Below are positions 1-64,000 of a stretch of DNA of 64,000 nucleotides, in pieces. Position 1 is the first letter of the stretch; each line of letters begins with the position of its first letter. The translations under genes were made by a program, and so were the position numbers. The stretch comes from Halichondria panicea (Eukaryota; Porifera; Demospongiae; Suberitida; Halichondriidae). The notes under the pieces were generated by a model. The model was not told the origin of the DNA. It saw only the letters and a program-made list of their open reading frames with translations, and ran no database searches. The DNA is taken from assembly GCF_963675165.1 (NCBI RefSeq), contig NC_087391.1, forward strand, positions 3,057,001 through 3,121,000, in the 5' to 3' direction.

Positions 1-236
1 GGTGGAAGACAGGTATCTGACAGAGATGAGCAAGGTATAGGATGTAGATCCATTGATAGATCTAGCTAGCATATTCTATCGTCTTGAGCCTCTCCAGATC
101 TCTGCATTAAAACGTTATTTTAACTCCAATTCAGTCACGAATTATAAGAAGTAAATCAGTTGTACAATCGACCAAAGATTCAACTGAGGCTTCTCAATTA
201 CGCTCTGGACCGTATCTTCAATGGTGCGATGAGCAG

Positions 237-922
237 ATGGAGGGCGCAATTGCTGCTGTTCACGCGGGTCACGCGGGTCAGTCTATTAGAAAAGCAGCTA
301 TGATGTATAATGTTCCACGATCGACATTGTCGGATAGAATAACCGGAATCGGTAGCAGACCAGGAAAAAAACCGTATCTTACGATCCAGGAAGAGAAAGA
401 AGTAGTGTTGTTTCTAAAGAAATGTGCTAGTATAGGTTATCCTTTTACAAAACGGGAAGCAATAGCACTAGTGCAACGAGTTCTGAACGGTAAAGGTCTT
501 GAACGATCTGTTACAGATGGTTGGTGGGCTAGATTTTCCCAACGCCATCCCTCGCTATCCTTACGTACGGCAATGCCTGCACGTGCAATGGCTACTGACA
601 ATGAAGTGCTAGGACGATACTACGACTTACTGGAAGACACGTTAGTTAAAAACGATTTACTGAATGATCCTCACAGGATATATAATTGCGACGAGACTGG
701 TTTACCGTTAAACCCTAAACCCCAAACATCCTTCCTATATTACTGGCGAAAAACTAAAACTCAAGTAACAGTCTTAGCATGCACCAATGCTGCTGGTGCT
801 GTGATTCCTCCTTTTTGTATTTTTGATCGAAAAACCCTTAACCCTCTGTTGACAAAGGGTGAAGTTCCTGGTACCCTATACGGGCTATCTGGAAATGGAT
901 GGATGACTCGGGATCTCTTTAA
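237..922 (+). pseudogene. pogo/Tigger-type transposase, N-terminal part, split by piggyBac insertion
   Basis: DNA-cutting and DNA-binding protein of a Tc1/mariner-superfamily (pogo/Tigger) transposon. Residues 1-45 look like a psq-type helix-turn-helix (RKAAMMYNVPRSTLSDRI). Residues 46-121 match the CENP-B/Tc5-type second HTH. The DDE_1 catalytic domain then starts with IYNCDETG, which carries the first catalytic Asp, and reaches GWMTRDLFN. The frame is open upstream to about position 111, so the true start may lie in an earlier exon; ATG 237 is the first methionine. At 919-922 the codons run into TTAA and a piggyBac terminal repeat, so the last residues before the stop near 1007 are piggyBac sequence. 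The rest of the domain resumes at 6715 in the same phase. A 9-bp in-frame duplication (HAGHAG) lies at 261-278. Family call is firm. Confidence 0.88.
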
Positions 923-1006
923 CCGATTAGCCGCGGTTATGATTTCATACGTAGTACCGCCCACCGCGGAACCATTTTTTCAAGTACTTCCAGTTTTCAG
1001 CCCTTA

Positions 1007-1690
1007 GCAAAGAAAGCTGCGTAGCTTCGAAACCGTAGCAGTTTTCTTTGGGCAACTTTGCAGCTAGCTAGTCTACAGTAGTTTCTCTATCAGGATCTCT
1101 TGGATTCCAACGGAATTGTCAACCAGCCAAGGCCACAGCGAAGGATCATTTTAGAGGTAAGCGTTTTGTTCGTATAAGGATCGCACTTGTAGCTTGTGAA
1201 CCCTTTATAAGCCTTCTTAGCGGATGTACTATGCTTAGATACCTACTTAGATGCCTCAGTATGTGGAGAGTATACTTTAGTAGTAGCTGAATAAGTTTAC
1301 AGACCCTTTTTAGAGTGTAGCCTACACGGTTAGATATTCAATTTTATCTTTTTGTTCAGCATTCGCCTCTGGCAAAGAAAGATGCATAACTTAGAAACTA
1401 TAACCCTTTTCTTTAGGCAACTTCGTAGCAAACTAGTCTACAGCAGTTACTCAGTCAAGATCTCCTGGTTTCCAATGAACAGTCAACCAGCCAAGGCCAC
1501 AGGGAAGGATCAATTCCAGAGGTAAGTTTTTGTGCGTATAGCGATCGTACTTGTAGCTACTATAGCCTTTATAAACTGTTTGAGCTAATCTAATATGCTT
1601 ATCCACCTTCCTAGATAGCTTCTGAGTGTGTAAAGTATACTTGAGCAATAGCTGGAGTCTTTTAGAGTGTATAGTGTACACGTACACAGT
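1007..1690. repeat. Two ~320-bp direct repeats in the piggyBac 3' region
   Basis: The stretches 1007-1330 and 1371-1690 are diverged direct copies. Each begins GCAAAGAAAG, passes through AACTAGTCTACAG-like and CCAGCCAAGGCCACAG motifs, and ends near TTTATAA. They lie between the element's left TIR and the transposase stop codon and fill most of that gap. No coding potential is seen in either copy. Confidence 0.7.
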
Positions 1691-3587
1691 TGACTTGTGA
1701 TGTTCAATTTTCCCCCATGTATTTCTAGTACTCATACTCTATGCAGTCATAATTGTTAGGTGAAGGTTATATATATAAAATAACTGTTTTTTAAGTTAGA
1801 TGTTCTTGTGCGATATCATAAAACAGTCAGTTGTTGGATTGCCTGTGTGGCAGAACCACTTCTGGCACTGATGACAAAACCATGCTGTGTATCTTCTCTG
1901 TTTGTTTGCCTTGCATAGGTGACAGCGACCTCTCTGTACATCCTTGTGGTGTAGCGGAAAGTGTGCCAATGGCAGGGACTTGTGAGATGAAGCAAGTGAT
2001 ATGCTCAGTCTCTTCTTGGAGCAGTAGTCTCCGATGAGCTCTTTGGCCAGCTGTTGTCGGAATTCTACAATTGACTTCAGCGTTTTGGTGGGCGAGTAAT
2101 GTCGATAAAGTATATAACTGTTTGTAATAGAAACGTCCTTTAGGAAAGAGTAGATTTACATATAGAATTTATGAAACTTGGTAGGGCATCTATAATACCC
2201 CCTTGCTGGTCTCCGCTGTCAACTCCCCCCATCATGCAGTTATAATCCTCTACGCACTGTGGGCATGGAACGGGCAGTCTCTCGCCCGTCTTGAGTCTTC
2301 GCTGGACCATTGTGATGGCAGTGGCATCGGATGCTGTTGACATAATGTGGACTACTTTAGTATCCATCCACGCTGTCACGGTGACTTTGTCCTTCTGGAG
2401 TATCTCGTATTCTCCCCTGAAAAGAGTAAGTTACATGTCATTTGTATGAGTGCAAGCTGCGCTGTGCTAATGCCTCTCGTAGAGTATATACATGTAGTAT
2501 AATGAATTTTACATAATTTGCATTTGACTGTGATTACAATACATTTGTGTCACGCACGGTCTATTGTAATTTTAGGATATACCTTAGAGAAATACGAGGC
2601 TGCTTGAGTGCCTCAGGAAACCCAATACGGTCAGAGCGAGCGGTCCCACATGCGTATATGCCGTCTTCCTCCAGATCTTCGAGGAGCTTGACTGACGTGA
2701 AGTAATTGTCAAAGTAGACGTGATGGTGGAGATTCTTCAAAGAATTTGTCAGATCTCTAACGACTCAATATCCCAATTGTTTCTCAGGTGTGCGTTCCCT
2801 CCCAGTATATACTTGCATGTTGTAAAAATACCCGTTTTGACTGTCTGCTAGCACCCACACCTTGATTCCTCTCTTCACAGGTTTGTTGGGGAGGTACTGC
2901 TTCAGTGAGGATCTGCCTTGGAACTTGATCATGGCCTCGTCAACGGAACATCACGGCCCAGCTTGTATGCCGCAGAACAGCGCTCGGTGATCATGTTGAC
3001 GAGGGGACGTACCTTACCTATGCGATCGCTACCGGGTGTGCCAGGAGTTGGGAGAGTGGTGTTATCGCAAAAGTGGAGGTAGCAACGAATATCTCGGAAA
3101 CGATCTCGTGATATTTTTGAGGCAATGGGTGAGTAGTGGTAGTGGGTATCTTTCTTCCAGTAGTCTTCAATAGACGGTAGTCGAACTATGCCCATAAGCA
3201 TGCAGAAACCCATGTGAGCCTTTAGCTCTGCAGCTGTCAGAGGTGTCCACTTTTGGTGCTGAGATGGGGTCATCATTTGAGAGGCATACCGATTTGTCTC
3301 ATCAACAATGTATTGCAGTATTGCAGGTGTGTAGAACCGCAGAAAGATCTCCAAGGGGGAATCTGATACTGGTACTCCTGTGGGACCAACAGATTGGGTG
3401 AAAGCCACTCGTGGATGGTCTCGAATGGTGGGAGTCCAAGGGCAGGAACCAGGAGCAGCACTGTTTATTGTAAGTGTGTGTGTGTGTGTGTGTACATAAC
3501 GGTGTGTTGAGTACATGTAGCTAATTGAATTGGGAATGCTAATTGGAAAACTCTAGTAGTACTGCATAGACCACTTCTGTTTGTGTG

Positions 3588-4830
3588 AGATAGTACCCTT
3601 TATAAATTCTCTCTACTAGTACTGCATAGACCATTGAGAAGCTGTATGTTATTATGATGGAACTACACTACCTCTTACATGTGTAAGGTTATACATATCA
3701 TTCTAGATGTAGGGTCATAATTAGGCAGACCAGACAGAGGTCACATAAATTTTTTTGGCTTCTGTTTGTGTGAGATCAGGGGCGTAGCCAGACTTTTGAC
3801 ATAGGGGTTTCCTTTGAAAAACCAGCGGCGCAGTAGCGCCGGGAAATTTTAGCCACGCCCACTTCCGGTACCACACCCTCTTGATTGGGGCACACCTACT
3901 GGTTACACCTACTGCTCATTGTTTGTAATGACTTTTTTTACATGTTTGTGATAAGCTAGCTAGACTAGCTAGTCTAGCTAGCTATAGACATTCTAAAAGG
4001 CAGGTGTCAATTGTGTATTGCTAGTCTAGCTGAGCACCATTACATTTACCTGAGAGGTTTCATGTGGCTGAGATTGTTCTAAACTTGTCCTTCCTGAATA
4101 TCGAATAAAGTTGTGCTTAGAGCTGAGTCTGAGAATACTGGAGCATGCAGGATTGATACTAGAACTTAAGTCTTAGTCTTGGTCTTCTTTGTTTGAGGTA
4201 GCTAGCTAGCCAGCTGAGACAAAGCTAGCCAAAGTGAAACGATTCACGGTGCTATCTCTACATGATTTGCAGCCACGTGCATGAAAAGATGGGCAGGGCT
4301 GCTTGATTTCAATTATTGGGGAGCCCTGCCCAATTTTCTCAGCAGCTCCTGGGGGGGTTTCTGGGCAACCAGGAAACAATGGTAGCTACGCCCCTGGAGA
4401 TAGTACCCTTTATAAATTCTCTCTATTAGTACTGCATATCTATTAGTACTGCATAGACCATTGAGAAGCTGTATGTTATTATGATGGAACTACACTACCT
4501 CTTACATGTGTAAGGTATACATATCATTCTAGATGTAGGGTCATAATTAGGCAGACCAGACATTAGGCAGACCAGACAGAGGTCACATAAATTTTTTTGG
4601 CTTCTGTTTGTGTGAGATAGTACCCTTTATAAATTCTCTCTATTAGTACTGCATATCTATTAGTACTGCATAGACCATTGAGAAGCTGTATGTTATTATG
4701 ATGGAACTACACTACCTCTTACATGTGTAAGGTTATACATTATTATTCTAGATGTAGGGTCATAATTATTTTAGAAAGGCCAAAGGTCACATTAATTTTT
4801 TGGGTTTTCTGTTCTTCTGTGAAGGCATCC
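3588..4830. repeat. Three tandem ~215-bp units, the first two separated by a hAT-like insertion
   Basis: Units start at AGATAGTACCCTTTATAAAT near 3588, 4399 and 4617 and end in a run such as TTTTTTTGGCTTCTGTTTGT. Unit 1 is followed by the 3777-4396 insertion. The unit 2/unit 3 junction (GTGTGAGATAGTACC) shows the empty target site. Unit 2 has a 17-bp tandem duplication (4422-4455) and a 16-bp one (4546-4577) that are absent from unit 1. All units lie in an intron of the piggyBac gene, with no coding signal. A shorter related piece occurs near 5459-5490. Confidence 0.72.
3777..4396. mobile_element. hAT-like non-autonomous element with 5-bp target duplication
   Basis: The ends are CAGGGGCGTAGCCAG and the inverse of TGGTAGCTACGCCCCTG. 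The 5-bp sequence GAGAT flanks both sides (3772-3776, 4397-4401). The neighbouring tandem unit has the empty site with one GAGAT. The 620-bp interior has no transposase. The termini match those of the autonomous-looking hAT element at 40868-43966, which also has a 5-bp duplication. Confidence 0.82.
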
Positions 4831-4895
4831 CTCCTTATGAAGTTGGCTTGTGCATTATTCCCAATGATGGCTGTTGTTTTTTAGGCATCCCAAAT

Positions 4896-5313
4896 GTGAC
4901 AGGCTCTGGGAAAACCAGACATTTGGAGCAGAATTTTGTATTGAGCTATAGCTAAATTTGTGCCTACAGTGTAAAATCTCAAATAAAATTTTATTGGTGT
5001 ATAAGTATCTGCAGTCCTTCTACTACCTCTCTGTAAAATCTGATGCTCTAAATCCAACTCTTTCCATCGAAGCGCCTCATCCAAACTTTCGCTATTACCT
5101 TATTTTTCCTAATTGAGCAATCTTTGACAGGCGTTTTTCTCGATACTACATTTTACGGCTTCAAGTTTCTAACGTGCATAACTCGGGTATAAAACCAGGT
5201 ATGTGAACACTAAGCATATCATTATGTAGGCAATGCTCTGCTCTATCACTTGGTACATTAATCAACGAAATTTTAGTCTGCTCCAAACGTCTGGTTTTCC
5301 CAGAGCCTGTCAC
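4896..5313. mobile_element. MITE with GTGACAGGCTCTGGG termini
   Basis: A 36-bp terminal inverted repeat (4896-4931 and 5278-5313) has one mismatch, and AAAT is repeated on both sides (4892-4895, 5314-5317). The 418-bp interior contains a short minus-strand frame beginning MDEALRWKELDLEHQILQRG, which recurs almost unchanged in the copy at 53749-54136. Other pieces lie at 37735-37843 and 49304-49405. Superfamily not recognised. Confidence 0.75.
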
Positions 5314-6714
5314 AAATATACAGTTACATAATTATTAGATGGTTGCATTTGTTCCCAATGAATATGCACCTAAGGTTAGTGGACTTGTGTTCTGTGTGAT
5401 ATGCACTATAATGTGTTTGTGTCCAACAGATACTAGGTTCTTAGGATTCCAAAGGTCACTTAATTTTTTGGGCTTCTGTTTGGGGTGAGAACAATGCCCT
5501 TCTTTATGAAGTTGGCTTCTCTGTTCCACAAATCATGTGTGGTTAGTATGGTGAAATTGCATGATGGTAGCAGTAGTAGTACAAGCATGAGCATTACCTT
5601 GCAGAAGTAGTGGACCTAGCTCTGCCTCTTCCTCTCCTACCTCTGTGCAAATAAATTATAAATTGTTGTAACAGTAGTAGTACAAGCATGAGCATTACCT
5701 TGTAGAAGTAGTACTAGTAGTGGTCCTAGCTCTGCCTCTTCCTCTGTGCAAGTACATGTAAAATTATTTATTCTAAACTTGCTAATACCTTTTCGTTGCA
5801 CCTGCTCCTCTGTAAATATTAGTACACTCAAAAGTAACTCTACTGTTGTGTAGTTGCTTTTACCTTGTCGTGGGAGGTTCAGGGTCAGCTGTTGAACGTG
5901 GAGGGACTGGGGGTGAGACGGAAGTGTCTGGGGGTAAGAAGGATGTGTCTGGGGGTGAGAAGGATGTATCTGGTGAAAAGTGGTATCTGGTGAAAAGTGA
6001 AAATCTATAGGTGAGAGAGTTATGTCAGCAGCTGATGGTGCGAGTGTTCTGTCTGGTGGTGAGTGAGAAGGGGACTCTGGGGAGGGTGATTGTCTTGGAG
6101 TGTGCCTGTGGGCAATTATTATAAGTATGTACATTTTGGCTCATTATTACATACTCGCAAGCGTCTTTAAATTGAGTAGGGGTGTCTCGATACTGTTGTG
6201 AATACCCCTCTTCCTCATGCAGGTCCATAAAATCATCATCGCTGCCGTCTGCCATGGGGTCGTTACAGTATTCTGTATCTGAGAAGTCTGAGAGGTCTGA
6301 ATCTTGGTCACTGCCATCCAATAGACCTTGCAGCACCTCCTCTCTAGTATATAGAGGCCTCTTTGTCATTGTTGCACTGTAGAATAAATTTTATTGTATT
6401 TGTTGTGATGTCTTGAATTGAATTTTTAATTTTTAATAATGCAAATTTCACTCGAAAATATCAGCATATTTTTTGATAACTAACCTGTGGTGATTGGTGT
6501 CTGGTGATTGGTGTCTGTACAGCTTCTAATGACCTTTGTGGGAATCCTTGCAAGGTTATGGAGACTCTGAAGGTGCTAGCTTACCACAACTGAGCTAATA
6601 GTGGAGTACTATGCAGCTGCCGCAATATTGCGTCAACCGCGGCTATCAGCTTATTCCGTAATCAGCTTATTCCGTAATGACGCAAATTTGCGTCAACCGC
6701 GGCTAATCGGTTAA

Positions 6715-7450
6715 TGAATGGTTCCAAAGACATTTTCTGTTGTATGCTCCATCGACTCGACCATTATTATTACTTTTAGATGGTCATTCTTCGCATTATT
6801 GCCCTGAGACGATACGGGCTGCTGCTGCTTCTCAAATCATCATTTTTGCTCTTCCTCCCCATACGACACACTTGACACAGCCTCTTGATAAGTCGGCCTT
6901 TGCTTGTTTGAAGAAATCGTGGCGAAAAGTTTGTCATGAGTTTATTGTTAGCAATCCTGGCCATGTGGTTACTAGGTATGAGTTTAGTATGCGTGAGAGC
7001 ATGACGATCCGAAATGTTTCATCGGGTTTTACGGTCACTGGAATCTGTCCATTTGAACGAAAGCTTCCTGAGTTAGATTTTGAGCCTGAAAAAATTCCAC
7101 AAGCCAATGGAATTGCTTACATTCCTTTGTATAGCACTCCCTCAAGACGCTCTTGTTGTAATGATTCTGTTTCATCCTCATGTTATCTTTCACCCAACCA
7201 TTCAGGCACCAAGATCAATACATGGCCGTCAAGGTTTGTGAGGGACGCACCTTGTCGAAGTTTTCCAAGACGACTCCCAACGAAACATGGAAAAAAAAGC
7301 GGAGCAGTTCTGACGAGTACCGAAAATCTTCGGATAATTAATACTAAAGAGGACGAAAAGAAGGAAAAGGAAAGACTAAAAGCTGAAAGGCAGAGAATAA
7401 GAGAGGAGAAAAAGCTGCTGAGTACTCCAAGGCAAAAAAGGGTCATGGTG
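6715..7450 (+). pseudogene. pogo/Tigger-type transposase, C-terminal part
   Basis: Continuation of the transposase begun at 237. The second catalytic Asp is in LLLLLDGHSSHY and the third in TQPLDKSAF, about 33 residues later, as expected for a pogo DDD triad. The motif SGFTVTGICPF follows, then a lysine/glutamate-rich tail (KEDEKKEKERLKAERQRIRE) likely to form a coiled coil or nuclear localisation signal. Some residues usual before SMTIRNV appear to be missing. The frame at 6715 is in phase with the one left at 922. A splice donor (GTGAGT) follows 7450, and further exons appear at 7501-7574 and 7619-7668, but their phases do not join cleanly. A near-duplication at 7557-7590 may be the cause. 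Confidence 0.82.
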
Positions 7451-7736
7451 GTGAGTATAATGTTGCTTTTACAATTGCTATCCAAGTTTTTATTACACAG
7501 CCAAGTTGAACAAAACTGGCAAGCCGTCGGCGTCTGCTTTTATTCGACAGTTGGCCTCGATGATAGACAGTCAGGTATGATAGACAGTGAGTTGTCCGTA
7601 CTCTTTTTTTACTGACAGTTCTCCTGCTATTTCATTTTCTGAGGAGGAGAAGCCAATTCCTGGACAAGGTATAATTACAATGTGCAAGCATTGAACAATG
7701 TGAGTTGTGACTATAAAATTTACGTATATTGTATAG

Positions 7737-9530
7737 GCAAGAGTGTGACCAAGTCTAGTAAACTGACATCAGCCAAGCAGACTGTTAGATCCTGGTATGT
7801 TACTAACTTTTGTAGAATATATATATATATATACATATACACACACTTATAATTATGTTATTAAATGTGGTAATGGTCACTACAGAGGAGAGTACTAGTG
7901 TGATGGACGCTGTGCAGAGCTCCAGCAAGACCAAGTCTAGTAAACTGACATCAGCCAAGAAGACTGTTGATCCTGGTATGTTATTACCTTATGTAGAATA
8001 TGTACACACACTTATGTTATTACAAATTTAAAATGTGTTAATGGTCACTACAGAGGAGAGTACTAGTGTGATGGACACTGTGCAGAGCTCCAGCAATACC
8101 AGGTCTAGTAAACTGACATCTGACATCAGCCAAGAAGACTGTTGATCCTGGTATGTCATTACCTTATGTAGAATATGTACACACACTTATGTTACACACA
8201 CTTATGTTATTACAAATTTAAATATGGTAATGGTCACTACAGAGGAGAGTACTAGTGTGATGGACGCTGTGCGGAGCTCCAGTAAGACCAGGTCTAGTAA
8301 ACTGACATCAGCCAAGAAGACTGTTGATCCTGGTATGTTATTTACCGTACGTAGAATTATGTACACACACTTATGTTATTACAAATTTAATATGGTAATG
8401 GTCACTACAGAGGAGAGTACTAGTGTGATGGACGCTGTGCGGAGCAGACCAGACCAGGTCTAGTAAACTGACATCAGCCAAGAAGACTGGTATGTCATTA
8501 CCTTACGTAGAATATGTACACACACTTATAATTATGTTATTACAAATTTAAGTATGGTCACTATAGAGGAGAGTACTAGTGTGATGGACGCTGTGCGGAG
8601 CTCCAGCAAGACCAGGTCTAGTAAACTGACATCAGCCAAGAAGACTGTTGATCCTGGTATGTCATTACCTTACGTAGAATATGTACACACACTTATAATT
8701 ATGTTATAAGTGTGGTAATGGTCACTATAGAGGAGAGTACTAGTGTGGTGGACGCTGTGCGGAGCTTCAGCAAGACCAGGTCTAGTAAACTGACATCAGC
8801 CAAGGATCCTGGTATGTCATTACCTTACGTAGAATATGTACACACACTTATAATTATGTTATTACAAATTTAAGTATGGTAATTATGGAGGAGAGTACTA
8901 GTGTGATGGACGCTGTGCGGAGCTCCAGCAAGACCAGGTCTAGTAAACTGACATCAGTCAAGAAGACTGTTGATCCTGGTATGTCATTACCTTACGTAGA
9001 ATATGCACACACTATGTTATTACAAATTTAAGTATGGTAATTATGGTCACTATAGAGGAGAGGAGAGTACTAGTGTGATGGATGCTGTGCGGAGCTCCAG
9101 CAAGACCAGGTTTAGTAAACTGACATCAGCCAAGAAGACTGTTGATCCTGGTATGTCATTATCGTATACAAACAGTGGTACACACACACACTGTATAATG
9201 AGTGTATAATTATGTTATTACAAATTTAAATATGGTAATGGTCACTACAGAGGAGAGTACTAGTGCGATGGACGCTGTGCAGAGCTCCAGGAAGACCAGG
9301 TCTAGTAAACTGACATCAGCCAAGTCTCCAGTAGTCACTGAACCTGGTAAGTACAAGTTGTTTACACATTATAATCTTGCGTCCCTGGATTTATTGCTGT
9401 GTGTGGAGGTACCTAATTGCAGTACATATTATTATTCGTTACTTATAAAAGGCGTAAATGACTTTGTGGCCTCCGTTACCATAATTATTTGGTCACTTCT
9501 GTAGGAAATCTATCAGAAGATACTCACTAG
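7737..9530 (+). repeat. Tandem array of ~90-nt exons ending the pogo-derived gene
   Basis: A unit of about 165 bp is repeated about nine times. Each holds a ~90-nt segment bounded by ...CACTACAG and |GTATGT, with introns of 74-100 nt. Segments lie at 7886-7975, 8054-8150, 8243-8332, 8411-8489, 8567-8656, 8731-8811, 8889-8978, 9061-9150 and 9251-9346, after a related 58-nt segment at 7737-7794. Five are exactly 90 nt; others are 81, 96, 97 (7-bp duplication) or 79. The seventh unit seems to have lost its acceptor. All use phase 1, so each 90-nt exon adds 30 residues such as EESTSVMDAVRSSSKTRSSK. The last exon starts at 9505 and reaches stop TAG at 9528-9530. The repeat is Ser/Thr/Lys rich with no known domain. 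Assignment to the transposase gene is inferred from strand and proximity. Confidence 0.78.
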
Positions 9531-9707
9531 GATGGCTCAGCCACATGGTGCACAGGGCATCATATTAATGGATGAAATTTAGTAGGAATATAGTTTTATA
9601 CGAAATGTACACGCTTAAAATGTTTGGAGGTCATGTGACCTTTAGCGATGTCGTTACAGTGTGATTAAGAAGATAAAAAGGAGGATTAAAGGAGGATTAG
9701 AAGATTA

Positions 9708-10000
9708 GAAACAAGTGTAGCCATACCCCAAAATTTTTTTATAAAGTACAACTCAGTTTTACCATTTTTGTGGTGCCCGGAATGATGCGTATCATTTACA
9801 GGTGCAGGTGCACAGAAATCAGGAAAACTGTCGCATTTTCTATTTAATGCCCTCTACTTAAATATGCGTATTTCAATTTTCCGCTTCACCGAAAATGATA
9901 GACATCATATCCGGATAGACATCATATCCGGGCGCCATAAAAATGGTAAAACTGAGTTGCACTTCACAAAAAAATTTGGGGGTGTGGCTGCACTTGTTTC
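9708..10000. mobile_element. MITE with ~62-bp imperfect terminal inverted repeats
   Basis: 9708-9772 and 9939-10000 are inverted copies (GAAACAAGTG ... CACTTGTTTC; both contain CAACTCAG/CTGAGTTG and TTTACCATTTTT/AAAAATGGTAAA). The interior has a 17-bp tandem duplication at 9897-9930. No coding sequence and no clear target duplication were seen. Confidence 0.72.
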
Positions 10001-10886
10001 ACTGTAGCTCCACCCCTGAAAGTCACATGACTTTAAAAACACATTCAACATGTTCCTTCATTATAAGACTACATTATTGCAAACAGTTTATATTGTATGT
10101 AACCATCCAAAAGATATAATCACATATACAAGATTCCCCAGCCATAGACACAGGCAGCTCATACACACTACATGTACAAGGACACTCATTCTCAGCAGTA
10201 TGTAGACTACATTGTAGTATCTGAAAACTATCTCGTTTATTCAGCTATTTGTTCATGATCTATATCTGGAGACCACATATACAAGAAATCCACAATAAAT
10301 CCCAATAATTAATTGAGCCATCCTTAACATCCTTAACAACACTGAGAATTTATTGTGACCTATAATTATAATTGACCTATAATCATAATTGTCTCGTGGG
10401 TCACTGTACATAGACGAATTCTTATGCCTAGGCGTTCCTGCTTGCTTCCAAGGTTTCAATTCAATTAGGCTGACTACTCATTAGGCTCACTGTGTACATG
10501 TACAGTGGTTGATTGCATAATAATGTTCTGACCTTTTCAGGGGAAAGCAAAGGCTTGTTGGGTTTATGAGTGTACTGTTTACTTGTGTAAGGACATTTTC
10601 TTCCCAACATAATAGGCTTGTTGGTTGCCCTAGCTAGGATTAGGTCACAATTTGTCATTAGTTGGCTTGTGTGTTTGCCTGTGATATTCTGTGCCCAAAG
10701 TTGAATCTTTTTATGAACTCCCAGTTTGTTGTAGGATCACAATTGTGCATGTAAGTTTGCTTGTGGGAGCCTATACATAATTATGTCTAAGGGTGAGATG
10801 TACTGTACTTTGTGTATGGCTGTTCTCAGTATACTTCTTTAGGTTTGTTGGCTTGTGAGTTAGTGCTGTGCAGAGTTAGTGCTGTG
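10001..10886. other. AT-rich stretch without recognised genes
   Basis: Contains ATAATTAT and TGTACATGTACA palindromes and small direct duplications (10317-10335, 10367-10400, 10858-10889). Open frames of 65-68 codons on the minus strand have no recognisable motifs. The part around 10510-10680 resembles 11690-11840 weakly and may be old intron sequence of the piggyBac family. Confidence 0.4.
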
Positions 10887-11393
10887 CAGAGGAGTAGGAA
10901 GATGTTTTTGTAAGAGGGTGCTGATGTGGCCTCCTGTGGCTGGAGGCCACTGAAAAATCTGGGGTCCGGGGGCTTGCCCCTGGAAAATTTTGGCATTCTA
11001 CATTCCGGTATAAAATTCTCAGTATCAAAATTTGCCCAAATAATTAATTCTACGTGAGTTTACCTGGATAAATTGTTCTGCTATTATAATATACTATACA
11101 ATAAGGTTCATGTTCGTCATCAGGTTCATGTTCATTTAAAAGATGTTTGCTACAATGTGGTTCATCTAGCTGACCTTTGTACTGTGTACGTAACTATGCT
11201 AGTATAGCTAGCTAGCTCAGTAACTATTAGCTACTAGCTCGACTACTAGCTAGCTAGCTGCTTATATCAAGCTAGCTAGTAGTATCTAGCTGTTCTAGCT
11301 AGCTGTTCTGAACTTCATGGAGCAAGTAGGTAAGGTAGCATGAGATAAGGGGGTGCTCCAGCACCCTGAGCACCCGTGCTTCCTACGCCACTG
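10887..11393. mobile_element. hAT-like non-autonomous element, 5-bp target duplication CTGTG
   Basis: The ends read CAGAGGAGTAGGAAG and, inverted, CAGTGGCGTAGGAAG. Both sides carry CTGTG (10882-10886, 11394-11398). The subterminal GGGTGCT motif is also inverted. The interior is rich in CTAGCTAG and non-coding. A 16-bp tandem duplication (10858-10889) covers the left target duplication plus the first three bases of the element, so it formed after insertion. Confidence 0.72.
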
Positions 11394-11474
11394 CTGTGTT
11401 ACATGTATCTACCCAATTTTTAGTGTGCTGTCTGTTCAATTATAATTATGTGGCTGAATGTTATTACCTTAAGG

Positions 11475-11675
11475 TTGGTATTATTGGCGGGTACTAATTT
11501 TAGCGGTTTGCTGAGATACTGCATTTGGCGGGTACTAATTTTAGCGATTTTGTTTAATATTACTCTCTAATTGTACGTAATGCTGACGTGTTTGTATTAT
11601 TAGCGAGTGGTTGATTTAGCGAAAAAATGTTAATTCGCTAAATTCGCTAAAATAACAACCCGTTAATAATACCGA
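11475..11675. mobile_element. Short MITE flanked by CCTTAAGG
   Basis: The ends (TTGGTATTATTGGCGGGTAC and the inverse of GTTAATAATACCGA) are inverted over about 31 bp. CCTTAAGG occurs on both sides (11467-11474, 11676-11683): either an 8-bp duplication or a TTAA duplication with matching flanks. The 201-bp body is non-coding. Confidence 0.6.
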
Positions 11676-11879
11676 CCTTAAGGTATTCAATTTAGTGTGT
11701 GTATTGATTGCATGATAATCTTTTGATCTTTTAGGCACCACCCTAAACAAAGATTACATTTAAAATTCAATTCTTTATGGCTGGCTTGTTGGCTGGCGTT
11801 TGTCAGGTTCTGTGCTACTTGTGTGTAAGAACCATTGATTCTAGAGGTGATCTGCTTGGTTGGTAATACTTTTTCTTCT

Positions 11880-12280
11880 CTGTGAAACAATCGTCACTGC
11901 TATCTGCCATGGTACCACCACCATCTTATGGGTCTGAGAAGTCCTACTCACTGTCACTACTATCCAAGATACCCAGGATACCTGTGTACAGAGGCCTCTT
12001 TGTTATTGTTGTACCATAGAATTAATTGTTATAATGTATGTTTGATATTGAATTTATATAAATACAAATTTCACACGAAATTTTAAGCAAATTTTTGATT
12101 GCTAACCTATGGTGATCGGACTTGGTATGGCTTCTGTTGACCTTCGAGAGAAGCCTTGCAAGGTTGTAGCTTACCACAAATTAAATAAGAGTAGAGTAAT
12201 GTGCAGTTGACGCAAATATGCGTCATCCGCGGTTAACAGCTTATTCCTTAATGACGCAAATTTGCGTCAACCGCGGTTAA
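11880..12280 (-). pseudogene. 5' end of a second piggyBac copy (degraded first exon and TIR)
   Basis: This parallels 6240-6714. It has a broken minus-strand first exon (shared AGAGGCCTCTTTGTTATTGT, corresponding to the MTKRPLY start), the ACCTATGGTGAT segment, the TGACGCAAATTTGCGTCA subterminal motif and CCGCGG followed by TTAA at 12277-12280. The last 8 bp of the TIR found in the intact copy are absent. The rest of the element was not found to the left. This copy has single versions of two sequences that are tandemly duplicated at 6488-6515 and 6645-6676. Confidence 0.65.
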
Positions 12281-12457
12281 TTTCAAGCCCTTATGTTCGG
12301 CTAAGTAGGCAGAAAACAAATCATCATGTGGATAGTGGTCATGTGACATAAATGAATGAAATAGAAATCATCATGTGACATGTGACATAAATGAAGTAAA
12401 CAAATCAAATAGAGATGGAAGGTGACAGGACTGCAGGTTAGGCTAACTATTGGGTAC

Positions 12458-12610
12458 TACCCAGAGGAGGTACGACATGCGTGCCTCGATTAGGCTAATT
12501 ACCTCTGCAATAACGTTGAACGTGGGCGTAACCACGCCTTGATTATCTGCCCACGCTCAACGTTATTGCAGAGGTAATTAGCCTCATCGAGGCACGCGTC
12601 CTCTGGGTAC
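12458..12610. repeat. Fold-back inverted repeat
   Basis: Arms at 12458-12530 and about 12541-12610 are nearly perfect inverted copies around a short spacer. Both contain GGCTAATTACCTCTGCAATA or its inverse and CGTGCCTCGAT. Probably a fold-back MITE. No coding content. Confidence 0.72.
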
Positions 12611-12744
12611 TACCTGATTCTTCCAGGTACTACCTCAAAAAGGAATTTCACACTTATTAAAACGGCAATAAAAACGGCAATAAAAAGCAATTGGCAATAG
12701 TGTGCAAAAACAAGAATAAAATGTGAGTGCAACAGCCTATAAAT

Positions 12745-13405
12745 TTAAAGTGGGTACTGCTCAGCTATACTTTCTAAAAGTTTTTCAAGTAAATCCAATG
12801 CTCCAAACCTTCTTCTCCACAGAAACTCAATAAGATATGTGGGGAAGAGGTTACTTGAAGTATTCATGACTCCTTGCTTTCTCATCATTCGTTTAGTGCA
12901 TGACCAATGTCCCTCTACACTCTGGGTGTGAGCCCCGGTCACTGGATCAACGAAGTCGTTCACTGTTTCGTTCACTGTTTGGTGGGTGTATCCAGAGATG
13001 CCAACGTCGAAGTACGCACGCCATTCAGTAGGCTCAACGAAGTCGTTCACTGTTTGGTGGGTGTATCCAGAGATGCCAACGTCGAAGTAGGCACGCCATT
13101 CAGTAGGCACGCCATTCATCAGATATGACAGTTGTTCCAGGCCTGATATAAGTTTGGATTATTGGCATGAGAGTTTGCTTCGTCTTGTCAGGAACGACCA
13201 CCATGAAAGCATTGGATGTTCCTCGCTCTATACCACCAAACACCCAGTGGCCATCCGTGACCCGCCCACGATTGTACACCATATTTATGTACAATTTATT
13301 TATGTACAATTTCTGTTTCAGGGTGAGCAACAGCCTTCTCAAACCCACCCACAACGAGCACAAGAAGAGTGGATGCTCATATGCCAGAGAACAGCAAATC
13401 TTCAA
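12745..13405 (-). pseudogene. Merlin-type (IS1016-like) transposase with internal duplications
   Basis: The DDE transposase core of the eukaryotic Merlin superfamily is clear: VTDGHWVFGGIERGTSNAF with the first catalytic Asp, TTVISDEWRAY with the second, and AHTQSVEGHW with the Glu, followed by FLWRRRFGALDLLEKLLESI and a tail ending AEQYPL. A 75-nt in-frame segment (12947-13033 and 13034-13108) is duplicated, repeating EWRAYFDVGISGYTHQTVND. The first copy also has a 12-bp duplication (12957-12980). A 16-bp duplication at 13086-13117 shifts the frame right after DEWRAY, which splits the gene. The usual N-terminal cysteine cluster was not found upstream; 13320-13405 is unlike the family. Confidence 0.85.
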
Positions 13406-13653
13406 CCAGGCAGCAAGAGGACTTTGATTGGACAGCAGCTGCCCAATGCTATCCCAGCTCGGACGAGATGCCTACATTTGTACATTTGTCAGGCTTCTGC
13501 TCAGCAGTTTCCTGCGCTCTTGCCTGTTGCTCTTGCTCCCTCCTTTCTTGTTTCCTTTTGTTGTTAGTGTCGTGCCGTGCCCATGCGCGGTAAAGGTACA
13601 AAAAACAAATATCGTGCCGGTCCATGACACACACACACACACACTCACACACA

Positions 13654-13699
<46 letters not shown>

Positions 13700-14359
13700 A
13701 AATTGCAACATCACTACGAAGGGACTCGCTTCGCTCGCCCAGCTGGGCATGGCTGTTCAAGTGTCGGGTCACGCCCAGCTATGTTGCACAAATTTACATT
13801 TGAAACTGTATGTACATCTTCTTCACCATGCAATCATGTACACTATGCAAGTAGAGAGTATCGTTTGCATGTACACTTCACCATGCAAATTCACCATGGA
13901 GATCGCATGTACACCGAGTATCATTTGCTTCACCATGCAAATGAGAGAATCATTTGCATGTACACCTTCACCATGACCATGCAAATAATTGCATGTACAA
14001 CGTAAATCACTTTAGTACTAAATAAAAAAAGGTGGGGTTGTAACCTGTGTGTGTGTGTGCTCAGGTAGGTTAAGGTTACGGTACAGTGTTTCTCCAAACC
14101 TTGTATGAATCAAAACTAAATGCAATGTGAACGTTGCTAGGATTGTCAGGAAAAGAAATTTGGCGTCCAATCATTTTTGTTTTGGTAGCCAATCCTTTCA
14201 CATTGTGTGCATTTTTTGCAGGTTATGTGTTTAAGGGAGCAAACACGCAAGTGTTGGATGTGTGGGTGGAAGTATTCCAAGTTATTCATGACCAGCAGAT
14301 AAAGACCAATGACTGTGTATTTACCCAACCTGTATTTCGATTTTAAAATTCCTTATCAA
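13406..14359. other. Gene-poor stretch with (CA)n and short octamer-rich repeats
   Basis: 13626-13696 is a (CA)n microsatellite with two CT interruptions. 13812-13998 holds several scattered copies of TTTGCATGTACA and CACCATGCAAAT in both orientations. Open frames here are low-complexity or lack recognisable motifs. 14105-14150 is an inverted partial match to 14430-14500. Confidence 0.5.
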
Positions 14360-15240
14360 CAGTAGGCCACTCGACTGTACATGTTCATGACGTTGTAACG
14401 GATTGGAGTTATGCATTGTTTCTTCGCTTTTTCTTTTCCTGGCAACTAGCAACGTTCACATTGCAAATGTTTAGTGTTGATTCCCTTTCTTTTTTCATAC
14501 AGTAGTACAATTATAAATTAATGTGACGTTGATTATCGTCCTGTAATATTTAAGTGGTCGTTGGACAGAATTATATTATACCCAGGCCGCACTTCACTCA
14601 GGGCCTTCTTTTCTCGTGAAATACCTATGAGGATGAAACCTATGAGGAACATCAAGAAGCAAGAGAAGTTCAAAAAGAGAAGACAGGACTGGAATAAACA
14701 TTATTTTTATTCAGTCATTTATCTATGATAAAAATAATGGCAGCCATGTTTATACTACTTCCAAGTGCAAAAGCCTATGTCAGTGCATACGTCTAGCATA
14801 CCTGAACTGGAGCTGAGCTGAAGAAAGGTGACGCCCTCCTCATAAGTTGCCTTGTGCGTTGCTGTGGCAGTTAAGAAAAGTGGAGCCTGAGAGGTCATCT
14901 GCCTCTTGGAAGCGAACGCAATTCTGAGAAAAACGCCCATGGTCCGGGTTCTAGTCGACTAGAGTGTATCTAGAATCTTCTGAACATGTCTGTACAAGGA
15001 GGAAATGCTTTCCAAGAATGTTACTCACTCACTCACTCACTCACTCACTCACTCACTCACTCACTCACTCAGTCAGTCAGACGAAACGCGGTGAAATATG
15101 AAAATATATATATAGTGCAATTTTTCAAATATCAATAGTATTGCATGAGAGACTATAATTTCACACCAGCTATCTGTCAACTCAGTTTCTTGCAGTCTAA
15201 ACACGAGTCAAAATTTGCAATAATTGAAAACACACTATTA
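14360..15240. repeat. ~0.9-kb dispersed repeat, copy 1
   Basis: Parallels 19560-20520 in the same orientation. Shared landmarks: TACATGTTCATGACGTTGTA, AACGGATTGGAGTTATGC, GAGAGGTCATCTGCCTC, a CACT/CTTA tetranucleotide microsatellite (here 15027-15070), GTCAGTCAGAC and CAGTTTCTTG. Divergence is substantial. The 5-kb between the copies contains a Mutator-like transposase remnant, so the repeats may be ends of one composite element or a segmental duplication. Confidence 0.65.
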
Positions 15241-15624
15241 TTATTTGTACATTCCTGTGGCATATAATGGCCCTTGTGGTCTTGTAGTATTGTACACAAC
15301 TATGCTAGCAGCACTGTAGTACTAGGTAAGTAGGTAAGTAGGTATTATTTGATTACCATGTTCAGTGATAGATGAATTATGATGATTTTATGATGATGAT
15401 TATGATGATGTGTTGGTTGATCCCTGATACCACCATTAGTATAATAAAAGTTCCTTAATTTTGATAGTTGTAGTTCCCATCACCTATTGTCTCTGTTGAT
15501 ACGCTCGATGTGAATGTCTTTGTTTGTTCGTAGTACGAAATCACACCATTGTGTGTACATTTGACATTGTATTCTTTGTTTCAGTTGTATGTTATTTTAG
15601 CAGAAAAAGGATTTTTAATCTCAA
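15241..15624. other. Non-coding AT-rich spacer with ATGATG repeats
   Basis: Holds a GATGATTTTATGATGATGAT-type repeat (15370-15415) and a duplicated TAGGTAAG near 15325. No gene recognised. Confidence 0.4.
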
Positions 15625-17045
15625 CTAGTCCTTGGGTCGTGGAGTCGCAATTGTTGTGCTCTGAAATGAACAAGCCACATGTCGCAAGCCACATGTTGAT
15701 GTGTTGTTTGTTCTTCCTTGTTCTTCCTTTTCTGAGCCATAACGTGTAGCTTCGTTAGCTTCGTTGCCTCTAAATGTGCTGTACAGTACTAGTACTATTC
15801 CTCCCACTCTCGATGCTGTAATTCTTTTCCTTCTCTCATACTTCCACTCTGCCTGTTGTCTTGTTTTCTTCTCAATTGTTTGTGCTTCTTCGCGACCACT
15901 TTTGTCTGGTAAAAAGCTGTGTGTACTTGCTTTTTCGTCTTTGTTCTTTTGCTTCATTTGTTCCTTTTCTCTTTCTGTCATTAGAGACTGTCTTAGCAGA
16001 ACGTTCTCTGTTCCTCAGGTCTGTGGTCCCCATTTTCTTCCAAGGTTCTGCCTAAGCCCTGCTCCCATGCAAGAGCCACTCTGTGATCAATTGATGACCT
16101 TCCCACCGTCAAATTTAGCAGCATCCAACATTCTGTTGTCTCGTTTCCTATCAGCTGAGATGCTTTGCTCACAAGTCGATTTAGTTGTACCTGAATGTCA
16201 TGGTAAAGTCGTGGGTCCACGTTTGTTGATGTGTGTCCACCTTGTCGAGCTTCCAATCGTACCATCGGATCGTCATCAACAGTTTCACTCTCTTGTGTAG
16301 TAACTTACACTTGCCTCAATTAATGTTATGTTTTTATTCTGTAGGTCTGAACTCACCATCAAGCACGTCATCATTGTCTTCGCTGGAAGTTGACGGTTGA
16401 GATGTGGACTGAGTGAGGATATTGTTGCGGATGAGAGCTTGTCTTGTGCTGTAGCTTGTCTTGTGCTGTCTTACAAAAGTCAGGGCTGCAGTCATCGTGA
16501 AAGCCAAAACAAGTCCATTCTGCAAGTCACCATTCTGCAAGTCACGTTTGAGTGATATCAGGGCCTTCTTCGGGTCGCTCTCCGTACTCCTCATCCTGAT
16601 TGCAGCTCGAGCAGCAGACACTTTCTAGCGTAAGTCCACCAGTTCCCTGCATCTCGGTAACACTTGCAAGCGCTTCTTGATGGCATGTCCCCACCCTGGA
16701 ACATTCTGTATGAGCGTAGGATGCACAGAACTATCTCCGACACAGAACTATCTCCGTCTCCTATAAAGTCTATGTACCGCACATGCTCTCCATTTCAGAA
16801 GATGAGTTGCGGAAACGGCATGGCAGTACTTATTTCGCACACGCCGCCGATAATGATGGCAACACCTGAGTTTGCATTGTAGGAGTGCCCTGCTTTGGCC
16901 ATTAAATTTTGCTCTCCGATATTTCTCTCAGTTGAGATGAAGCTCGCTTTTGTCATAGTGGGAATTCCCATTTGCTCCTCCAGCTGAGAATGACCACCCC
17001 CCGTAGCCATCTGCCCCCACACCGCAGCAAGATTGCACTCCCACC
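15625..17045 (-). pseudogene. Mutator-like transposase with C-terminal YqaJ-type nuclease start, broken
   Basis: Blocks read in order on the minus strand. WECNLAAVWGQMATGGGHSQ and PTMTKASFISTERNIGEQ (17045-16900) match the start of the invertebrate Mutator-like transposase domain. HSYNANSGVAIIIG follows, but the segment that should carry the first catalytic Asp between GEQ and HSYN is missing. YIDFIGDGDSSVSE (16770) carries the next Asp. Then come ARAAIRMRSTESDP and SKASQLIGNETTECWMLL, and near 15850 RQQAEWKYERRKRITASRVG, typical of the start of a YqaJ exonuclease domain, after which it degrades. Tandem duplications of 17 bp (16436-16469), 15 bp (near 16520) and 17 bp (near 16735) contribute to the breaks. 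Confidence 0.75.
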
Positions 17046-17708
17046 TAAAAACAGAAAGTCTTTATGATTTGTGTGCATGTTTATGGAATAACCCTTAACT
17101 TTCTTTGATGTGTTCCAATTGCCTTCAAGATTGAAGCCAGTCCATCTCTACTCTCTCCACACAAAGAAATTGAGCGTTGTGTCAGGTAAGGTACTATTGA
17201 AGTTTATCTAAATGTTTCCTATTAATTTTGTTTTTTGCTCCACTGTTTTTGTCAGCACCGGTACCGGTCATGGACCACTTCTTCACATACACATGCCCAT
17301 TTTTGATTTTGTTTTCCTTATTCCCCATCTCATAGATCTCATAGAAAAGCTCTCTTTTGTATGCATCTATGTTTTCAATGTCCCCGCTGCGTTGGTAGCT
17401 TAGATTAGATTACTTTTGTCGTCAAAATTTAGTTCTATCTATTTATATGAAGGAAGCGACACGAAGAGAAATGTTGAAAATTGTTAAGCCAGCCGTAGCT
17501 AGCCTTCCGTTTATAAAGAAATCGAGCGTAGTTTACCACCTACTCGTGGCTTTGTGTCGCCGTATCTATCTGTCAAGAAACCTTGCTTGAAGTGCCTATT
17601 CTCACATAAAATGACAACAAAAATTGATATCCTCTGTCCCTCTGTCTCTGTCTCATTCATGTATCTGCCCAGTTTGATTGTCCTCTTGCTTGTACAGATA
17701 TCTTCATC
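17046..17708. other. Spacer; possible upstream exon of the Mutator-like gene
   Basis: A CAGGTAAGG-like site near 17181 and a short open stretch around 17105-17180 could be an upstream exon, but no motif supports this. The rest is AT-rich with no recognised gene. Confidence 0.25.
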
Positions 17709-19113
17709 ATGTCTATTTACTATCAGTGCAGTGGATCTGGACCAACTGCACCTCAGAACAAACGTGTCTTTCCATTTTATATACGTGGACGTTGGGCAGC
17801 TGTACAAGGGGGTGGATATCTAGGAGATGTCCTTGTTGGTGTGCCTCACAGGATGTATTATCACCTGGCCATCAACTGCCATCAACTACATCCCACCTCC
17901 TGGGTATTCACTCCTTTGGAGGCACAAGCTGGTCAAAGTAAGATATCAATAAAACTACACAACTTACTGTATAGGACCATAAAGTATCCAGTGTTGTACC
18001 TGACGGAAGTGGTCGGCATGACTGTGGAAGGATTGTTTTCCGAGGTGTTTGCCCGTGGAATATGTACAATTGTATACACCAGTAATCAAGCCCTTCGCTG
18101 GACATTTCCCGTTCCAGTCCATGCCATATTTGGTGGCAGCACTGATTGGTAACAATCCCAGGCCAGGGTTTGAGAACGTATTTCAACACATCTAAACTAG
18201 AGTGAGATTGATATCAAAACTCTACGAAACAATTGCCAGCCAATACAATGAGGCCGTGTTTGGTGGAGAGGGCCAAGTGGATTGCAGACTAAGACTAATC
18301 CCCTGGTTAGCCGTATTAGCCGTATCGTTGAAAACCGGCTCATCATTAAGGTATAGGTATATCGTTAACAGCACATGTGGTATTTTTATATGGACTGCAG
18401 GTTCCATCAGCCGACATCGTTGGGTACGGACTTAGGCTAGTTGACGAAATGTATCAGCTGTATCAGCCGCTTCGTTTGTGTTACACTGGTGCCTTACAGC
18501 GAGCTGGTGTATCGAGGCAAGTTATTTTGGCGACCGTAATGTTGGCTGCTAAAAGGTAGCCGAGGCTGAACAATTATAATATTTTGTACGCAGAGCGAGC
18601 ACTCCATACGCACTCTTTGCGAGTTCAGCCGTACTTTCACAAGAAACGGCTATACTTAGGCGGCGACCTCAGCCTCGCTGGCTCTGGCCTCAAGGTAATG
18701 CTAGTCAGCTGGGCCAAGGTATGGTTCCCCGTGACTGGTGTCAAACGGCACTGCAAGGAGGTCATTATCAACCTTTTGAAGTTCTTTGGAACTTGCTGCC
18801 CATCGCAGATCTCAGTGTTCGCTGCCGAAAGGCTGCTGATTGCAAGAGAGTGGCAAAATTAAGTGCCACGTCTATTGTTTATAAGCACGCACATTATAAC
18901 AGCCAATATTATCATAGGCACGTGTTGGCTCAGGAATACGTTCGAACCGCGTTTGACCGACGTAGGTTAGAATTGTCATCCAGAGTCAGCATCACCTGTG
19001 ATATGCTATTCTCCGAAGTAGCAAGGCTACTCAGCAATGAGTACTTGCTGCTTCCCCTACGAGCGACACACAACGGGAAACTGTCCTACACAAAGGACAG
19101 ATACGAGTATTGA
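17709..19113 (+). CDS. Unrecognised plus-strand coding segments
   Basis: Open frames look protein-like but match no family I recognise. 17709-17938 begins MSIYYQCSGSGPTAPQNKRV and ends at a GTAAGATAT donor. 18401-18559 contains GYGLRLVDEMYQLYQPLRL after a CTGCAG acceptor. 18721-19113 contains ATSIVYKHAHYNSQYYHRHV and ends with stop after DRYEY. The 19037-19270 frame (LQCEKLLGLARGTTKKRGNK) overlaps it in another phase and lies in an inverted repeat arm. Phases between segments do not join cleanly, so this may be a decayed gene or several exons. It lies between the two copies of the dispersed repeat and may belong to the same element. No function proposed. Confidence 0.3.
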
Positions 19114-19114
19114 T

Positions 19115-19712
19115 CGCTGCAACACTAACCTTATCCGACTAGAAAAACATTTGCAATGTGAAAAATTGCTAGGATTGGCCAGGGGAACCACAAAAAAGCG
19201 TGGGAACAAGAAATCAGACGAGAGCATAACTCCAATCCGTTACAACGTCAATCACATGTATATACTGGTAGTTTTCCCATGTTTTCCCAGCCAATATGCC
19301 ACGCAATTTTTACTGGTGGAGTGATGACCAATCCCTATATATATTTATTATACATCCATTTTAGAATGTGGGGCACATAATCATGATGATTTGTGATGAA
19401 TTGATGTTCCTAATACATGCAGTGTTGAGCACAGGTACACACAGTCCATCCATGCGTAGTAACATGCACGGACCGTACTGGTGACTGCATGGAATGATGT
19501 GGTGGATGGAAGCTGATAGGTGGATCTGGAACACAGTCTATTATTTAATATACTATGTATTGTACATGTTCATGACGTTGTAACGGATTGGAGTTATGCT
19601 CTCGTCTGATTTCTTGTTCCCACGCTTTTTTGTGGTTCCCCTGGCCAATCCTAGCAATTTTTCACATTGCAAATGTTTTTCTAGTCGGATTCCCTTTCTT
19701 TTTCAGTACAGT
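19115..19712. repeat. Inverted repeat, ~150-bp arms
   Basis: 19115-19275 and 19560-19712 are inverted copies: CCGACTAGAAAAACATTTGC versus its inverse, and AACTCCAATCCGTTACAACG versus CGTTGTAACGGATTGGAGTT. The spacer is about 285 bp. A shorter inverted version exists in the other dispersed copy (14105-14150 with 14430-14500), suggesting the palindrome belongs to the repeat family. Confidence 0.7.
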
Positions 19713-20520
19713 TTACGTATCATGACATGCATAAAGTGGAACGTCAAGAGGCAGTACAAGAAGAGAAGACAGGACTAATCAGATATCTTCTGGAATATCT
19801 CTGGACTAATAATTATAGTATAATGAGTAATAATTTATTGCTTGATAATTATGTTGAATTTGCGAATCAGTATTAAATGACAGCCATTTTAAGAGCATGA
19901 TATCTAGCCAGTGCATATAGCATGCCTGTCAGAGAAAGGGAGCTAGAGCTGAACAGTGTGAAGAAAAGGAACACCTCAGGCTCTGGAAAAGCACTGCTGC
20001 ACTGATTTTAGGCGCACGGTTTATTAGCCACGCCTATCTATTATTCCACAACGCAATTGCTGAGTCATTAAAGATGGCGGAATTGTCTAGGTAAGAGAAA
20101 TAGAGACTGAGAGGTCATCTGCCTCGTGGAAGCAATCGCAAATCTGAAGAAGCGCTTTGTAATCCAGGTTGTAGTCGTTTGGAAACCCTGTGCAGAATGT
20201 CCTGGAGATGGCTGTACTTGGAGTAAATGCTGGGCAAGAAACTTACTTACTTACTCACTTACTTACTTAGTCAGTCAGACAAAGAGCGGTGAAACGTCGA
20301 AATAGTGCAATTTTTAAAATGAAAATATTCATTCATTAAAATGTTTATGGATTATGAAATGAGAGATACAAAGAGAGAAAAGGCTAAATAAACTATCTGT
20401 TCAGCCAGTTTCTTGATGTGGCCTTTCCCTGCAGAGATAGAACAGTTTGAACATGAGTCAAAATAATTGAAATATTGCTAAACACGGGCAAACCCACTGC
20501 CAATCCTATGTAAAACCTAC
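19560..20520. repeat. ~0.9-kb dispersed repeat, copy 2
   Basis: Counterpart of 14360-15240, in the same order and orientation, including the CTTA-type microsatellite (20241-20270) and GTCAGTCAGAC. The right part runs into the minus-strand frame at 20393-20641. Confidence 0.65.
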
Positions 20521-20641
20521 TGGTTTTACTAATACTCTCAGTGACCGCCAAAGTACTCCTAAACGAACGCATCCAGTGGACATCTTCGGAGACAAGCGTC
20601 GAGCAATTACCATCTTGGTCGATTACGTCGGCACTAGACAA
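20393..20641 (-). CDS. Short minus-strand frame with one hydrophobic segment
   Basis: 82 codons, unrecognised. The middle (FYIGLAVGLPVFSNISIILT) is hydrophobic and could be a membrane segment, followed by a short basic end (GKATSRNWLNR). The related region near 15170-15235 keeps part of this tail in the other dispersed copy, so it may be the last exon of a gene whose 3' end was duplicated. Evidence is weak; it could be a chance frame. Confidence 0.25.
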   Translation of the reverse strand: MSSADVIDQDGNCSTLVSEDVHWMRSFRSTLAVTESISKTSRFYIGLAVGLPVFSNISIILTHVQTVLSLQGKATSRNWLNR

Positions 20642-20989
20642 CCTCTCCTTGACTTGTTGCCTGCTATCGCTTTCCTGTCACTAGCTATGGAACAACTGGG
20701 AGAGGAAGTACTAAAAGACGCTGCTAATATTAGCAGATTTAGATCAGAGAGGCATCGTTGTAAAGTCGATGTCTGCGGGGTGGACCGGACCACCTCCATA
20801 AAACAAAAAAAGGGGGGTGAGAGTGAGAGGGCCATTAGCGTGAGAGGGCTATTGGTGACAGCCAAAATGAACAGAAAAAGGGAGTGTGAGGGGGCGGTGT
20901 GAGGGGGCTATTGGCGACAGCCTCCATAGCCAAAATGAACGAGATAAGGCCGTCCTCATGGGTTGTAACAAGAAACTTTCGGGTAGGTT

Positions 20990-21530
20990 TTTTGTTGGTC
21001 ACAGCGAAGTGGCCACAGCCTGGTGTCAGGTACATACCAGAAGCACAGTTCCGTTCCAACAATTTTCAAATTTGGGTTCTGAATGATTACATTTTTTCCA
21101 AGTTTTTTAAACTTTGTTGAAACTTTGGCCACAGCCTGCACATACCAGAAGCACAGTTCCGTTCCAACAATTTTCAAATTTGGGTTCTGAATGGTTACAT
21201 TTTTTCCAAGTTTTTTAAACTTTGCGGAAACGATTGGCCACAGCCTGGTGTCACCCAGTTCAGGTACATACAGTTCAAATTTGGGTTCTGAATGGTTACA
21301 TTTTTTCCAAGTTTTTTAAACTTTGTTGAAACGGTCTGAAACTTTAGCCACAGCCTGGTGTCAGGTACATACATACCAGAAGCACAGTTCCTTTCCAACA
21401 ATTTTCAAATTTGGGTTCTGAATGGTTACATTTTTTCCAAGTTTTTTAAACTTTGTTGAAACGGTCTGAAACTTAGGCCACAGCACGGTACATACCAGAA
21501 GCACAGTTCCTTTCCAACAATTTTCAAATT
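20990..21530. repeat. Tandem repeat, ~110-bp unit, about five copies
   Basis: Each unit contains ACATACCAGAAGCACAGTTC, CAACAATTTTCAAATTTGGG, GGTTACATTTTTTCCAAG and TTTTTTAAACTTTG. The last, partial copy runs directly into the telomere-like block. Open frames across it are by-products of the repeat. Confidence 0.8.
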
Positions 21531-21555
21531 TAGGGTTAGGGTTAGGGTTAGGGCC
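21531..21555 (+). repeat. Short interstitial telomere-like block (TTAGGG)n
   Basis: About four TTAGGG units at the junction between the ~110-bp tandem repeat and a GTCCC-rich stretch; another AGGGTTAGGG occurs near 21611. Metazoan telomeric motif, but far too short for a chromosome end and with unique sequence on both sides. Confidence 0.75.
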
Positions 21556-22040
21556 ATGGCCACTGGGGTGGGGCTATCCCCCAAGACAGCGTAATAGTAC
21601 CCTCAGGCCATAGGGTTAGGGCCAGGGCGTCCATTTTGGGTCAAAAACGACCATTTTGGGTCCAAACGCGACCCAAATGTGACCCCGTCCTGTCCCGTCC
21701 CTTTATGGACCCTGCCGACCATTTGCCAGCGACCGTCAGAGGTCGACAAAAACCAATTATTGTTTTTTCGTCCCAAAATTTTCCCGTGAAGTTTCTCCGA
21801 CCCTTTAGGGATGTGGGAAAAATTGTCCCGTCCCTAAATTTGTTGCGTCCCAAAATTTTAAGTTTCCCCGACCCTCCCGTCACATTTCTGAATTGTTTCA
21901 ACTACCATAAGTATGTCAAAACAAGAATAGGATCAATAACGGAGGAATGATCGAATGGCAGCAATAAGGTAAGAGTGAAAAACAATAAATGAGTGTTATA
22001 ATTCCCAAGTGGCAGCAGTAAGCTAAGCTGCAGTAACTAA
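21556..22040. repeat. GTCCC-rich low-complexity stretch
   Basis: 21600-21890 repeats GTCCC, CGACCC and CCCAAAATTTT motifs irregularly. A related GTCCC-rich stretch lies at 30955-31205. The remainder is ordinary AT-rich sequence. No gene recognised. Confidence 0.5.
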
Positions 22041-22244
22041 TTGTTCTTATATTTGATCAATGAATGTTCTTCTTGCTCCTGTCAAGATTATGATCCTGAA
22101 GAAACTGCCCACATGTCAGCAGGCTGGGAGTATAGTTTGAAGCTACGTAACTGTCAAAGTATAGGGAGATTGTCTCCGTCTCGTCGTCTGTGTACTTGTT
22201 GTACTTGTTGTCTTCGTATCCGAAGTAGGTGTCTTTGGAGCTCT

Positions 22245-23665
22245 TCGCTTTGGAGCCACAAACTCTTCAGCTGAATCGTCGGAGGATGGTGGTGGTGGTG
22301 GTGGTGATGGAGACTTCCTCTTTGCCCTCTTCTTTGCAGGTGGTGCTCAGACTCCTCAGCAGACTCCTCGGACCTTAGTTTGTGAGGGCAGTGTACGAGT
22401 ATTCCGGATTGGATATGGTTTGATAATAGTTAGAATCTGTTTGAGTGCTGTGCGCCAGGTGTCTTGCCGCCAAGGCGCTGTCCTCTTGGGTAAGCAGCTG
22501 CCACTTTTCTGGCCCTAGTCGGGGTAATACTCTTCAATCCAAACTTTTTGAAGGTCGTACTTCTTACCGCCGACTAGGGACGGATGGTCGTGGTCTTGTA
22601 CTTGCTGTGGACGAACCTGTAGACCTGTCTACGTCGACAGTGGTGAGGATACACTTGCAGCACCCTGCCACCGATGTCTTGTGGTCCTTGACCATCACCA
22701 CTGTCAACAACACCCCATTGTCGTTGGTGTTGTTGTCCCACTCGGCCATGGTCATGTTGGCGGCTGCCCCCGGCCTCTGCCACGATCTGTAGGGGTTAAG
22801 GTGAGGAAAAGTACTGAGTTAATATGATATGTACCGGTGTGAAAGTACTGAGTTAATATGATATGTACCTGTAACACAGCTGTGTGACGGTGATGCACAG
22901 GTTGAGCAACTTATCGTCAGAGACGAGGTTGAGGTAGCAGTCGTTGGCCACGCTTCTGAACATGTCCCACATCTTGGGACACTCGATGAGGGCCACAATG
23001 TCCTTCATTTCCACCCCGTCACCGAACTGCTCCATGAGCCTAATTGTGATAATACATAGCATAATAATATAGCATAATAATTATGATGTGTCAAATCGGC
23101 CTTGTCCTTTCACCAGGTGGTCCTCCATTGGTTCAGGGTCTCTGACATCCTAATGGAGTTCTGATAGACGGACTCATCCACCTCGTTCGCTCTCAAGCGA
23201 GCCTGCCCTCAATCTGAACCATGCCTTCGTCCTTGAGTTTGGTCACGTAGGCCAGGAGCAAGTTCCTCAATTGGGAAAAACTTGAGGAACTTGCTCACGT
23301 CCACTACCATTTCGTTGGCCATCTTCTCCGATCTCTCCTTCCCACTTCTTAAATAGTTCAAAGCAAGTCAGAGTAACGGGAAACCCGCATTTGCTGATTC
23401 GGAGACGACCTCCTCCGGTTGGACAGCAGAGAACATGGTGGTCAGCTTCTTCTGCTGTCTGGTGACGTTGAGCTGCGGTATGCCAATCTCCGCTCTAACA
23501 GCGCAGGTCCAACCTTTCCTCCGTCGAGTACTTGGGGTGCTTGATCTTGATGTGCTGCGAGAGCCTCTTCTGAGGTTTGCTGGTGCAACCTACAACAGGG
23601 CACTTTCGGTGACACCTGTTGTCCGCCCTCACCCTGACTGCAGACGTCTACATGTGTATTATGTA
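22245..23665 (-). pseudogene. Crypton-type tyrosine recombinase with N-terminal C2H2 finger, decayed
   Basis: Minus-strand blocks in order: a C2H2-like finger (CPVVGCTSKPQKRLSQHIK, near 23560); a piece resembling the SAM-like core-binding domain (VVDVSKFLKFFPIE, near 23300; AYVTKLKDEGMVQIEGRLA, near 23220); EMKDIVALIECPKMWDMFRS (near 22980); NMTMAEWDNNTNDNGV then VVMVKDHKTSVAG (near 22700), the MT-E/HKT pattern of Crypton catalytic domains; and ALAARHLAHSTQTDSNYYQ (near 22420), with the His/Ser and terminal Tyr of the active-site region. A proline-rich, basic tail (PAKKRAKRKSPSPPPPPP) follows. There are several frame changes. The family enzyme would cut and rejoin DNA through a tyrosine; this copy cannot be intact as read. 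Confidence 0.65.
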
Positions 23666-23789
23666 CGAGTGTGACTGCTGATGGTTATCGTCACTCGCTC
23701 CTCCGGGTTGTCGCTTGAGTTGGTCGTTCGGAGGAAGTTGCTATCCTGTATTGATACGATGTTTGTAACTAACACCATCATCAGTTTGT

Positions 23790-24330
23790 ATAAACTCAAA
23801 TACACGGCCTCAAGTATTTGTGCCTAACCTCATCAACATCAAGGAGTGATAGCTTCTCCACCACCAGCCCTACCAGTCTGTATAGTGTCTGGGTTAAGTG
23901 TAGTCTTAAATTATGTGTCATGAGGGACCAGTGAGCCCTATTGTTAAGTTTGTTAAGTGCGTCCTATTGTTAGGGTTGTTAAGTGTATTCATGGCCTTAA
24001 ATGATGTGTGTCTAACCTCATCTATCACTGCAGTCGGACCCCTCGGACCCCCTCCACCAGTACCTGCGTCCTATTGTTATGGTTGTTAAGTGTATTCATG
24101 GCCTTAAATGATGTGTGTCTAACCTCATCTACCACAGCACCAGCAGTCCCACCAGTACTTGCGTTCTGTGTGCTGTCCTATTGGCAAGTTGTTAAGTGTA
24201 TTCATAGCTCTTAACCTCTGTCTTATTGGTAGGTTGTTGTGTCTAACCTCATTATCAGGTGCAGCAGTAAGCGCTCCTCCAGTGACCTTTCCCCCAGGAT
24301 GCGTGTCCTATTGTCCTATTGTTAGCTTAC
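23790..24330. repeat. Tandem ~112-bp repeat with proline-codon-rich segments
   Basis: Units share GTCCTATTGTTA, GTTAAGTGTATTCATGGCCT and TGTGTCTAACCTCAT (near 23953, 24064, 24170, 24300). Between them lie short CCA/CCT-rich segments after CTGCAG, CCACAG or TATCAG, resembling small proline-rich exons. The downstream sites (GCGTCC, GCGTTC) are not convincing donors, so exon status is uncertain. The open frames on top of it are repeat by-products. Confidence 0.5.
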
Positions 24331-25420
24331 AAGCTAAGTGTATTCAGTCAGTATATGTGGTTGGTTTCGGTGCCCACGGTTCCAAACCCTTGCCTGGGTC
24401 TTTTTGAGAGAGGCTCCTGTCGATGTAACAACGTTCAACACATTGCATATGTGTGTGTGTGTGAGACTGACAGTGTGTGTGAGACTGACCTCAGGTACAG
24501 TGCCTGGTGGGGCCTTCCTTTTCTTTCGAAGCAGGGTGTGAACTCAGTTTAACCTGTGTAAAGTGTTGATTAAGTAGTGTGTAACGTAGTATCTTACCTC
24601 GGGAATATCATCCCCGCTCCAGTCTCCCTCTTTCTCCATTGACGGTTGAGATACACCAACACCAATGAGGGGAGAAGCCTACCAATGAGGCCTCTTTCTC
24701 ACGAGATACTTGTGTGCCACGTGACGGTTGAATGAGGAGGAATGAGGAGGGGAGAATTATCCCCGCTCCAGTCTTCCTCACCTGACGACGGTTGAGATAT
24801 GATGAGGGGACGCCTGCCTCTGTACTCCACGAGCTCAGTGCCATCCAGAAGTTGCTGGGTCGAGGCAGTGACACGCTATTGAAATGAGTGACCTGAGTGA
24901 CCTGATTACACTCTATAACAATGAACCTGATTCACGGCTTCTAGGTGGCACAACTTCTTCACAGCCTTTAGTAATTAACCTTGAAACCCAAATACATTCG
25001 TGATACATAGCCTCATAGTCTGGCTTTTGGTCATCCTCCATTCTCACTTCCTATAAAGAAGTCTTTTACAGAGACCCTCACACACTACCCTAAACTCACC
25101 TTATAAACAAGAATTAGCTTCCTCAAACTCCTCACTCTCACAAATCTTGTCTCTTCACCAACAATTGCAACACGACGTGCTCTAATTAGAATTACGAGAA
25201 TATTTGTTAAGAGAACAGTACAAGACTGTACAAGACTGGTTCCTTCCTATATGAGGTGAGTTAGGGAATTATAAACCTCAAATTGAGAAAGTGTCCCTAT
25301 TAAAGTTACTGTATGTACCCACCCTATTAACCCTGAGGTGTCTGCATTAAACAGGTCGACCAAGCCAAGGATTCTTACTCTTACTGTGATGGTCGCTTGA
25401 TCAAACCAATCAAATTTTGA
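24331..25420. other. Gene-poor stretch with one unrecognised minus-strand frame
   Basis: 24600-24860 contains two imperfect copies of TATCCCCGCTCCAGTCT and GACGGTTGAGATA (about 150 bp apart), so its 88-codon minus frame is partly repeat-derived and matches nothing known. GTGTGTGAGACTGAC is duplicated near 24460-24490. The rest is non-coding. Confidence 0.4.
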
Positions 25421-26010
25421 AGTTACCGAGGTTCCCTTAGCGACCCAAAACAAGTGGGAACCTCACAGTCGACATTTAAACACTTGACTACATGTGATTG
25501 CTATTGCTCATCACCCTCCACCCATTGTAGAGATTACTGAGGTGTCTTCCCAGCGTCCCAAATCGAAGTGCAAACTCCTAGTACATGTCTGAACACATTC
25601 CTTAACCAGATTCACCCTTATTTGTGATTTCCAGTGGAACCTCACAGGAGGTGTAGTAACACATTACGCAGGTAAAATGTGGTGGAGAAAGGGTCCCATA
25701 GGGCGCACCAGGAACCTCACTGCAGCTGTTTGAACACTTTATACAGGTATAAGGTGGTTTCATGATCCACCCACATTGAGGTCTGCTTGGGTTTCCTCCG
25801 GTCGCGTCCCAAAACCACCAGGAACCTCACTGCATGTGTCATGTGTCCGAACACTTGTAGTTCTGTTGCTTAACCCATACTTGAGGTCACTGGGGTCCCA
25901 ATGTGTCCCATTGCGACACTAGGAACCTCACAGCAACAACTCGAATCAGGTAAGGTGTAAAAAGGCTCGGAACGTCCCTTTTCTTAACCCTGACCCCAGG
26001 TCCCGTTTCA
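25421..26010. repeat. Degenerate tandem repeat, ~110-130-bp unit
   Basis: Copies share AGGAACCTCAC, a GAACACTT motif about 20 bases later, GAGGT and GCGTCCCAAA or similar (near 25445, 25630, 25705, 25820, 25915). Strongly diverged. No coding signal. Confidence 0.55.
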
Positions 26011-26176
26011 ACCTGCCGACATTGTTAAGCACCCCGATCTGTCCAGGTTAGTCTTCAATTAAGGGACACATTTCACATTCTATGAGTAAGGAAGCAATAA
26101 AACCTGATTAGGGAGTTAAGAGGAGGTCACTGTCGTGTGGTTCACTGGGTCAAAATAGCACGAAAAACCAGCTAAA

Positions 26177-26290
26177 TGTAACACAGGCTATCTGGCCTGC
26201 TATTTAGTTAGATTCAATTAGATTACTTTCACAGTAAATATTGACATTAACATGTGTGTTCTTATCACCATCATGTGTCCATCACATGAC
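26177..26290 (-). repeat. 3' LTR of the gypsy element
   Basis: About 114 bp, with the same order as the other LTR (ACAGTAAATATTGACATTAA, CACCATCATGTGTCCATCAC). It differs by small changes near 26205, where TATTTAGTTAGATTC replaces a shorter sequence. Confidence 0.75.
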
Positions 26291-26299
26291 CTCCAACAG

Positions 26300-28772
26300 T
26301 AATAGGTTGTAGTGGTGGCTTGATAGACCGGCTTGATAGACCGACTCGGACCCTTCCTAGAAGCACAAACCAAACAGACCGACAATAGTGTCTGACCGCT
26401 GCTCGCATCCCTGGCCACCAATACCGACGGCGAAGTAGCTCATAGATTCTCTTTTCCGCAAAGTGCCCTGAAAATCTACCATCATGTGCCTCCTGAATTA
26501 AACCCTCTCGTCTCTCTCCTGTGGAACAACTAGACACCACCTGCCAGGAGTATTAGCACACTCATGATAAAAAAGGCCATCTGTCAAATCAAAAGCCTCA
26601 CTCCACCTCTGCATCATCACCTGGCAACGTACCATCTTCAAGATAAGCAATAATTGGCTTGAACTGAGAATCTTTACGCTGTTCGAGTCCGACCCCCTCA
26701 CTCTCTGCAACTACACATGATACCGATGCCACTGGATTCCTGCGTCTGCACAGCTATTTGTTTTCCCTGGCCGATACTTGATATCAAGGTCCATCTCCTG
26801 TATAATCAATGCCCAACGGGCCAATTTAGCAGAAGGGTTGCTAGTACTGAAAAGAGAAGTACAAGCTGCATGATCCGTGAGTACAAGACAATTGTCCCAA
26901 CAAGTACGACCGATAGTACCAGACAATTGCTAACGTTTCAAGCTCTGTGATGTGGTAATTCCGCTCATGCTTGTGAAGTGTCCGAGATGCATATGCCACT
27001 GGGTGTACCTGACCCTTCTCGTCCTCCTGTGCCAAAACCGCACCTAACCCTGCCAAGCTAGCATCAGTTTCCAAAACAAAGGTATGCCCAGGGCCAAACT
27101 GAGGGTAGGCTAGAAACTGGGGCAGTACAAACAAGTTCTTGAGCTTATCAAAAGCTCCCTGACAATGTGTTGTCCACTCAAACAAAACACCCTTCTTGGT
27201 GAGTGCAGTTAACGGTGACGAAACTGCTGCAAAATTCTTAATGAAGCGTCGGTAGTAAGAAGCTAACCCCAAAAACTGTCGAAGCGTGAGAACATCAGTT
27301 GGTACCGGAAAGTGCTGAACCTTCTCGACTTTGGACACATCTGGCAATCCCCTGCCTAGAGGTAGTGTGACCCAAATACTTCACCTGTTCCTGCAAAAAG
27401 ACACATTTTCCAACTTTCAGCTTCAAGTTAGCTTGAGTTAGCAATGCGTGGTAAACGCTGTCTTTTCCTTGGCAGGTGAGTCACGTGGAATCTGCCAAAA
27501 CCCTGAAGAAAGATCAAGAGTGGAGAAAAATCTACCCCTACCTAGGGTGTCCAAGATGATATCTTCTATGCGAGGAATGGGGTAGACGTCGTGATTGCAT
27601 TCAACCTCCAAAAGTCTACACAAAACCGTGTTGTTCCACTTGGGGACCAATACGATTGGACTAGCCCAAGGACTCACAGAAGGTGAGACCACACCCTCGG
27701 TCTCCATGTCGGCAACCATCCGTGCTATTCTTCCCCATGCACAAAAGGAGTACGTCGGGGATACTGCTTGATTGGTGCATGGTCCCCTGTGTCGATCTTG
27801 TGCTGAGCGACTGCTGTGCATCCCAACTCATCATCAGATAAAGCAAAGACATCCCTATAGGCAGCCACCAATGCCTTCAACTTGTCATTGTTCCGTGGAG
27901 CTACGTTCACAGGCCACTGTATGATATCCAAGAGCTTCTGTGGCTGTTCTCCTGTCACCACAGCAACGTGAGCAGCGTCCATACATGTTCCCTCACCCTC
28001 AGGGAGTCCAACAACATCGGCCAACTCGTGTTCAGCACTCTCCAAAAGAAGTTCAGCTTGACCTAGCAACGTTCCCTCCTCAAGATACACATCTCTCTGG
28101 TGATAGTTCATTACTGGGATCAACACCTTTCCTTGACTGTTTACACTGACGAGAGTTTACACTGACGAGAGACTCCAAGGCACCAAGTCCATGTGTCTCC
28201 AAAGAACATGGATCAGGCTCAAAAACAACACACTCACCCTCTTGCAACTCTATATCAACCTAGACCTAGCTGGGATAGCCTTAGTTCGAATCAAATTCAC
28301 GGAAGCTGTAGTGACTGGGACTGAACCTGCCATCCTAAGAGGTATACCATTGCGATCAAGAAACGAAAGTCCCAGAGCTGGTGCTGCATTCATCCCTATT
28401 CCCTATCAAACAATCCTGACTGCTGTCTGGCAAACAGTGGGCACCGATGTTCCACCTGCCTCTACTTGCAACGTCACTTGAGCTGTGACATTCAGCTCGT
28501 GTTGACCTGCCAACTGTTGCTGGCTCGAGCTTAGGCACAGCTTTGCCATGCTTCCTCAACTGCCATCCAACCCTATGCAAAAGTGATCGAGAGATAATAC
28601 TAGATTGAGAACCTGTGTCAACCATCGCCGCTACCTGAACTCCGTCCACAAGTACATCTAACTCCAAGGTGTGACCAACAGCTACAAGCGAACCGCTAGC
28701 TGAAACTGCACCAACGTGTACCTCTGTGGTATCAAGTAAACCCTGCTCCTTTTGACATCTCCTCTGCCTCAA
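26300..28772 (-). pseudogene. gypsy pol remnant (protease, RT, RNase H, integrase N-terminus)
   Basis: Protease: MVDTGSQSS (near 28610) with the catalytic Asp. Reverse transcriptase: start near 27870 (TAVAQHKIDTGDHAPIKQYP), palm motifs FFSTLDLSSGFWQIP (near 27500); then the frame jumps at about 27445 to LKLKVGKCVFLQEQVKYLGH, so the YxDD active-site stretch is deleted. Thumb/connection and RNase H follow (LRQFLGLASYYRRFIKNFAA; FVLETDASLAGLGAVLAQED), with a small internal break near 26880. The integrase keeps only the zinc-binding region (AHDGRFSGHFAEKRIYELLR, near 26490) and then runs into the 3' LTR. A 16-bp duplication at 28139-28170 shifts the frame between protease and RT. Not functional as read. 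Confidence 0.85.
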
Positions 28773-28929
28773 GATAAGATATCCTCTACCTGCTCATCTG
28801 ATAAAGTCGCTAATGAATCCTTGGCTTTGATAGTTGCGGAAGTAGATCCCGACTGTTTCCCAGGAGCCTCACTACTGTCTTGTTTGGACTTAGATTCTGT
28901 TTGACTTGCTCCTTCCTGTGACTGGGGAC

Positions 28930-29926
28930 AGTTACGTTTGAAATGTCCTAAACCAAACACTTAAGAGTAGACTGCCGCTTCCGAGGTGGTTCACCTTTCT
29001 CTCCCTGCTGCTTTCTGGGTGAAGAGTCACGTGGTTCCCAACTAGACCGATACTGCTGCTCATGTCGCTCGGCGGTTCTAGCACGTTCATACAAAGCATT
29101 AAACGACTCTCCAAGCCTAGGTGCTCCCAATTTCCGTTGCCATTTGGGTAGCAATGCCTGAAAAAACCTGCCCTTTAACAGCCTATCTAGCTTTGTCGTC
29201 TCGAGAGTAGGAAAAGCTTTCTTGCCTAGTGTCATTAACTCCAAACCCAACTTCTCTACTGACTGATGAAACTCCAAACCCCTCAATTCCTCAATATCAA
29301 TAGGTTTAAACCTGTCCTTAAGAGCGTCTATGTAGTTGCTGCGCTTGGCGGGCGGCAACAGTTCAAAAACCTGTAAAGCGGTGCCAGTAAGGTACTGCTT
29401 GATGTGATAACATTTAAGCTCATCAGTCCAAGACAACATGGTAGCTCAAACCTAAACCTGTCTAACCAACGTTCAAAACTATTAGCTTCTGCCTCAACAT
29501 CCTCTCCAGTAAACAAAAGTAACGGGGGCGCACTCTGCACTGACAACGCATTTGTTTGCATAACCAAAAGCTTAGCCTGAGACTCCAAAAAGCCTTGAAA
29601 CACACTCTGAAGACTAGAAAGACCACCACCAGTCAAACCGCCAACCAAATCAGAGACCACACGCGCCTCGCTATACACTCTCTCACACTCGCCACTCACC
29701 CTAGTAAGTTGCTCATCACTGGCCGTGATGGCGTCCTGGGCCTCCCAAAGCTGTACTTGTAGGTCCTCCACCATCGCACGCAGGTGACTTCAGCACTTGG
29801 CTCCGACTGTTCCTCCGTGTCAGCCATAGTTCCACGTCTCAGCGGTCTTCTTCTGGTTGTAGTAGTACTATCAAGTAGTGCCTTCAATTCACGTCTTGTC
29901 TTTGCATCAGCAAAATTCTTCTCCAA
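28930..29926 (-). pseudogene. gypsy gag remnant
   Basis: A likely start at 29826 (MADTEEQSEPSAEV) or slightly upstream. An N-terminal region (VQLWEAQDAITASDEQLTRV) probably forms a coiled coil. The capsid part reads KCYHIKQYLTGTALQVFELL and LLKGRFFQALLPKWQRKLGA. It ends in a single CCHC-type zinc knuckle seen as FGLGHFKRNCPQ, where a small frameshift at about 28955-28960 separates the first cysteine from the rest. Another frame change lies near 29445 within the capsid. Gag would package the element RNA. Confidence 0.8.
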
Positions 29927-29980
29927 AGGACTTCAAACAATAGTAGGTTCCAAAAGAACGTTACTGGCTGGGTCGCCAAA

Positions 29981-30087
29981 TGTAACACAGGCTATCTGGC
30001 CTGCTAGATTCAACTAGATTACTTTCACAGTAAATATTGACATTAACATGTGTGTTCTTATCACCATCATGTGTCCATCACATGACA
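29981..30087 (-). repeat. 5' LTR of the gypsy element
   Basis: About 107 bp, starting TG and ending CA on the minus strand; nearly the same as 26177-26290. Unusually short for gypsy LTRs. Confidence 0.75.
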
Positions 30088-30149
30088 CTTACATAATACA
30101 TAAATTAAATGAATAAGATTACAGAATAGGCTATCATCACATAAAGGGG

Positions 30150-30970
30150 GGCCCATTGTTAAAACAACCCCTTCCAATGGCAGTTCCAATGGCAGACCAT
30201 CAAAGAGTTTCATTGTGTTGACCGATCAGAGCGTGTTGATCTCAATGGGTGTGGTTTCAAATCTGTGAGGTTAACAGTGCTAACGAAACGCAAAGTAAGC
30301 CTCTAAATTTGACTCAGCAGTTCTGACCACTGGTACTTGGAACCCCCTCACAAAAAAAGATCCTGCAGGGTTTGCAAAATCGCAACCCTAATTTTGGTCC
30401 CTTTTCTACCAAAGTGTCTGGAAAAGGATCTCCTCTTGCACAAGTAGTCACCACAAGACCTACTGTGGTTTTGAGGTTGTGAGGTTGACCCGAGGTTTGT
30501 TGCCCTAACCTAAACTCTCTGAAAAAAAGTTGTACGGGGGGTGCTCTGGTCCAAAAGGTCCAAAAGGGTCGATTCCAACCAGGGATCATAACCAGGGATC
30601 ATTTTAGAAAAGGGACGTGTCAAGGGTAGGGTTTGATAGGGTTTCACCAATCAGGGCATCTGGACCAACATGGGCGTGGTTTCAAAGTCTTGAGTGCCCT
30701 TACAGCTGAGAAAAGACAAAACAATCGATATAACCCTCAGACTTGGCCTCATCCCTGAACCAGGAACCAAGCCACACCCACTGTAGCAAAAGAACTGTAG
30801 GTATTCTCAACCATGTTGAAATAAGTCTGGTAAGGGGTCTCTTCTTGTACAAGTGTGCACCACAAGCCACTAATTGACCTCCTGTGGGTTTGAGGTTAGT
30901 TAACCCTAACCTCAACCCTGAACATGTAATGTGTCCGGGGGTGCTCCTGTCCAAACCATCTTTATGTCCC
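30150..30970. repeat. Two diverged ~400-bp direct copies
   Basis: 30190-30620 and 30625-30965 share, in order, a GATCAGAGC/AATCAGGGC motif, GGGTGTGGTTTCAAA/GGGCGTGGTTTCAAA, GGAAAAGGATCTCCTCTTGC/GTAAGGGGTCTCTTCTTGT, ACAAG...CACCACAAG, TTTGAGGTT, CCTAACCT and GGGGGTGCTC. No coding content recognised. A 12-bp tandem duplication lies at 30172-30195. Confidence 0.55.
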
Positions 30971-31442
30971 TTTTTGTGGGACCGAAAATGTTCCTAAATT
31001 ACTACAAAAGTGACCAAAAATGTCCCTGTCGCTTATGAGTTTTGTCCCTGTCCCTCCAAGTGTCCCAAAATGTCCCTTAGGTCCCCTTGGCGTCTCCAGG
31101 GATCCCTTGCTTAATGTCCCATTCGACCCAAAATGTCCCTGTCCCTCTTTTCCCCAAAAACCTCAAAAAAACCCGGAATTTTTCCAACGTCCCTGGTCCC
31201 CAGGGTTGGCTCAGGGTTAAAACAAGAGCGGTGGAACTAATGGTGATTATTGTTTGTGTGCATTTGTGTGCAGGAAGAGAGGAAGAGAGAGATATGGAGT
31301 AGATGTGTGCAGAGGAGACACACGAAATGCTAACGTAGGAGAGGAGACATGCAGTAATAAGTTATTATTAATAAGTTAGGGCATATTTAGATAAGCATTT
31401 CAACGCAACAATGTTAACACAATCAATTACAATCAATAAGCA
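30971..31442. other. GTCCC-rich spacer
   Basis: 30955-31205 is GTCCCTT/GTCCCTGTCCC rich, resembling 21600-21890. 31250-31350 is GA rich. No gene seen. Confidence 0.45.
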
Positions 31443-32845
31443 TCAGATTATAATATGAGTTAAATGACAGTTTATAATACTTGCTAAGTTTGTCTTGTAT
31501 TTGCTTGTATGTATGTCTGGGTTGTCTGTCACAAACTGTATGGCGTTTGCCTTCAGTATTGTTTTCCCGGCCTCAATCAAGTATGCCTCCACCCTCTTTG
31601 TTTCCATGCTGGTGAAGGACTTTCTCACCTGGACAGATTTTACCTTTGAAGAAGGTTCCGTCACCTCCACTCCCGACGGTTCTCTTCCTTGTCCCGCGGC
31701 CACCCCCGACGGTTCTCCTCCTTGTCCCGCGGCGTGTATAAGGTCGTACGCTTGTACTGCCGTTTTTCGTGTGTGTAAATCTTTGTTGTAATAACAGCTG
31801 TGGTTTAGTTGTTTAGTTATTAGTCCCCTCTCTGCCGGTTCGAGGTTCTTTGTGGCTTTGGTGGGACACCGCTTTTCGAAGCTCAGTAGCGCTGACAAAC
31901 GAGAAGTTAAACTTCTTTGCCACCCTGGATTTCCACCCTCGCCGCCATAGCTTTTTCCCTTCGTTCCTGAGGAAAAATCTGTTTGATGGTTGGTATTCCA
32001 GGTACTTCTTCCATCAGGTGTGGGGTTAGGATGAGATGTGCGGAGCCCTGGACACAGGTCTTGTGCCTGTGGACCTGGAGCACCCACACATTTCCTCCTG
32101 TAGACTTTTCAAGTCTTGCCTCTTGAAATTCCTGTAGCATAAGGTTCACTCACCACTGCACCAGGCCGCTGAGAGGAGTTGACCATCGTAGGTCAGTGCA
32201 TCTACTTTTTGGGTGTCGATTAGAGCTGCTCCTCCAAGCTGTAGATGTTGAACCGTTGCTCCCAAACGGCAAGTATATCTGTAGCGGCTTTGATGGAGAT
32301 TCTTGGGCCATCCGATTGCCTCTCCATGCTACTACAGCCATGTCTGCGTAGCACAGCTTCTGATGTTTTCTCCGCCTCCCGGAAGTCTGTGGATGCGATA
32401 AAACTTTAGTGCATCCTCGAAGTACTCCAGCTTCTGGAAGGTTGCACTTCTTTAGAAGCTCGACATACCTGTTGAGTTTGTCCTGAGTTTGTCCCTAGAT
32501 GTGATGATGGACCAATCGATTGGCTCGCCCTTGGCCTTCTCGGCGTGGAGGAACTTTGCCACATCTCGAGCCTCCTGCAGTGCCGTGGACGCTGCCTTCA
32601 TTCTCCCGTCTACCCACCTCCTGAAATCCAGCAACGACATCGTAGCGGAGAAGCTGTGTCATTCTCCCTGTCGGCACTATAACAGGGGTCGGGGTCTTAG
32701 GTGTGACAGGGAGTTCCTCCTCTGCGTCCGATTCCAAGAAGGATTCCATAGCGGTTTGCCCCGGTTTCTGGACCGATCCCGCCAGGTACCTGCGGGCGTT
32801 GGTACAGGCTGTCTTCATCTCGGAGCTCGTTAGTTCAGAATGCAT
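31443..32845 (-). pseudogene. Crypton-type tyrosine recombinase, second copy
   Basis: Starts near 32845 (MHSELTSSEMKTACTNARRY). The acidic linker is followed by a core-binding-like region (MSLLDFRRWVDGRMKAASTA; KLEYFEDALKFYRIHRLPGG). The catalytic domain reads MLQEFQEARLEKSTGGNVWV and LQVHRHKTCVQGSAHLIL (near 32070), the same MT-E-F/HKT pattern as the copy near 22.7 kb. The C-terminal active-site region is ERGLITKQLNHSCYYNKDLH (near 31820). Frame breaks occur near 32650, 32470 and 32150. A ~30-bp duplication at about 31675-31735 repeats GQG-EPSGV in frame. A tiny spliced gene starts 148 bp away in the opposite direction. Better preserved than the first copy but not intact. Confidence 0.7.
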
Positions 32846-32992
32846 AGCGCTGTGAGAGCTTAACCTGCGGTTTGGACCTGCATCCGACCGTTCTACGAAG
32901 GGTTAGCAGTGTATGCACTTCGTCCGACAGTTCTTTGTCTGGTGATGATGTAAGCCCGTACATGTACAGAATTACATCTATACGTACAGCAC

Positions 32993-33426
32993 ATGAATGT
33001 AGACGACGATGAGACACAACAGGTATGTATATATATCAAACATCTATCACCCTTTAACTATACATTATATAGGTGGTAATCATAGAGCCAGAAGAGCAGA
33101 CACCCACCCTTGAGGAAGTGGTAAGTATAATAGATTTAACATAATTATGCTATTATTACCTACGTACTGCAGGACACGTCCGAGTCTGATGATGACGCAC
33201 AGACACCCTCCGTCATTGGATCCTCAGACGAAGAGATGGTATGTATGATTATAGATTACACATGCTATTATTACATATACATTGATTGCAGGAAACACCC
33301 AGGAAGAGGAAGCTGAGGAGGGTTGTCATCGTCCCTCAGAAGGACAGAAAACCGACACCCCATAGGTATAAGAGTGAACTTACGCTAGGGGTGGTGTCCT
33401 GTGGACTTACGCCAGTCTGCACTTGA
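32993..33426 (+). CDS. Small four-exon gene, acidic then basic protein
   Basis: Exons with good splice sites: 32993-33022 (MNVDDDETQQ, then GTATGT), 33073-33120 (VVIIEPEEQTPTLEEV, then GTAAGT), 33173-33238 (DTSESDDDAQTPSVIGSSDE..., then GTATGT) and 33292 onward (ETPRKRKLRRVVIVPQKDRK). All internal junctions are phase 0 and internal exon lengths are 48 and 66 nt. Reading through, the stop is TGA 33424-33426, giving about 92 residues; a GTATAA at 33366 could instead be a donor. The N-terminus is strongly acidic, and PRKRKLRR looks like a nuclear localisation signal. It is divergent from the Crypton-type gene. No known family; it could be an accessory gene of that element. Confidence 0.5.
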
Positions 33427-33650
33427 GTGGGGTTGTGGGCAGCCAACTACGCTAGTCTTCAGAACAGCAGTGAAGTTACACGGTGAGTGGGGTTCTGGGC
33501 AGCCAAGAGTGGACTTACGCTAGTCTTTAGTTCATCAGGGACGGTCTGGGCAGCCATGTGTGGACTTACGCTAGTAGGGGTATCAGGGACGATTATTAGG
33601 GACGCTTATAGGGGTCTGGGCGGCCAAGAGTGGACTTACGCCCCCCAAGC
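33370..33650 (+). repeat. Short irregular tandem repeat
   Basis: GTGGACTTACGC, CTAGTCTT and GGTCTGGGC(A/G)GCCA recur four or five times with 45-70-bp spacing. It overlaps the possible 3' end of the small gene. Confidence 0.6.
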
Positions 33651-33913
33651 ATGCATTCATCGGCCACAACCGACTGTACCTAAGTTAGCCTGGCAGCCAA
33701 CGTCAGAAAAAATTGGTGCCAGTTGTTCTCGTGCCTGCCAAGTTTATTTAAATAATAGTAGACGAATACCAAAGTTTACCTCTTGTGGAATGTTCTCATG
33801 GCATTCTCGGACATGCCTCATGAGAACTGCGTTGCACGTCCCTCTCAGTTGCACGTCCCTCTCATACTCTTCCATAGCCACACACTTGCAGCCACCTACA
33901 TGTTGCAGCCACC

Positions 33914-34292
33914 ATGGATGACATGAAGAAGATGCTATACAAACAAGTAAAGGACAGCTGAAAGCAAGTATGCTGTAAAATGCTGTAGAAATGACTGACG
34001 TATAGACTTATTAGGCTGTGTTGTATCATCTTACACATAATCTCCTTTGAATGAAGTTCAAGACAGCTACATTTTTTCAATTTTGTCAAAAGTGTTATCG
34101 AGCTGAGGAAGGTAAGATATATTTACTGTATGCTTGTACATACATGTACTCTGATGATCAGTTGTTCAGCGCCTCCGAGGTTAGTATTATTCTTGCAATG
34201 ATGTGCACTAGCACAGTTTCTTCCATAATTATAGATGCTGCCTACCGGACAAGGCCAAGAAAACAACAAGACGACGTGAAAGAATTTCAACG
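33914..34292 (+). CDS. Possible short spliced gene, 5' exons
   Basis: Three exons join without stops: 33914-33946 (MDDMKKMLYKQ, donor GTAAAG, ATG in CCACCATGG context), 34057-34111 (FKTATFFQFCQKCYRAEE, donor GTAAGA) and 34235-34292 (DAAYRTRPRKQQDDVKEFQR, donor GTAAGT). Phases agree (0, then 1, ending in 2). No family recognised; FCQKC could be half of a zinc-binding site. Downstream exons were not found, and the large inverted repeat begins at 34375. A 17-bp duplication lies just upstream at 33831-33864. Confidence 0.35.
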
Positions 34293-34374
34293 GTAAGTAT
34301 TATGTATAAAATCGCTAGAGCAAAAATGTCAGGTGGTGCTATCAACACATGTTGTAACTTGCTTTAATTAAAAC

Positions 34375-36055
34375 AAGCATGCATATCTTATGAACCATAC
34401 ATTGAAATCACTCGTAACTATTTCCTACTCGTAACTATTTCCTACAGGTAGCCCAGACCCCGGGGGTACCATGACATCATCATCGTTACCTAGCAACTGA
34501 CCACCCCCAGCGATTGTTTACAACCATTCACAATTATGTACACAAACAATATTGTACGAAGGCCTATAGACACTAATAAGTAAGTGTTCTCAATGTTCTC
34601 ACGGTGACATAGTTCCTTCTCTGCAAGGCAGACGCCCTTTTCCCGGGAAACACAAGAAACACGTTTACACACACGTTTACAAGTTCAAGTTCAGCCTAAG
34701 CAAACCTATACTGAAGCTATCCTGAAGCTATCAGAATACAGTATGTTATACAAATGCTACTCCTCAGGCTCTTTTATTTTTTAGCTTGAGGTAGCTTCCT
34801 ACCTAGCTACGATCCCAGTCTCACTCTACAAGGCCATAAGTATCGATATTCACTGTCTAGCAGCTCTAGAACCTCACTGAGGTTGTACTACGAAGATCTT
34901 GAAGTCATCATCAATCGGTCACTTTTCTTTCGGAGGTACGCAAAGCAAGATGTTGAAAATACCATTTGAAAGAGCAGCTCAATGCGCATGTGCTGGTACC
35001 TACAGCGTGTGCATAGCTCTATGTCCGGGAAAGGGTTAATATAGTTGAAGTGTCCCATTGAGACATTACAATTATACCACGGATATTGATGTAATCTGCA
35101 TTCCACTACAGGCTACGAATTCAGAGAAAAAAATCTGGAGATCAGAGTACGGAGATCAGAGTACTGTACAAAGATGTTCAGAAAAATTGATGCGTACTGC
35201 GTACTGTGATAACCACAAGTCAAGTCGCCCCTTCACTGAAATACTTCACTGAAATATGTATTTCCTATTCAAAAATACAGGTGAATGTGGAATCACAATC
35301 ACATTAAATTATGCATGGGACGAAAATGTGGATCCATTATTCATAGAATAATAATAATTATCCATCGAGCTACTGATTAACCCTTTCCCGGCTTTGGACG
35401 ACATATGTCGTCCAGCGGACCGAGATTTTTCAAAAATTTGCTGTGCACACTGTGTTGGAGCTATGCGCACGCTGCTGCTCTTGCGCATGGTATTTTCAAC
35501 ATCTTGCTTCGAGGTACGCTTCGTGCAGTACCGTCGAAAGAAAAGTGACCGTTTGATGATGACTTCAAGATCTTCGTAGTACAACCTCAGTGTGGTGCTA
35601 GACAGTGAGAATATCGATGCTTATAGCCTTGTAGAGTGAGCTACCTCAAGCTAGGAGCCTGAAGGAGCTGGACCAAGTTTCTGGATCTGGTAAGTACAAC
35701 ATACTGTATTCTGAGCCACCATTGAGCTTGTAAACGTGTGTGAACGTTTCCCGGGAAAAGGGCGTCTGCTGATACGACCTCGCAGAGAAGTTTCGGCAGA
35801 TCCTGATCGAACTATGTCACCGTGAGAACATTGAGTCACTTTGTGCCTTCGTATAATAATTATTGTTTGTGTATAATAATTATTGTTTGTGTACATAATT
35901 GTGAATGTTTGTAAACAATTGCTAATTAGTTGGGGGTGGTCAGTTGCTAGGTAACGATGATGATGTCATGGTACTCCGGGGTCTGGGCTATCTGTAGGAA
36001 ATAGTTACGAGTGATTTCAATGTATTTCAATGTATGGTTCATAAGATATGGATTT
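34375..36055. repeat. Large inverted repeat with ~665-bp arms ending in TTAA
   Basis: 34375-35039 and 35376-36055 are inverted copies. Shared landmarks: CATATCTTATGAACCATACA, TTGCTAGGTAACGATGATGA or inverse, TTTCCCGGGAAA, GTAGTACAACCTCAG and TCGAAAGAAAAGTGACC. Inner ends read CCGGGAAAGGGTTAA and TTAACCCTTTCCCGG, facing a 336-bp loop. TTAA plus CCCTTT is typical of piggyBac-like ends. Each arm has its own small duplications (34410-34443 only in the left; 35862-35895 and near 36022 only in the right). No open frame in the arms is recognisable. Confidence 0.8.
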
Positions 36056-36263
36056 TTAAAGAGTATTTATTCTCTGTAAAGCGTTAAATTATTGCGCAGA
36101 GAATAAATTTGAATTTTGTTCTAGTGAACATAGTGTAGCGGCCTTTTTAAAATATATCTTCTACCCGCCCTGCATATAGTGATCCTACAGTAGACTGTAC
36201 CTAAGCCATGAAATGACTACTGCGTTCAGCTGGACTTGATCACTAGATCTAGCTCATGAATAA

Positions 36264-37560
36264 TTAATGAGCATCAGAGGCACGATTGTCATGGTTCCTG
36301 CTATAAGGCTGCTTCAAGGAAATGCAAGGTACGAGTTGCGATAAGAACACGTAAGGAGGGTGTTTGCATGCGGCAAGATCTATTGCTAACAAATTCTTTT
36401 GTAAAACATGATTTTTTATACGTGCATTGAATTCTTTTGTAAAACATGATTTTTTATACGTGCATTGATACATATTGTCTTTACTGAGTCTCTGAGTTAA
36501 GAACTCTGATTCCAACTCTTCTCTATTGAAGTCATCGTAAAAAAAATGTGCACACTGCATCCAGCTCATCTTTTAAACTTTGCCAGCCTTCAATAGAAGC
36601 TGTTCCAAGTTAGAGAAAATTTTGAAACCTTTTTGATCAAATCTACTTCGGATACTTGTCACAGCAAGGTCAAGAGCCTCCTCATCTTTTGGAGTCAAGA
36701 GTCAATGCATACTCAGCTACCTTGCTCAAATCGCCTGGGCACCTTACGTCTCCTCGCCAGCTGTGGTTCGTCCACATCCATCTTGAGAGTTTAATCTTTT
36801 CCCAGAATAAGTTGAAGTGGTCGTCTGTACGTAAGCTTTCTAGGATCTTTGTAGTGAGAGTGGCTGCCTTCAACACTAATGAGCTTGGGTTCCTGCAAGG
36901 TTTGGCTAAGCCGTGCCTCAGAATCATTTCTGACAAATTAGCATCTGACTATCTACACTTGCCTTCATCTCGGTATCAGAAGTCGCATGCATCCCAAAGC
37001 AGCCTGATGCTGTCATAGTTGGCGATTATAGCATAGTTGGCGATTATACTAGCAAGAGACCCAGCCCACCTTGTTGGGCAAAGGGTTCGTACACTAGGAG
37101 CGTCACTGCCAATCTCCTCCAATCTCCTCCTTTAGGGTACGCAGCATTGCCTCTCTCTTTGGGGAGAATTTGAAGTGTCAAGGCAGTCCTTCATAGCAGG
37201 TGATTGCTTGATGGTGTCACTGACACCAAGATTGAGTGCATGCCTACAGCTCGAGGTTCAATTCCTGCTATTTTCGCAGCTACACCACCGGCCATAGTGC
37301 TACATCCATCGTAACATTGACCACGGAGTCATCCGTCATCCTTCATAACATCAACAATACTCTGTGCGTCAATTGCAGACAGGCAGTATAATCCAAGAAA
37401 TTCTTCCGACACCTCATTTACCCACCTCACAACTAATGTCAGCTGCTCTTTGTTAGACTACCATTACAGCAAGGAATGGAGAAGAGTGGATGTCTTCAAG
37501 GGTTGCTGAGACACAGTGGGACAGCATTTCATTCTGAGCAGTATGTTTACGGGCGCTCTT
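36264..37560 (-). pseudogene. hAT transposase remnant (DUF4371-type), decayed
   Basis: Fragments in order: QCYDGCSTMAGGVAAKIAGI (near 37300), corresponding to the catalytic-Asp block GQ-YDGAS-MAG of the family; HSLNLGVSDTIKQSPAMKDC and NPLPNKVGWVS (near 37060); LSEMILRHGLAKPCRNPSSL (near 36920) and LESLRTDDHFNLFWEKIKLS (near 36830), the conserved R-D..F..FW block; FYDDFNREELESEF (near 36530). The C-terminal dimerisation domain is not visible. Frames change many times. A 38-bp duplication at 36392-36467 and an 18-bp one near 37015-37050 add to the damage. It is diverged from the hAT gene at 41-43.5 kb. Confidence 0.65.
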
Positions 37561-37734
37561 ATCTAGCCACAGGCCTCAAACGTAACAACTGGATCGATGC
37601 ATCACTACAATTGCCACGCAGTTGATATGCTTAGTTTGCATGCTTAGTGCAGTTTGCACATACCTCGTTCCATGCCTGAGCACTCAAATATTGCTAAATT
37701 GGGGGGTATTGGTGGCTGCTTAGACAAAGCGCTT

Positions 37735-37843
37735 TGGTGCATCAGATTTTACAGAGAGGTAGTAGCCATATCAAAAAATTTAATCTGAAATATCTGCTCC
37801 AATTGGTCTGCTCCAATTGGTCTGTTTTCCCAGAGCCTGTCAC
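37735..37843. mobile_element. Fragment of the GTGACAGGCTCTGG MITE family
   Basis: The right end TTTTCCCAGAGCCTGTCAC is preserved, with interior match ATCAGATTTTACAGAGAGGT. A 14-bp tandem duplication (CTGCTCCAATTGGT) lies at about 37794-37821. Confidence 0.6.
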
Positions 37844-39100
37844 ATAGCAGGGGATCATCTTCATCTTTCATTGAATCTCCAAAAGGATTGTCTTCATTTG
37901 CAGATAGGGTTACATCAGAATTAATATCAGACGTGCAGAACTAGCCTAAACATCTACACTTTGACTACGATCAACAGTATTGGAAACGGAAGTGAGTGCC
38001 ATTCCTCATAACTCCCGCAAGCATTGTGTCCAAAGTCGATAGCGCTTGATATAGCTAAGCAGAACTGCTCGCAAAACAATTCTCATGAATTATTCATGTT
38101 TAGCCCTCGTGTTAAAAAGTAAGCCTCGATTAAAACCGCGGAGATACACGGATGGTACTTCGAGGGTACTTCCGTTTCTCTACTCTATCTATGGATCAAC
38201 ATAGGATTGGACGCCCATTGTGATAACCAAATAACGATTACTATTATTGTGACTTATTTTGTCTGAAAGTGAAATCTCTTGCAGATTAAATCAGGATGGA
38301 AAAAAACTTGGTGTGAGCCGGACAAACAGCGCATCAATAATTAGCAGCATCAGCATATACAAATTATTTTTTCTGGCGCGTAATTAATTACTGAAGGCCT
38401 CTTGTTAAACTGTTTTTACATAACCTCCTGAATATAAAACAAAAACATCATCTGCAATGGTGCAAAAAAGATTTAAATGCTCATGAAGACTTTTTCGAAT
38501 TAGTTATGCAACATCTGAAATGAATACAATTGATGACGTCCCAAACAGTTCCCTCATGTGGGATTGCGAACGCTTGAAGGTACTGCTGTCTATTGCTGTA
38601 AACGCACACATATTCATAACGCACACATATTCAAATGAAGTAATGCTGCATTCAAAGATGCTATAAAAGAGGGGGATGGTGATCGTTGCCTTCGTTTATG
38701 AAAATACTTTCTTTTCTTCTGGTATTTAAAGCTTCAAGTAGCAATGGAAGCATTTCACATTGTCCTGCCACCCCGACTGGCAGAGGGTGTTAAATGGTCG
38801 AGATTTGTCATGAATAAACTAGTGAAAAAACTAGTGAAAACGTCATTATAAACCCTTGATACTTTTGACAGTGTAACAAAAAGCATTTGGTCTAAAACAC
38901 CATACTTCTTGAAAGTAGTGGAACAGTTATCACAAAAGTATTCCCAGGACGTGACCAGGACGTGACCATAAATCTTTCACCAATCAAGTCGCCAAACACG
39001 GACGTAGTTAGAGACTACAAAATTTTAAATTTTGTGGAGAAATACTTTTGTGGAGAAATACCAAATTAAGAGAAATACCAAATTAAGTCTCAAAATACCT
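37844..39100. other. Gene-poor AT-rich stretch with many small duplications
   Basis: No recognisable coding sequence. Tandem duplications occur near 38600-38632, 38815-38838, 38945-38968 and 39040-39088. The left part may carry decayed N-terminal sequence of the neighbouring hAT. Confidence 0.35.
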
Positions 39101-39106
39101 ACCTTC

Positions 39107-40015
39107 CTTTGAGTTTTTCACAGTAGCCAATTACGGCTGGTATCCATTTTCCTGTCCACTCCGCAACAAACGAAGAATACATATTTTGCTTTGACAATAC
39201 GAGCTCTAATACGAGCTCTAGTTCTTGTTCAGTCTGCAATAGAAACATGTGACAATACATAAGCACAGTATATAACAACATACACTCATGCACATGCACA
39301 CAAAACCGATAGTATAATTATATGCACCACTGCTGTCATTTTTAGAGCGCTGGAAATTTGGTAACCTTCTGTACCACTGACTCTGTGCTCTTCAAAATGT
39401 ATTGCCTGCGATTGTGAAATGTATAAGAGGTAACACAATGTCTCTTCTAGGATGATGTTCATCATTGGGCAAGTGCTTTTTCACTGTCAGTATTTCCTTC
39501 GTCCATAGGTGACACAGCCAGGTAACGTGATGCTAGAATAGAAACCTTTTTAGGGCGACCACGCTTTGTTGGAGGAAATGGAGAGGCTATGCGTTTACGG
39601 CCTTTTTCAACATTTTTTTTCCGCCAAGATCCCTATAACGCCAAGATCCCTATAATTACGAATTGACATAATTATAAACCTACAGGTTTATTAAAGACTT
39701 ACAATTGGTGCTGCTCCAGAGTCAGCGGTGTTTTTCTTTGGCGACCTCTCCAATAAACACCATCGTTGGTTGTTCCAGGTATGCTGCGTCACTCATTTCG
39801 AACTTCGAGATTAAGGGATTTTTCTTTAATAGCAGCCATGATGGTTGGTTTCCACTTCTGAGGAATAGCAAAATTGTCTGTAGAGATACCAGACACTTTT
39901 GGGGTAGAGTCCTCTGGGGTGTAGAATCATTTACTCGACTACTGCTATCAACTGCGGATGAGACAATCAAATCCTGTCTACGAACATGCATCGTTAAAGC
40001 AGTAGCTAAGTACAT
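39107..40015 (-). CDS. Unrecognised minus-strand exons, one with an AT-hook-like motif
   Basis: An exon near 39890-39730 reads NFAIPQKWKPTIMAAIKEKS. Another near 39620-39480 reads SPFPPTKRGRPKKVSILASR; GRPKK is the core of an AT-hook, which binds DNA. A third (39234-39107, after TTCTATTGCAG) reads FVAEWTGKWIPAVIGYCEKL. The first and third share a W-K-P/I-x-x-A-x-I-x-E-K pattern and look like paralogous exons. Joins are uncertain, and a 17-bp duplication at 39622-39655 lies between exons. No family recognised. Confidence 0.35.
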
Positions 40016-40117
40016 AGCCTCGATTCCAAGCCGCTGAGAAAGACGGCCTGGTATACACTGTCGCCAGAATTACCCAGAATCTGGGTAATCGTAAATTGCA
40101 GTATATTTTGTAAAACA

Positions 40118-40500
40118 TTGAAATCTAGTCCAAGTTGTGTAATGGCTGCTAGCTTCTCTTCTGCTCTCGCGTACGCGTTATCCTGTGTTGGAAAACCAGG
40201 TCTAGTCTTGAAAGACAAGCAGCTGGAGGCGTTGAAGTGTCTGTACGCTGGTGTTTATATGGGTACCGTACCGACCGGCTATGGCAAGTCCCAGAGCAAG
40301 TCCATCTGCTTTCCAGACACTCCCTTTCTTGATTGATGTGAAGCTTGACAGGACCAGTGCACCTCTCTCTGAAAGAAGTGTTGTGATGGTGATTTCTCCT
40401 CTTGTTTCTCTTCGAAGTGTAGGTGTGTCTGTTCGACGTTCAGTGCCATTCTCTCTGGAAGGAAGTATTGTTGTGACATTTGCCGAAAATTGGTCACAGA
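40118..40500 (+). pseudogene. RecQ-like DNA helicase, N-terminal fragment
   Basis: KPGLVLKDKQLEALKCLYAG followed by VPTGYGKS is the start of a RecQ/DEAD-type helicase domain; TGYGKS is the Walker A ATP-binding loop. The frame then breaks and resumes as FQTLPFLIDVKLDRTSAPLS and RSVVMVISPLVSL, a normal motif Ia region. Likely first methionine at 40142 (MAASFSSALAYAL). The sequence ends at a GTAAGTACG donor after 40500; no later exons with motifs II-VI are seen before the hAT element at 40868. Could be a truncated gene copy or one carried by a transposon. Confidence 0.65.
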
Positions 40501-41061
40501 GTAAGTACGTGGTATCTGCTGTGTGGCCTGAATGTCCGAGGGACTTGTGTGTATCCGAGACTTGTGTGTATCCGATCCGAGGGACCGGACTTGTTGCTTG
40601 AGTGTGTATTAATGGATAGTGCTTTCAATGGTAATCTATTGTGTAAATCAATAAGTAGTCCTCACATTATGTTACGTTACGTCACAGCCACTGTACTTAT
40701 CCACTGTACTTATCCACATTTATTTTTTACCCACAGGTTTAACTAATTTCTTATGAGATTAACTTGTCGCCTGAGTGTGTATCCGATCTGAGCCTCAAGT
40801 TAATGAATAAATCTACAGAGCTGATGTTTTGTTTTACTTAGCTGTCTCTCTGTCTACAGTATATACACAGGAGCGTAGCCAGGATTTGTGGGAAGGGGGG
40901 CAAACCTAGCTGGGCAAAGCCTAGCTAGGTTTTTCCTGGGCGCGCTAGCGCCCGAAAAATTTTGACCGGAAGCCACACCCCTTTTAATTAGTTGCGGTTA
41001 AATTTCACTTCCTGTCAGCATCATTAACATTGGAGGCTAGATTCTAGCATAGATATTGTCA

Positions 41062-43498
41062 CTAAGAAAGTTGAAGGCGCCTGGGATGACGTCTTGAGAA
41101 TTCATCAATGACTTCTTCTATGATCACTGGTATGTCTTGATGAACATGAAGTAGAGTCAAACTTGTGAGGCGTTCATTGCTCATGCTAGATCTTAGTGTA
41201 GTTTTAACTCTCTTGAGCCCACTAAAAGACCTCTCAGCAGTGCAAGAGGTCACTGGTAGAGTACAGAGAACTGTGACTAGAGCTTTGATGTTGGGGTAGA
41301 AGTTTGAAATTCGGGGCATTGTTGAAGAGAGAGTAGAGAGTAGAGGGTAGTGCACTTAGACCATGTTCTTTCTCTTCAGATTTCCATTTAATGTACCAAG
41401 TGTGGATCTCAGCACTGAGGGATGACACGTCTGGAAGGTCTACGGCATAAAGGTCTCCCACTTTTATCGATGCCCTCTCCACAGTTGAAAGGTCCTCTGT
41501 TACCAACACTGATGGCACTAAGTATTGACCTTGTAAAGCTGTTTTTTGGTGTGATGTAAAGCGCCTGTCGAGCTCAAGAAGATGGTCCACAATAGGAATT
41601 GTGATTGTTCTTTTGTAGTACTCAGAAGGATTGATTGCTGGTGTGCTCGCTCTGTGCCTTTGACGACTACAAATCCTCGGCATTGCTGGTACTGTCCCTA
41701 CTTCGCTACACATAGCTGAAATTGTTTCAAACCACTTACTATGGTAGGAGTCAACATTCTCTCTCACTTCCTTGAGCGATAATGTCAAGGTCTTGATCTC
41801 AGACACAGCCTGAACACAGCCTGAACAATGTCTTTGGCTTCCTCCTGAAGGCTAACAGTGAGGCCCCTGAGGTACTGGAGGCACTTGTGGGTGATTACAA
41901 GAGCGCTAATGAACTCTGTATTGGTGATAGCCAGCAAAAGAGTAGTTGCATCTGTGAATGAGTCTGGAGACCACATGCGAGAACCCTCGGCTGAAATGCT
42001 CTCAAAGCAAGCGACAATGGAGGAGTACAGTTTATTGATCCTGTCAAGAGCATCAATTCTCTCAATCCATCTGGTCCTACATGGTCCTACAGAGATCTTT
42101 GAGCTTGTGAACCTTTGATTCTGGCTGTGTGTCTCGTATGGCCTCTTCCAATTTCATCTGGCATTTAGGGTGAGCAAAGAAAAATATACACAATCGTTTC
42201 ACAACACCAATCATGTTACGAACAGCTGTCTCCTAGAACGAAGCCACAACTGCCAGGTTCAAAGAATGTCAAAGAATGTGAAGCGCAATGAGTGTATAGA
42301 GCAAGAGGGTATTGAGAAGAAATCCGAGCAGCAGCCCCCTTTGTCTTGCCAGCCATGCTGCTAGCTCCATCATAGGCCTGACCACGCATTTTGGATGGAT
42401 CCAAGTGATGTGAGTGATGTGTGACGAAGCTGAGACGAAGCTGAGAATCTTGTCGGCCAATGCTAAACCAGTAACACCACTGTCACATTCCAAAAAGGTG
42501 ACAAGATCCTCGCTGATCAAACAAGACCCTGGGTCAACATACCTCAGGACAATACACAGTTGTTCTCTGTTGGAGCAATCAGTGACCTCATCTGCTATCA
42601 CAGTATAACAGGCACTGCTACGAACCTTCCTTAAGATCTTCTCACCGATTTGGTCACCAAGGATGCTGATGATCTGGTTTTGTATGTCAGGGGATGTATA
42701 AGTGGCATTCGTGGCATTCCTACCGGCCTTCTCTAGATGTTCTCCAAGGGTGGTGTCTCCAGCTGATACTCGGAAATCTAGCAAAGCCCTAAAGTTGCCA
42801 TGGTTTCTGCTTGCTGACTGTACACCTTCTACATCTGTACCACTGTCATGATGACCACGAAGGGCTAGATTTTGTCGACCACACAAGACAATTGTCTCCA
42901 CAATTGAATGGAGTTTTTGTCGGTTCTTCTGAATAGTGTCTCGTAATTCGGATCTTAGTTGAACTACCACACTCTCTTGTCTGCTACTCATCCTCTCGAT
43001 GAAGGCATCACAAATATCGTAGGTCTTCTTGAAATTTGTAAATGCCATCTCTACAAATGTTCCCTTACCCTTTCCCTTACCCTTGCGACAGTCTATACTT
43101 CTGGAGAAGAGTACACAAGGGAGACAGTACCCACCGTTCTTCTTTTGGCTGTATATCAACCACTTGTACCTTTGGAGATACTGGTATCGAAAACTACGTG
43201 AATTTACCCTTGGAAATTTGTAATCCTGGCCAGGTGAAACATGATTACAGTAGAAGTCGTACTTCTCGGTCTCAGTTAAGACACTTCTTCTCTCGGCTAC
43301 ATCTGCTACATCAATATTGAATATTGATACTTCTTTCTCCTCTAAGCGTGATTGTTTTGGGGATGGAGGAACGTCGGAAGATAAATGAAGGTCAAAATCA
43401 GAGTCGCCATCAGAGTCTAAATCTGATTGATCACAAGTGGCGATGACGTCTGGTTCAGAGGAGATGGTTCGATTGCCAGAAGCGCTGTGGTCGGACAT
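41062..43498 (-). pseudogene. hAT transposase (TTF-type zinc finger, DUF4371, C-terminal dimerisation)
   Basis: Starts at 43498 with an acidic N-terminus (MSDHSASGNRTISSEPDVIA). The TTF-type zinc finger is around residues 90-140 (QYLQRYKWLIYSQKKNGGYC, LPCVLFSRS). The catalytic domain includes YTVIADEVTDCSNREQLCIV with an Asp, MRGQAYDGASSMAG with another, and RWIERIDAL. The hAT dimerisation region is TSCTAERSFSGLKRVKTTLR and SNERLTSLTLLHVHQDIPV. The stop is at 41062. Total length would fit the family. Five interruptions are seen, each at a short direct tandem duplication: 42404-42444, 42259-42278, 42072-42091, 41804-41825 and about 41328-41343. Apart from these the sequence looks well preserved, suggesting a young element. 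Confidence 0.88.
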
Positions 43499-43541
43499 TT
43501 ATTAAAAGTTAGCATAATTATAAATAATTTAATACTATTAT

Positions 43542-43589
43542 CATACATTTACATTTTCATACATTTACATTTTCATACATTTACATTTT
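43542..43589. repeat. 16-bp unit in three tandem copies
   Basis: CATACATTTACATTTT repeated exactly three times, 45 bp upstream of the hAT start codon. Confidence 0.9.
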
Positions 43590-43966
43590 AAAGTGTCAAA
43601 TACTTTGATTGAGAGTTGGCTTCTGTTGCTTTCTTAAAGAATTTATCCAGAGTTTGAGACATGGTGAATATTTTGTGATTCTTGGTCAGCAGTGTGCCAC
43701 ATGGACTCAATATTGCATACTTGTGGCCAAATGTGAGCATCACATGAACCCAATATTGTGCATGCAATCACACCCACCCATTCTGCAATGCCCAACCCAT
43801 ATTTGTTTGCACATGCGTGTAGCTATTATCACACAAAGAACGTAGCTAGCCTGCTAGCAGCTACGTAGCTAGCTAGAGGTAGCTGGCTTGAGACTGGTAG
43901 TAGAGATCCAGAAAAAGGGGGGGCAGTTGCCCCCTTTGCCACCCCCTGGCTACGCCACTGATACAG

Positions 43967-44870
43967 AGAGGTAGCCTCTCCTTTTTCTTTTTTCTGCTCT
44001 TTATTACAATAAGATAAAATACTGTTTTAACGTTCAATGAGATAAAATACGGTAATTGTCCACCCACGCGCCAACAGTAAATACCAGGCCCACTATTCAA
44101 GGGGCTGGAGTCGAGGCTACTAAGTACACAACAGATAACATATTACTTACGGTAGAGACTTACTTACGGTAGTTGTACGCCTACCTCACCAGCTTCTTTA
44201 CAACACCTAGTGGCTTAACCAACTCCTTAATGTCATTCTCTGTCAGCTCTAGAAAAGCCTCTCAATTTCATTATCTACAATTGAAAGTAAAAAAATATAT
44301 AGCTAAAAGCTAGATTAGATTTACACCAGAATGATACAGTATTTTAAGTGGGTGTTGACCAAATAGGTAGTAGTCTATTATTAAAGTGGAAGGTGGTATT
44401 TTTAACGGTGGCAGTGTATACATAGCTATATATATAAGTGTTGTGAGTATTGACTTAAGTGAATATACCTTCAAACACTTCACAATATGAATCTTGCACT
44501 CCCTTTTCCTCCAGCCATGATGAAAGACCAGTAGCAGACAAATTTTTCACATCCATTAGGCTATAAGGCTATAATAGCATAGCTAGCTAAAGTTAAAAGA
44601 AAGAAAATGTGGCAGCTGCAATATCTACTTTTCAATATCTATGGTGATAATCTCGTTATTTTGTGAAAATGTTTTTGAAATAATTGGGCCACAATTGTGA
44701 TTTTAAGACATACGTAGTCCTAATTATTAACACTTTATTTCAGTTTTAGGAAACACGACGTTAACAACATTTCTAAAAAATAACCATAATCTGTTACATT
44801 CACAAAAATGTTGTCAACTTTAACAAGTGTTGTTTTAACAGTATACAGTAGAATTAACAAACATTTTTTA
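43967..44870. other. Non-coding AT-rich spacer
   Basis: No gene seen. Short duplications near 44145-44175 (CTTACGGTAG). Many TATATA and ATAATTAT stretches. Confidence 0.4.
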
Positions 44871-46420
44871 CGGTGTATAGTATAGCTAGAATAATCAGTA
44901 TTGTAAGTATAGTATTAGAATTAGCAGTGAGCTTGTAAATTTCATAGATCGTTCACCGAGCCCCACCTTCTTTCTGCCCCACCTTATCTCTGATGTCAAC
45001 AGTCTGATGGAAGTTGGTCACTGTCCAACGATGACGACAAAAGTGTCATCGACAAAAGTGTGTCATCAGGTGATGGACTGTCCGGCGACGATGAAAGTTT
45101 GTTGATGTCTGACAGTTGCTCTTTGCAGTTCTAAAGAGATACCTGGTATCACAGAGATACCTGGTTATACAATGTATACCAGAGGTGATGGTACACCTTA
45201 TCAAAACAACCAAACGATTCATGATATATCTTAGCATCCTGCTATGAGATCCATTGAGATCCATTGGTACTCTTTTGTATTGTTCCTTTGCAGCATTTTG
45301 TAATGTAATATATTGTGGCATTGTGTTACTGAAATTGGCTGAAATTGGATGTGCTTTGGATGTGCTTTATTTCTTAAATAAAAAATGGAAGTAAAAAATG
45401 GAAGTAGTTCCTCAGCTTCTGGTATCAATTTATGGGAGAATCAAACCAACTTGGTGCAAACTTTCCTCGTAAGTGGGGCCATTTCGTATCAGTGGTCCAT
45501 CTATCAGTGGTCCATAAAAATTAATAGTCAGAATTATTTCCTCTGGGACAGAACTAAGACACTAAGACAGTGGTTGAAGTGTTTCACCCGATATAGCCAC
45601 GAGTGAGCACGGCTTTGACATGCGGCAATCCAAAATTGGCAATAGCAAACTACTTTTCTACCACAGCCAAATACTCGGACAGCAAAAACATTTGACACAT
45701 CGAATAATCGACAAGTTGGACCTGGGACTAAATACCAACAACACTCTGAGACCAACAACACTCTGAGGCTCCCTCCACACAGCATCTGTAACTAACATGT
45801 TGCTGGGATTACAAGTGATACCCGAATCTACAATAAGCGCTAGCATAGATCCTAGTTTTAATGTGTTACATAATAATAGTGTCATTTATGATGAACAACT
45901 CTTATTAACACTCGGGGGGAGTGGGGGGGGATGAGCTACATGAAAATGTTTTGATACTTAACAGCTTCAGATCACCGATGATACAAATAATTATACATAA
46001 TGAAAAAACTGTCGGAAAGTAAATAATGTCGGAAAGTAAATAAAGAGCCATGTTTGATTATAATAAGGACCTTTAACCGTTACTTCTCTATCGGGTTTCT
46101 AGAGCAACCTTACCAATAGAATGCCCATACAACAAGGAATAAAATGGTGCAACAAATGCCCGGCCAGCGGTGAGTCCAAACAATTTTTTTTATAGATCAG
46201 CCTATCATGGTATATATGGTAAATATGGTAACTAATAATACGTACTATATTATAACGATGCTTTCCGGTATCATTTAGTTGTTTTAATAAGGTGTACCCT
46301 CAGCACTCAGCCCTATTGTCACCTGCACAGCTAGTGTGAGTGTGATACCAGGTTATGCACAGCTAGTAGTGTGATACCAGGTACCTCTTTAGAACTGCAA
46401 AGAGCAGTATCATACATCAA
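44870..46420. repeat. Inverted fragments of a piggyBac family
   Basis: 44875-44970 (TATAGCTAGAATAATCAGTA, CTTGTAAATTTCATAGATCG) matches the inverse of 59160-59275 in the short piggyBac element. 46068-46200 (CCTTTAACCG, AATGCCCATACAACAAGGAA, CGGCCAGCGGTGAG) matches the element's left end. 45110-45220 and 46290-46420 are inverted copies of each other (GATACCTGGTATCAC/GTGATACCAGGT, TTTGCAGTTCTAAAGAG). Two elements in opposite orientation, both rearranged. Between them lies unrecognised sequence with many small duplications. Confidence 0.55.
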
Positions 46421-46529
46421 AACGGAGACGGTGTTTGTCAAGAACCTCATGCCGTTTTAGGCCAGCTCCTTAATCTAGCCTTAGAACATACCACACAATC
46501 AATCAGCATAGAGTGGTAAATGATTCTGT

Positions 46530-47399
46530 GACGTGTCAGCTGAGTGGGTTCAGTCCGAGGGCTCTTCTGCTGCACAATTCACCGTATTCGGAAGTTCTTC
46601 CTTCCACTTGAGCGTACACAATGTAACTGTAAACAGTGAAGCTACATCAAGGATATACCAGAACCACCACTTTTTACTCCTACGTCCAATACGGTAATAT
46701 CCCATCAATTGATCTCCCCTATCAACACCTCATATGTGCCTGGTAATCTGGCAACATGACGCATTGCACTCTGCTACATGTATGGTAGTTAGTATTCTCT
46801 TGTGTGTAGGGCCACTAGAAAGATGGTCCTTACACCCTTTCACCCTTATCGTACAGCTCTAGAAAGAGAAATGGAGTTATCCATGTACACCTTAGGGTGT
46901 GTATGCTCTATACCATCCATCGCACTATTTTTACCAGTGTATTATCTCCAGCACAAACACCCTATTTAGTGTTTGAAGCCAAGACGCCCTTTGAAGGGGC
47001 TGGGTGTAATCATATCTAAGAGCTTACGGAGTTTGAATAGGGGGTCATAACCAGGTTGTCCATGAGGGACCTGCTCAGAAACGTTACAAGTATGCAGGTA
47101 CCTAGATATAGATATAGTTCTTGGGAGAGAGGCTGAGCCCTAACCCTAACCTAACCTAACCGCCCTAACCCTAACCCATCATCATAACCCATCATCATAC
47201 ACACACCTATATAGGCTCTCATTTCTTCAAGGGTAACATGCCATGGTGTGGGACGCTGTGCACCTCTACCCTGTGCAGCATACCGATTGGTCCATACCTC
47301 AGGGGATGGTGGTGTCATCAGTAACAGGTTGCACAATGAATTACTTTCCTCCTTCTTCCATACCCCAAGCATGACTACCAACCACTGTTGTGCCTCCAC
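46530..47399 (-). pseudogene. piggyBac transposase remnant
   Basis: Blocks: TPPSPEVWTNRYAAQGRGAQ and PWHVTLEEMRAYIGVCMMMG (47330-47200) from the start of the DDE_Tnp_1_7 domain; QVPHGQPGYDPLFKLRKLLD (near 47050); KVYMDN (near 46890), the second catalytic-Asp block; RGDQLMGYYRIGRRSKKWWF (near 46710), just after the third Asp. Frame changes separate the blocks, and the first catalytic block is not seen. A (CCCTAA)n tract at 47137-47177 sits within the coding region. With the family-type end at 46068, this looks like a more complete member of the piggyBac family that also gave the short elements at 52.7-61.4 kb. Confidence 0.72.
47137..47177 (-). repeat. Telomere-like (CCCTAA)n tract inside a piggyBac remnant
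   Basis: CCCTAACCCTAAC, CTAACCTAAC and CCCTAACCCTAACC in irregular order over about 40 bp, opposite in orientation to the TTAGGG block at 21531-21555. Confidence 0.75.
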
Positions 47400-48080
47400 T
47401 TTGTTGTGCCTCCACTTGCTGACCCTCTACCAACCACCACGCCCCCTAACGCCTAACGCCACGGTACAAGCTCACTGTTCATTACTATACTATACCTATA
47501 CTAATACTATACCAGAGTCACACTATGAGCATATTTTTGTTATAATAAATGAAAATAAAAATCATGTGACCATCATGTGACCAATTAAAATGAAATTTCC
47601 TTGTAAAACTAAATTAAAAAAAGAGGATTTGTTCCAGCTTAGTTAGATCCTATCTTTTCTTGGAATCCTGATGTACATATCATATACTGATGAAATCCAG
47701 CTGCGCAAAAGCAGATTCATAGGTAATCATGGTCTACACAAACAACATGCTAAGATTTATGCTAACCCTCCTAACTTTCTTGTTTGGCTGCACTCTGTCT
47801 TGCGCAGCAGGACTTGTCTTAGTTAAGGCCTTTAATAGCTACTAGGTAGCCTTAGGTAGCCTACAAGAAATCCGTTTTCAGGGTTTTACTCGATCAACTA
47901 GCTACGGTCAACTTCAGTAAGTTAAGTACAGTGTCATGTGACCGAAGCTCCACCCCCAACCCCACTAGTAATTGCAGACGTTTTCCACCCACGCACGTGA
48001 TAAACATTCCAATGCAATGACGCCAGACGCCACATGCATGTGTATGAATCTCATTATAACAAAATTCTTAATTTGGACAG
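47400..48080. other. Spacer without recognised genes
   Basis: AT-rich. Small duplications near 47386-47415 and 47562-47582. No open frame with recognisable motifs. Confidence 0.35.
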
Positions 48081-48245
48081 CCCCTGAGTAGCTGCACAAA
48101 CTTAGTTTCCTTTACAGTTGCCTTAGACACTCCAAACAGATGCCCGATAGCAACCCTCTAGTTACAGCTTTCCTCAGGATAGACGCAGTCCCACCAGTAG
48201 GAACTTCTCTTCTTCGGCCACAGCAACCTCTCAGATGTACACAAA
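48080..48245 (-). pseudogene. PIF/Harbinger nuclease fragment (tentative)
   Basis: A minus-strand frame reads ERLLWPKKRSSYWWDCVYPE and, after a stop, RVAIGHLFGVSKATV. The R-x-x-x-W-W and RVAI...LFGVS-ATV patterns resemble the N-terminal part of Harbinger-type nucleases. The catalytic residues would lie downstream and are not visible. Short and broken, so other origins are possible. Confidence 0.35.
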
Positions 48246-49303
48246 CCTCCAGCAAGCATTAATGTAATAACAGCAAGCAACAAATGTTCTTGTCTTTCCA
48301 CACGCTTTCTCTTCAACATGTTACTAACTACTCACCTGATTGCTCACCTGATCATCCTCTTCTTTCTTCTCTGTCTTCTTTGCAAAACTAATATCTGACC
48401 ACGTGGCTCACTCGTTAGCAGGAAGTGGTTAGTTGCTGTGTAAACGAAACGCAACCTTCAAAACAGGAAGTGCTGTACCGCAAAGCGCTATCCCATCATT
48501 AGTACACTTAATCATCACAGCAAACCTAGGTGCATAATATACATAATGCACCTCACGTTAACCAAAAGACAGTAAGTCCTGTAGAGTAGGGGATTTCTAC
48601 TCCTTGTACACGGAATGTGAGTGTGAGTGGGTTACATTCACGACAACATTCACGACAAACTTGTTGCATTTAAGCCTGTGACATTCGAGGGAAACGGGAA
48701 CATGGAGGAGTAGAATCCATGTGACACCTTTGATAGTAGAGCTTATTCTCTAAGAACGCTTGAGTACATTTTGATTTCTTTGCATTTCTTTGCAGATCTA
48801 GACAGCGAACATCTCGGCCACCGCCAGACCGTATATGTTTTTTTTGTGTGATTATAAAATGAAAGGTGAATCGGTGATAGCTGTTGAAGCTGCTATCTTG
48901 TACCGAAAGTGTCATCCACATTTCCATTATAAAACCCACAGAATGAAATGTCATTTTTGATTTTTAGTCAAGTGAATGTAAAAGGTTGTGCGGGATCAGC
49001 AAGGTACAGTATCCGAGATCTACGATTCCTCTCAGTGATAGTGCTCAATCCGGCGATTTGTTGCCAGGGAAAGAAAAGCTAATAGTGTTTGCTAATAGTG
49101 TTTTGCTAATAGTGTGTTTATCTATAGTGTGTTTATCTATGACTGTACTGAGGCCAAGGAGTCACACCAACATTTTATGTATGTGTGCTCTGACCGGCGA
49201 CCTGCTTGGCGGGGGCGGGTCTTGTTTATATGCCCTAACTTGTGTGTGCCTATTGTGTGTTTTCGATATTTGAAAAACGGAAAAGATAATAAAAGATAAT
49301 TAT
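48246..49303. other. Stretch without recognised genes
   Basis: Open frames of 60-95 codons show no family motifs. Clusters of duplications at 49085-49140 (TAATAGTGTTT, GTGTGTTTATCTATA). Otherwise ordinary AT-rich sequence. Confidence 0.35.
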
Positions 49304-49405
49304 GTGACAGGCTCTGACCAATTGATAGAGCCGATAATTATGCTTAGTGTGCATATAGCAGTGTTAACTGCTTAGACAGCGCTTTGGGATTATACAGCCT
49401 GTCAC
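49304..49405. mobile_element. Very short GTGACAGGCTCTG MITE relic
   Basis: GTGACAGGCTCTG at the left and GCCTGTCAC at the right, about 102 bp apart. The AGCGCTTTGG motif inside is shared with 37728-37740. Only the terminal 9-13 bp pair. Confidence 0.5.
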
Positions 49406-51270
49406 ATATCACAGCATGCTTTAACAGCAGCTGCTGTTCCAGATAGTCTACAACGCTTGATGAGAAAAATGTAGGCTCCTTGCGAAATTGACATCACAAT
49501 GAGAAGCAAACGTTACTCAATGCTAGGGTATTGTGTAGTGGTACTTCGCTAGAAATGTCAGCCGGCATCCTCCATTAACATTCATCTTTTGCAGGCAAGT
49601 CGTTTATTGAACTCGTACTCAAGATGCCAAAGAATCTGTCAAGATACGAAGAACACCCAAGCCCTACGAGTCATTAACTCGACTGTAGAGGTAAAAGTTC
49701 GAGAACATTCATGAACCGTTAAACATGCTGACTCATTATTTAATTGCAACTACTGTTTTGATGATTATGATGATGATGGATGATGATGAGACATAACATA
49801 ACAATTGAATAACATAACAATTGAACCTCGTTAATCTGAGTCAGAGGCATCTTCAGGAGTTGGCTGCTGGCAGTCTGACTTCGCTTTCGGTTTAAAAATT
49901 AACTGCTTCTGGGTGTAGTCTGTTTCCGAGTAACTTTGAACTTTTCAACCCAAGCACTTGCCAATGAAAATTAATCCACGAATTTTTACCCAATCTTCGA
50001 CAAAATTATTCTTAACAATTATTCTTAACAGGGCCAGTCTGTACACCACTGCCAGTCTGTACACCCAGTCTGTACACCACAGAAAATTAACATCCTCATT
50101 TTTTTTAACATTAGGTGCTTAACATGTTTTCTCAATTCCATTGCAACAAACAGTTCATAAGTTAAGTTATTGGTGACACCACCTCTGTTGATTAACTCCA
50201 CCTTGATTAACTCCACCCACTTCTGCGATTCATGCTCACTCTCGTCCAATGCTCACTACAAAGTAGCATTTTTCAGTTGATTTTCGAAGTTTTTCTCGTG
50301 GAATATAGCCTGCAGCACTCTTCTGAGGTAGAGTGTACTTGGGTCTTGCCGTGGATTGCACGTTAGCTCTTTGAACATTAAATTATGGTGCCGATAGAAC
50401 ACACTTTAGCAGGGAAGCCCAGATTTCATGGTAAATCTTGGATGTTCGCACAGTGTGGTAGGTCGTCCACATTTTCTCTCTCTGTTTTGGCTGTGGACTG
50501 GAAGCACTTTCTGAAGCAGTCCCTTTGAAAAACTTGAGATTGGCAGGAACCAGCTTCTCAGCAATCTTATTGCTTCTTAAGTGTACTTGCTGCAGCAGGA
50601 GTGGATATTTTGAAGGAATCCCCTTGTAAGAGACATTTCAAGAGTAGAGAACCTAGAAAAAAAATTCTAAAAGCTTACACAAACTGCACACACACAGTCA
50701 CACACACAGTCACTAACAGTCACTACTTACTTGATGGTCACTACTTACTTGATACACCATTCTTCCTAGCAACACGTACTAGCAACACGTAAATCTTTAT
50801 ACTTCCTGTGTACTTCTTCCTGCCCTGCCATGCCATGCTGCTTCCGTCAAACGCGAGTTCATGTGATCTCGTTCATGTGATTTCGTTCTCGTTTTCAATC
50901 CCCTTCCTCTACTATCTATGGACATAGCACAACATACTTTACTCAATCAGCTAGGTATAGGTACGAGAGTACAAACAAAAAGTAAAAAAAAAAACCCTCT
51001 CATAATAATTACTACTAGAGTCAGTGGATAGAGTGTGCTGTAGAGCCAGCTGCAAAAAAACCTCCTACAACAATAATAAGTGTTGAATTAACAAACATGC
51101 TTGACAAATGTATTGTTATATGTATTGTTAAAATAACAATTTCTTATGCTCAGTCTGTTGATCGAGAAACAATTTAAATTGCTCTTTAATTGAGCCACAC
51201 ATCATAACAACATACGTACAACAAGGGCTCACATTTTATACCAGAAAAGTGAACTGATGAACTTGGGGGA
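49406..51270. other. Mostly unrecognised; a coding-like minus-strand trace near 50.3-50.6 kb
   Basis: The minus strand around 50590-50420 reads EKLVPANLKFFKGTASESAS and KMWTTYHTVRTSKIYHEIWA, protein-like but not assignable; frames then break. A (CACACACAGT)-type duplicated run lies at 50683-50715. The remainder has many small duplications and no gene. Confidence 0.25.
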
Positions 51271-51282
51271 TTTCTTGCATTA

Positions 51283-52435
51283 GATTTCTTGTGGTAGCGT
51301 AAGCAATTGCAGAAGTTGTTCGCCTCCAAAATAAAATGATGAAGTATTGCAATCCTCGTCCGTTTCCATAAAGTGCACAATATTATGGCTGGGTGCCTCG
51401 GGTTCCACGTAGTATACAGAACCTCAAAGAAAATATTAATAAAATGTTAGTTAGGCAATTAACATAGTACAAAAGACAAACAGGTACAACTTTCGGAATT
51501 AAATTCTCCAATTTCTTTTGTCTTGATATTGTACATGCCAGACAACGTACAGAAACACAGTGCTATAGCTATTATATATACACAGCAACACTTATGAGGT
51601 ACATACATTATCATATTTTAGTGTCATTTGTGTATGGTCTGTGATATCTGCCGTTGACCGTCGTTGGGTATCTCTGCAGTAGAGGATGACTAACAAAGTG
51701 ATCTCAAAGTGAAAGTACTTACTAAATTGACGCAAAAAATAGTCTTCTGAGCTTGAGTACACTACAATAAAAAGAAAGTCAATAGACAGCGATATCGGTT
51801 TAATGAAGAGGGCTCGGGCTCAGGTTCGACGGCAAAAGTTCGACATCAGAAGTTGACTTTTTTTGCAAACTCGAAGCCAGAAGCCAGTAGTATATATGAA
51901 TTCTGCAAAAAGCAACTTACTTGTCTTGCAGAAATGTTAGTTTCCAAAGATATTTGGACGGCCAGAGTGGGGTTTTCTTCTGTGGAATGAAATGGGAACG
52001 GCATCCTGCTCTGCATAAATAATTATAATTGGCTATACTGAATACTCGTTTTTATGTAACTATCGTTTTTATGTAACTATAATTATAATGAAGTGATGTT
52101 ACGAGTTTAGTTGCTAAAAGTTAGTAAGTAGTACGCCTTTTTCGGGGTGGTGAGTGTAATTATAAGCAGCACTAAACACAGATTGTATTTAAACATACCG
52201 TTGGCGTCTTCTGCAATGGTGGGGAATGGTGGGGAAGTACTGAACAGACATGTGGTCTCTTGGATGCACAATGAACGTAAAATATTGTGCCATCTTTAAG
52301 CCACTCTAAGATCCCAGAGATGTACCCAAGCCATACTTGATACGCCCATCCAAATCTTTTAAGTAATGGTCAACGATCAACGACAGTCATGTATTCCAGT
52401 TCCAATGGAGCAAGAGTAGAAATAGGAGTAGACAT
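51283..52435 (-). CDS. Possible small spliced minus-strand gene, unrecognised
   Basis: Coding-like pieces: a start at 52435 (MSTPISTLAPLELEYMTVVD) meets a stop at a 7-bp duplication (TCAACGA twice near 52370). GWAYQVWLGYISGILEWLKD follows. An exon at about 52014-51924 (RMPFPFHSTEENPTLAVQIS) has an acceptor TTTATGCAG and donor GTAAGT. A terminal exon near 51420-51283 reads SVYYVEPEAPSHNIVHFMET, then FGGEQLLQLLTLPQEI and stop. Joins and frame of the first exon are uncertain. No family recognised. Confidence 0.3.
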
Positions 52436-52741
52436 TATCTAGCTAGGTCAGTGAATGAAAGGCAACTAGCTGAATAACACGTGTAGGCTCACATGTCATA
52501 GTTGAGCCACTTCAAGTCCTACAATACTGTACATATAATTATGCCATGGTTTTTGCTTGTACTTCAAAGCAATACACTCCAATTCTCAATTCTCCTGCCA
52601 CTCGTCTCATTCGAGGGTGTAGTCACTTGTTTGAGGTGTATAGAACATGCACTAGGGTGTAAACAAAGTAAAAATTGGTGGGTGTATATTACAACAGAAA
52701 GCAAAAGGTGTAAAAGTACATGTATATCAATTTCATATTAA

Positions 52742-53140
52742 CCCTTTAAACGCCACGGGCCACGATCGTGGCCCGCAATAAGTGACTTTTTTTCGCGAAT
52801 TTCAATTTCGCGATACCTAGGCACATCCCTGTATAGAGGAAGAGCTGTAGAATCACGTGCAATTTAGTCTAGAATTTTCCAAGCCACGTTGCTATGTCTT
52901 ACCACACGAAGCTATGGCTAGGTTGTTTACTTGTGCCGATGTGCTTGAACAGCTTGAGGGCGATGTCTCCTCTGGTGATGACAGAGGGATACCTGCTACC
53001 AGATGAACATGGACCTACCAGGACGACCGACTACTATAACCCGTGATGCGCCTCGGGTTAATTACTCACAGCTGGAGTACATTCCAGAGTATAATACATT
53101 CCAGAGTATAATTATTAAAGCTGCTTGATCTTGAGCGTTG
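52742..53140 (+). mobile_element. 5' end of a short piggyBac-family element
   Basis: TTAA (52738-52741) followed by CCCTTTAAACGCCACGG and the palindrome GGGCCACGATCGTGGCCC, then a first-exon start at 52914 (MARLFTCADVLEQLEGDVSS). The same order occurs in the copies at 58852-59639, 60005-60750 and 60763-61378. The far end was not located; a fold-back repeat follows. Confidence 0.7.
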
Positions 53141-53460
53141 CATAGCCGCCCACTGTTATCTATATAGAGGATGTAAATAGTAATATTCTTACAATGTGCA
53201 AGAGCTACGATTCCAAAGTTAGGAGCGCCTTAGACTGAGTAGACTTATTACTGTTTACAAAGTGGCAGCCACAAAAACTAGGAGACTTCAGGCGTTTGTA
53301 ACTTTGGAATCATAGCAGCTATATACGCTCTTGCACATTGTAAAACAACCTTTGAATATTACTATTGACATCCTCTAAATAGATAACAGGATACAGTGGG
53401 CGGAAATTCTCCAGATACACTCTGGAATGTACTCCAGCTCGCGTTTGATTAACGGTAATT
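53045..53460. repeat. Fold-back inverted repeat
   Basis: Arms about 53050-53225 and 53320-53458 are inverted: AGCTGGAGTACATTCCAGAG and its inverse, CGCCCACTGTTATCTAT and inverse, TTACAATGTGCAAGAGC and inverse. A 17-bp duplication sits near 53083-53116. Confidence 0.7.
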
Positions 53461-53748
53461 GAAGCTTCTTATAGGCACTAGTGAGAAGTTATCAAAGCAG
53501 CTTATAGTAAGTATTATCACTTACCACGAATGTGGCTAGCTTGAAACAATGCGTTTGCAGCCGTTACTTCTTAGTTTTCAGGACATCCGCATTTTGAGCA
53601 TCAATAAACGATACACTGAATAAGATTAAGGGACATGTAATTGGTTAAAATAATATAAAACTTATAGACTAACCATACGTCCGTATCAAATCCTGAAAAG
53701 TCCTCCTTGTCATCAACAAGAGCTTTGTACATACTTCTGACTGTAAAA

Positions 53749-54136
53749 ACACAGAATTTGGTATTGAGCTATAGCTAAATTTGTGCCTACAGTGTAAAAT
53801 CTCAAATAAAATGTTATTGGTGTATAAGTATCTATAGTCCTTCTACTACCTCTCTGTAAAATCTGATGCTCTAAATCCAACTCTTTCCATCGAAGCGCCT
53901 CATCCAAACTTTGGCTATTACCTTATTTTTCCTAATTGAGCAATCTTTGAGAGGCGTTTTTCTCGATACTACATTTTACGGCTTCAAGTTTCTAACAAGC
54001 ATAACTCGGGTATGAAACTAGGTATGTGAACACTAAGCATATCATTATGTAGGCAATGCTCTGCTCTATCACTTGGTACATTAATCAACGAAATTTTAGT
54101 CTGCTCCAAATGTCTGGTTTTCCCAGAGCCTGTCAC
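53749..54136. mobile_element. Copy of the GTGACAGGCTCTGG MITE, left end lost
   Basis: Matches 4931-5313 closely, including the MDEALRWKELDLEHQILQRG frame and the right end TTTTCCCAGAGCCTGTCAC. The left terminus is replaced by unrelated sequence. Confidence 0.75.
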
Positions 54137-54249
54137 ATATACTTACACATACAATTACTTAAACCAAGCCCCACCCCCCTCTCATCAGAGTCAAACAACA
54201 TACACGAATAGGCAGAGGAACCCTCGTCTTCTTTGCACTATCAGGCGAG

Positions 54250-54606
54250 CTGCTTGCTGTGTGACGATAATTTTTCTTCAATTGCGACTAAACGAGTTTC
54301 TTGCCTATCCAGTTTCTTGCCTATCCAGGCGATCCACCAGGCGATCAAAAGAGTTAGTGATGATAGGATCACTACTGCTGTCATTTGATCTTTGGGGCGG
54401 CTTTTCAAGTGCCAGAGCTCTTTTCCTAGATGTATCTAGGACTTTAGAGCTTGCTTCTCGGCTTGGTGTGTGCCACTTATCACGTCTTGTGTGCTCGTTC
54501 TCCTCGTCAGATCCATCATACTCAACGAACAAGGGTCCGATAGTTCACTCTCATCGGCACCAAAAATGTCTCCACTTTGATAGCCATCACCACCGGCATA
54601 TTCCAT
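54250..54606 (-). CDS. Acidic, probably coiled-coil protein divergent from the CACTA gene
   Basis: Starts at 54606 (MEYAGGDGYQSGDIFGADES). After a one-base frame change near 54533 it continues FVEYDGSDEENEHTRRDKWH, and its end reads NSFDRLVDRLDRQET...AIEEKLSSHSKQLA, a likely coiled coil. A 15-bp duplication near 54297-54328 lies within that coil. Stop after KQLA near 54250. About 110 residues. It starts about 310 bp from the first CACTA-type exon, in the opposite direction, as does the gene starting at 63378 relative to the second CACTA-type gene. Possibly an accessory protein of the element; not recognised by family. Confidence 0.45.
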
Positions 54607-54919
54607 ATCTGGCCATTATTAAGAAGCGAACAATTAAAGAAGAAAGCTACGTGCTGCACTGCACTGGTAGACGTAGACTAGATGGACTATTAAACTGCTA
54701 GATAGCTATAAACATGTGACTATTATAAACCACCGCCCCGACGCGTTGACCAATGAATGGCTCTAGAATTGTCATGTGATAGTCTAGCCTCGATCCCAGG
54801 CCGCACCTATGTGGGTTCAGAGTGCAGGCAGTGCTTTAAATAAAATCACCTAACCAGAGTAGTATGTCCAGAGTAGTATGTCCTGTGTAGTATGTCCTGT
54901 GTAGTATGTCCTGTGTAAA

Positions 54920-57900
54920 CCCATGAAAGCACGTACTATACGAGCAGAGTAGAGGAATATGAAGCCACAGCAATTCAAAGCAACAGGCGGTTTTGTCCTC
55001 ACTGCAAGAGCTATCTTGTATTGAAAACCTTCAAGGCACACAAAAAGCTTTATTACTCAGAAGTAAGTTGTGAGCTCAGTTAAAGCAAGATTATTTACTA
55101 GCTGTATATAGCTGTATATGTATGTAGCTGCATCTGGCATTAAATAGGTATCGTCACACATTGCATACAAATATGACATATAGATCTAGTCAGTCTACTA
55201 TAGGATAACATTCAGATCACTCAGTTGTGGAAAGAGTCCGGTGTAAGCAAGTCTCTCATAAGTTCTGAAGAATCCCCCCTCTGTTCTGATGTAGATGTCA
55301 GTCGTCACTCATCTTCTGATACGGACAAATCTGATCTAACAATGGATGTTTCAGCTGCAAGTGGTTGCACGTAGTACAACTGATACGCATATATATGGCG
55401 TATAAAGTGAAGAAGGCATGCAACAGCTATCTATCAAATAGCAAATGGGCGGGGGAGTGGGCGTGCGTCTAAAAATAGACAAGAAATTACGTGCTTTGTT
55501 GATGTTTGTGGAATACATTTATGTTTGTGGCTAACTCTAAATGTATTAGAATACATTTAGAGTTAACCACAAACATCAACAAGCGGAAGAGTAGGGTATG
55601 CTATTACAAACAAGAGTTGCAAAGCCTCGCCAACAGGCCACTTAGTGGAACAGGCCACTTAGTAGAGAAGGATGACTATGAGCTCTATGAGCTTCATGCA
55701 GCACAACCAGCTACACTGGTGGGCGTCGCTTTTACCTGGTATCGAGGGATTATTTTACACTAGCCTACACTAGCCTATATTTCCTTAGTACGTGGTTGGC
55801 TAAATAATTGTAGTTATAATTATCCTGAACTATTTGACAGTATAACTCTGGCCTGTGATGCCTGGGATCGGGGCAGTTCTAGCACACAAGATGCTGGGCC
55901 TGTGGGATAGGACGTTGAACCAGGCGGAGCAAAGTTGTCATTCATGCGAGTTGCATGCTTTATGCGCCCTTGATATTATATTGTGCATTACGTGTGCATT
56001 ATGTGTGTAGATCAAGGATGACTCCATTTGCTAAAAGTTGGCAATGTTTCGTGGATTTCATGTATATGTATATAGGTTCATCCACTCATTGAGTGATCCG
56101 TCGGATACTGAGGAAGATTGGAACAAAGATGAAACATTACCAGAGGAAAACAGTGATTCGGAACCTGACGATGAGATTGAATGTGTGGGAGTACGCTAAA
56201 GTGTTTGCCAAGTGGTTATGTTATCTCTGTTTCTAATGCAACTGAAATCAAGGTACAACTGCCTGAAGCAGCAGTATCCTGTTTGTTCATGTTTCTCTTT
56301 ACATGGGATCTTTACATCCGTTTTGCAACGAAATTGCCAAAGTATTCCCTAGAACTATGTACAGTGCTAAGTCAAGACTTGTAACCAAAGTCTAAATTTC
56401 TGCTGCGTCCTGTCGCAAATGTCATAACATTTACCACATGAAAGACTGTGTTGATGGAACTGCTGCAAGACCTAAAAGTAAACATTGTTGGTTTATACGT
56501 TTCCCTACACATCATCAATATCAAATGCGACAACCTTGTGCTTGTCCACTTCTAAAATCTGTAGAGATGTCATCTGGTAAACATATACTCTACCCTTTTC
56601 TCACATATTGTGTTCCTGAAAGCTCGCTTTTTACTTGCTGCCATGCATGTGTGAGGAGTGGCGTTCTCGAAATGTACGGGCAGAAGTTTGGAAAGAATTT
56701 CAGTATTTTGACGGGGAGCCGTTTTTAAAAGATAAGTACAACTTAGCCTTAATGATTAACATGGATTTGTACAAGCATGTAAACTATTCTGTTGGAGCCA
56801 TCTATTGTGTGATTATGAATCTTCCACGATCAGTCCGCTACAAGCAAGAAAATGTTATCCTGTTAGGTCTGATTCCGGGCCAGCTAAACATATCAATACC
56901 TCCCTTTGTAAATGAGCTATTAACACTTTGGGATGATTGGGATGGTGTCGAATTCAAGCTGGTGTTACACATAAAGTCCGCTCTTTTGTGTGTAACATGT
57001 GATATGCCGGGTGGGCTTTCAGGACTTGTTGGTAATAAAGATTACTCCGGTTTCAGTAGAGAGAATTGAACAAAAAGGACTATGCAGGACTATAGACAAA
57101 GTTCGTTAAAGCTATCAGAGCTGAGTAAAAATGAGGGTATCGGTACTCTGTTCTGTCGCAGTTACCTTATTTTGATGCACCCCGATTTAACATCGTCGAT
57201 CCAATGCATAATTTGTATCTTGGTACCGCTAAACATATTGTAAAGGATATCTGGACACGACAAAGTATTATATCTGACAAAGACTTTGAGGTCATTCAAG
57301 AACGTGTCAACTCAGTTGTTGCTCCTGCAGGCATTCCCCATAAATCCACTCTGGATTTGCATCATTCACTGCTGACCAGTGGAAAAATTGGGTTAATTAC
57401 TACTCACTTCTCACTTTTGTGTACAAGTGACTTTCTTCATGGAGAGGATCTAGAATGCTGGCGACATTTTGTGTTGGCTAGTCGACTGTTATCTTACTAG
57501 ATAACTGACTAAGAATGATCTGTTCTGTACGAGAGTTGAGAGGTTATATGGCCGAACAGCAATCACTCCTAACATGCATATGCACACACACCTGAAGTCG
57601 TGCATTGAAGATTATGGTCCCTGTCATGCCTTTTGGCTGTATGCATTCGAAAGGTACAATGGTATACTTGGAAGTTATCCTAATAATAACCGAAACATTG
57701 AAGTACAATTGATGACTAGGTTTATTGATGATGAGGACTTACTTAGTACTCCTCTTCCTACTGAATTTGAGGATCGTTTTAAATGTCATTTCTCGACTAG
57801 GAAGCTCTGCAGCTGAGACAGTACAGCCTATACTAGATTGCAATGTTGCCTTGCCTTCTCTTCTTTCCGAAACCCGTCACGGAACTTCAACGTTCACAAT

Positions 57901-58350
57901 TATTTCAATTGTTTTCCAAGCTATATCCAACATCAGCTGTTTCAGAAATACCCAACTCCTGCTGGAAATATCTATATCTATGGTAGCTATCATCGTGTGT
58001 GATGGCTACTTGGAAAACTGATCTACTTGGTCAGCCAATTGCCCCTGAAATGCGAATTAGCATCAGGTGGAATTCTCAGGCCTGTGAGAATAAATTTTTT
58101 TTTTCATCAATTTTTTTTTCATCATCGCATACTCATTGATGCAAAGTATGTTGACCACCTACTTGTAGACGTTTCATGGTTTTCATATCATCCTCGGTGT
58201 ACTTCTATGGGTAAACCTATCACCGTTTGGTGTCCTGATATATACGAGACTCATATTATGATGAGACTCATAATATGATTCCTGTACAGTTTATCAATGT
58301 TTCTTTTGTATTTAAATCCACCACTCCCCCATGCGAGTCATGTATATTCA
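54920..58350 (+). pseudogene. CACTA/EnSpm-like transposase (Transposase_21 type), broken
   Basis: Blocks in order: zinc-finger-like exon FCPHCKSYLVLKTFKAHKKL (near 55000, donor GTAAGT); acidic linker SSEESPLCSDVDVSRHSSSD (55270); FIHSLSDPSDTEEDW (56080); ASCRKCHNIYHMKDCVDGTA and KSVEMSSGKHILYPFLTYC (56400-56610); EEWRSR, YKHVNYSVGAIYCVIMNLPR and GLIPG (56640-56880); FKLVLHIKSALLCVTCDMPG (57000); FNIVDPMHNLYLGTAKHIVK (57190-57240), the Asp-containing core; GPCHAFWLYAFERYNGILGS (57620-57670); VDHLLVDVSWFSYHP and GKPITVWCPDIYETH at the C-terminus, ending near 58345. Several frame changes. This is the metazoan Transposase_21 family. Confidence 0.8.
55494..55583. repeat. Hairpin of ~37-bp arms in the CACTA region
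   Basis: TTGTTGATGTTTGTGG and CTAACTCTAAATGTAT on the left are mirrored by ATACATTTAGAGTTA and CCACAAACATCAACAA. The left arm contains an extra near-duplication. It could be the relic of a tiny palindromic MITE. Confidence 0.7.
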
Positions 58351-58851
58351 TGTACTGATTAACATTTTTGTTCCGGATATTTTTATGATTCAAGGTAACC
58401 TTCAAATTAAATGAATTTGAATGCATGATCGAGAAAAAATCTGTCTCATATACAGTCAAGGGGGGCAGCGACGATGCCCATCTATATATATATCAGCTAA
58501 GAGAGACAATAAAAATTATATATATATCTTTGTGGATTTGGGTATTTTATCAAATTTCTATAGCTATGAAACGTTGAGGGATATTTCATGTGTCATACCG
58601 CTGGACCTATAGGAAATCACACCGACTTTACTGTTGAAGGATGCATAAGTGGAAACATGGAAAATCATGCACAGGAAATGTTTAGGATGGCTACTGGAAA
58701 TGAAACCTAGATGTCCACCACATGAATCCTGCAAGGTACTAAAATTTAGATTTTGGACTAGTGACATTTGTTGGCACGGTGGACGCAGTGTGCTTTGTCA
58801 ACCAGGGCAACAACATTTTTTCGGACGATAAAAATGCCTCTCCATGTTTTA

Positions 58852-59639
58852 CCCTTTAACCGTCGGATTCTTAATTACAGTGAAGTGAAATTACAGTGAA
58901 GTGAAATGCCTGTAAATTCTCTATTGGGACCATATACCAATAGAATGCCCATACAACAAGGAATAAAATGGTGCAACATGTGTTGCCATAGCAACCACGG
59001 TTATTGCGCCCACCCGTTATTATCATTTTAAATGCCCGGCCAGCGGTGAGATAAAATCCAAAAAATTTTTTTTATGGATCATCCTATCATATGGTATAAA
59101 GGCTTAGGCTTGACTAAGCTTGATTTTCACATCATATGAATAACAGTGCTAAGATATATCTTGACATCAGAGAGAAGGTGGAACGATCTATGAAATTTAC
59201 AAGCTCACATAAAGACTGGCTCACATAAAGACTGTTCATTACTGCTAATTCTCTTACTACTGATATTCTAGCTATACTCCTGGTCCATGGCGCTAGCGTC
59301 TAGGTCTATGTCCTCAGTCCCAGACAGTTCATCAGCGTCTGGCATAAAGCTGGTAGCCTTTGGGAGGTATCCCACTATCCCCTCTCCTTCATAGGCACTG
59401 TCATCACCAGAGGAGACATCGCCATTGCTGTCCTCAAGCTGTTCAAGCACATCAGCACAAGTAAACAACCTAGCCATAGCTATAAACTTTGTGCGGTAAG
59501 ATAAATTCTAGACTAAATTGCACGTGATTCTACAAGCTCTTCCTCTATACAGGGATGTGCGTAGTTCCCTAAGTATCGCAATTTCGCAAAAAAAGTCACT
59601 TATTGCGGGCCACGATCGTGGCCCGTGGCGGTTAAAGGG
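58852..59639 (-). mobile_element. Short piggyBac-family element (788 bp)
   Basis: Left end CCCTTTAACCG; right end CCGTGGCGGTTAAAGGG followed by TTAA (59640-59643); the left flank is TTTA, one change from TTAA. Near the right end the first transposase exon is kept on the minus strand (59477 downward: MARLFTCADVLEQLEDSNGD). The rest of the transposase is missing, so it would depend on another copy. A 16-bp duplication at 58873-58904 is absent from the copy at 60005. Another lies near 59211-59240. Confidence 0.82.
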
Positions 59640-60004
59640 TTAACAATGCTTCAGGGCAGTATATCAAAAAGGCCTTTAGTCGGGCGTCAGATGCTAGTTC
59701 ACTCCAGTTATAATGCCAGTACACATGGAGCTGGAGCTAGACTTATGTTTACTGATAAAATAAAAGGCAGCCAGACTCCTCCCCCTGTGATTGTCACATC
59801 ATGTGTGTCAATTTTTCTCTCCCTAGCACATGTGCTAGGGAGTGGTCTGGGTACACTCACCCAACCACAAGGTAACACCAAGTAGACAACAATGTACTAA
59901 TAATAATTGTGTTGTGAAATTAATTCAATATGTATGTTCTTCTATACATTTTGTTTGTTTGTCTGGTGTCAGCTTCACCCGGTATTTATAGCTCCACTTC
60001 TTAA

Positions 60005-60750
60005 CCCTTTAACCAATTAACAGTGAAGTGAAATGTCTGTAAATTTCCAGAGCAATAAAATGCCTAGCAGTCCATACAACAACGAATAAAATGGTGCAAC
60101 ATGTGTTGCCATAACAACCACAGTTATTATACGCTCACCCGTTTTTATCATTTTAAATGCTCGGCCAGCGGTGAGATAAAATCCCAAAATTTTTTCAGCC
60201 TATCATATGGTATAAAGGCTCATCATATGAATGTAATAGTGCTAATAGTGCTAAGATAATATCAATTTGAAGTACAATACGTACATGTATTACTATATCG
60301 GTGAACGATCTATGAAATTTACAAGCTCACATAAAATTCCTACTTGCCAGAGTCACACAGTGAGCCCTCTCCTGGTATTTCACCGTCCTGGCGTCCTGGT
60401 CCATAGCGCTAGCGTCTAGGTCCATGTCATGCATGTCCTCAGTCCCAGACAGTTAATCAGCGTCTGGCATAAAGCTGGTAGCCTTTGGGAGGTATCCTAT
60501 CCCCTCTCCACTGTCATCCTCTCCACTTTCATCACCAGAGGAGACATCGCCATTGCTGTCCTCAAGCACATCGGCACAAGTAAACAACCTAGCCAGAGCT
60601 TCGTGCGGTAAGATGCTAATGATATTTTAACATAGCAACGTGCAGCTCTCTTCCTCTATACAGGGATGTGCGTAGATCGAGCTACTTCTTAAGTATCGCA
60701 GAATTAGAATTTCACAAAAAAAAATCACTATTGCGGGCCACGATCGTGGT
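60005..60750 (-). mobile_element. Short piggyBac-family element, left member of a head-to-head pair
   Basis: TTAA (60001-60004) then CCCTTTAACC; it keeps the CGGCCAGCGGTGAGATAAAA segment and a minus-strand MARLF-type first exon (about 60595-60390) with lost codons. The right end is shortened: after CACGATCGTGG comes TTAAAGGGGTTAAAGGG, and the next copy begins in the opposite orientation. Confidence 0.75.
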
Positions 60751-60762
60751 TAAAGGGGTTAA

Positions 60763-61378
60763 AGGGTGGCCCGCAATAGTGACTTTTTTTTGCGAAATTC
60801 TAATTCTGCGATACTTAGGAAGTAGCTCGAACTACGCACATCCCTGTATAGAGGAAGAGCTGTAGAATCACGTGCAATTTAGTCTAGAATTTTCCAAGCC
60901 ACGTTGCTATGTTAAAATTTCATTAGCATCTTACCGCACAAAGTTTATAGCTATGGCTAGGTTGTTTACTTGTGCCGATGTGCTTGAGGACAGCAATGGC
61001 GATGTCTCCTCTGGTGATGACAGTGCCTATGGATACCTCCCAAAGGCTACCAGCTTTATGCCAGACGCTGATGAACTGTCAGGGACTGAGGACATGCATG
61101 ACATGGCTAGCACTATGGACCAGGACAGTGAAAGACCAGGAGAGGGCTCACTGTGTGACTCTGGCAAGTAGTATAGTATAGCTAGAATATCAGTAGTGAG
61201 TATAGTATAGGTAGTCTTTCATAGATCGTTCACGTACTTCAAATTGATATATCTTAGCACACTGTTACATTCGTATGATTCGTATGATGTGAAAATCAAG
61301 CTAGTCAAGCCTTTATACCATATGATGATAGGTTTTTGGATTTTATCTCACCGCTGGCCGAGCATTTAAAATGATAAA
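60763..61378 (+). mobile_element. Short piggyBac-family element, right member of the pair
   Basis: Starts with AAAGGGTGGCCCGCAATAGTG. The first exon at 60953 reads MARLFTCADVLEDSNGDVSS (in-frame loss of EQL). The intron portion and the CTCACCGCTGGCCGAG segment follow, then it stops at about 61378 without the outer terminal repeat. It is the inverted image of 60143-60750. Confidence 0.75.
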
Positions 61379-61771
61379 CACTATGTAAAATAATAGGTTT
61401 ACAACAAATGGGAACGCAAAGAAAACTTTATGATTCCTAAATGTTTCTATTCCAGGAAACATTTAGGTTTCCATGCTATAATAAACTTGATGCCACGGCA
61501 AAATTCTTATATAGGAAACATTTGTCAACATTATTTTGTCAACATCATGTATCTGTAAATGAAAACAAACAAAAAACATTATAAATAAATTAATCATGGA
61601 AACAATGATAAATTCCAAAAGGAATATTGAGTTTCATAAATGAAAACAAACAAAAAACATTATAAATAAATCATGGAAACATGATAAATTACAAAAAAAA
61701 TATTGAGTTTCATAAAATTGATGAATCACAAAAACATGTTAAGATAAAGTGTTCAGAATCCAACTTTTAAG
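61379..61771. repeat. AT-rich spacer with ~85-bp tandem duplication
   Basis: AATGAAAACAAACAAAAAAC, CATTATAAATAAAT, ATCATGGAAACA and ATATTGAGTTTCATAAA occur twice in order (about 61557-61638 and 61639-61717). Non-coding. Confidence 0.7.
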
Positions 61772-63378
61772 TTACTGCTGCTTCAGCATCCACTCAGGAA
61801 TATCATTAACTTCAGGGCAGGGTCTCGTGGAAGATTGGCCTTCAACCCGAGAATAAGACATCCGTTTACTTCGCTTGGTCTGAACTCTTTGCAAACTTCT
61901 TGTCAAGGCCTGAAAATAATCGTGAAACTCGATCATGCCTCCAAGGAAGGGGTCGAACAATGAAAGAGCTGCTTTCGGTATCCCCATCACTCTCCTCACT
62001 GCTCATAAACTTGTGACAGCCAGAATAATTTTTTTTTTGTTCTTCAGTGAGAGAAGTTGTTTTAGCAAAAGCAGCTTTACGTCTGGCCAGTTTCTGTAGA
62101 ACAAATACCACAACAAGTAATAATAAATAGACAAACTAATAGAGTGTATAGGACATTATCGTAACTAGATACTTCTGCAAAACACACTTTTGCTCATATT
62201 TTCCACCACTTTTTAGCCGAGAAGTATTTACACGACTCTGGAAGTATGTCCTGACAGCATCTGCATGGTTGATTAAGTGGGTATTAAATCACAAGTACCA
62301 GTACCTTTAAGAACGCTGCGTGGTGCGTCTGAGCATTGGGCCTTTGCTTCAGCAACTATTAGTTTTGTCACTTCTTGATTGCTGGGGCGAGTAAATGATG
62401 CCCTACAGAGAACATTGATAAATTATCCCATGTATAGGACATAGTCTGGTGTAATTTGATAACCTACTCTAGATCCCACCGGTAAGGGTCTTCATTGTCC
62501 TCATCACTAAACACTTTATATAATTTTCTGACCATCTCCTGTAGGTTGCACAAATATTTTTATGCAGTGGCTGAAGTCTATGTATTTCATGTCAATACTG
62601 AAGCCATAGGTTAGTAGTCACAAGCCTGAGTGCTTAACTCACCCGTATCTCACGGCTAGGACGAACCTTCAAGTTGTTGCTCTAATTGGGCAATTTTGCT
62701 TGACTTCACTTCCTTCAATATTTCCTGTAGCATTCCGGTATCTACGACAAACATAATCGACATTTGCACACAGGGTATTTACCACAAGAGGTGATCTATA
62801 TAGCTTATATATTATTAATTTACTGCGTGCAATTACTGATTACAGGATTAATCACTGTACGAATCCCAGTGAATAATAGGACAACATACGATCAATCGAT
62901 TATAATGGTAATAATAATTATGTAATTATGCCATAATTATATGAACTTCTAGTTGAGTCCATGACCTTACCCTGAGAAGTGTGGCTGAGAGGCGTGGCAT
63001 TGTCTCTTGAACCAGAATTCCCATGGCCAGGCCTTGATGACTCAGAACTAGAAGCTGAAGATCCAGACCATCTATAGCGTGGCTGATGGTTTACAGGTGG
63101 ATGGTCCTAGATGAGCTGGAGCTAGATGATGGAGTTGTAGACTTGTTAGTTATGTCAACATCATAGTACCACTTTGGGGCTTCATTTTCAAGGTCCCTAG
63201 AAAATGACTGAAGCAAATTTCGGGAAACAGATGAGAGCCTAGCCTTTGCCTTTGACTTGCTTTGTGGGCGAAGTTCAATTGGTGTATGTGGAATCACATT
63301 AGGAGAATTTTCAACTTCACTTTCCAAGTCAGAGAGCATAGCATGTCTAACTGGGTTTGAATGAGCAGTATAAGCCAT
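61772..63378 (-). CDS. Multi-exon gene, acidic/coiled-coil, divergent from the second CACTA-type gene
   Basis: Exon 1 runs 63378 to about 62971 (MAYTAHSNPVRHAMLSDLES; serine-rich; DNATPLSHTSQ at the end) with one frame change near 63095. Next: about 62741-62668 (DTGMLQEILKEVKSSKIAQL, likely coiled coil), 62538-62468 (EMVRKLYKVFSDEDNEDPYR), an exon ending near 62306 (ASFTRPSNQEVTKLIVAEAK), one ending near 62174 (AVRTYFQSRVNTSRLKSGGK) and a last exon of about 62098-61772 (KLARRKAAFAKTTSLTEEQK; LPWRHDRVSRLFSGLDKKF; STRPCPEVNDIPEWMLKQQ, stop). The last three join in phase with GT-AG sites. One frame change near 61880. The tail LPW...RP-P...P-W recalls a widespread metazoan transposon-associated protein, but I cannot name it. 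Confidence 0.5.
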
Positions 63379-63744
63379 CGTTAAGTGTGCCTAGCCAGCT
63401 ACAGTACTTTGGCTTACCGCCTTTTTGGGGATAAATCATGTGACTGAATGTGCGCATGGGCAGACAATATAATTATAGCTGGGCGTAGCTAGCCCGACTA
63501 GGCAGACAACTGCATACACCGGACTTGAGCTTTAGGTGAGCTAATATTTACTATATACAGTAGTCTAACTAGTAAGCCTCTAGCTGTATAAGTGTTAGGC
63601 CCTCAAATAGTTTATTTATTTTCTTCTCTTGCTATTTTTGACCCAACCCACCTATACTGTTAGCACTAATGTGGATAATGTCTCTCTGTTGGCTTTTATA
63701 ATTATACAACTTAGCTTTAGTTAAACTTTTACCGACTCCACAGA
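63379..63744. promoter_or_regulatory. Intergenic region between divergent genes
   Basis: 366 bp between the start at 63378 (minus) and the start at 63745 (plus). It should contain both promoters if both are expressed. No TATA box or initiator can be assigned with confidence. It contains CTAGCTAG-type palindromes. Confidence 0.3.
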
Positions 63745-64000
63745 ATGGATTCCACATATAAAAGAAAGTTGCAGTTGTTCTGTGGGCACTGCCATATGTA
63801 TATGAATGAGAAGAGTATATGAATGAGAAGACATACAAAGAGCATCACAGAATGTATTGTGTTGATGGTAAATGGTTGAAGTCTGATCACCTTCAAAGTG
63901 ACAGTTCTCGATCATCTTCTCCACTAGAGTTGGATTCTTCTAGTTTGGGAACACAATCACTCGATGATATGGATATTTCCTACCAACATGATTCTGAAGA
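63745..64000 (+). pseudogene. Second CACTA/EnSpm-like gene, 5' exon, cut by the window edge
   Basis: ATG 63745 (MDSTYKRKLQLFCGHCHMYM) followed by TYKEHHRMYCVDGKWLKSDH and an acidic/serine-rich stretch (SDSSRSSSPLELDSSSLGTQ). The C-x2-C ... K-x-H-x3-Y pattern matches the first exon of the CACTA-type gene near 55.0 kb. A 17-bp tandem duplication (63798-63814, 63815-63831) falls inside the finger and shifts the frame; otherwise the exon is open to the window end. The rest lies outside. Confidence 0.65.

Follow-up and report, generated by a model that had tools for sequence, protein, structure and literature searches.

Short tandem duplications that rarely exceed 17 bp are concentrated in a chromosomal domain of the sponge Halichondria panicea

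When cells repair DNA breaks, short tandem duplications often result. Why, then, is one stretch of a sponge chromosome so full of them, and how did they arise? The window, i.e., the whole stretch of 64,000 bp of Halichondria panicea analyzed in this work, contains 101 perfect tandem duplications (TDs, with copies back to back; periods of 9-17 bp are counted unless stated otherwise) in an exhaustive scan. The chance expectation for these periods is about 0.45 per window (mean of 20 order-3 Markov simulations), and 64 of the TDs have periods of 11-17 bp. The sequence-only reading of this DNA had reported pervasive duplications and proposed such a scan: the excess is real, and all 17 duplications that it quoted are exact TDs of the unit length it gave. 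The density of TDs varies from 1 to 13 per 4 kb, and the gaps between them are near random inside the window (10 of 98 are shorter than 60 bp, 8.7 being expected). Neighbouring copies either abut or are separated by 1 nt, with no insert or large spacer between them. A search of the window against Rfam returned no matches. The duplicated units have a G+C content similar to that of their flanks (0.409 vs 0.407). Base composition was rejected as a cause, because TD-rich and TD-poor sets are similar in G+C and in their ratios of CpG and related dinucleotides (CpG ratios of 0.57 and 0.52, respectively). The features of the window are the following.

1-64000 (C15:3057001-3121000), unstranded: window, part of the TD-rich domain sampled at C15:3.017-3.402 Mb; 101 perfect TDs
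4422-4455, +: 17-bp TD, unit common to the segmental copy at 4639-4672
4546-4577, +: 16-bp TD, confined to one copy; absent from two paralogues at 3540 and 4597
4639-4672, +: 17-bp TD, unit as in 4422-4455
5966-5999, +: 17-bp TD
6488-6515, +: 14-bp TD, single in the paralogue near 12113
6645-6676, +: 16-bp TD, single in the paralogue near 12237
9897-9930, +: 17-bp TD
10857-10888, +: 16-bp TD
13086-13117, +: 16-bp TD
16436-16469, +: 17-bp TD
16724-16756, +: 16-bp direct repeat, 1-nt spacer
24455-24489, +: 17-bp direct repeat, 1-nt spacer
28139-28170, +: 16-bp TD
33831-33864, +: 17-bp TD
34410-34443, +: 17-bp TD
37014-37048, +: 17-bp direct repeat, 1-nt spacer
38601-38633, +: 16-bp direct repeat, 1-nt spacer
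39030-39061, +: 16-bp TD
39053-39086, +: 17-bp TD, overlapping the previous one
39622-39655, +: 17-bp TD
40542-40575, +: 17-bp TD
43541-43589, +: 16-bp unit in three copies
45734-45767, +: 17-bp TD
46010-46043, +: 17-bp TD
47386-47417, +: 16-bp TD
47548-48083, +: dispersed-repeat copy, used in the copy-by-copy test
49793-49824, +: 16-bp TD
50719-50753, +: 17-bp direct repeat, 1-nt spacer
52046-52079, +: 17-bp TD
53078-53111, +: 17-bp TD
54295-54326, +: 16-bp TD
58873-58904, +: 16-bp TD, single in the paralogue near 60016
59203-59234, +: 16-bp TD
63798-63831, +: 17-bp TD

The excess is regional. At C15:3.017-3.402 Mb, the sampled pieces, the window among them, have 1.58-1.75 TDs/kb, whereas the density is 0.12-0.18 TDs/kb in pieces from elsewhere on C15, in 14 pieces taken from other chromosomes, and in a ladder of pieces along C13. 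With the limits of the domain chosen after the first flanking pieces had been seen, TDs of 11-17 bp number 114 in 101.8 kb of the domain vs 11 in 190 kb of other regions, a ratio of 19; pooled rates exclude L035-L040, L001-L007, L034, and, except for L042 and L045, all copies of the dispersed repeat. Pieces L035 and L036 are not a random sample, since they were picked for a repeat also present in the window. In the 14 other chromosomes, sampled by one 10-kb piece each, we found 17 TDs in all (140 kb), of which 12 have periods of 9-10 bp. Hence, the unusual mutational mode that had been proposed for this genome holds as an excess but not as a genome-wide one: in the sampled pieces, it characterizes the domain around the window. 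This domain lies at 50-57% along C15, and small TD-rich pieces also occur at 56% of C2, 49% of C13, and, weakly, 50% of C12. Three of the four pieces picked at mid-chromosome are empty of TDs (C3, C9, and C16, 3 kb each at 50%), as is a 10-kb piece at 51% of C4. Within the domain, few TDs are found where there are long open frames (L026, L027, L030), and the sequence appears rich in decayed mobile elements.

The duplicated form is the derived one wherever we could align a TD of the window with a single-form paralogue, as the sequence-only reading had claimed. This concerns five TDs (at 4422, 4546, 6488, 6645, and 58873), the units at 4422 and 4546 being single in the copy near 3588. The TDs have also been inherited and mutated. 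One 17-bp TD occurs in two segmental copies with 98% identity along 155 bp, but not in a third copy. At period 17, there are 22 perfect TDs, and 7, 2, and 2 with one, two, and three mismatches, respectively, while shuffled sequences have none. These observations bear on the idea that an assembly or polishing step doubled short overlaps. A k-mer setting could produce a number such as the 17 bp at which the lengths abruptly end, but a TD kept by two diverged copies, the mutated TDs, and the lack of excess in the other sampled regions of the same assembly make an artefact very improbable, judging from the assembled sequence. The earlier suggestion that the assembler duplicated short overlaps is therefore disfavoured.

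Another possibility is that TDs arise at comparable rates in all regions and only last longer in an old, gene-poor domain, while sequences elsewhere are younger or have been purged. The scarcity of TDs in the long open frames and the apparent wealth of decayed elements, as seen in pairs of paralogues, would fit this explanation. Indeed, the regional contrast may be partly due to sequence age, since young mobile elements in the domain are TD-poor: one of them (L030, with a frame of 1113 codons) has 1 TD in 4 kb. However, copies of a dispersed repeat differ by location: both copies fetched from the C15 domain have TDs, vs 5 of 27 copies elsewhere, with few TDs per copy and after setting aside an 11-bp repeat common to several copies. 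Copies L045 and L060 have copy-specific TD insertions, and the most diverged copies, L080 and L082 (75% and 71% identity to the window copy by BLAST), have none. Moreover, the ratio of perfect to decayed TDs of 15-17 bp is 53:33 in the domain vs 5:15 outside (p = 0.005), where some of the decayed cases are other repeats. We thus regard differential persistence as an unlikely explanation; age alone is disfavoured, on small numbers.

The lengths of the TDs are informative on their origin. Their spectrum drops steeply after 17 bp: the two-copy events of the domain include 27 of 17 bp, none of 18 bp, and 4 of 19-21 bp. Events of 16-17 bp are more numerous than those of 14-15 bp (41 vs 20, p = 0.01). 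Microhomology splits the events by length. It is absent from 20 of the 41 junctions of the 16-17 bp class, for 22.0 expected, i.e., there is no excess of microhomology. In the 9-15 bp class, 41 of 125 junctions lack it vs 67.2 expected (p = 3e-6), a modest excess (mean of 1.31 vs 0.82), and the direct contrast between the two classes reaches only p = 0.09. In some 16-17 bp repeats of the window, the copies are separated by one additional base, which end joining can leave.

Taken as evidence from sequence, these patterns indicate that the TDs are probably end-joining scars of staggered breaks, commoner in the C15 domain and at a few smaller sites than in the rest of the sample. We infer a break, an overhang, and end joining. 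If the two strands were nicked at positions separated by up to 17 nt, a double-strand break would result, whose single-stranded overhangs would be complementary and no longer than about 17 nt. Both overhangs would be filled in and the ends sealed by non-homologous end joining, so that the stretch between the nicks would be present twice. The 16-17 bp class would come from complete fill-in followed by blunt joining, and the 9-15 bp class from ends that were trimmed or only partly filled in, then joined at one or two bases of microhomology. Such breaks would arise, or be repaired by fill-in joining, much more often in the C15 domain. Fill-in is the best fit because there is no spacer, insert, or clear boundary motif, because length is bounded, and because microhomology is confined to the shorter class. 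The fill-in of staggered breaks put forward by the sequence-only reading is in this sense retained, as a regional process and not as a mode of the whole genome. Paired nicks were reported to yield TDs via end joining in mouse cells (PMC5730883, PMC8355091), and 43-nt overhangs to be repaired with TDs (PMC8355091). The 17-nt limit is not predicted by the published paired-nick mechanism.

The nicks could also come from a mobile element. A LINE-like or other element endonuclease might cut both strands 16-17 nt apart and keep no insert, leaving "empty" target-site duplications. The TDs, with a range of 7-17 bp that peaks at its upper end, resemble LINE target-site duplications in length, and the genome has at least 150 reverse-transcriptase matches (150 scored among 616 candidates). 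Yet, a search of the window for direct repeats of at least 15 bp whose flanks are unrelated and whose spacers do not exceed 8 kb, skipping words that occur more than 12 times, revealed only 4 pairs, 3 of them from the paralogous unit at 3557. There is thus no excess of distant pairs, and filled target sites of such length are not seen in the window. There is also no clear motif at the boundaries of 145 events. The largest deviations, a weak excess of T at +1 and +2 among the 34 events in the 16-17 bp subset (chi-square of 8.1 and 6.7, 3 d.f.), were discounted because they lose significance once all tested positions are allowed for. An element endonuclease is accordingly quite unlikely. The lack of a clear motif in the 145 events also led us to reject a sequence-specific nuclease, and the spacing of the copies (adjacent or 1 nt apart) to reject target-site duplications with an insert between them.

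If the TDs are end-joining scars, a domain with 1.6 TDs/kb and an edge at 17 bp would be a natural map of staggered breaks, from which one could seek the enzyme or chromatin state that determines the overhang. It is also a warning that, within one genome, regions can differ more than tenfold in their indel rates. A bolder and rather doubtful extension is that breaks in certain mid-chromosome domains are recurrent, programmed, or locally concentrated and have a constant overhang of about 17 nt, being made by one enzyme or chromatin geometry without sequence preference, with the TDs as their fossil record. Such domains might be centromeres, an identity suggested only by position.

How do these TDs compare with known systems? 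Like minisatellites and the products of replication slippage, they are direct repeats, sometimes in three copies (43541-43589); unlike them, 170 events of the domain comprise fewer than three full copies, against 3 with more, and the 16-17 bp class has no excess of microhomology. They have lengths comparable to LINE target-site duplications but no element between the copies, no clear nick motif, and no filled sites of such length in the window. In human, fly, and rice, most short insertions are described as end-joining TDs (PMC5730883, PMC8355091, PMC7971508, PMC2374710). The TDs of the domain share with those known from paired nicks, mouse ES cells, plants, and human indels the exact adjacent copies, the derived state, and little or no dependence on microhomology. 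In contrast, TDs in rice are reported as common up to about 125 bp (PMC7971508), and insertion lengths in primates and flies as following two geometric regimes, unlike the edge at 17 bp found here. Compared with the known end-joining TDs, those described here stand out by their clustering within a domain, at 1.6 per kb, and by their edge at 17 bp.

The sequence-only reading had claimed that perfect tandem duplications (TDs) of 7-20 bp, their copies back-to-back, pervade the window, and this observation is confirmed. The duplications it quoted are exact and of the unit length (period) it gave at 17 of 17 places. An independent tandem-repeat scan, with simple repeats taken out, found 101 perfect TDs of period 9-17, a large excess over the roughly 0.45 expected from 20 simulated order-3 Markov sequences. 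The same scan found none of period 18 or 19, and one TD each has period 20 and 38. Tandem Repeats Finder gave an agreeing picture, and several additional 16-17 bp repeats in the window have a single base separating the copies.

Perfect tandem duplications, period: count
Window, all TDs: 9: 19; 10: 18; 11: 8; 12: 7; 13: 11; 14: 6; 15: 5; 16: 12; 17: 15
C15 domain (3.017-3.402 Mb, window included), two-copy events: 9: 26; 10: 27; 11: 24; 12: 14; 13: 14; 14: 9; 15: 11; 16: 14; 17: 27; 18: 0; 19: 2; 20: 1; 21: 1

Other repeats include a tandem array of period ~168 or 322 bp at 7838-9324, four chromosome-internal copies of the animal telomere hexamer TTAGGG (21530-21553) and, on C7 near 2.1 Mb, an array of 28-bp tandem units. 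A COX1-like fragment of the nuclear assembly (C1:5280527-5280718), with two in-frame TGA codons, is probably mitochondrial DNA that was copied into the nucleus. This fragment and 28 homeodomain matches in the assembly are animal-like features. A frame scan of the window, covering 10 of the 11 frames of at least 150 aa, gave these mobile-element fragments:

237-1007, + strand, HTH_psq/DDE_1
2929-3516, - strand, piggyBac-type DDE_Tnp_1_7
6740-7615, + strand, DDE_1
26841-27347, - strand, RT/RNase H
42269-43498, - strand, DUF4371

An assembly artefact, one of two origins first offered for the TDs, is unlikely given how they are distributed among copies. The 17-bp TD at 4422 is also found in a segmental copy at 4639 (98% identity across 155 bp), and a third copy near 3588 lacks it, a paralogue keeping the single form as had been noticed. 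The 16-bp TD at 4546 occurs in one segmental copy only. This pattern implies an order of TD, segmental duplication, divergence and second TD. Of the pairs of period 17, 22 are perfect, 7 have one mismatch, 2 have two and another 2 have three (sampled pieces L035 and L036 included, L030 left out); shuffles contain none.

We sampled the assembly (131 Mb, 39 contigs), in which the window occupies C15:3057001-3121000, for regional differences. Fourteen 10-kb pieces of C1-C14 gave 17 TDs of period 9-17 in 140 kb, and just 5 of these have periods of 11-17. The C15 domain at 3.017-3.402 Mb, sampled apart from the window, gave 66 TDs in 37.8 kb (1.75/kb); ten C15 pieces beyond this domain gave 5 in 28 kb (0.18/kb), and pieces at 2.957 and 3.617 Mb had none. 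When the pieces are pooled, the domain has 114 TDs of 11-17 bp in 101,785 bases versus 11 in 190,000 outside, a 19-fold difference in density (p ~1e-39) for domain limits picked post hoc, once the first flanking pieces had been inspected. Three other pieces are also rich: L036 at C13:3.189 Mb, with 9 TDs in 3 kb, and those at C2:4.878 Mb and C12:3.38 Mb, with 4 TDs in 3 kb and 3 TDs in 2.5 kb, respectively. The nine TDs of L036 are all 9-14 bp, with none of 15-17, and from this small number the length cap may vary among domains. That spot is narrow or patchy, since 3.10 and 3.30 Mb on the same chromosome were sampled and have no TDs; a C13 ladder of eleven pieces, 2 kb each, gave 3 in 22 kb, and mid-chromosome samples of C3, C9 and C16 (3 kb each) none.

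The domain spectrum rests on 170 two-copy events, three events with more copies being excluded. Periods 16-17 exceed periods 14-15 (41 versus 20, p = 0.01), and 27 events of period 17 stand against none of period 18 (p = 1.5e-8). Beyond the domain, periods 7-10 make up 53 of the 64 TDs of period 7-17. The domain thus carries a bounded class specific to it atop an ordinary short class.

Among 145 events we found no clear boundary motif, and duplicated units equal their flanks in G+C. The TDs are not filled target-site duplications, as distant direct repeats of TD length with unrelated flanks show no excess in the window at spacers of up to 8 kb. Staggered-break fill-in, the other origin first offered, fits the junctions: overhangs of 16-17 nt, filled in completely and then joined blunt, would yield the 16-17 bp class, and trimming or microhomology at joining would yield shorter products. 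This reading fits because microhomology is at chance level in the 16-17 bp class (20 of 41 junctions without it, 22.0 expected) and in excess in the 9-15 bp class (41 of 125 without it, 67.2 expected; p = 3e-6); compared directly, the classes differ with p = 0.09.

Rate and age were weighed with a dispersed repeat (window copy 47548-48083), which has at least 29 further copies; the family must be larger, as just 40 of 800 candidates were scored. We counted TDs of 9-17 bp inside each copy or its 200 bp flank, leaving out as inherited an 11-bp repeat that several copies share at one place. Both C15-domain copies carry TDs, versus 5 of the 27 others (L048, L049, L059, L060, L088), of which L060 (C2:4.769 Mb) has five TDs and is close to the rich piece on C2. 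No TDs were seen in copies whose divergence equals that of the domain copies (L050, L058) or exceeds it (L080, L082). These small numbers favour a regional rate over age alone. Against this reading, age does count inside the domain, since its young elements, such as that of L030, have few TDs. In the window near 47843 and in another copy, L045, duplications in the dispersed repeat begin at the identical base, with 10 bp in the former and 17 bp plus one base in the latter; this could be recurrence, or one shared event shortened afterwards.

The literature examined, with few subscription papers, showed no precedent for a TD-rich domain or a 17-bp edge, and novelty is unproven. In published work, breaks with protruding ends in mouse cells give TDs via canonical end joining (PMC5730883), and CST and polymerase alpha-primase fill in 3-prime overhangs there (PMC8355091). 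Most insertions in primates and flies are TDs, and their lengths fall into two geometric regimes (PMC2374710). Rice TDs, attributed to repair of adjacent nicks, are still common to about 125 bp (PMC7971508), whereas those of the domain end at 17. We conclude that the TDs described here are a known mutational product in a regional, length-capped version.
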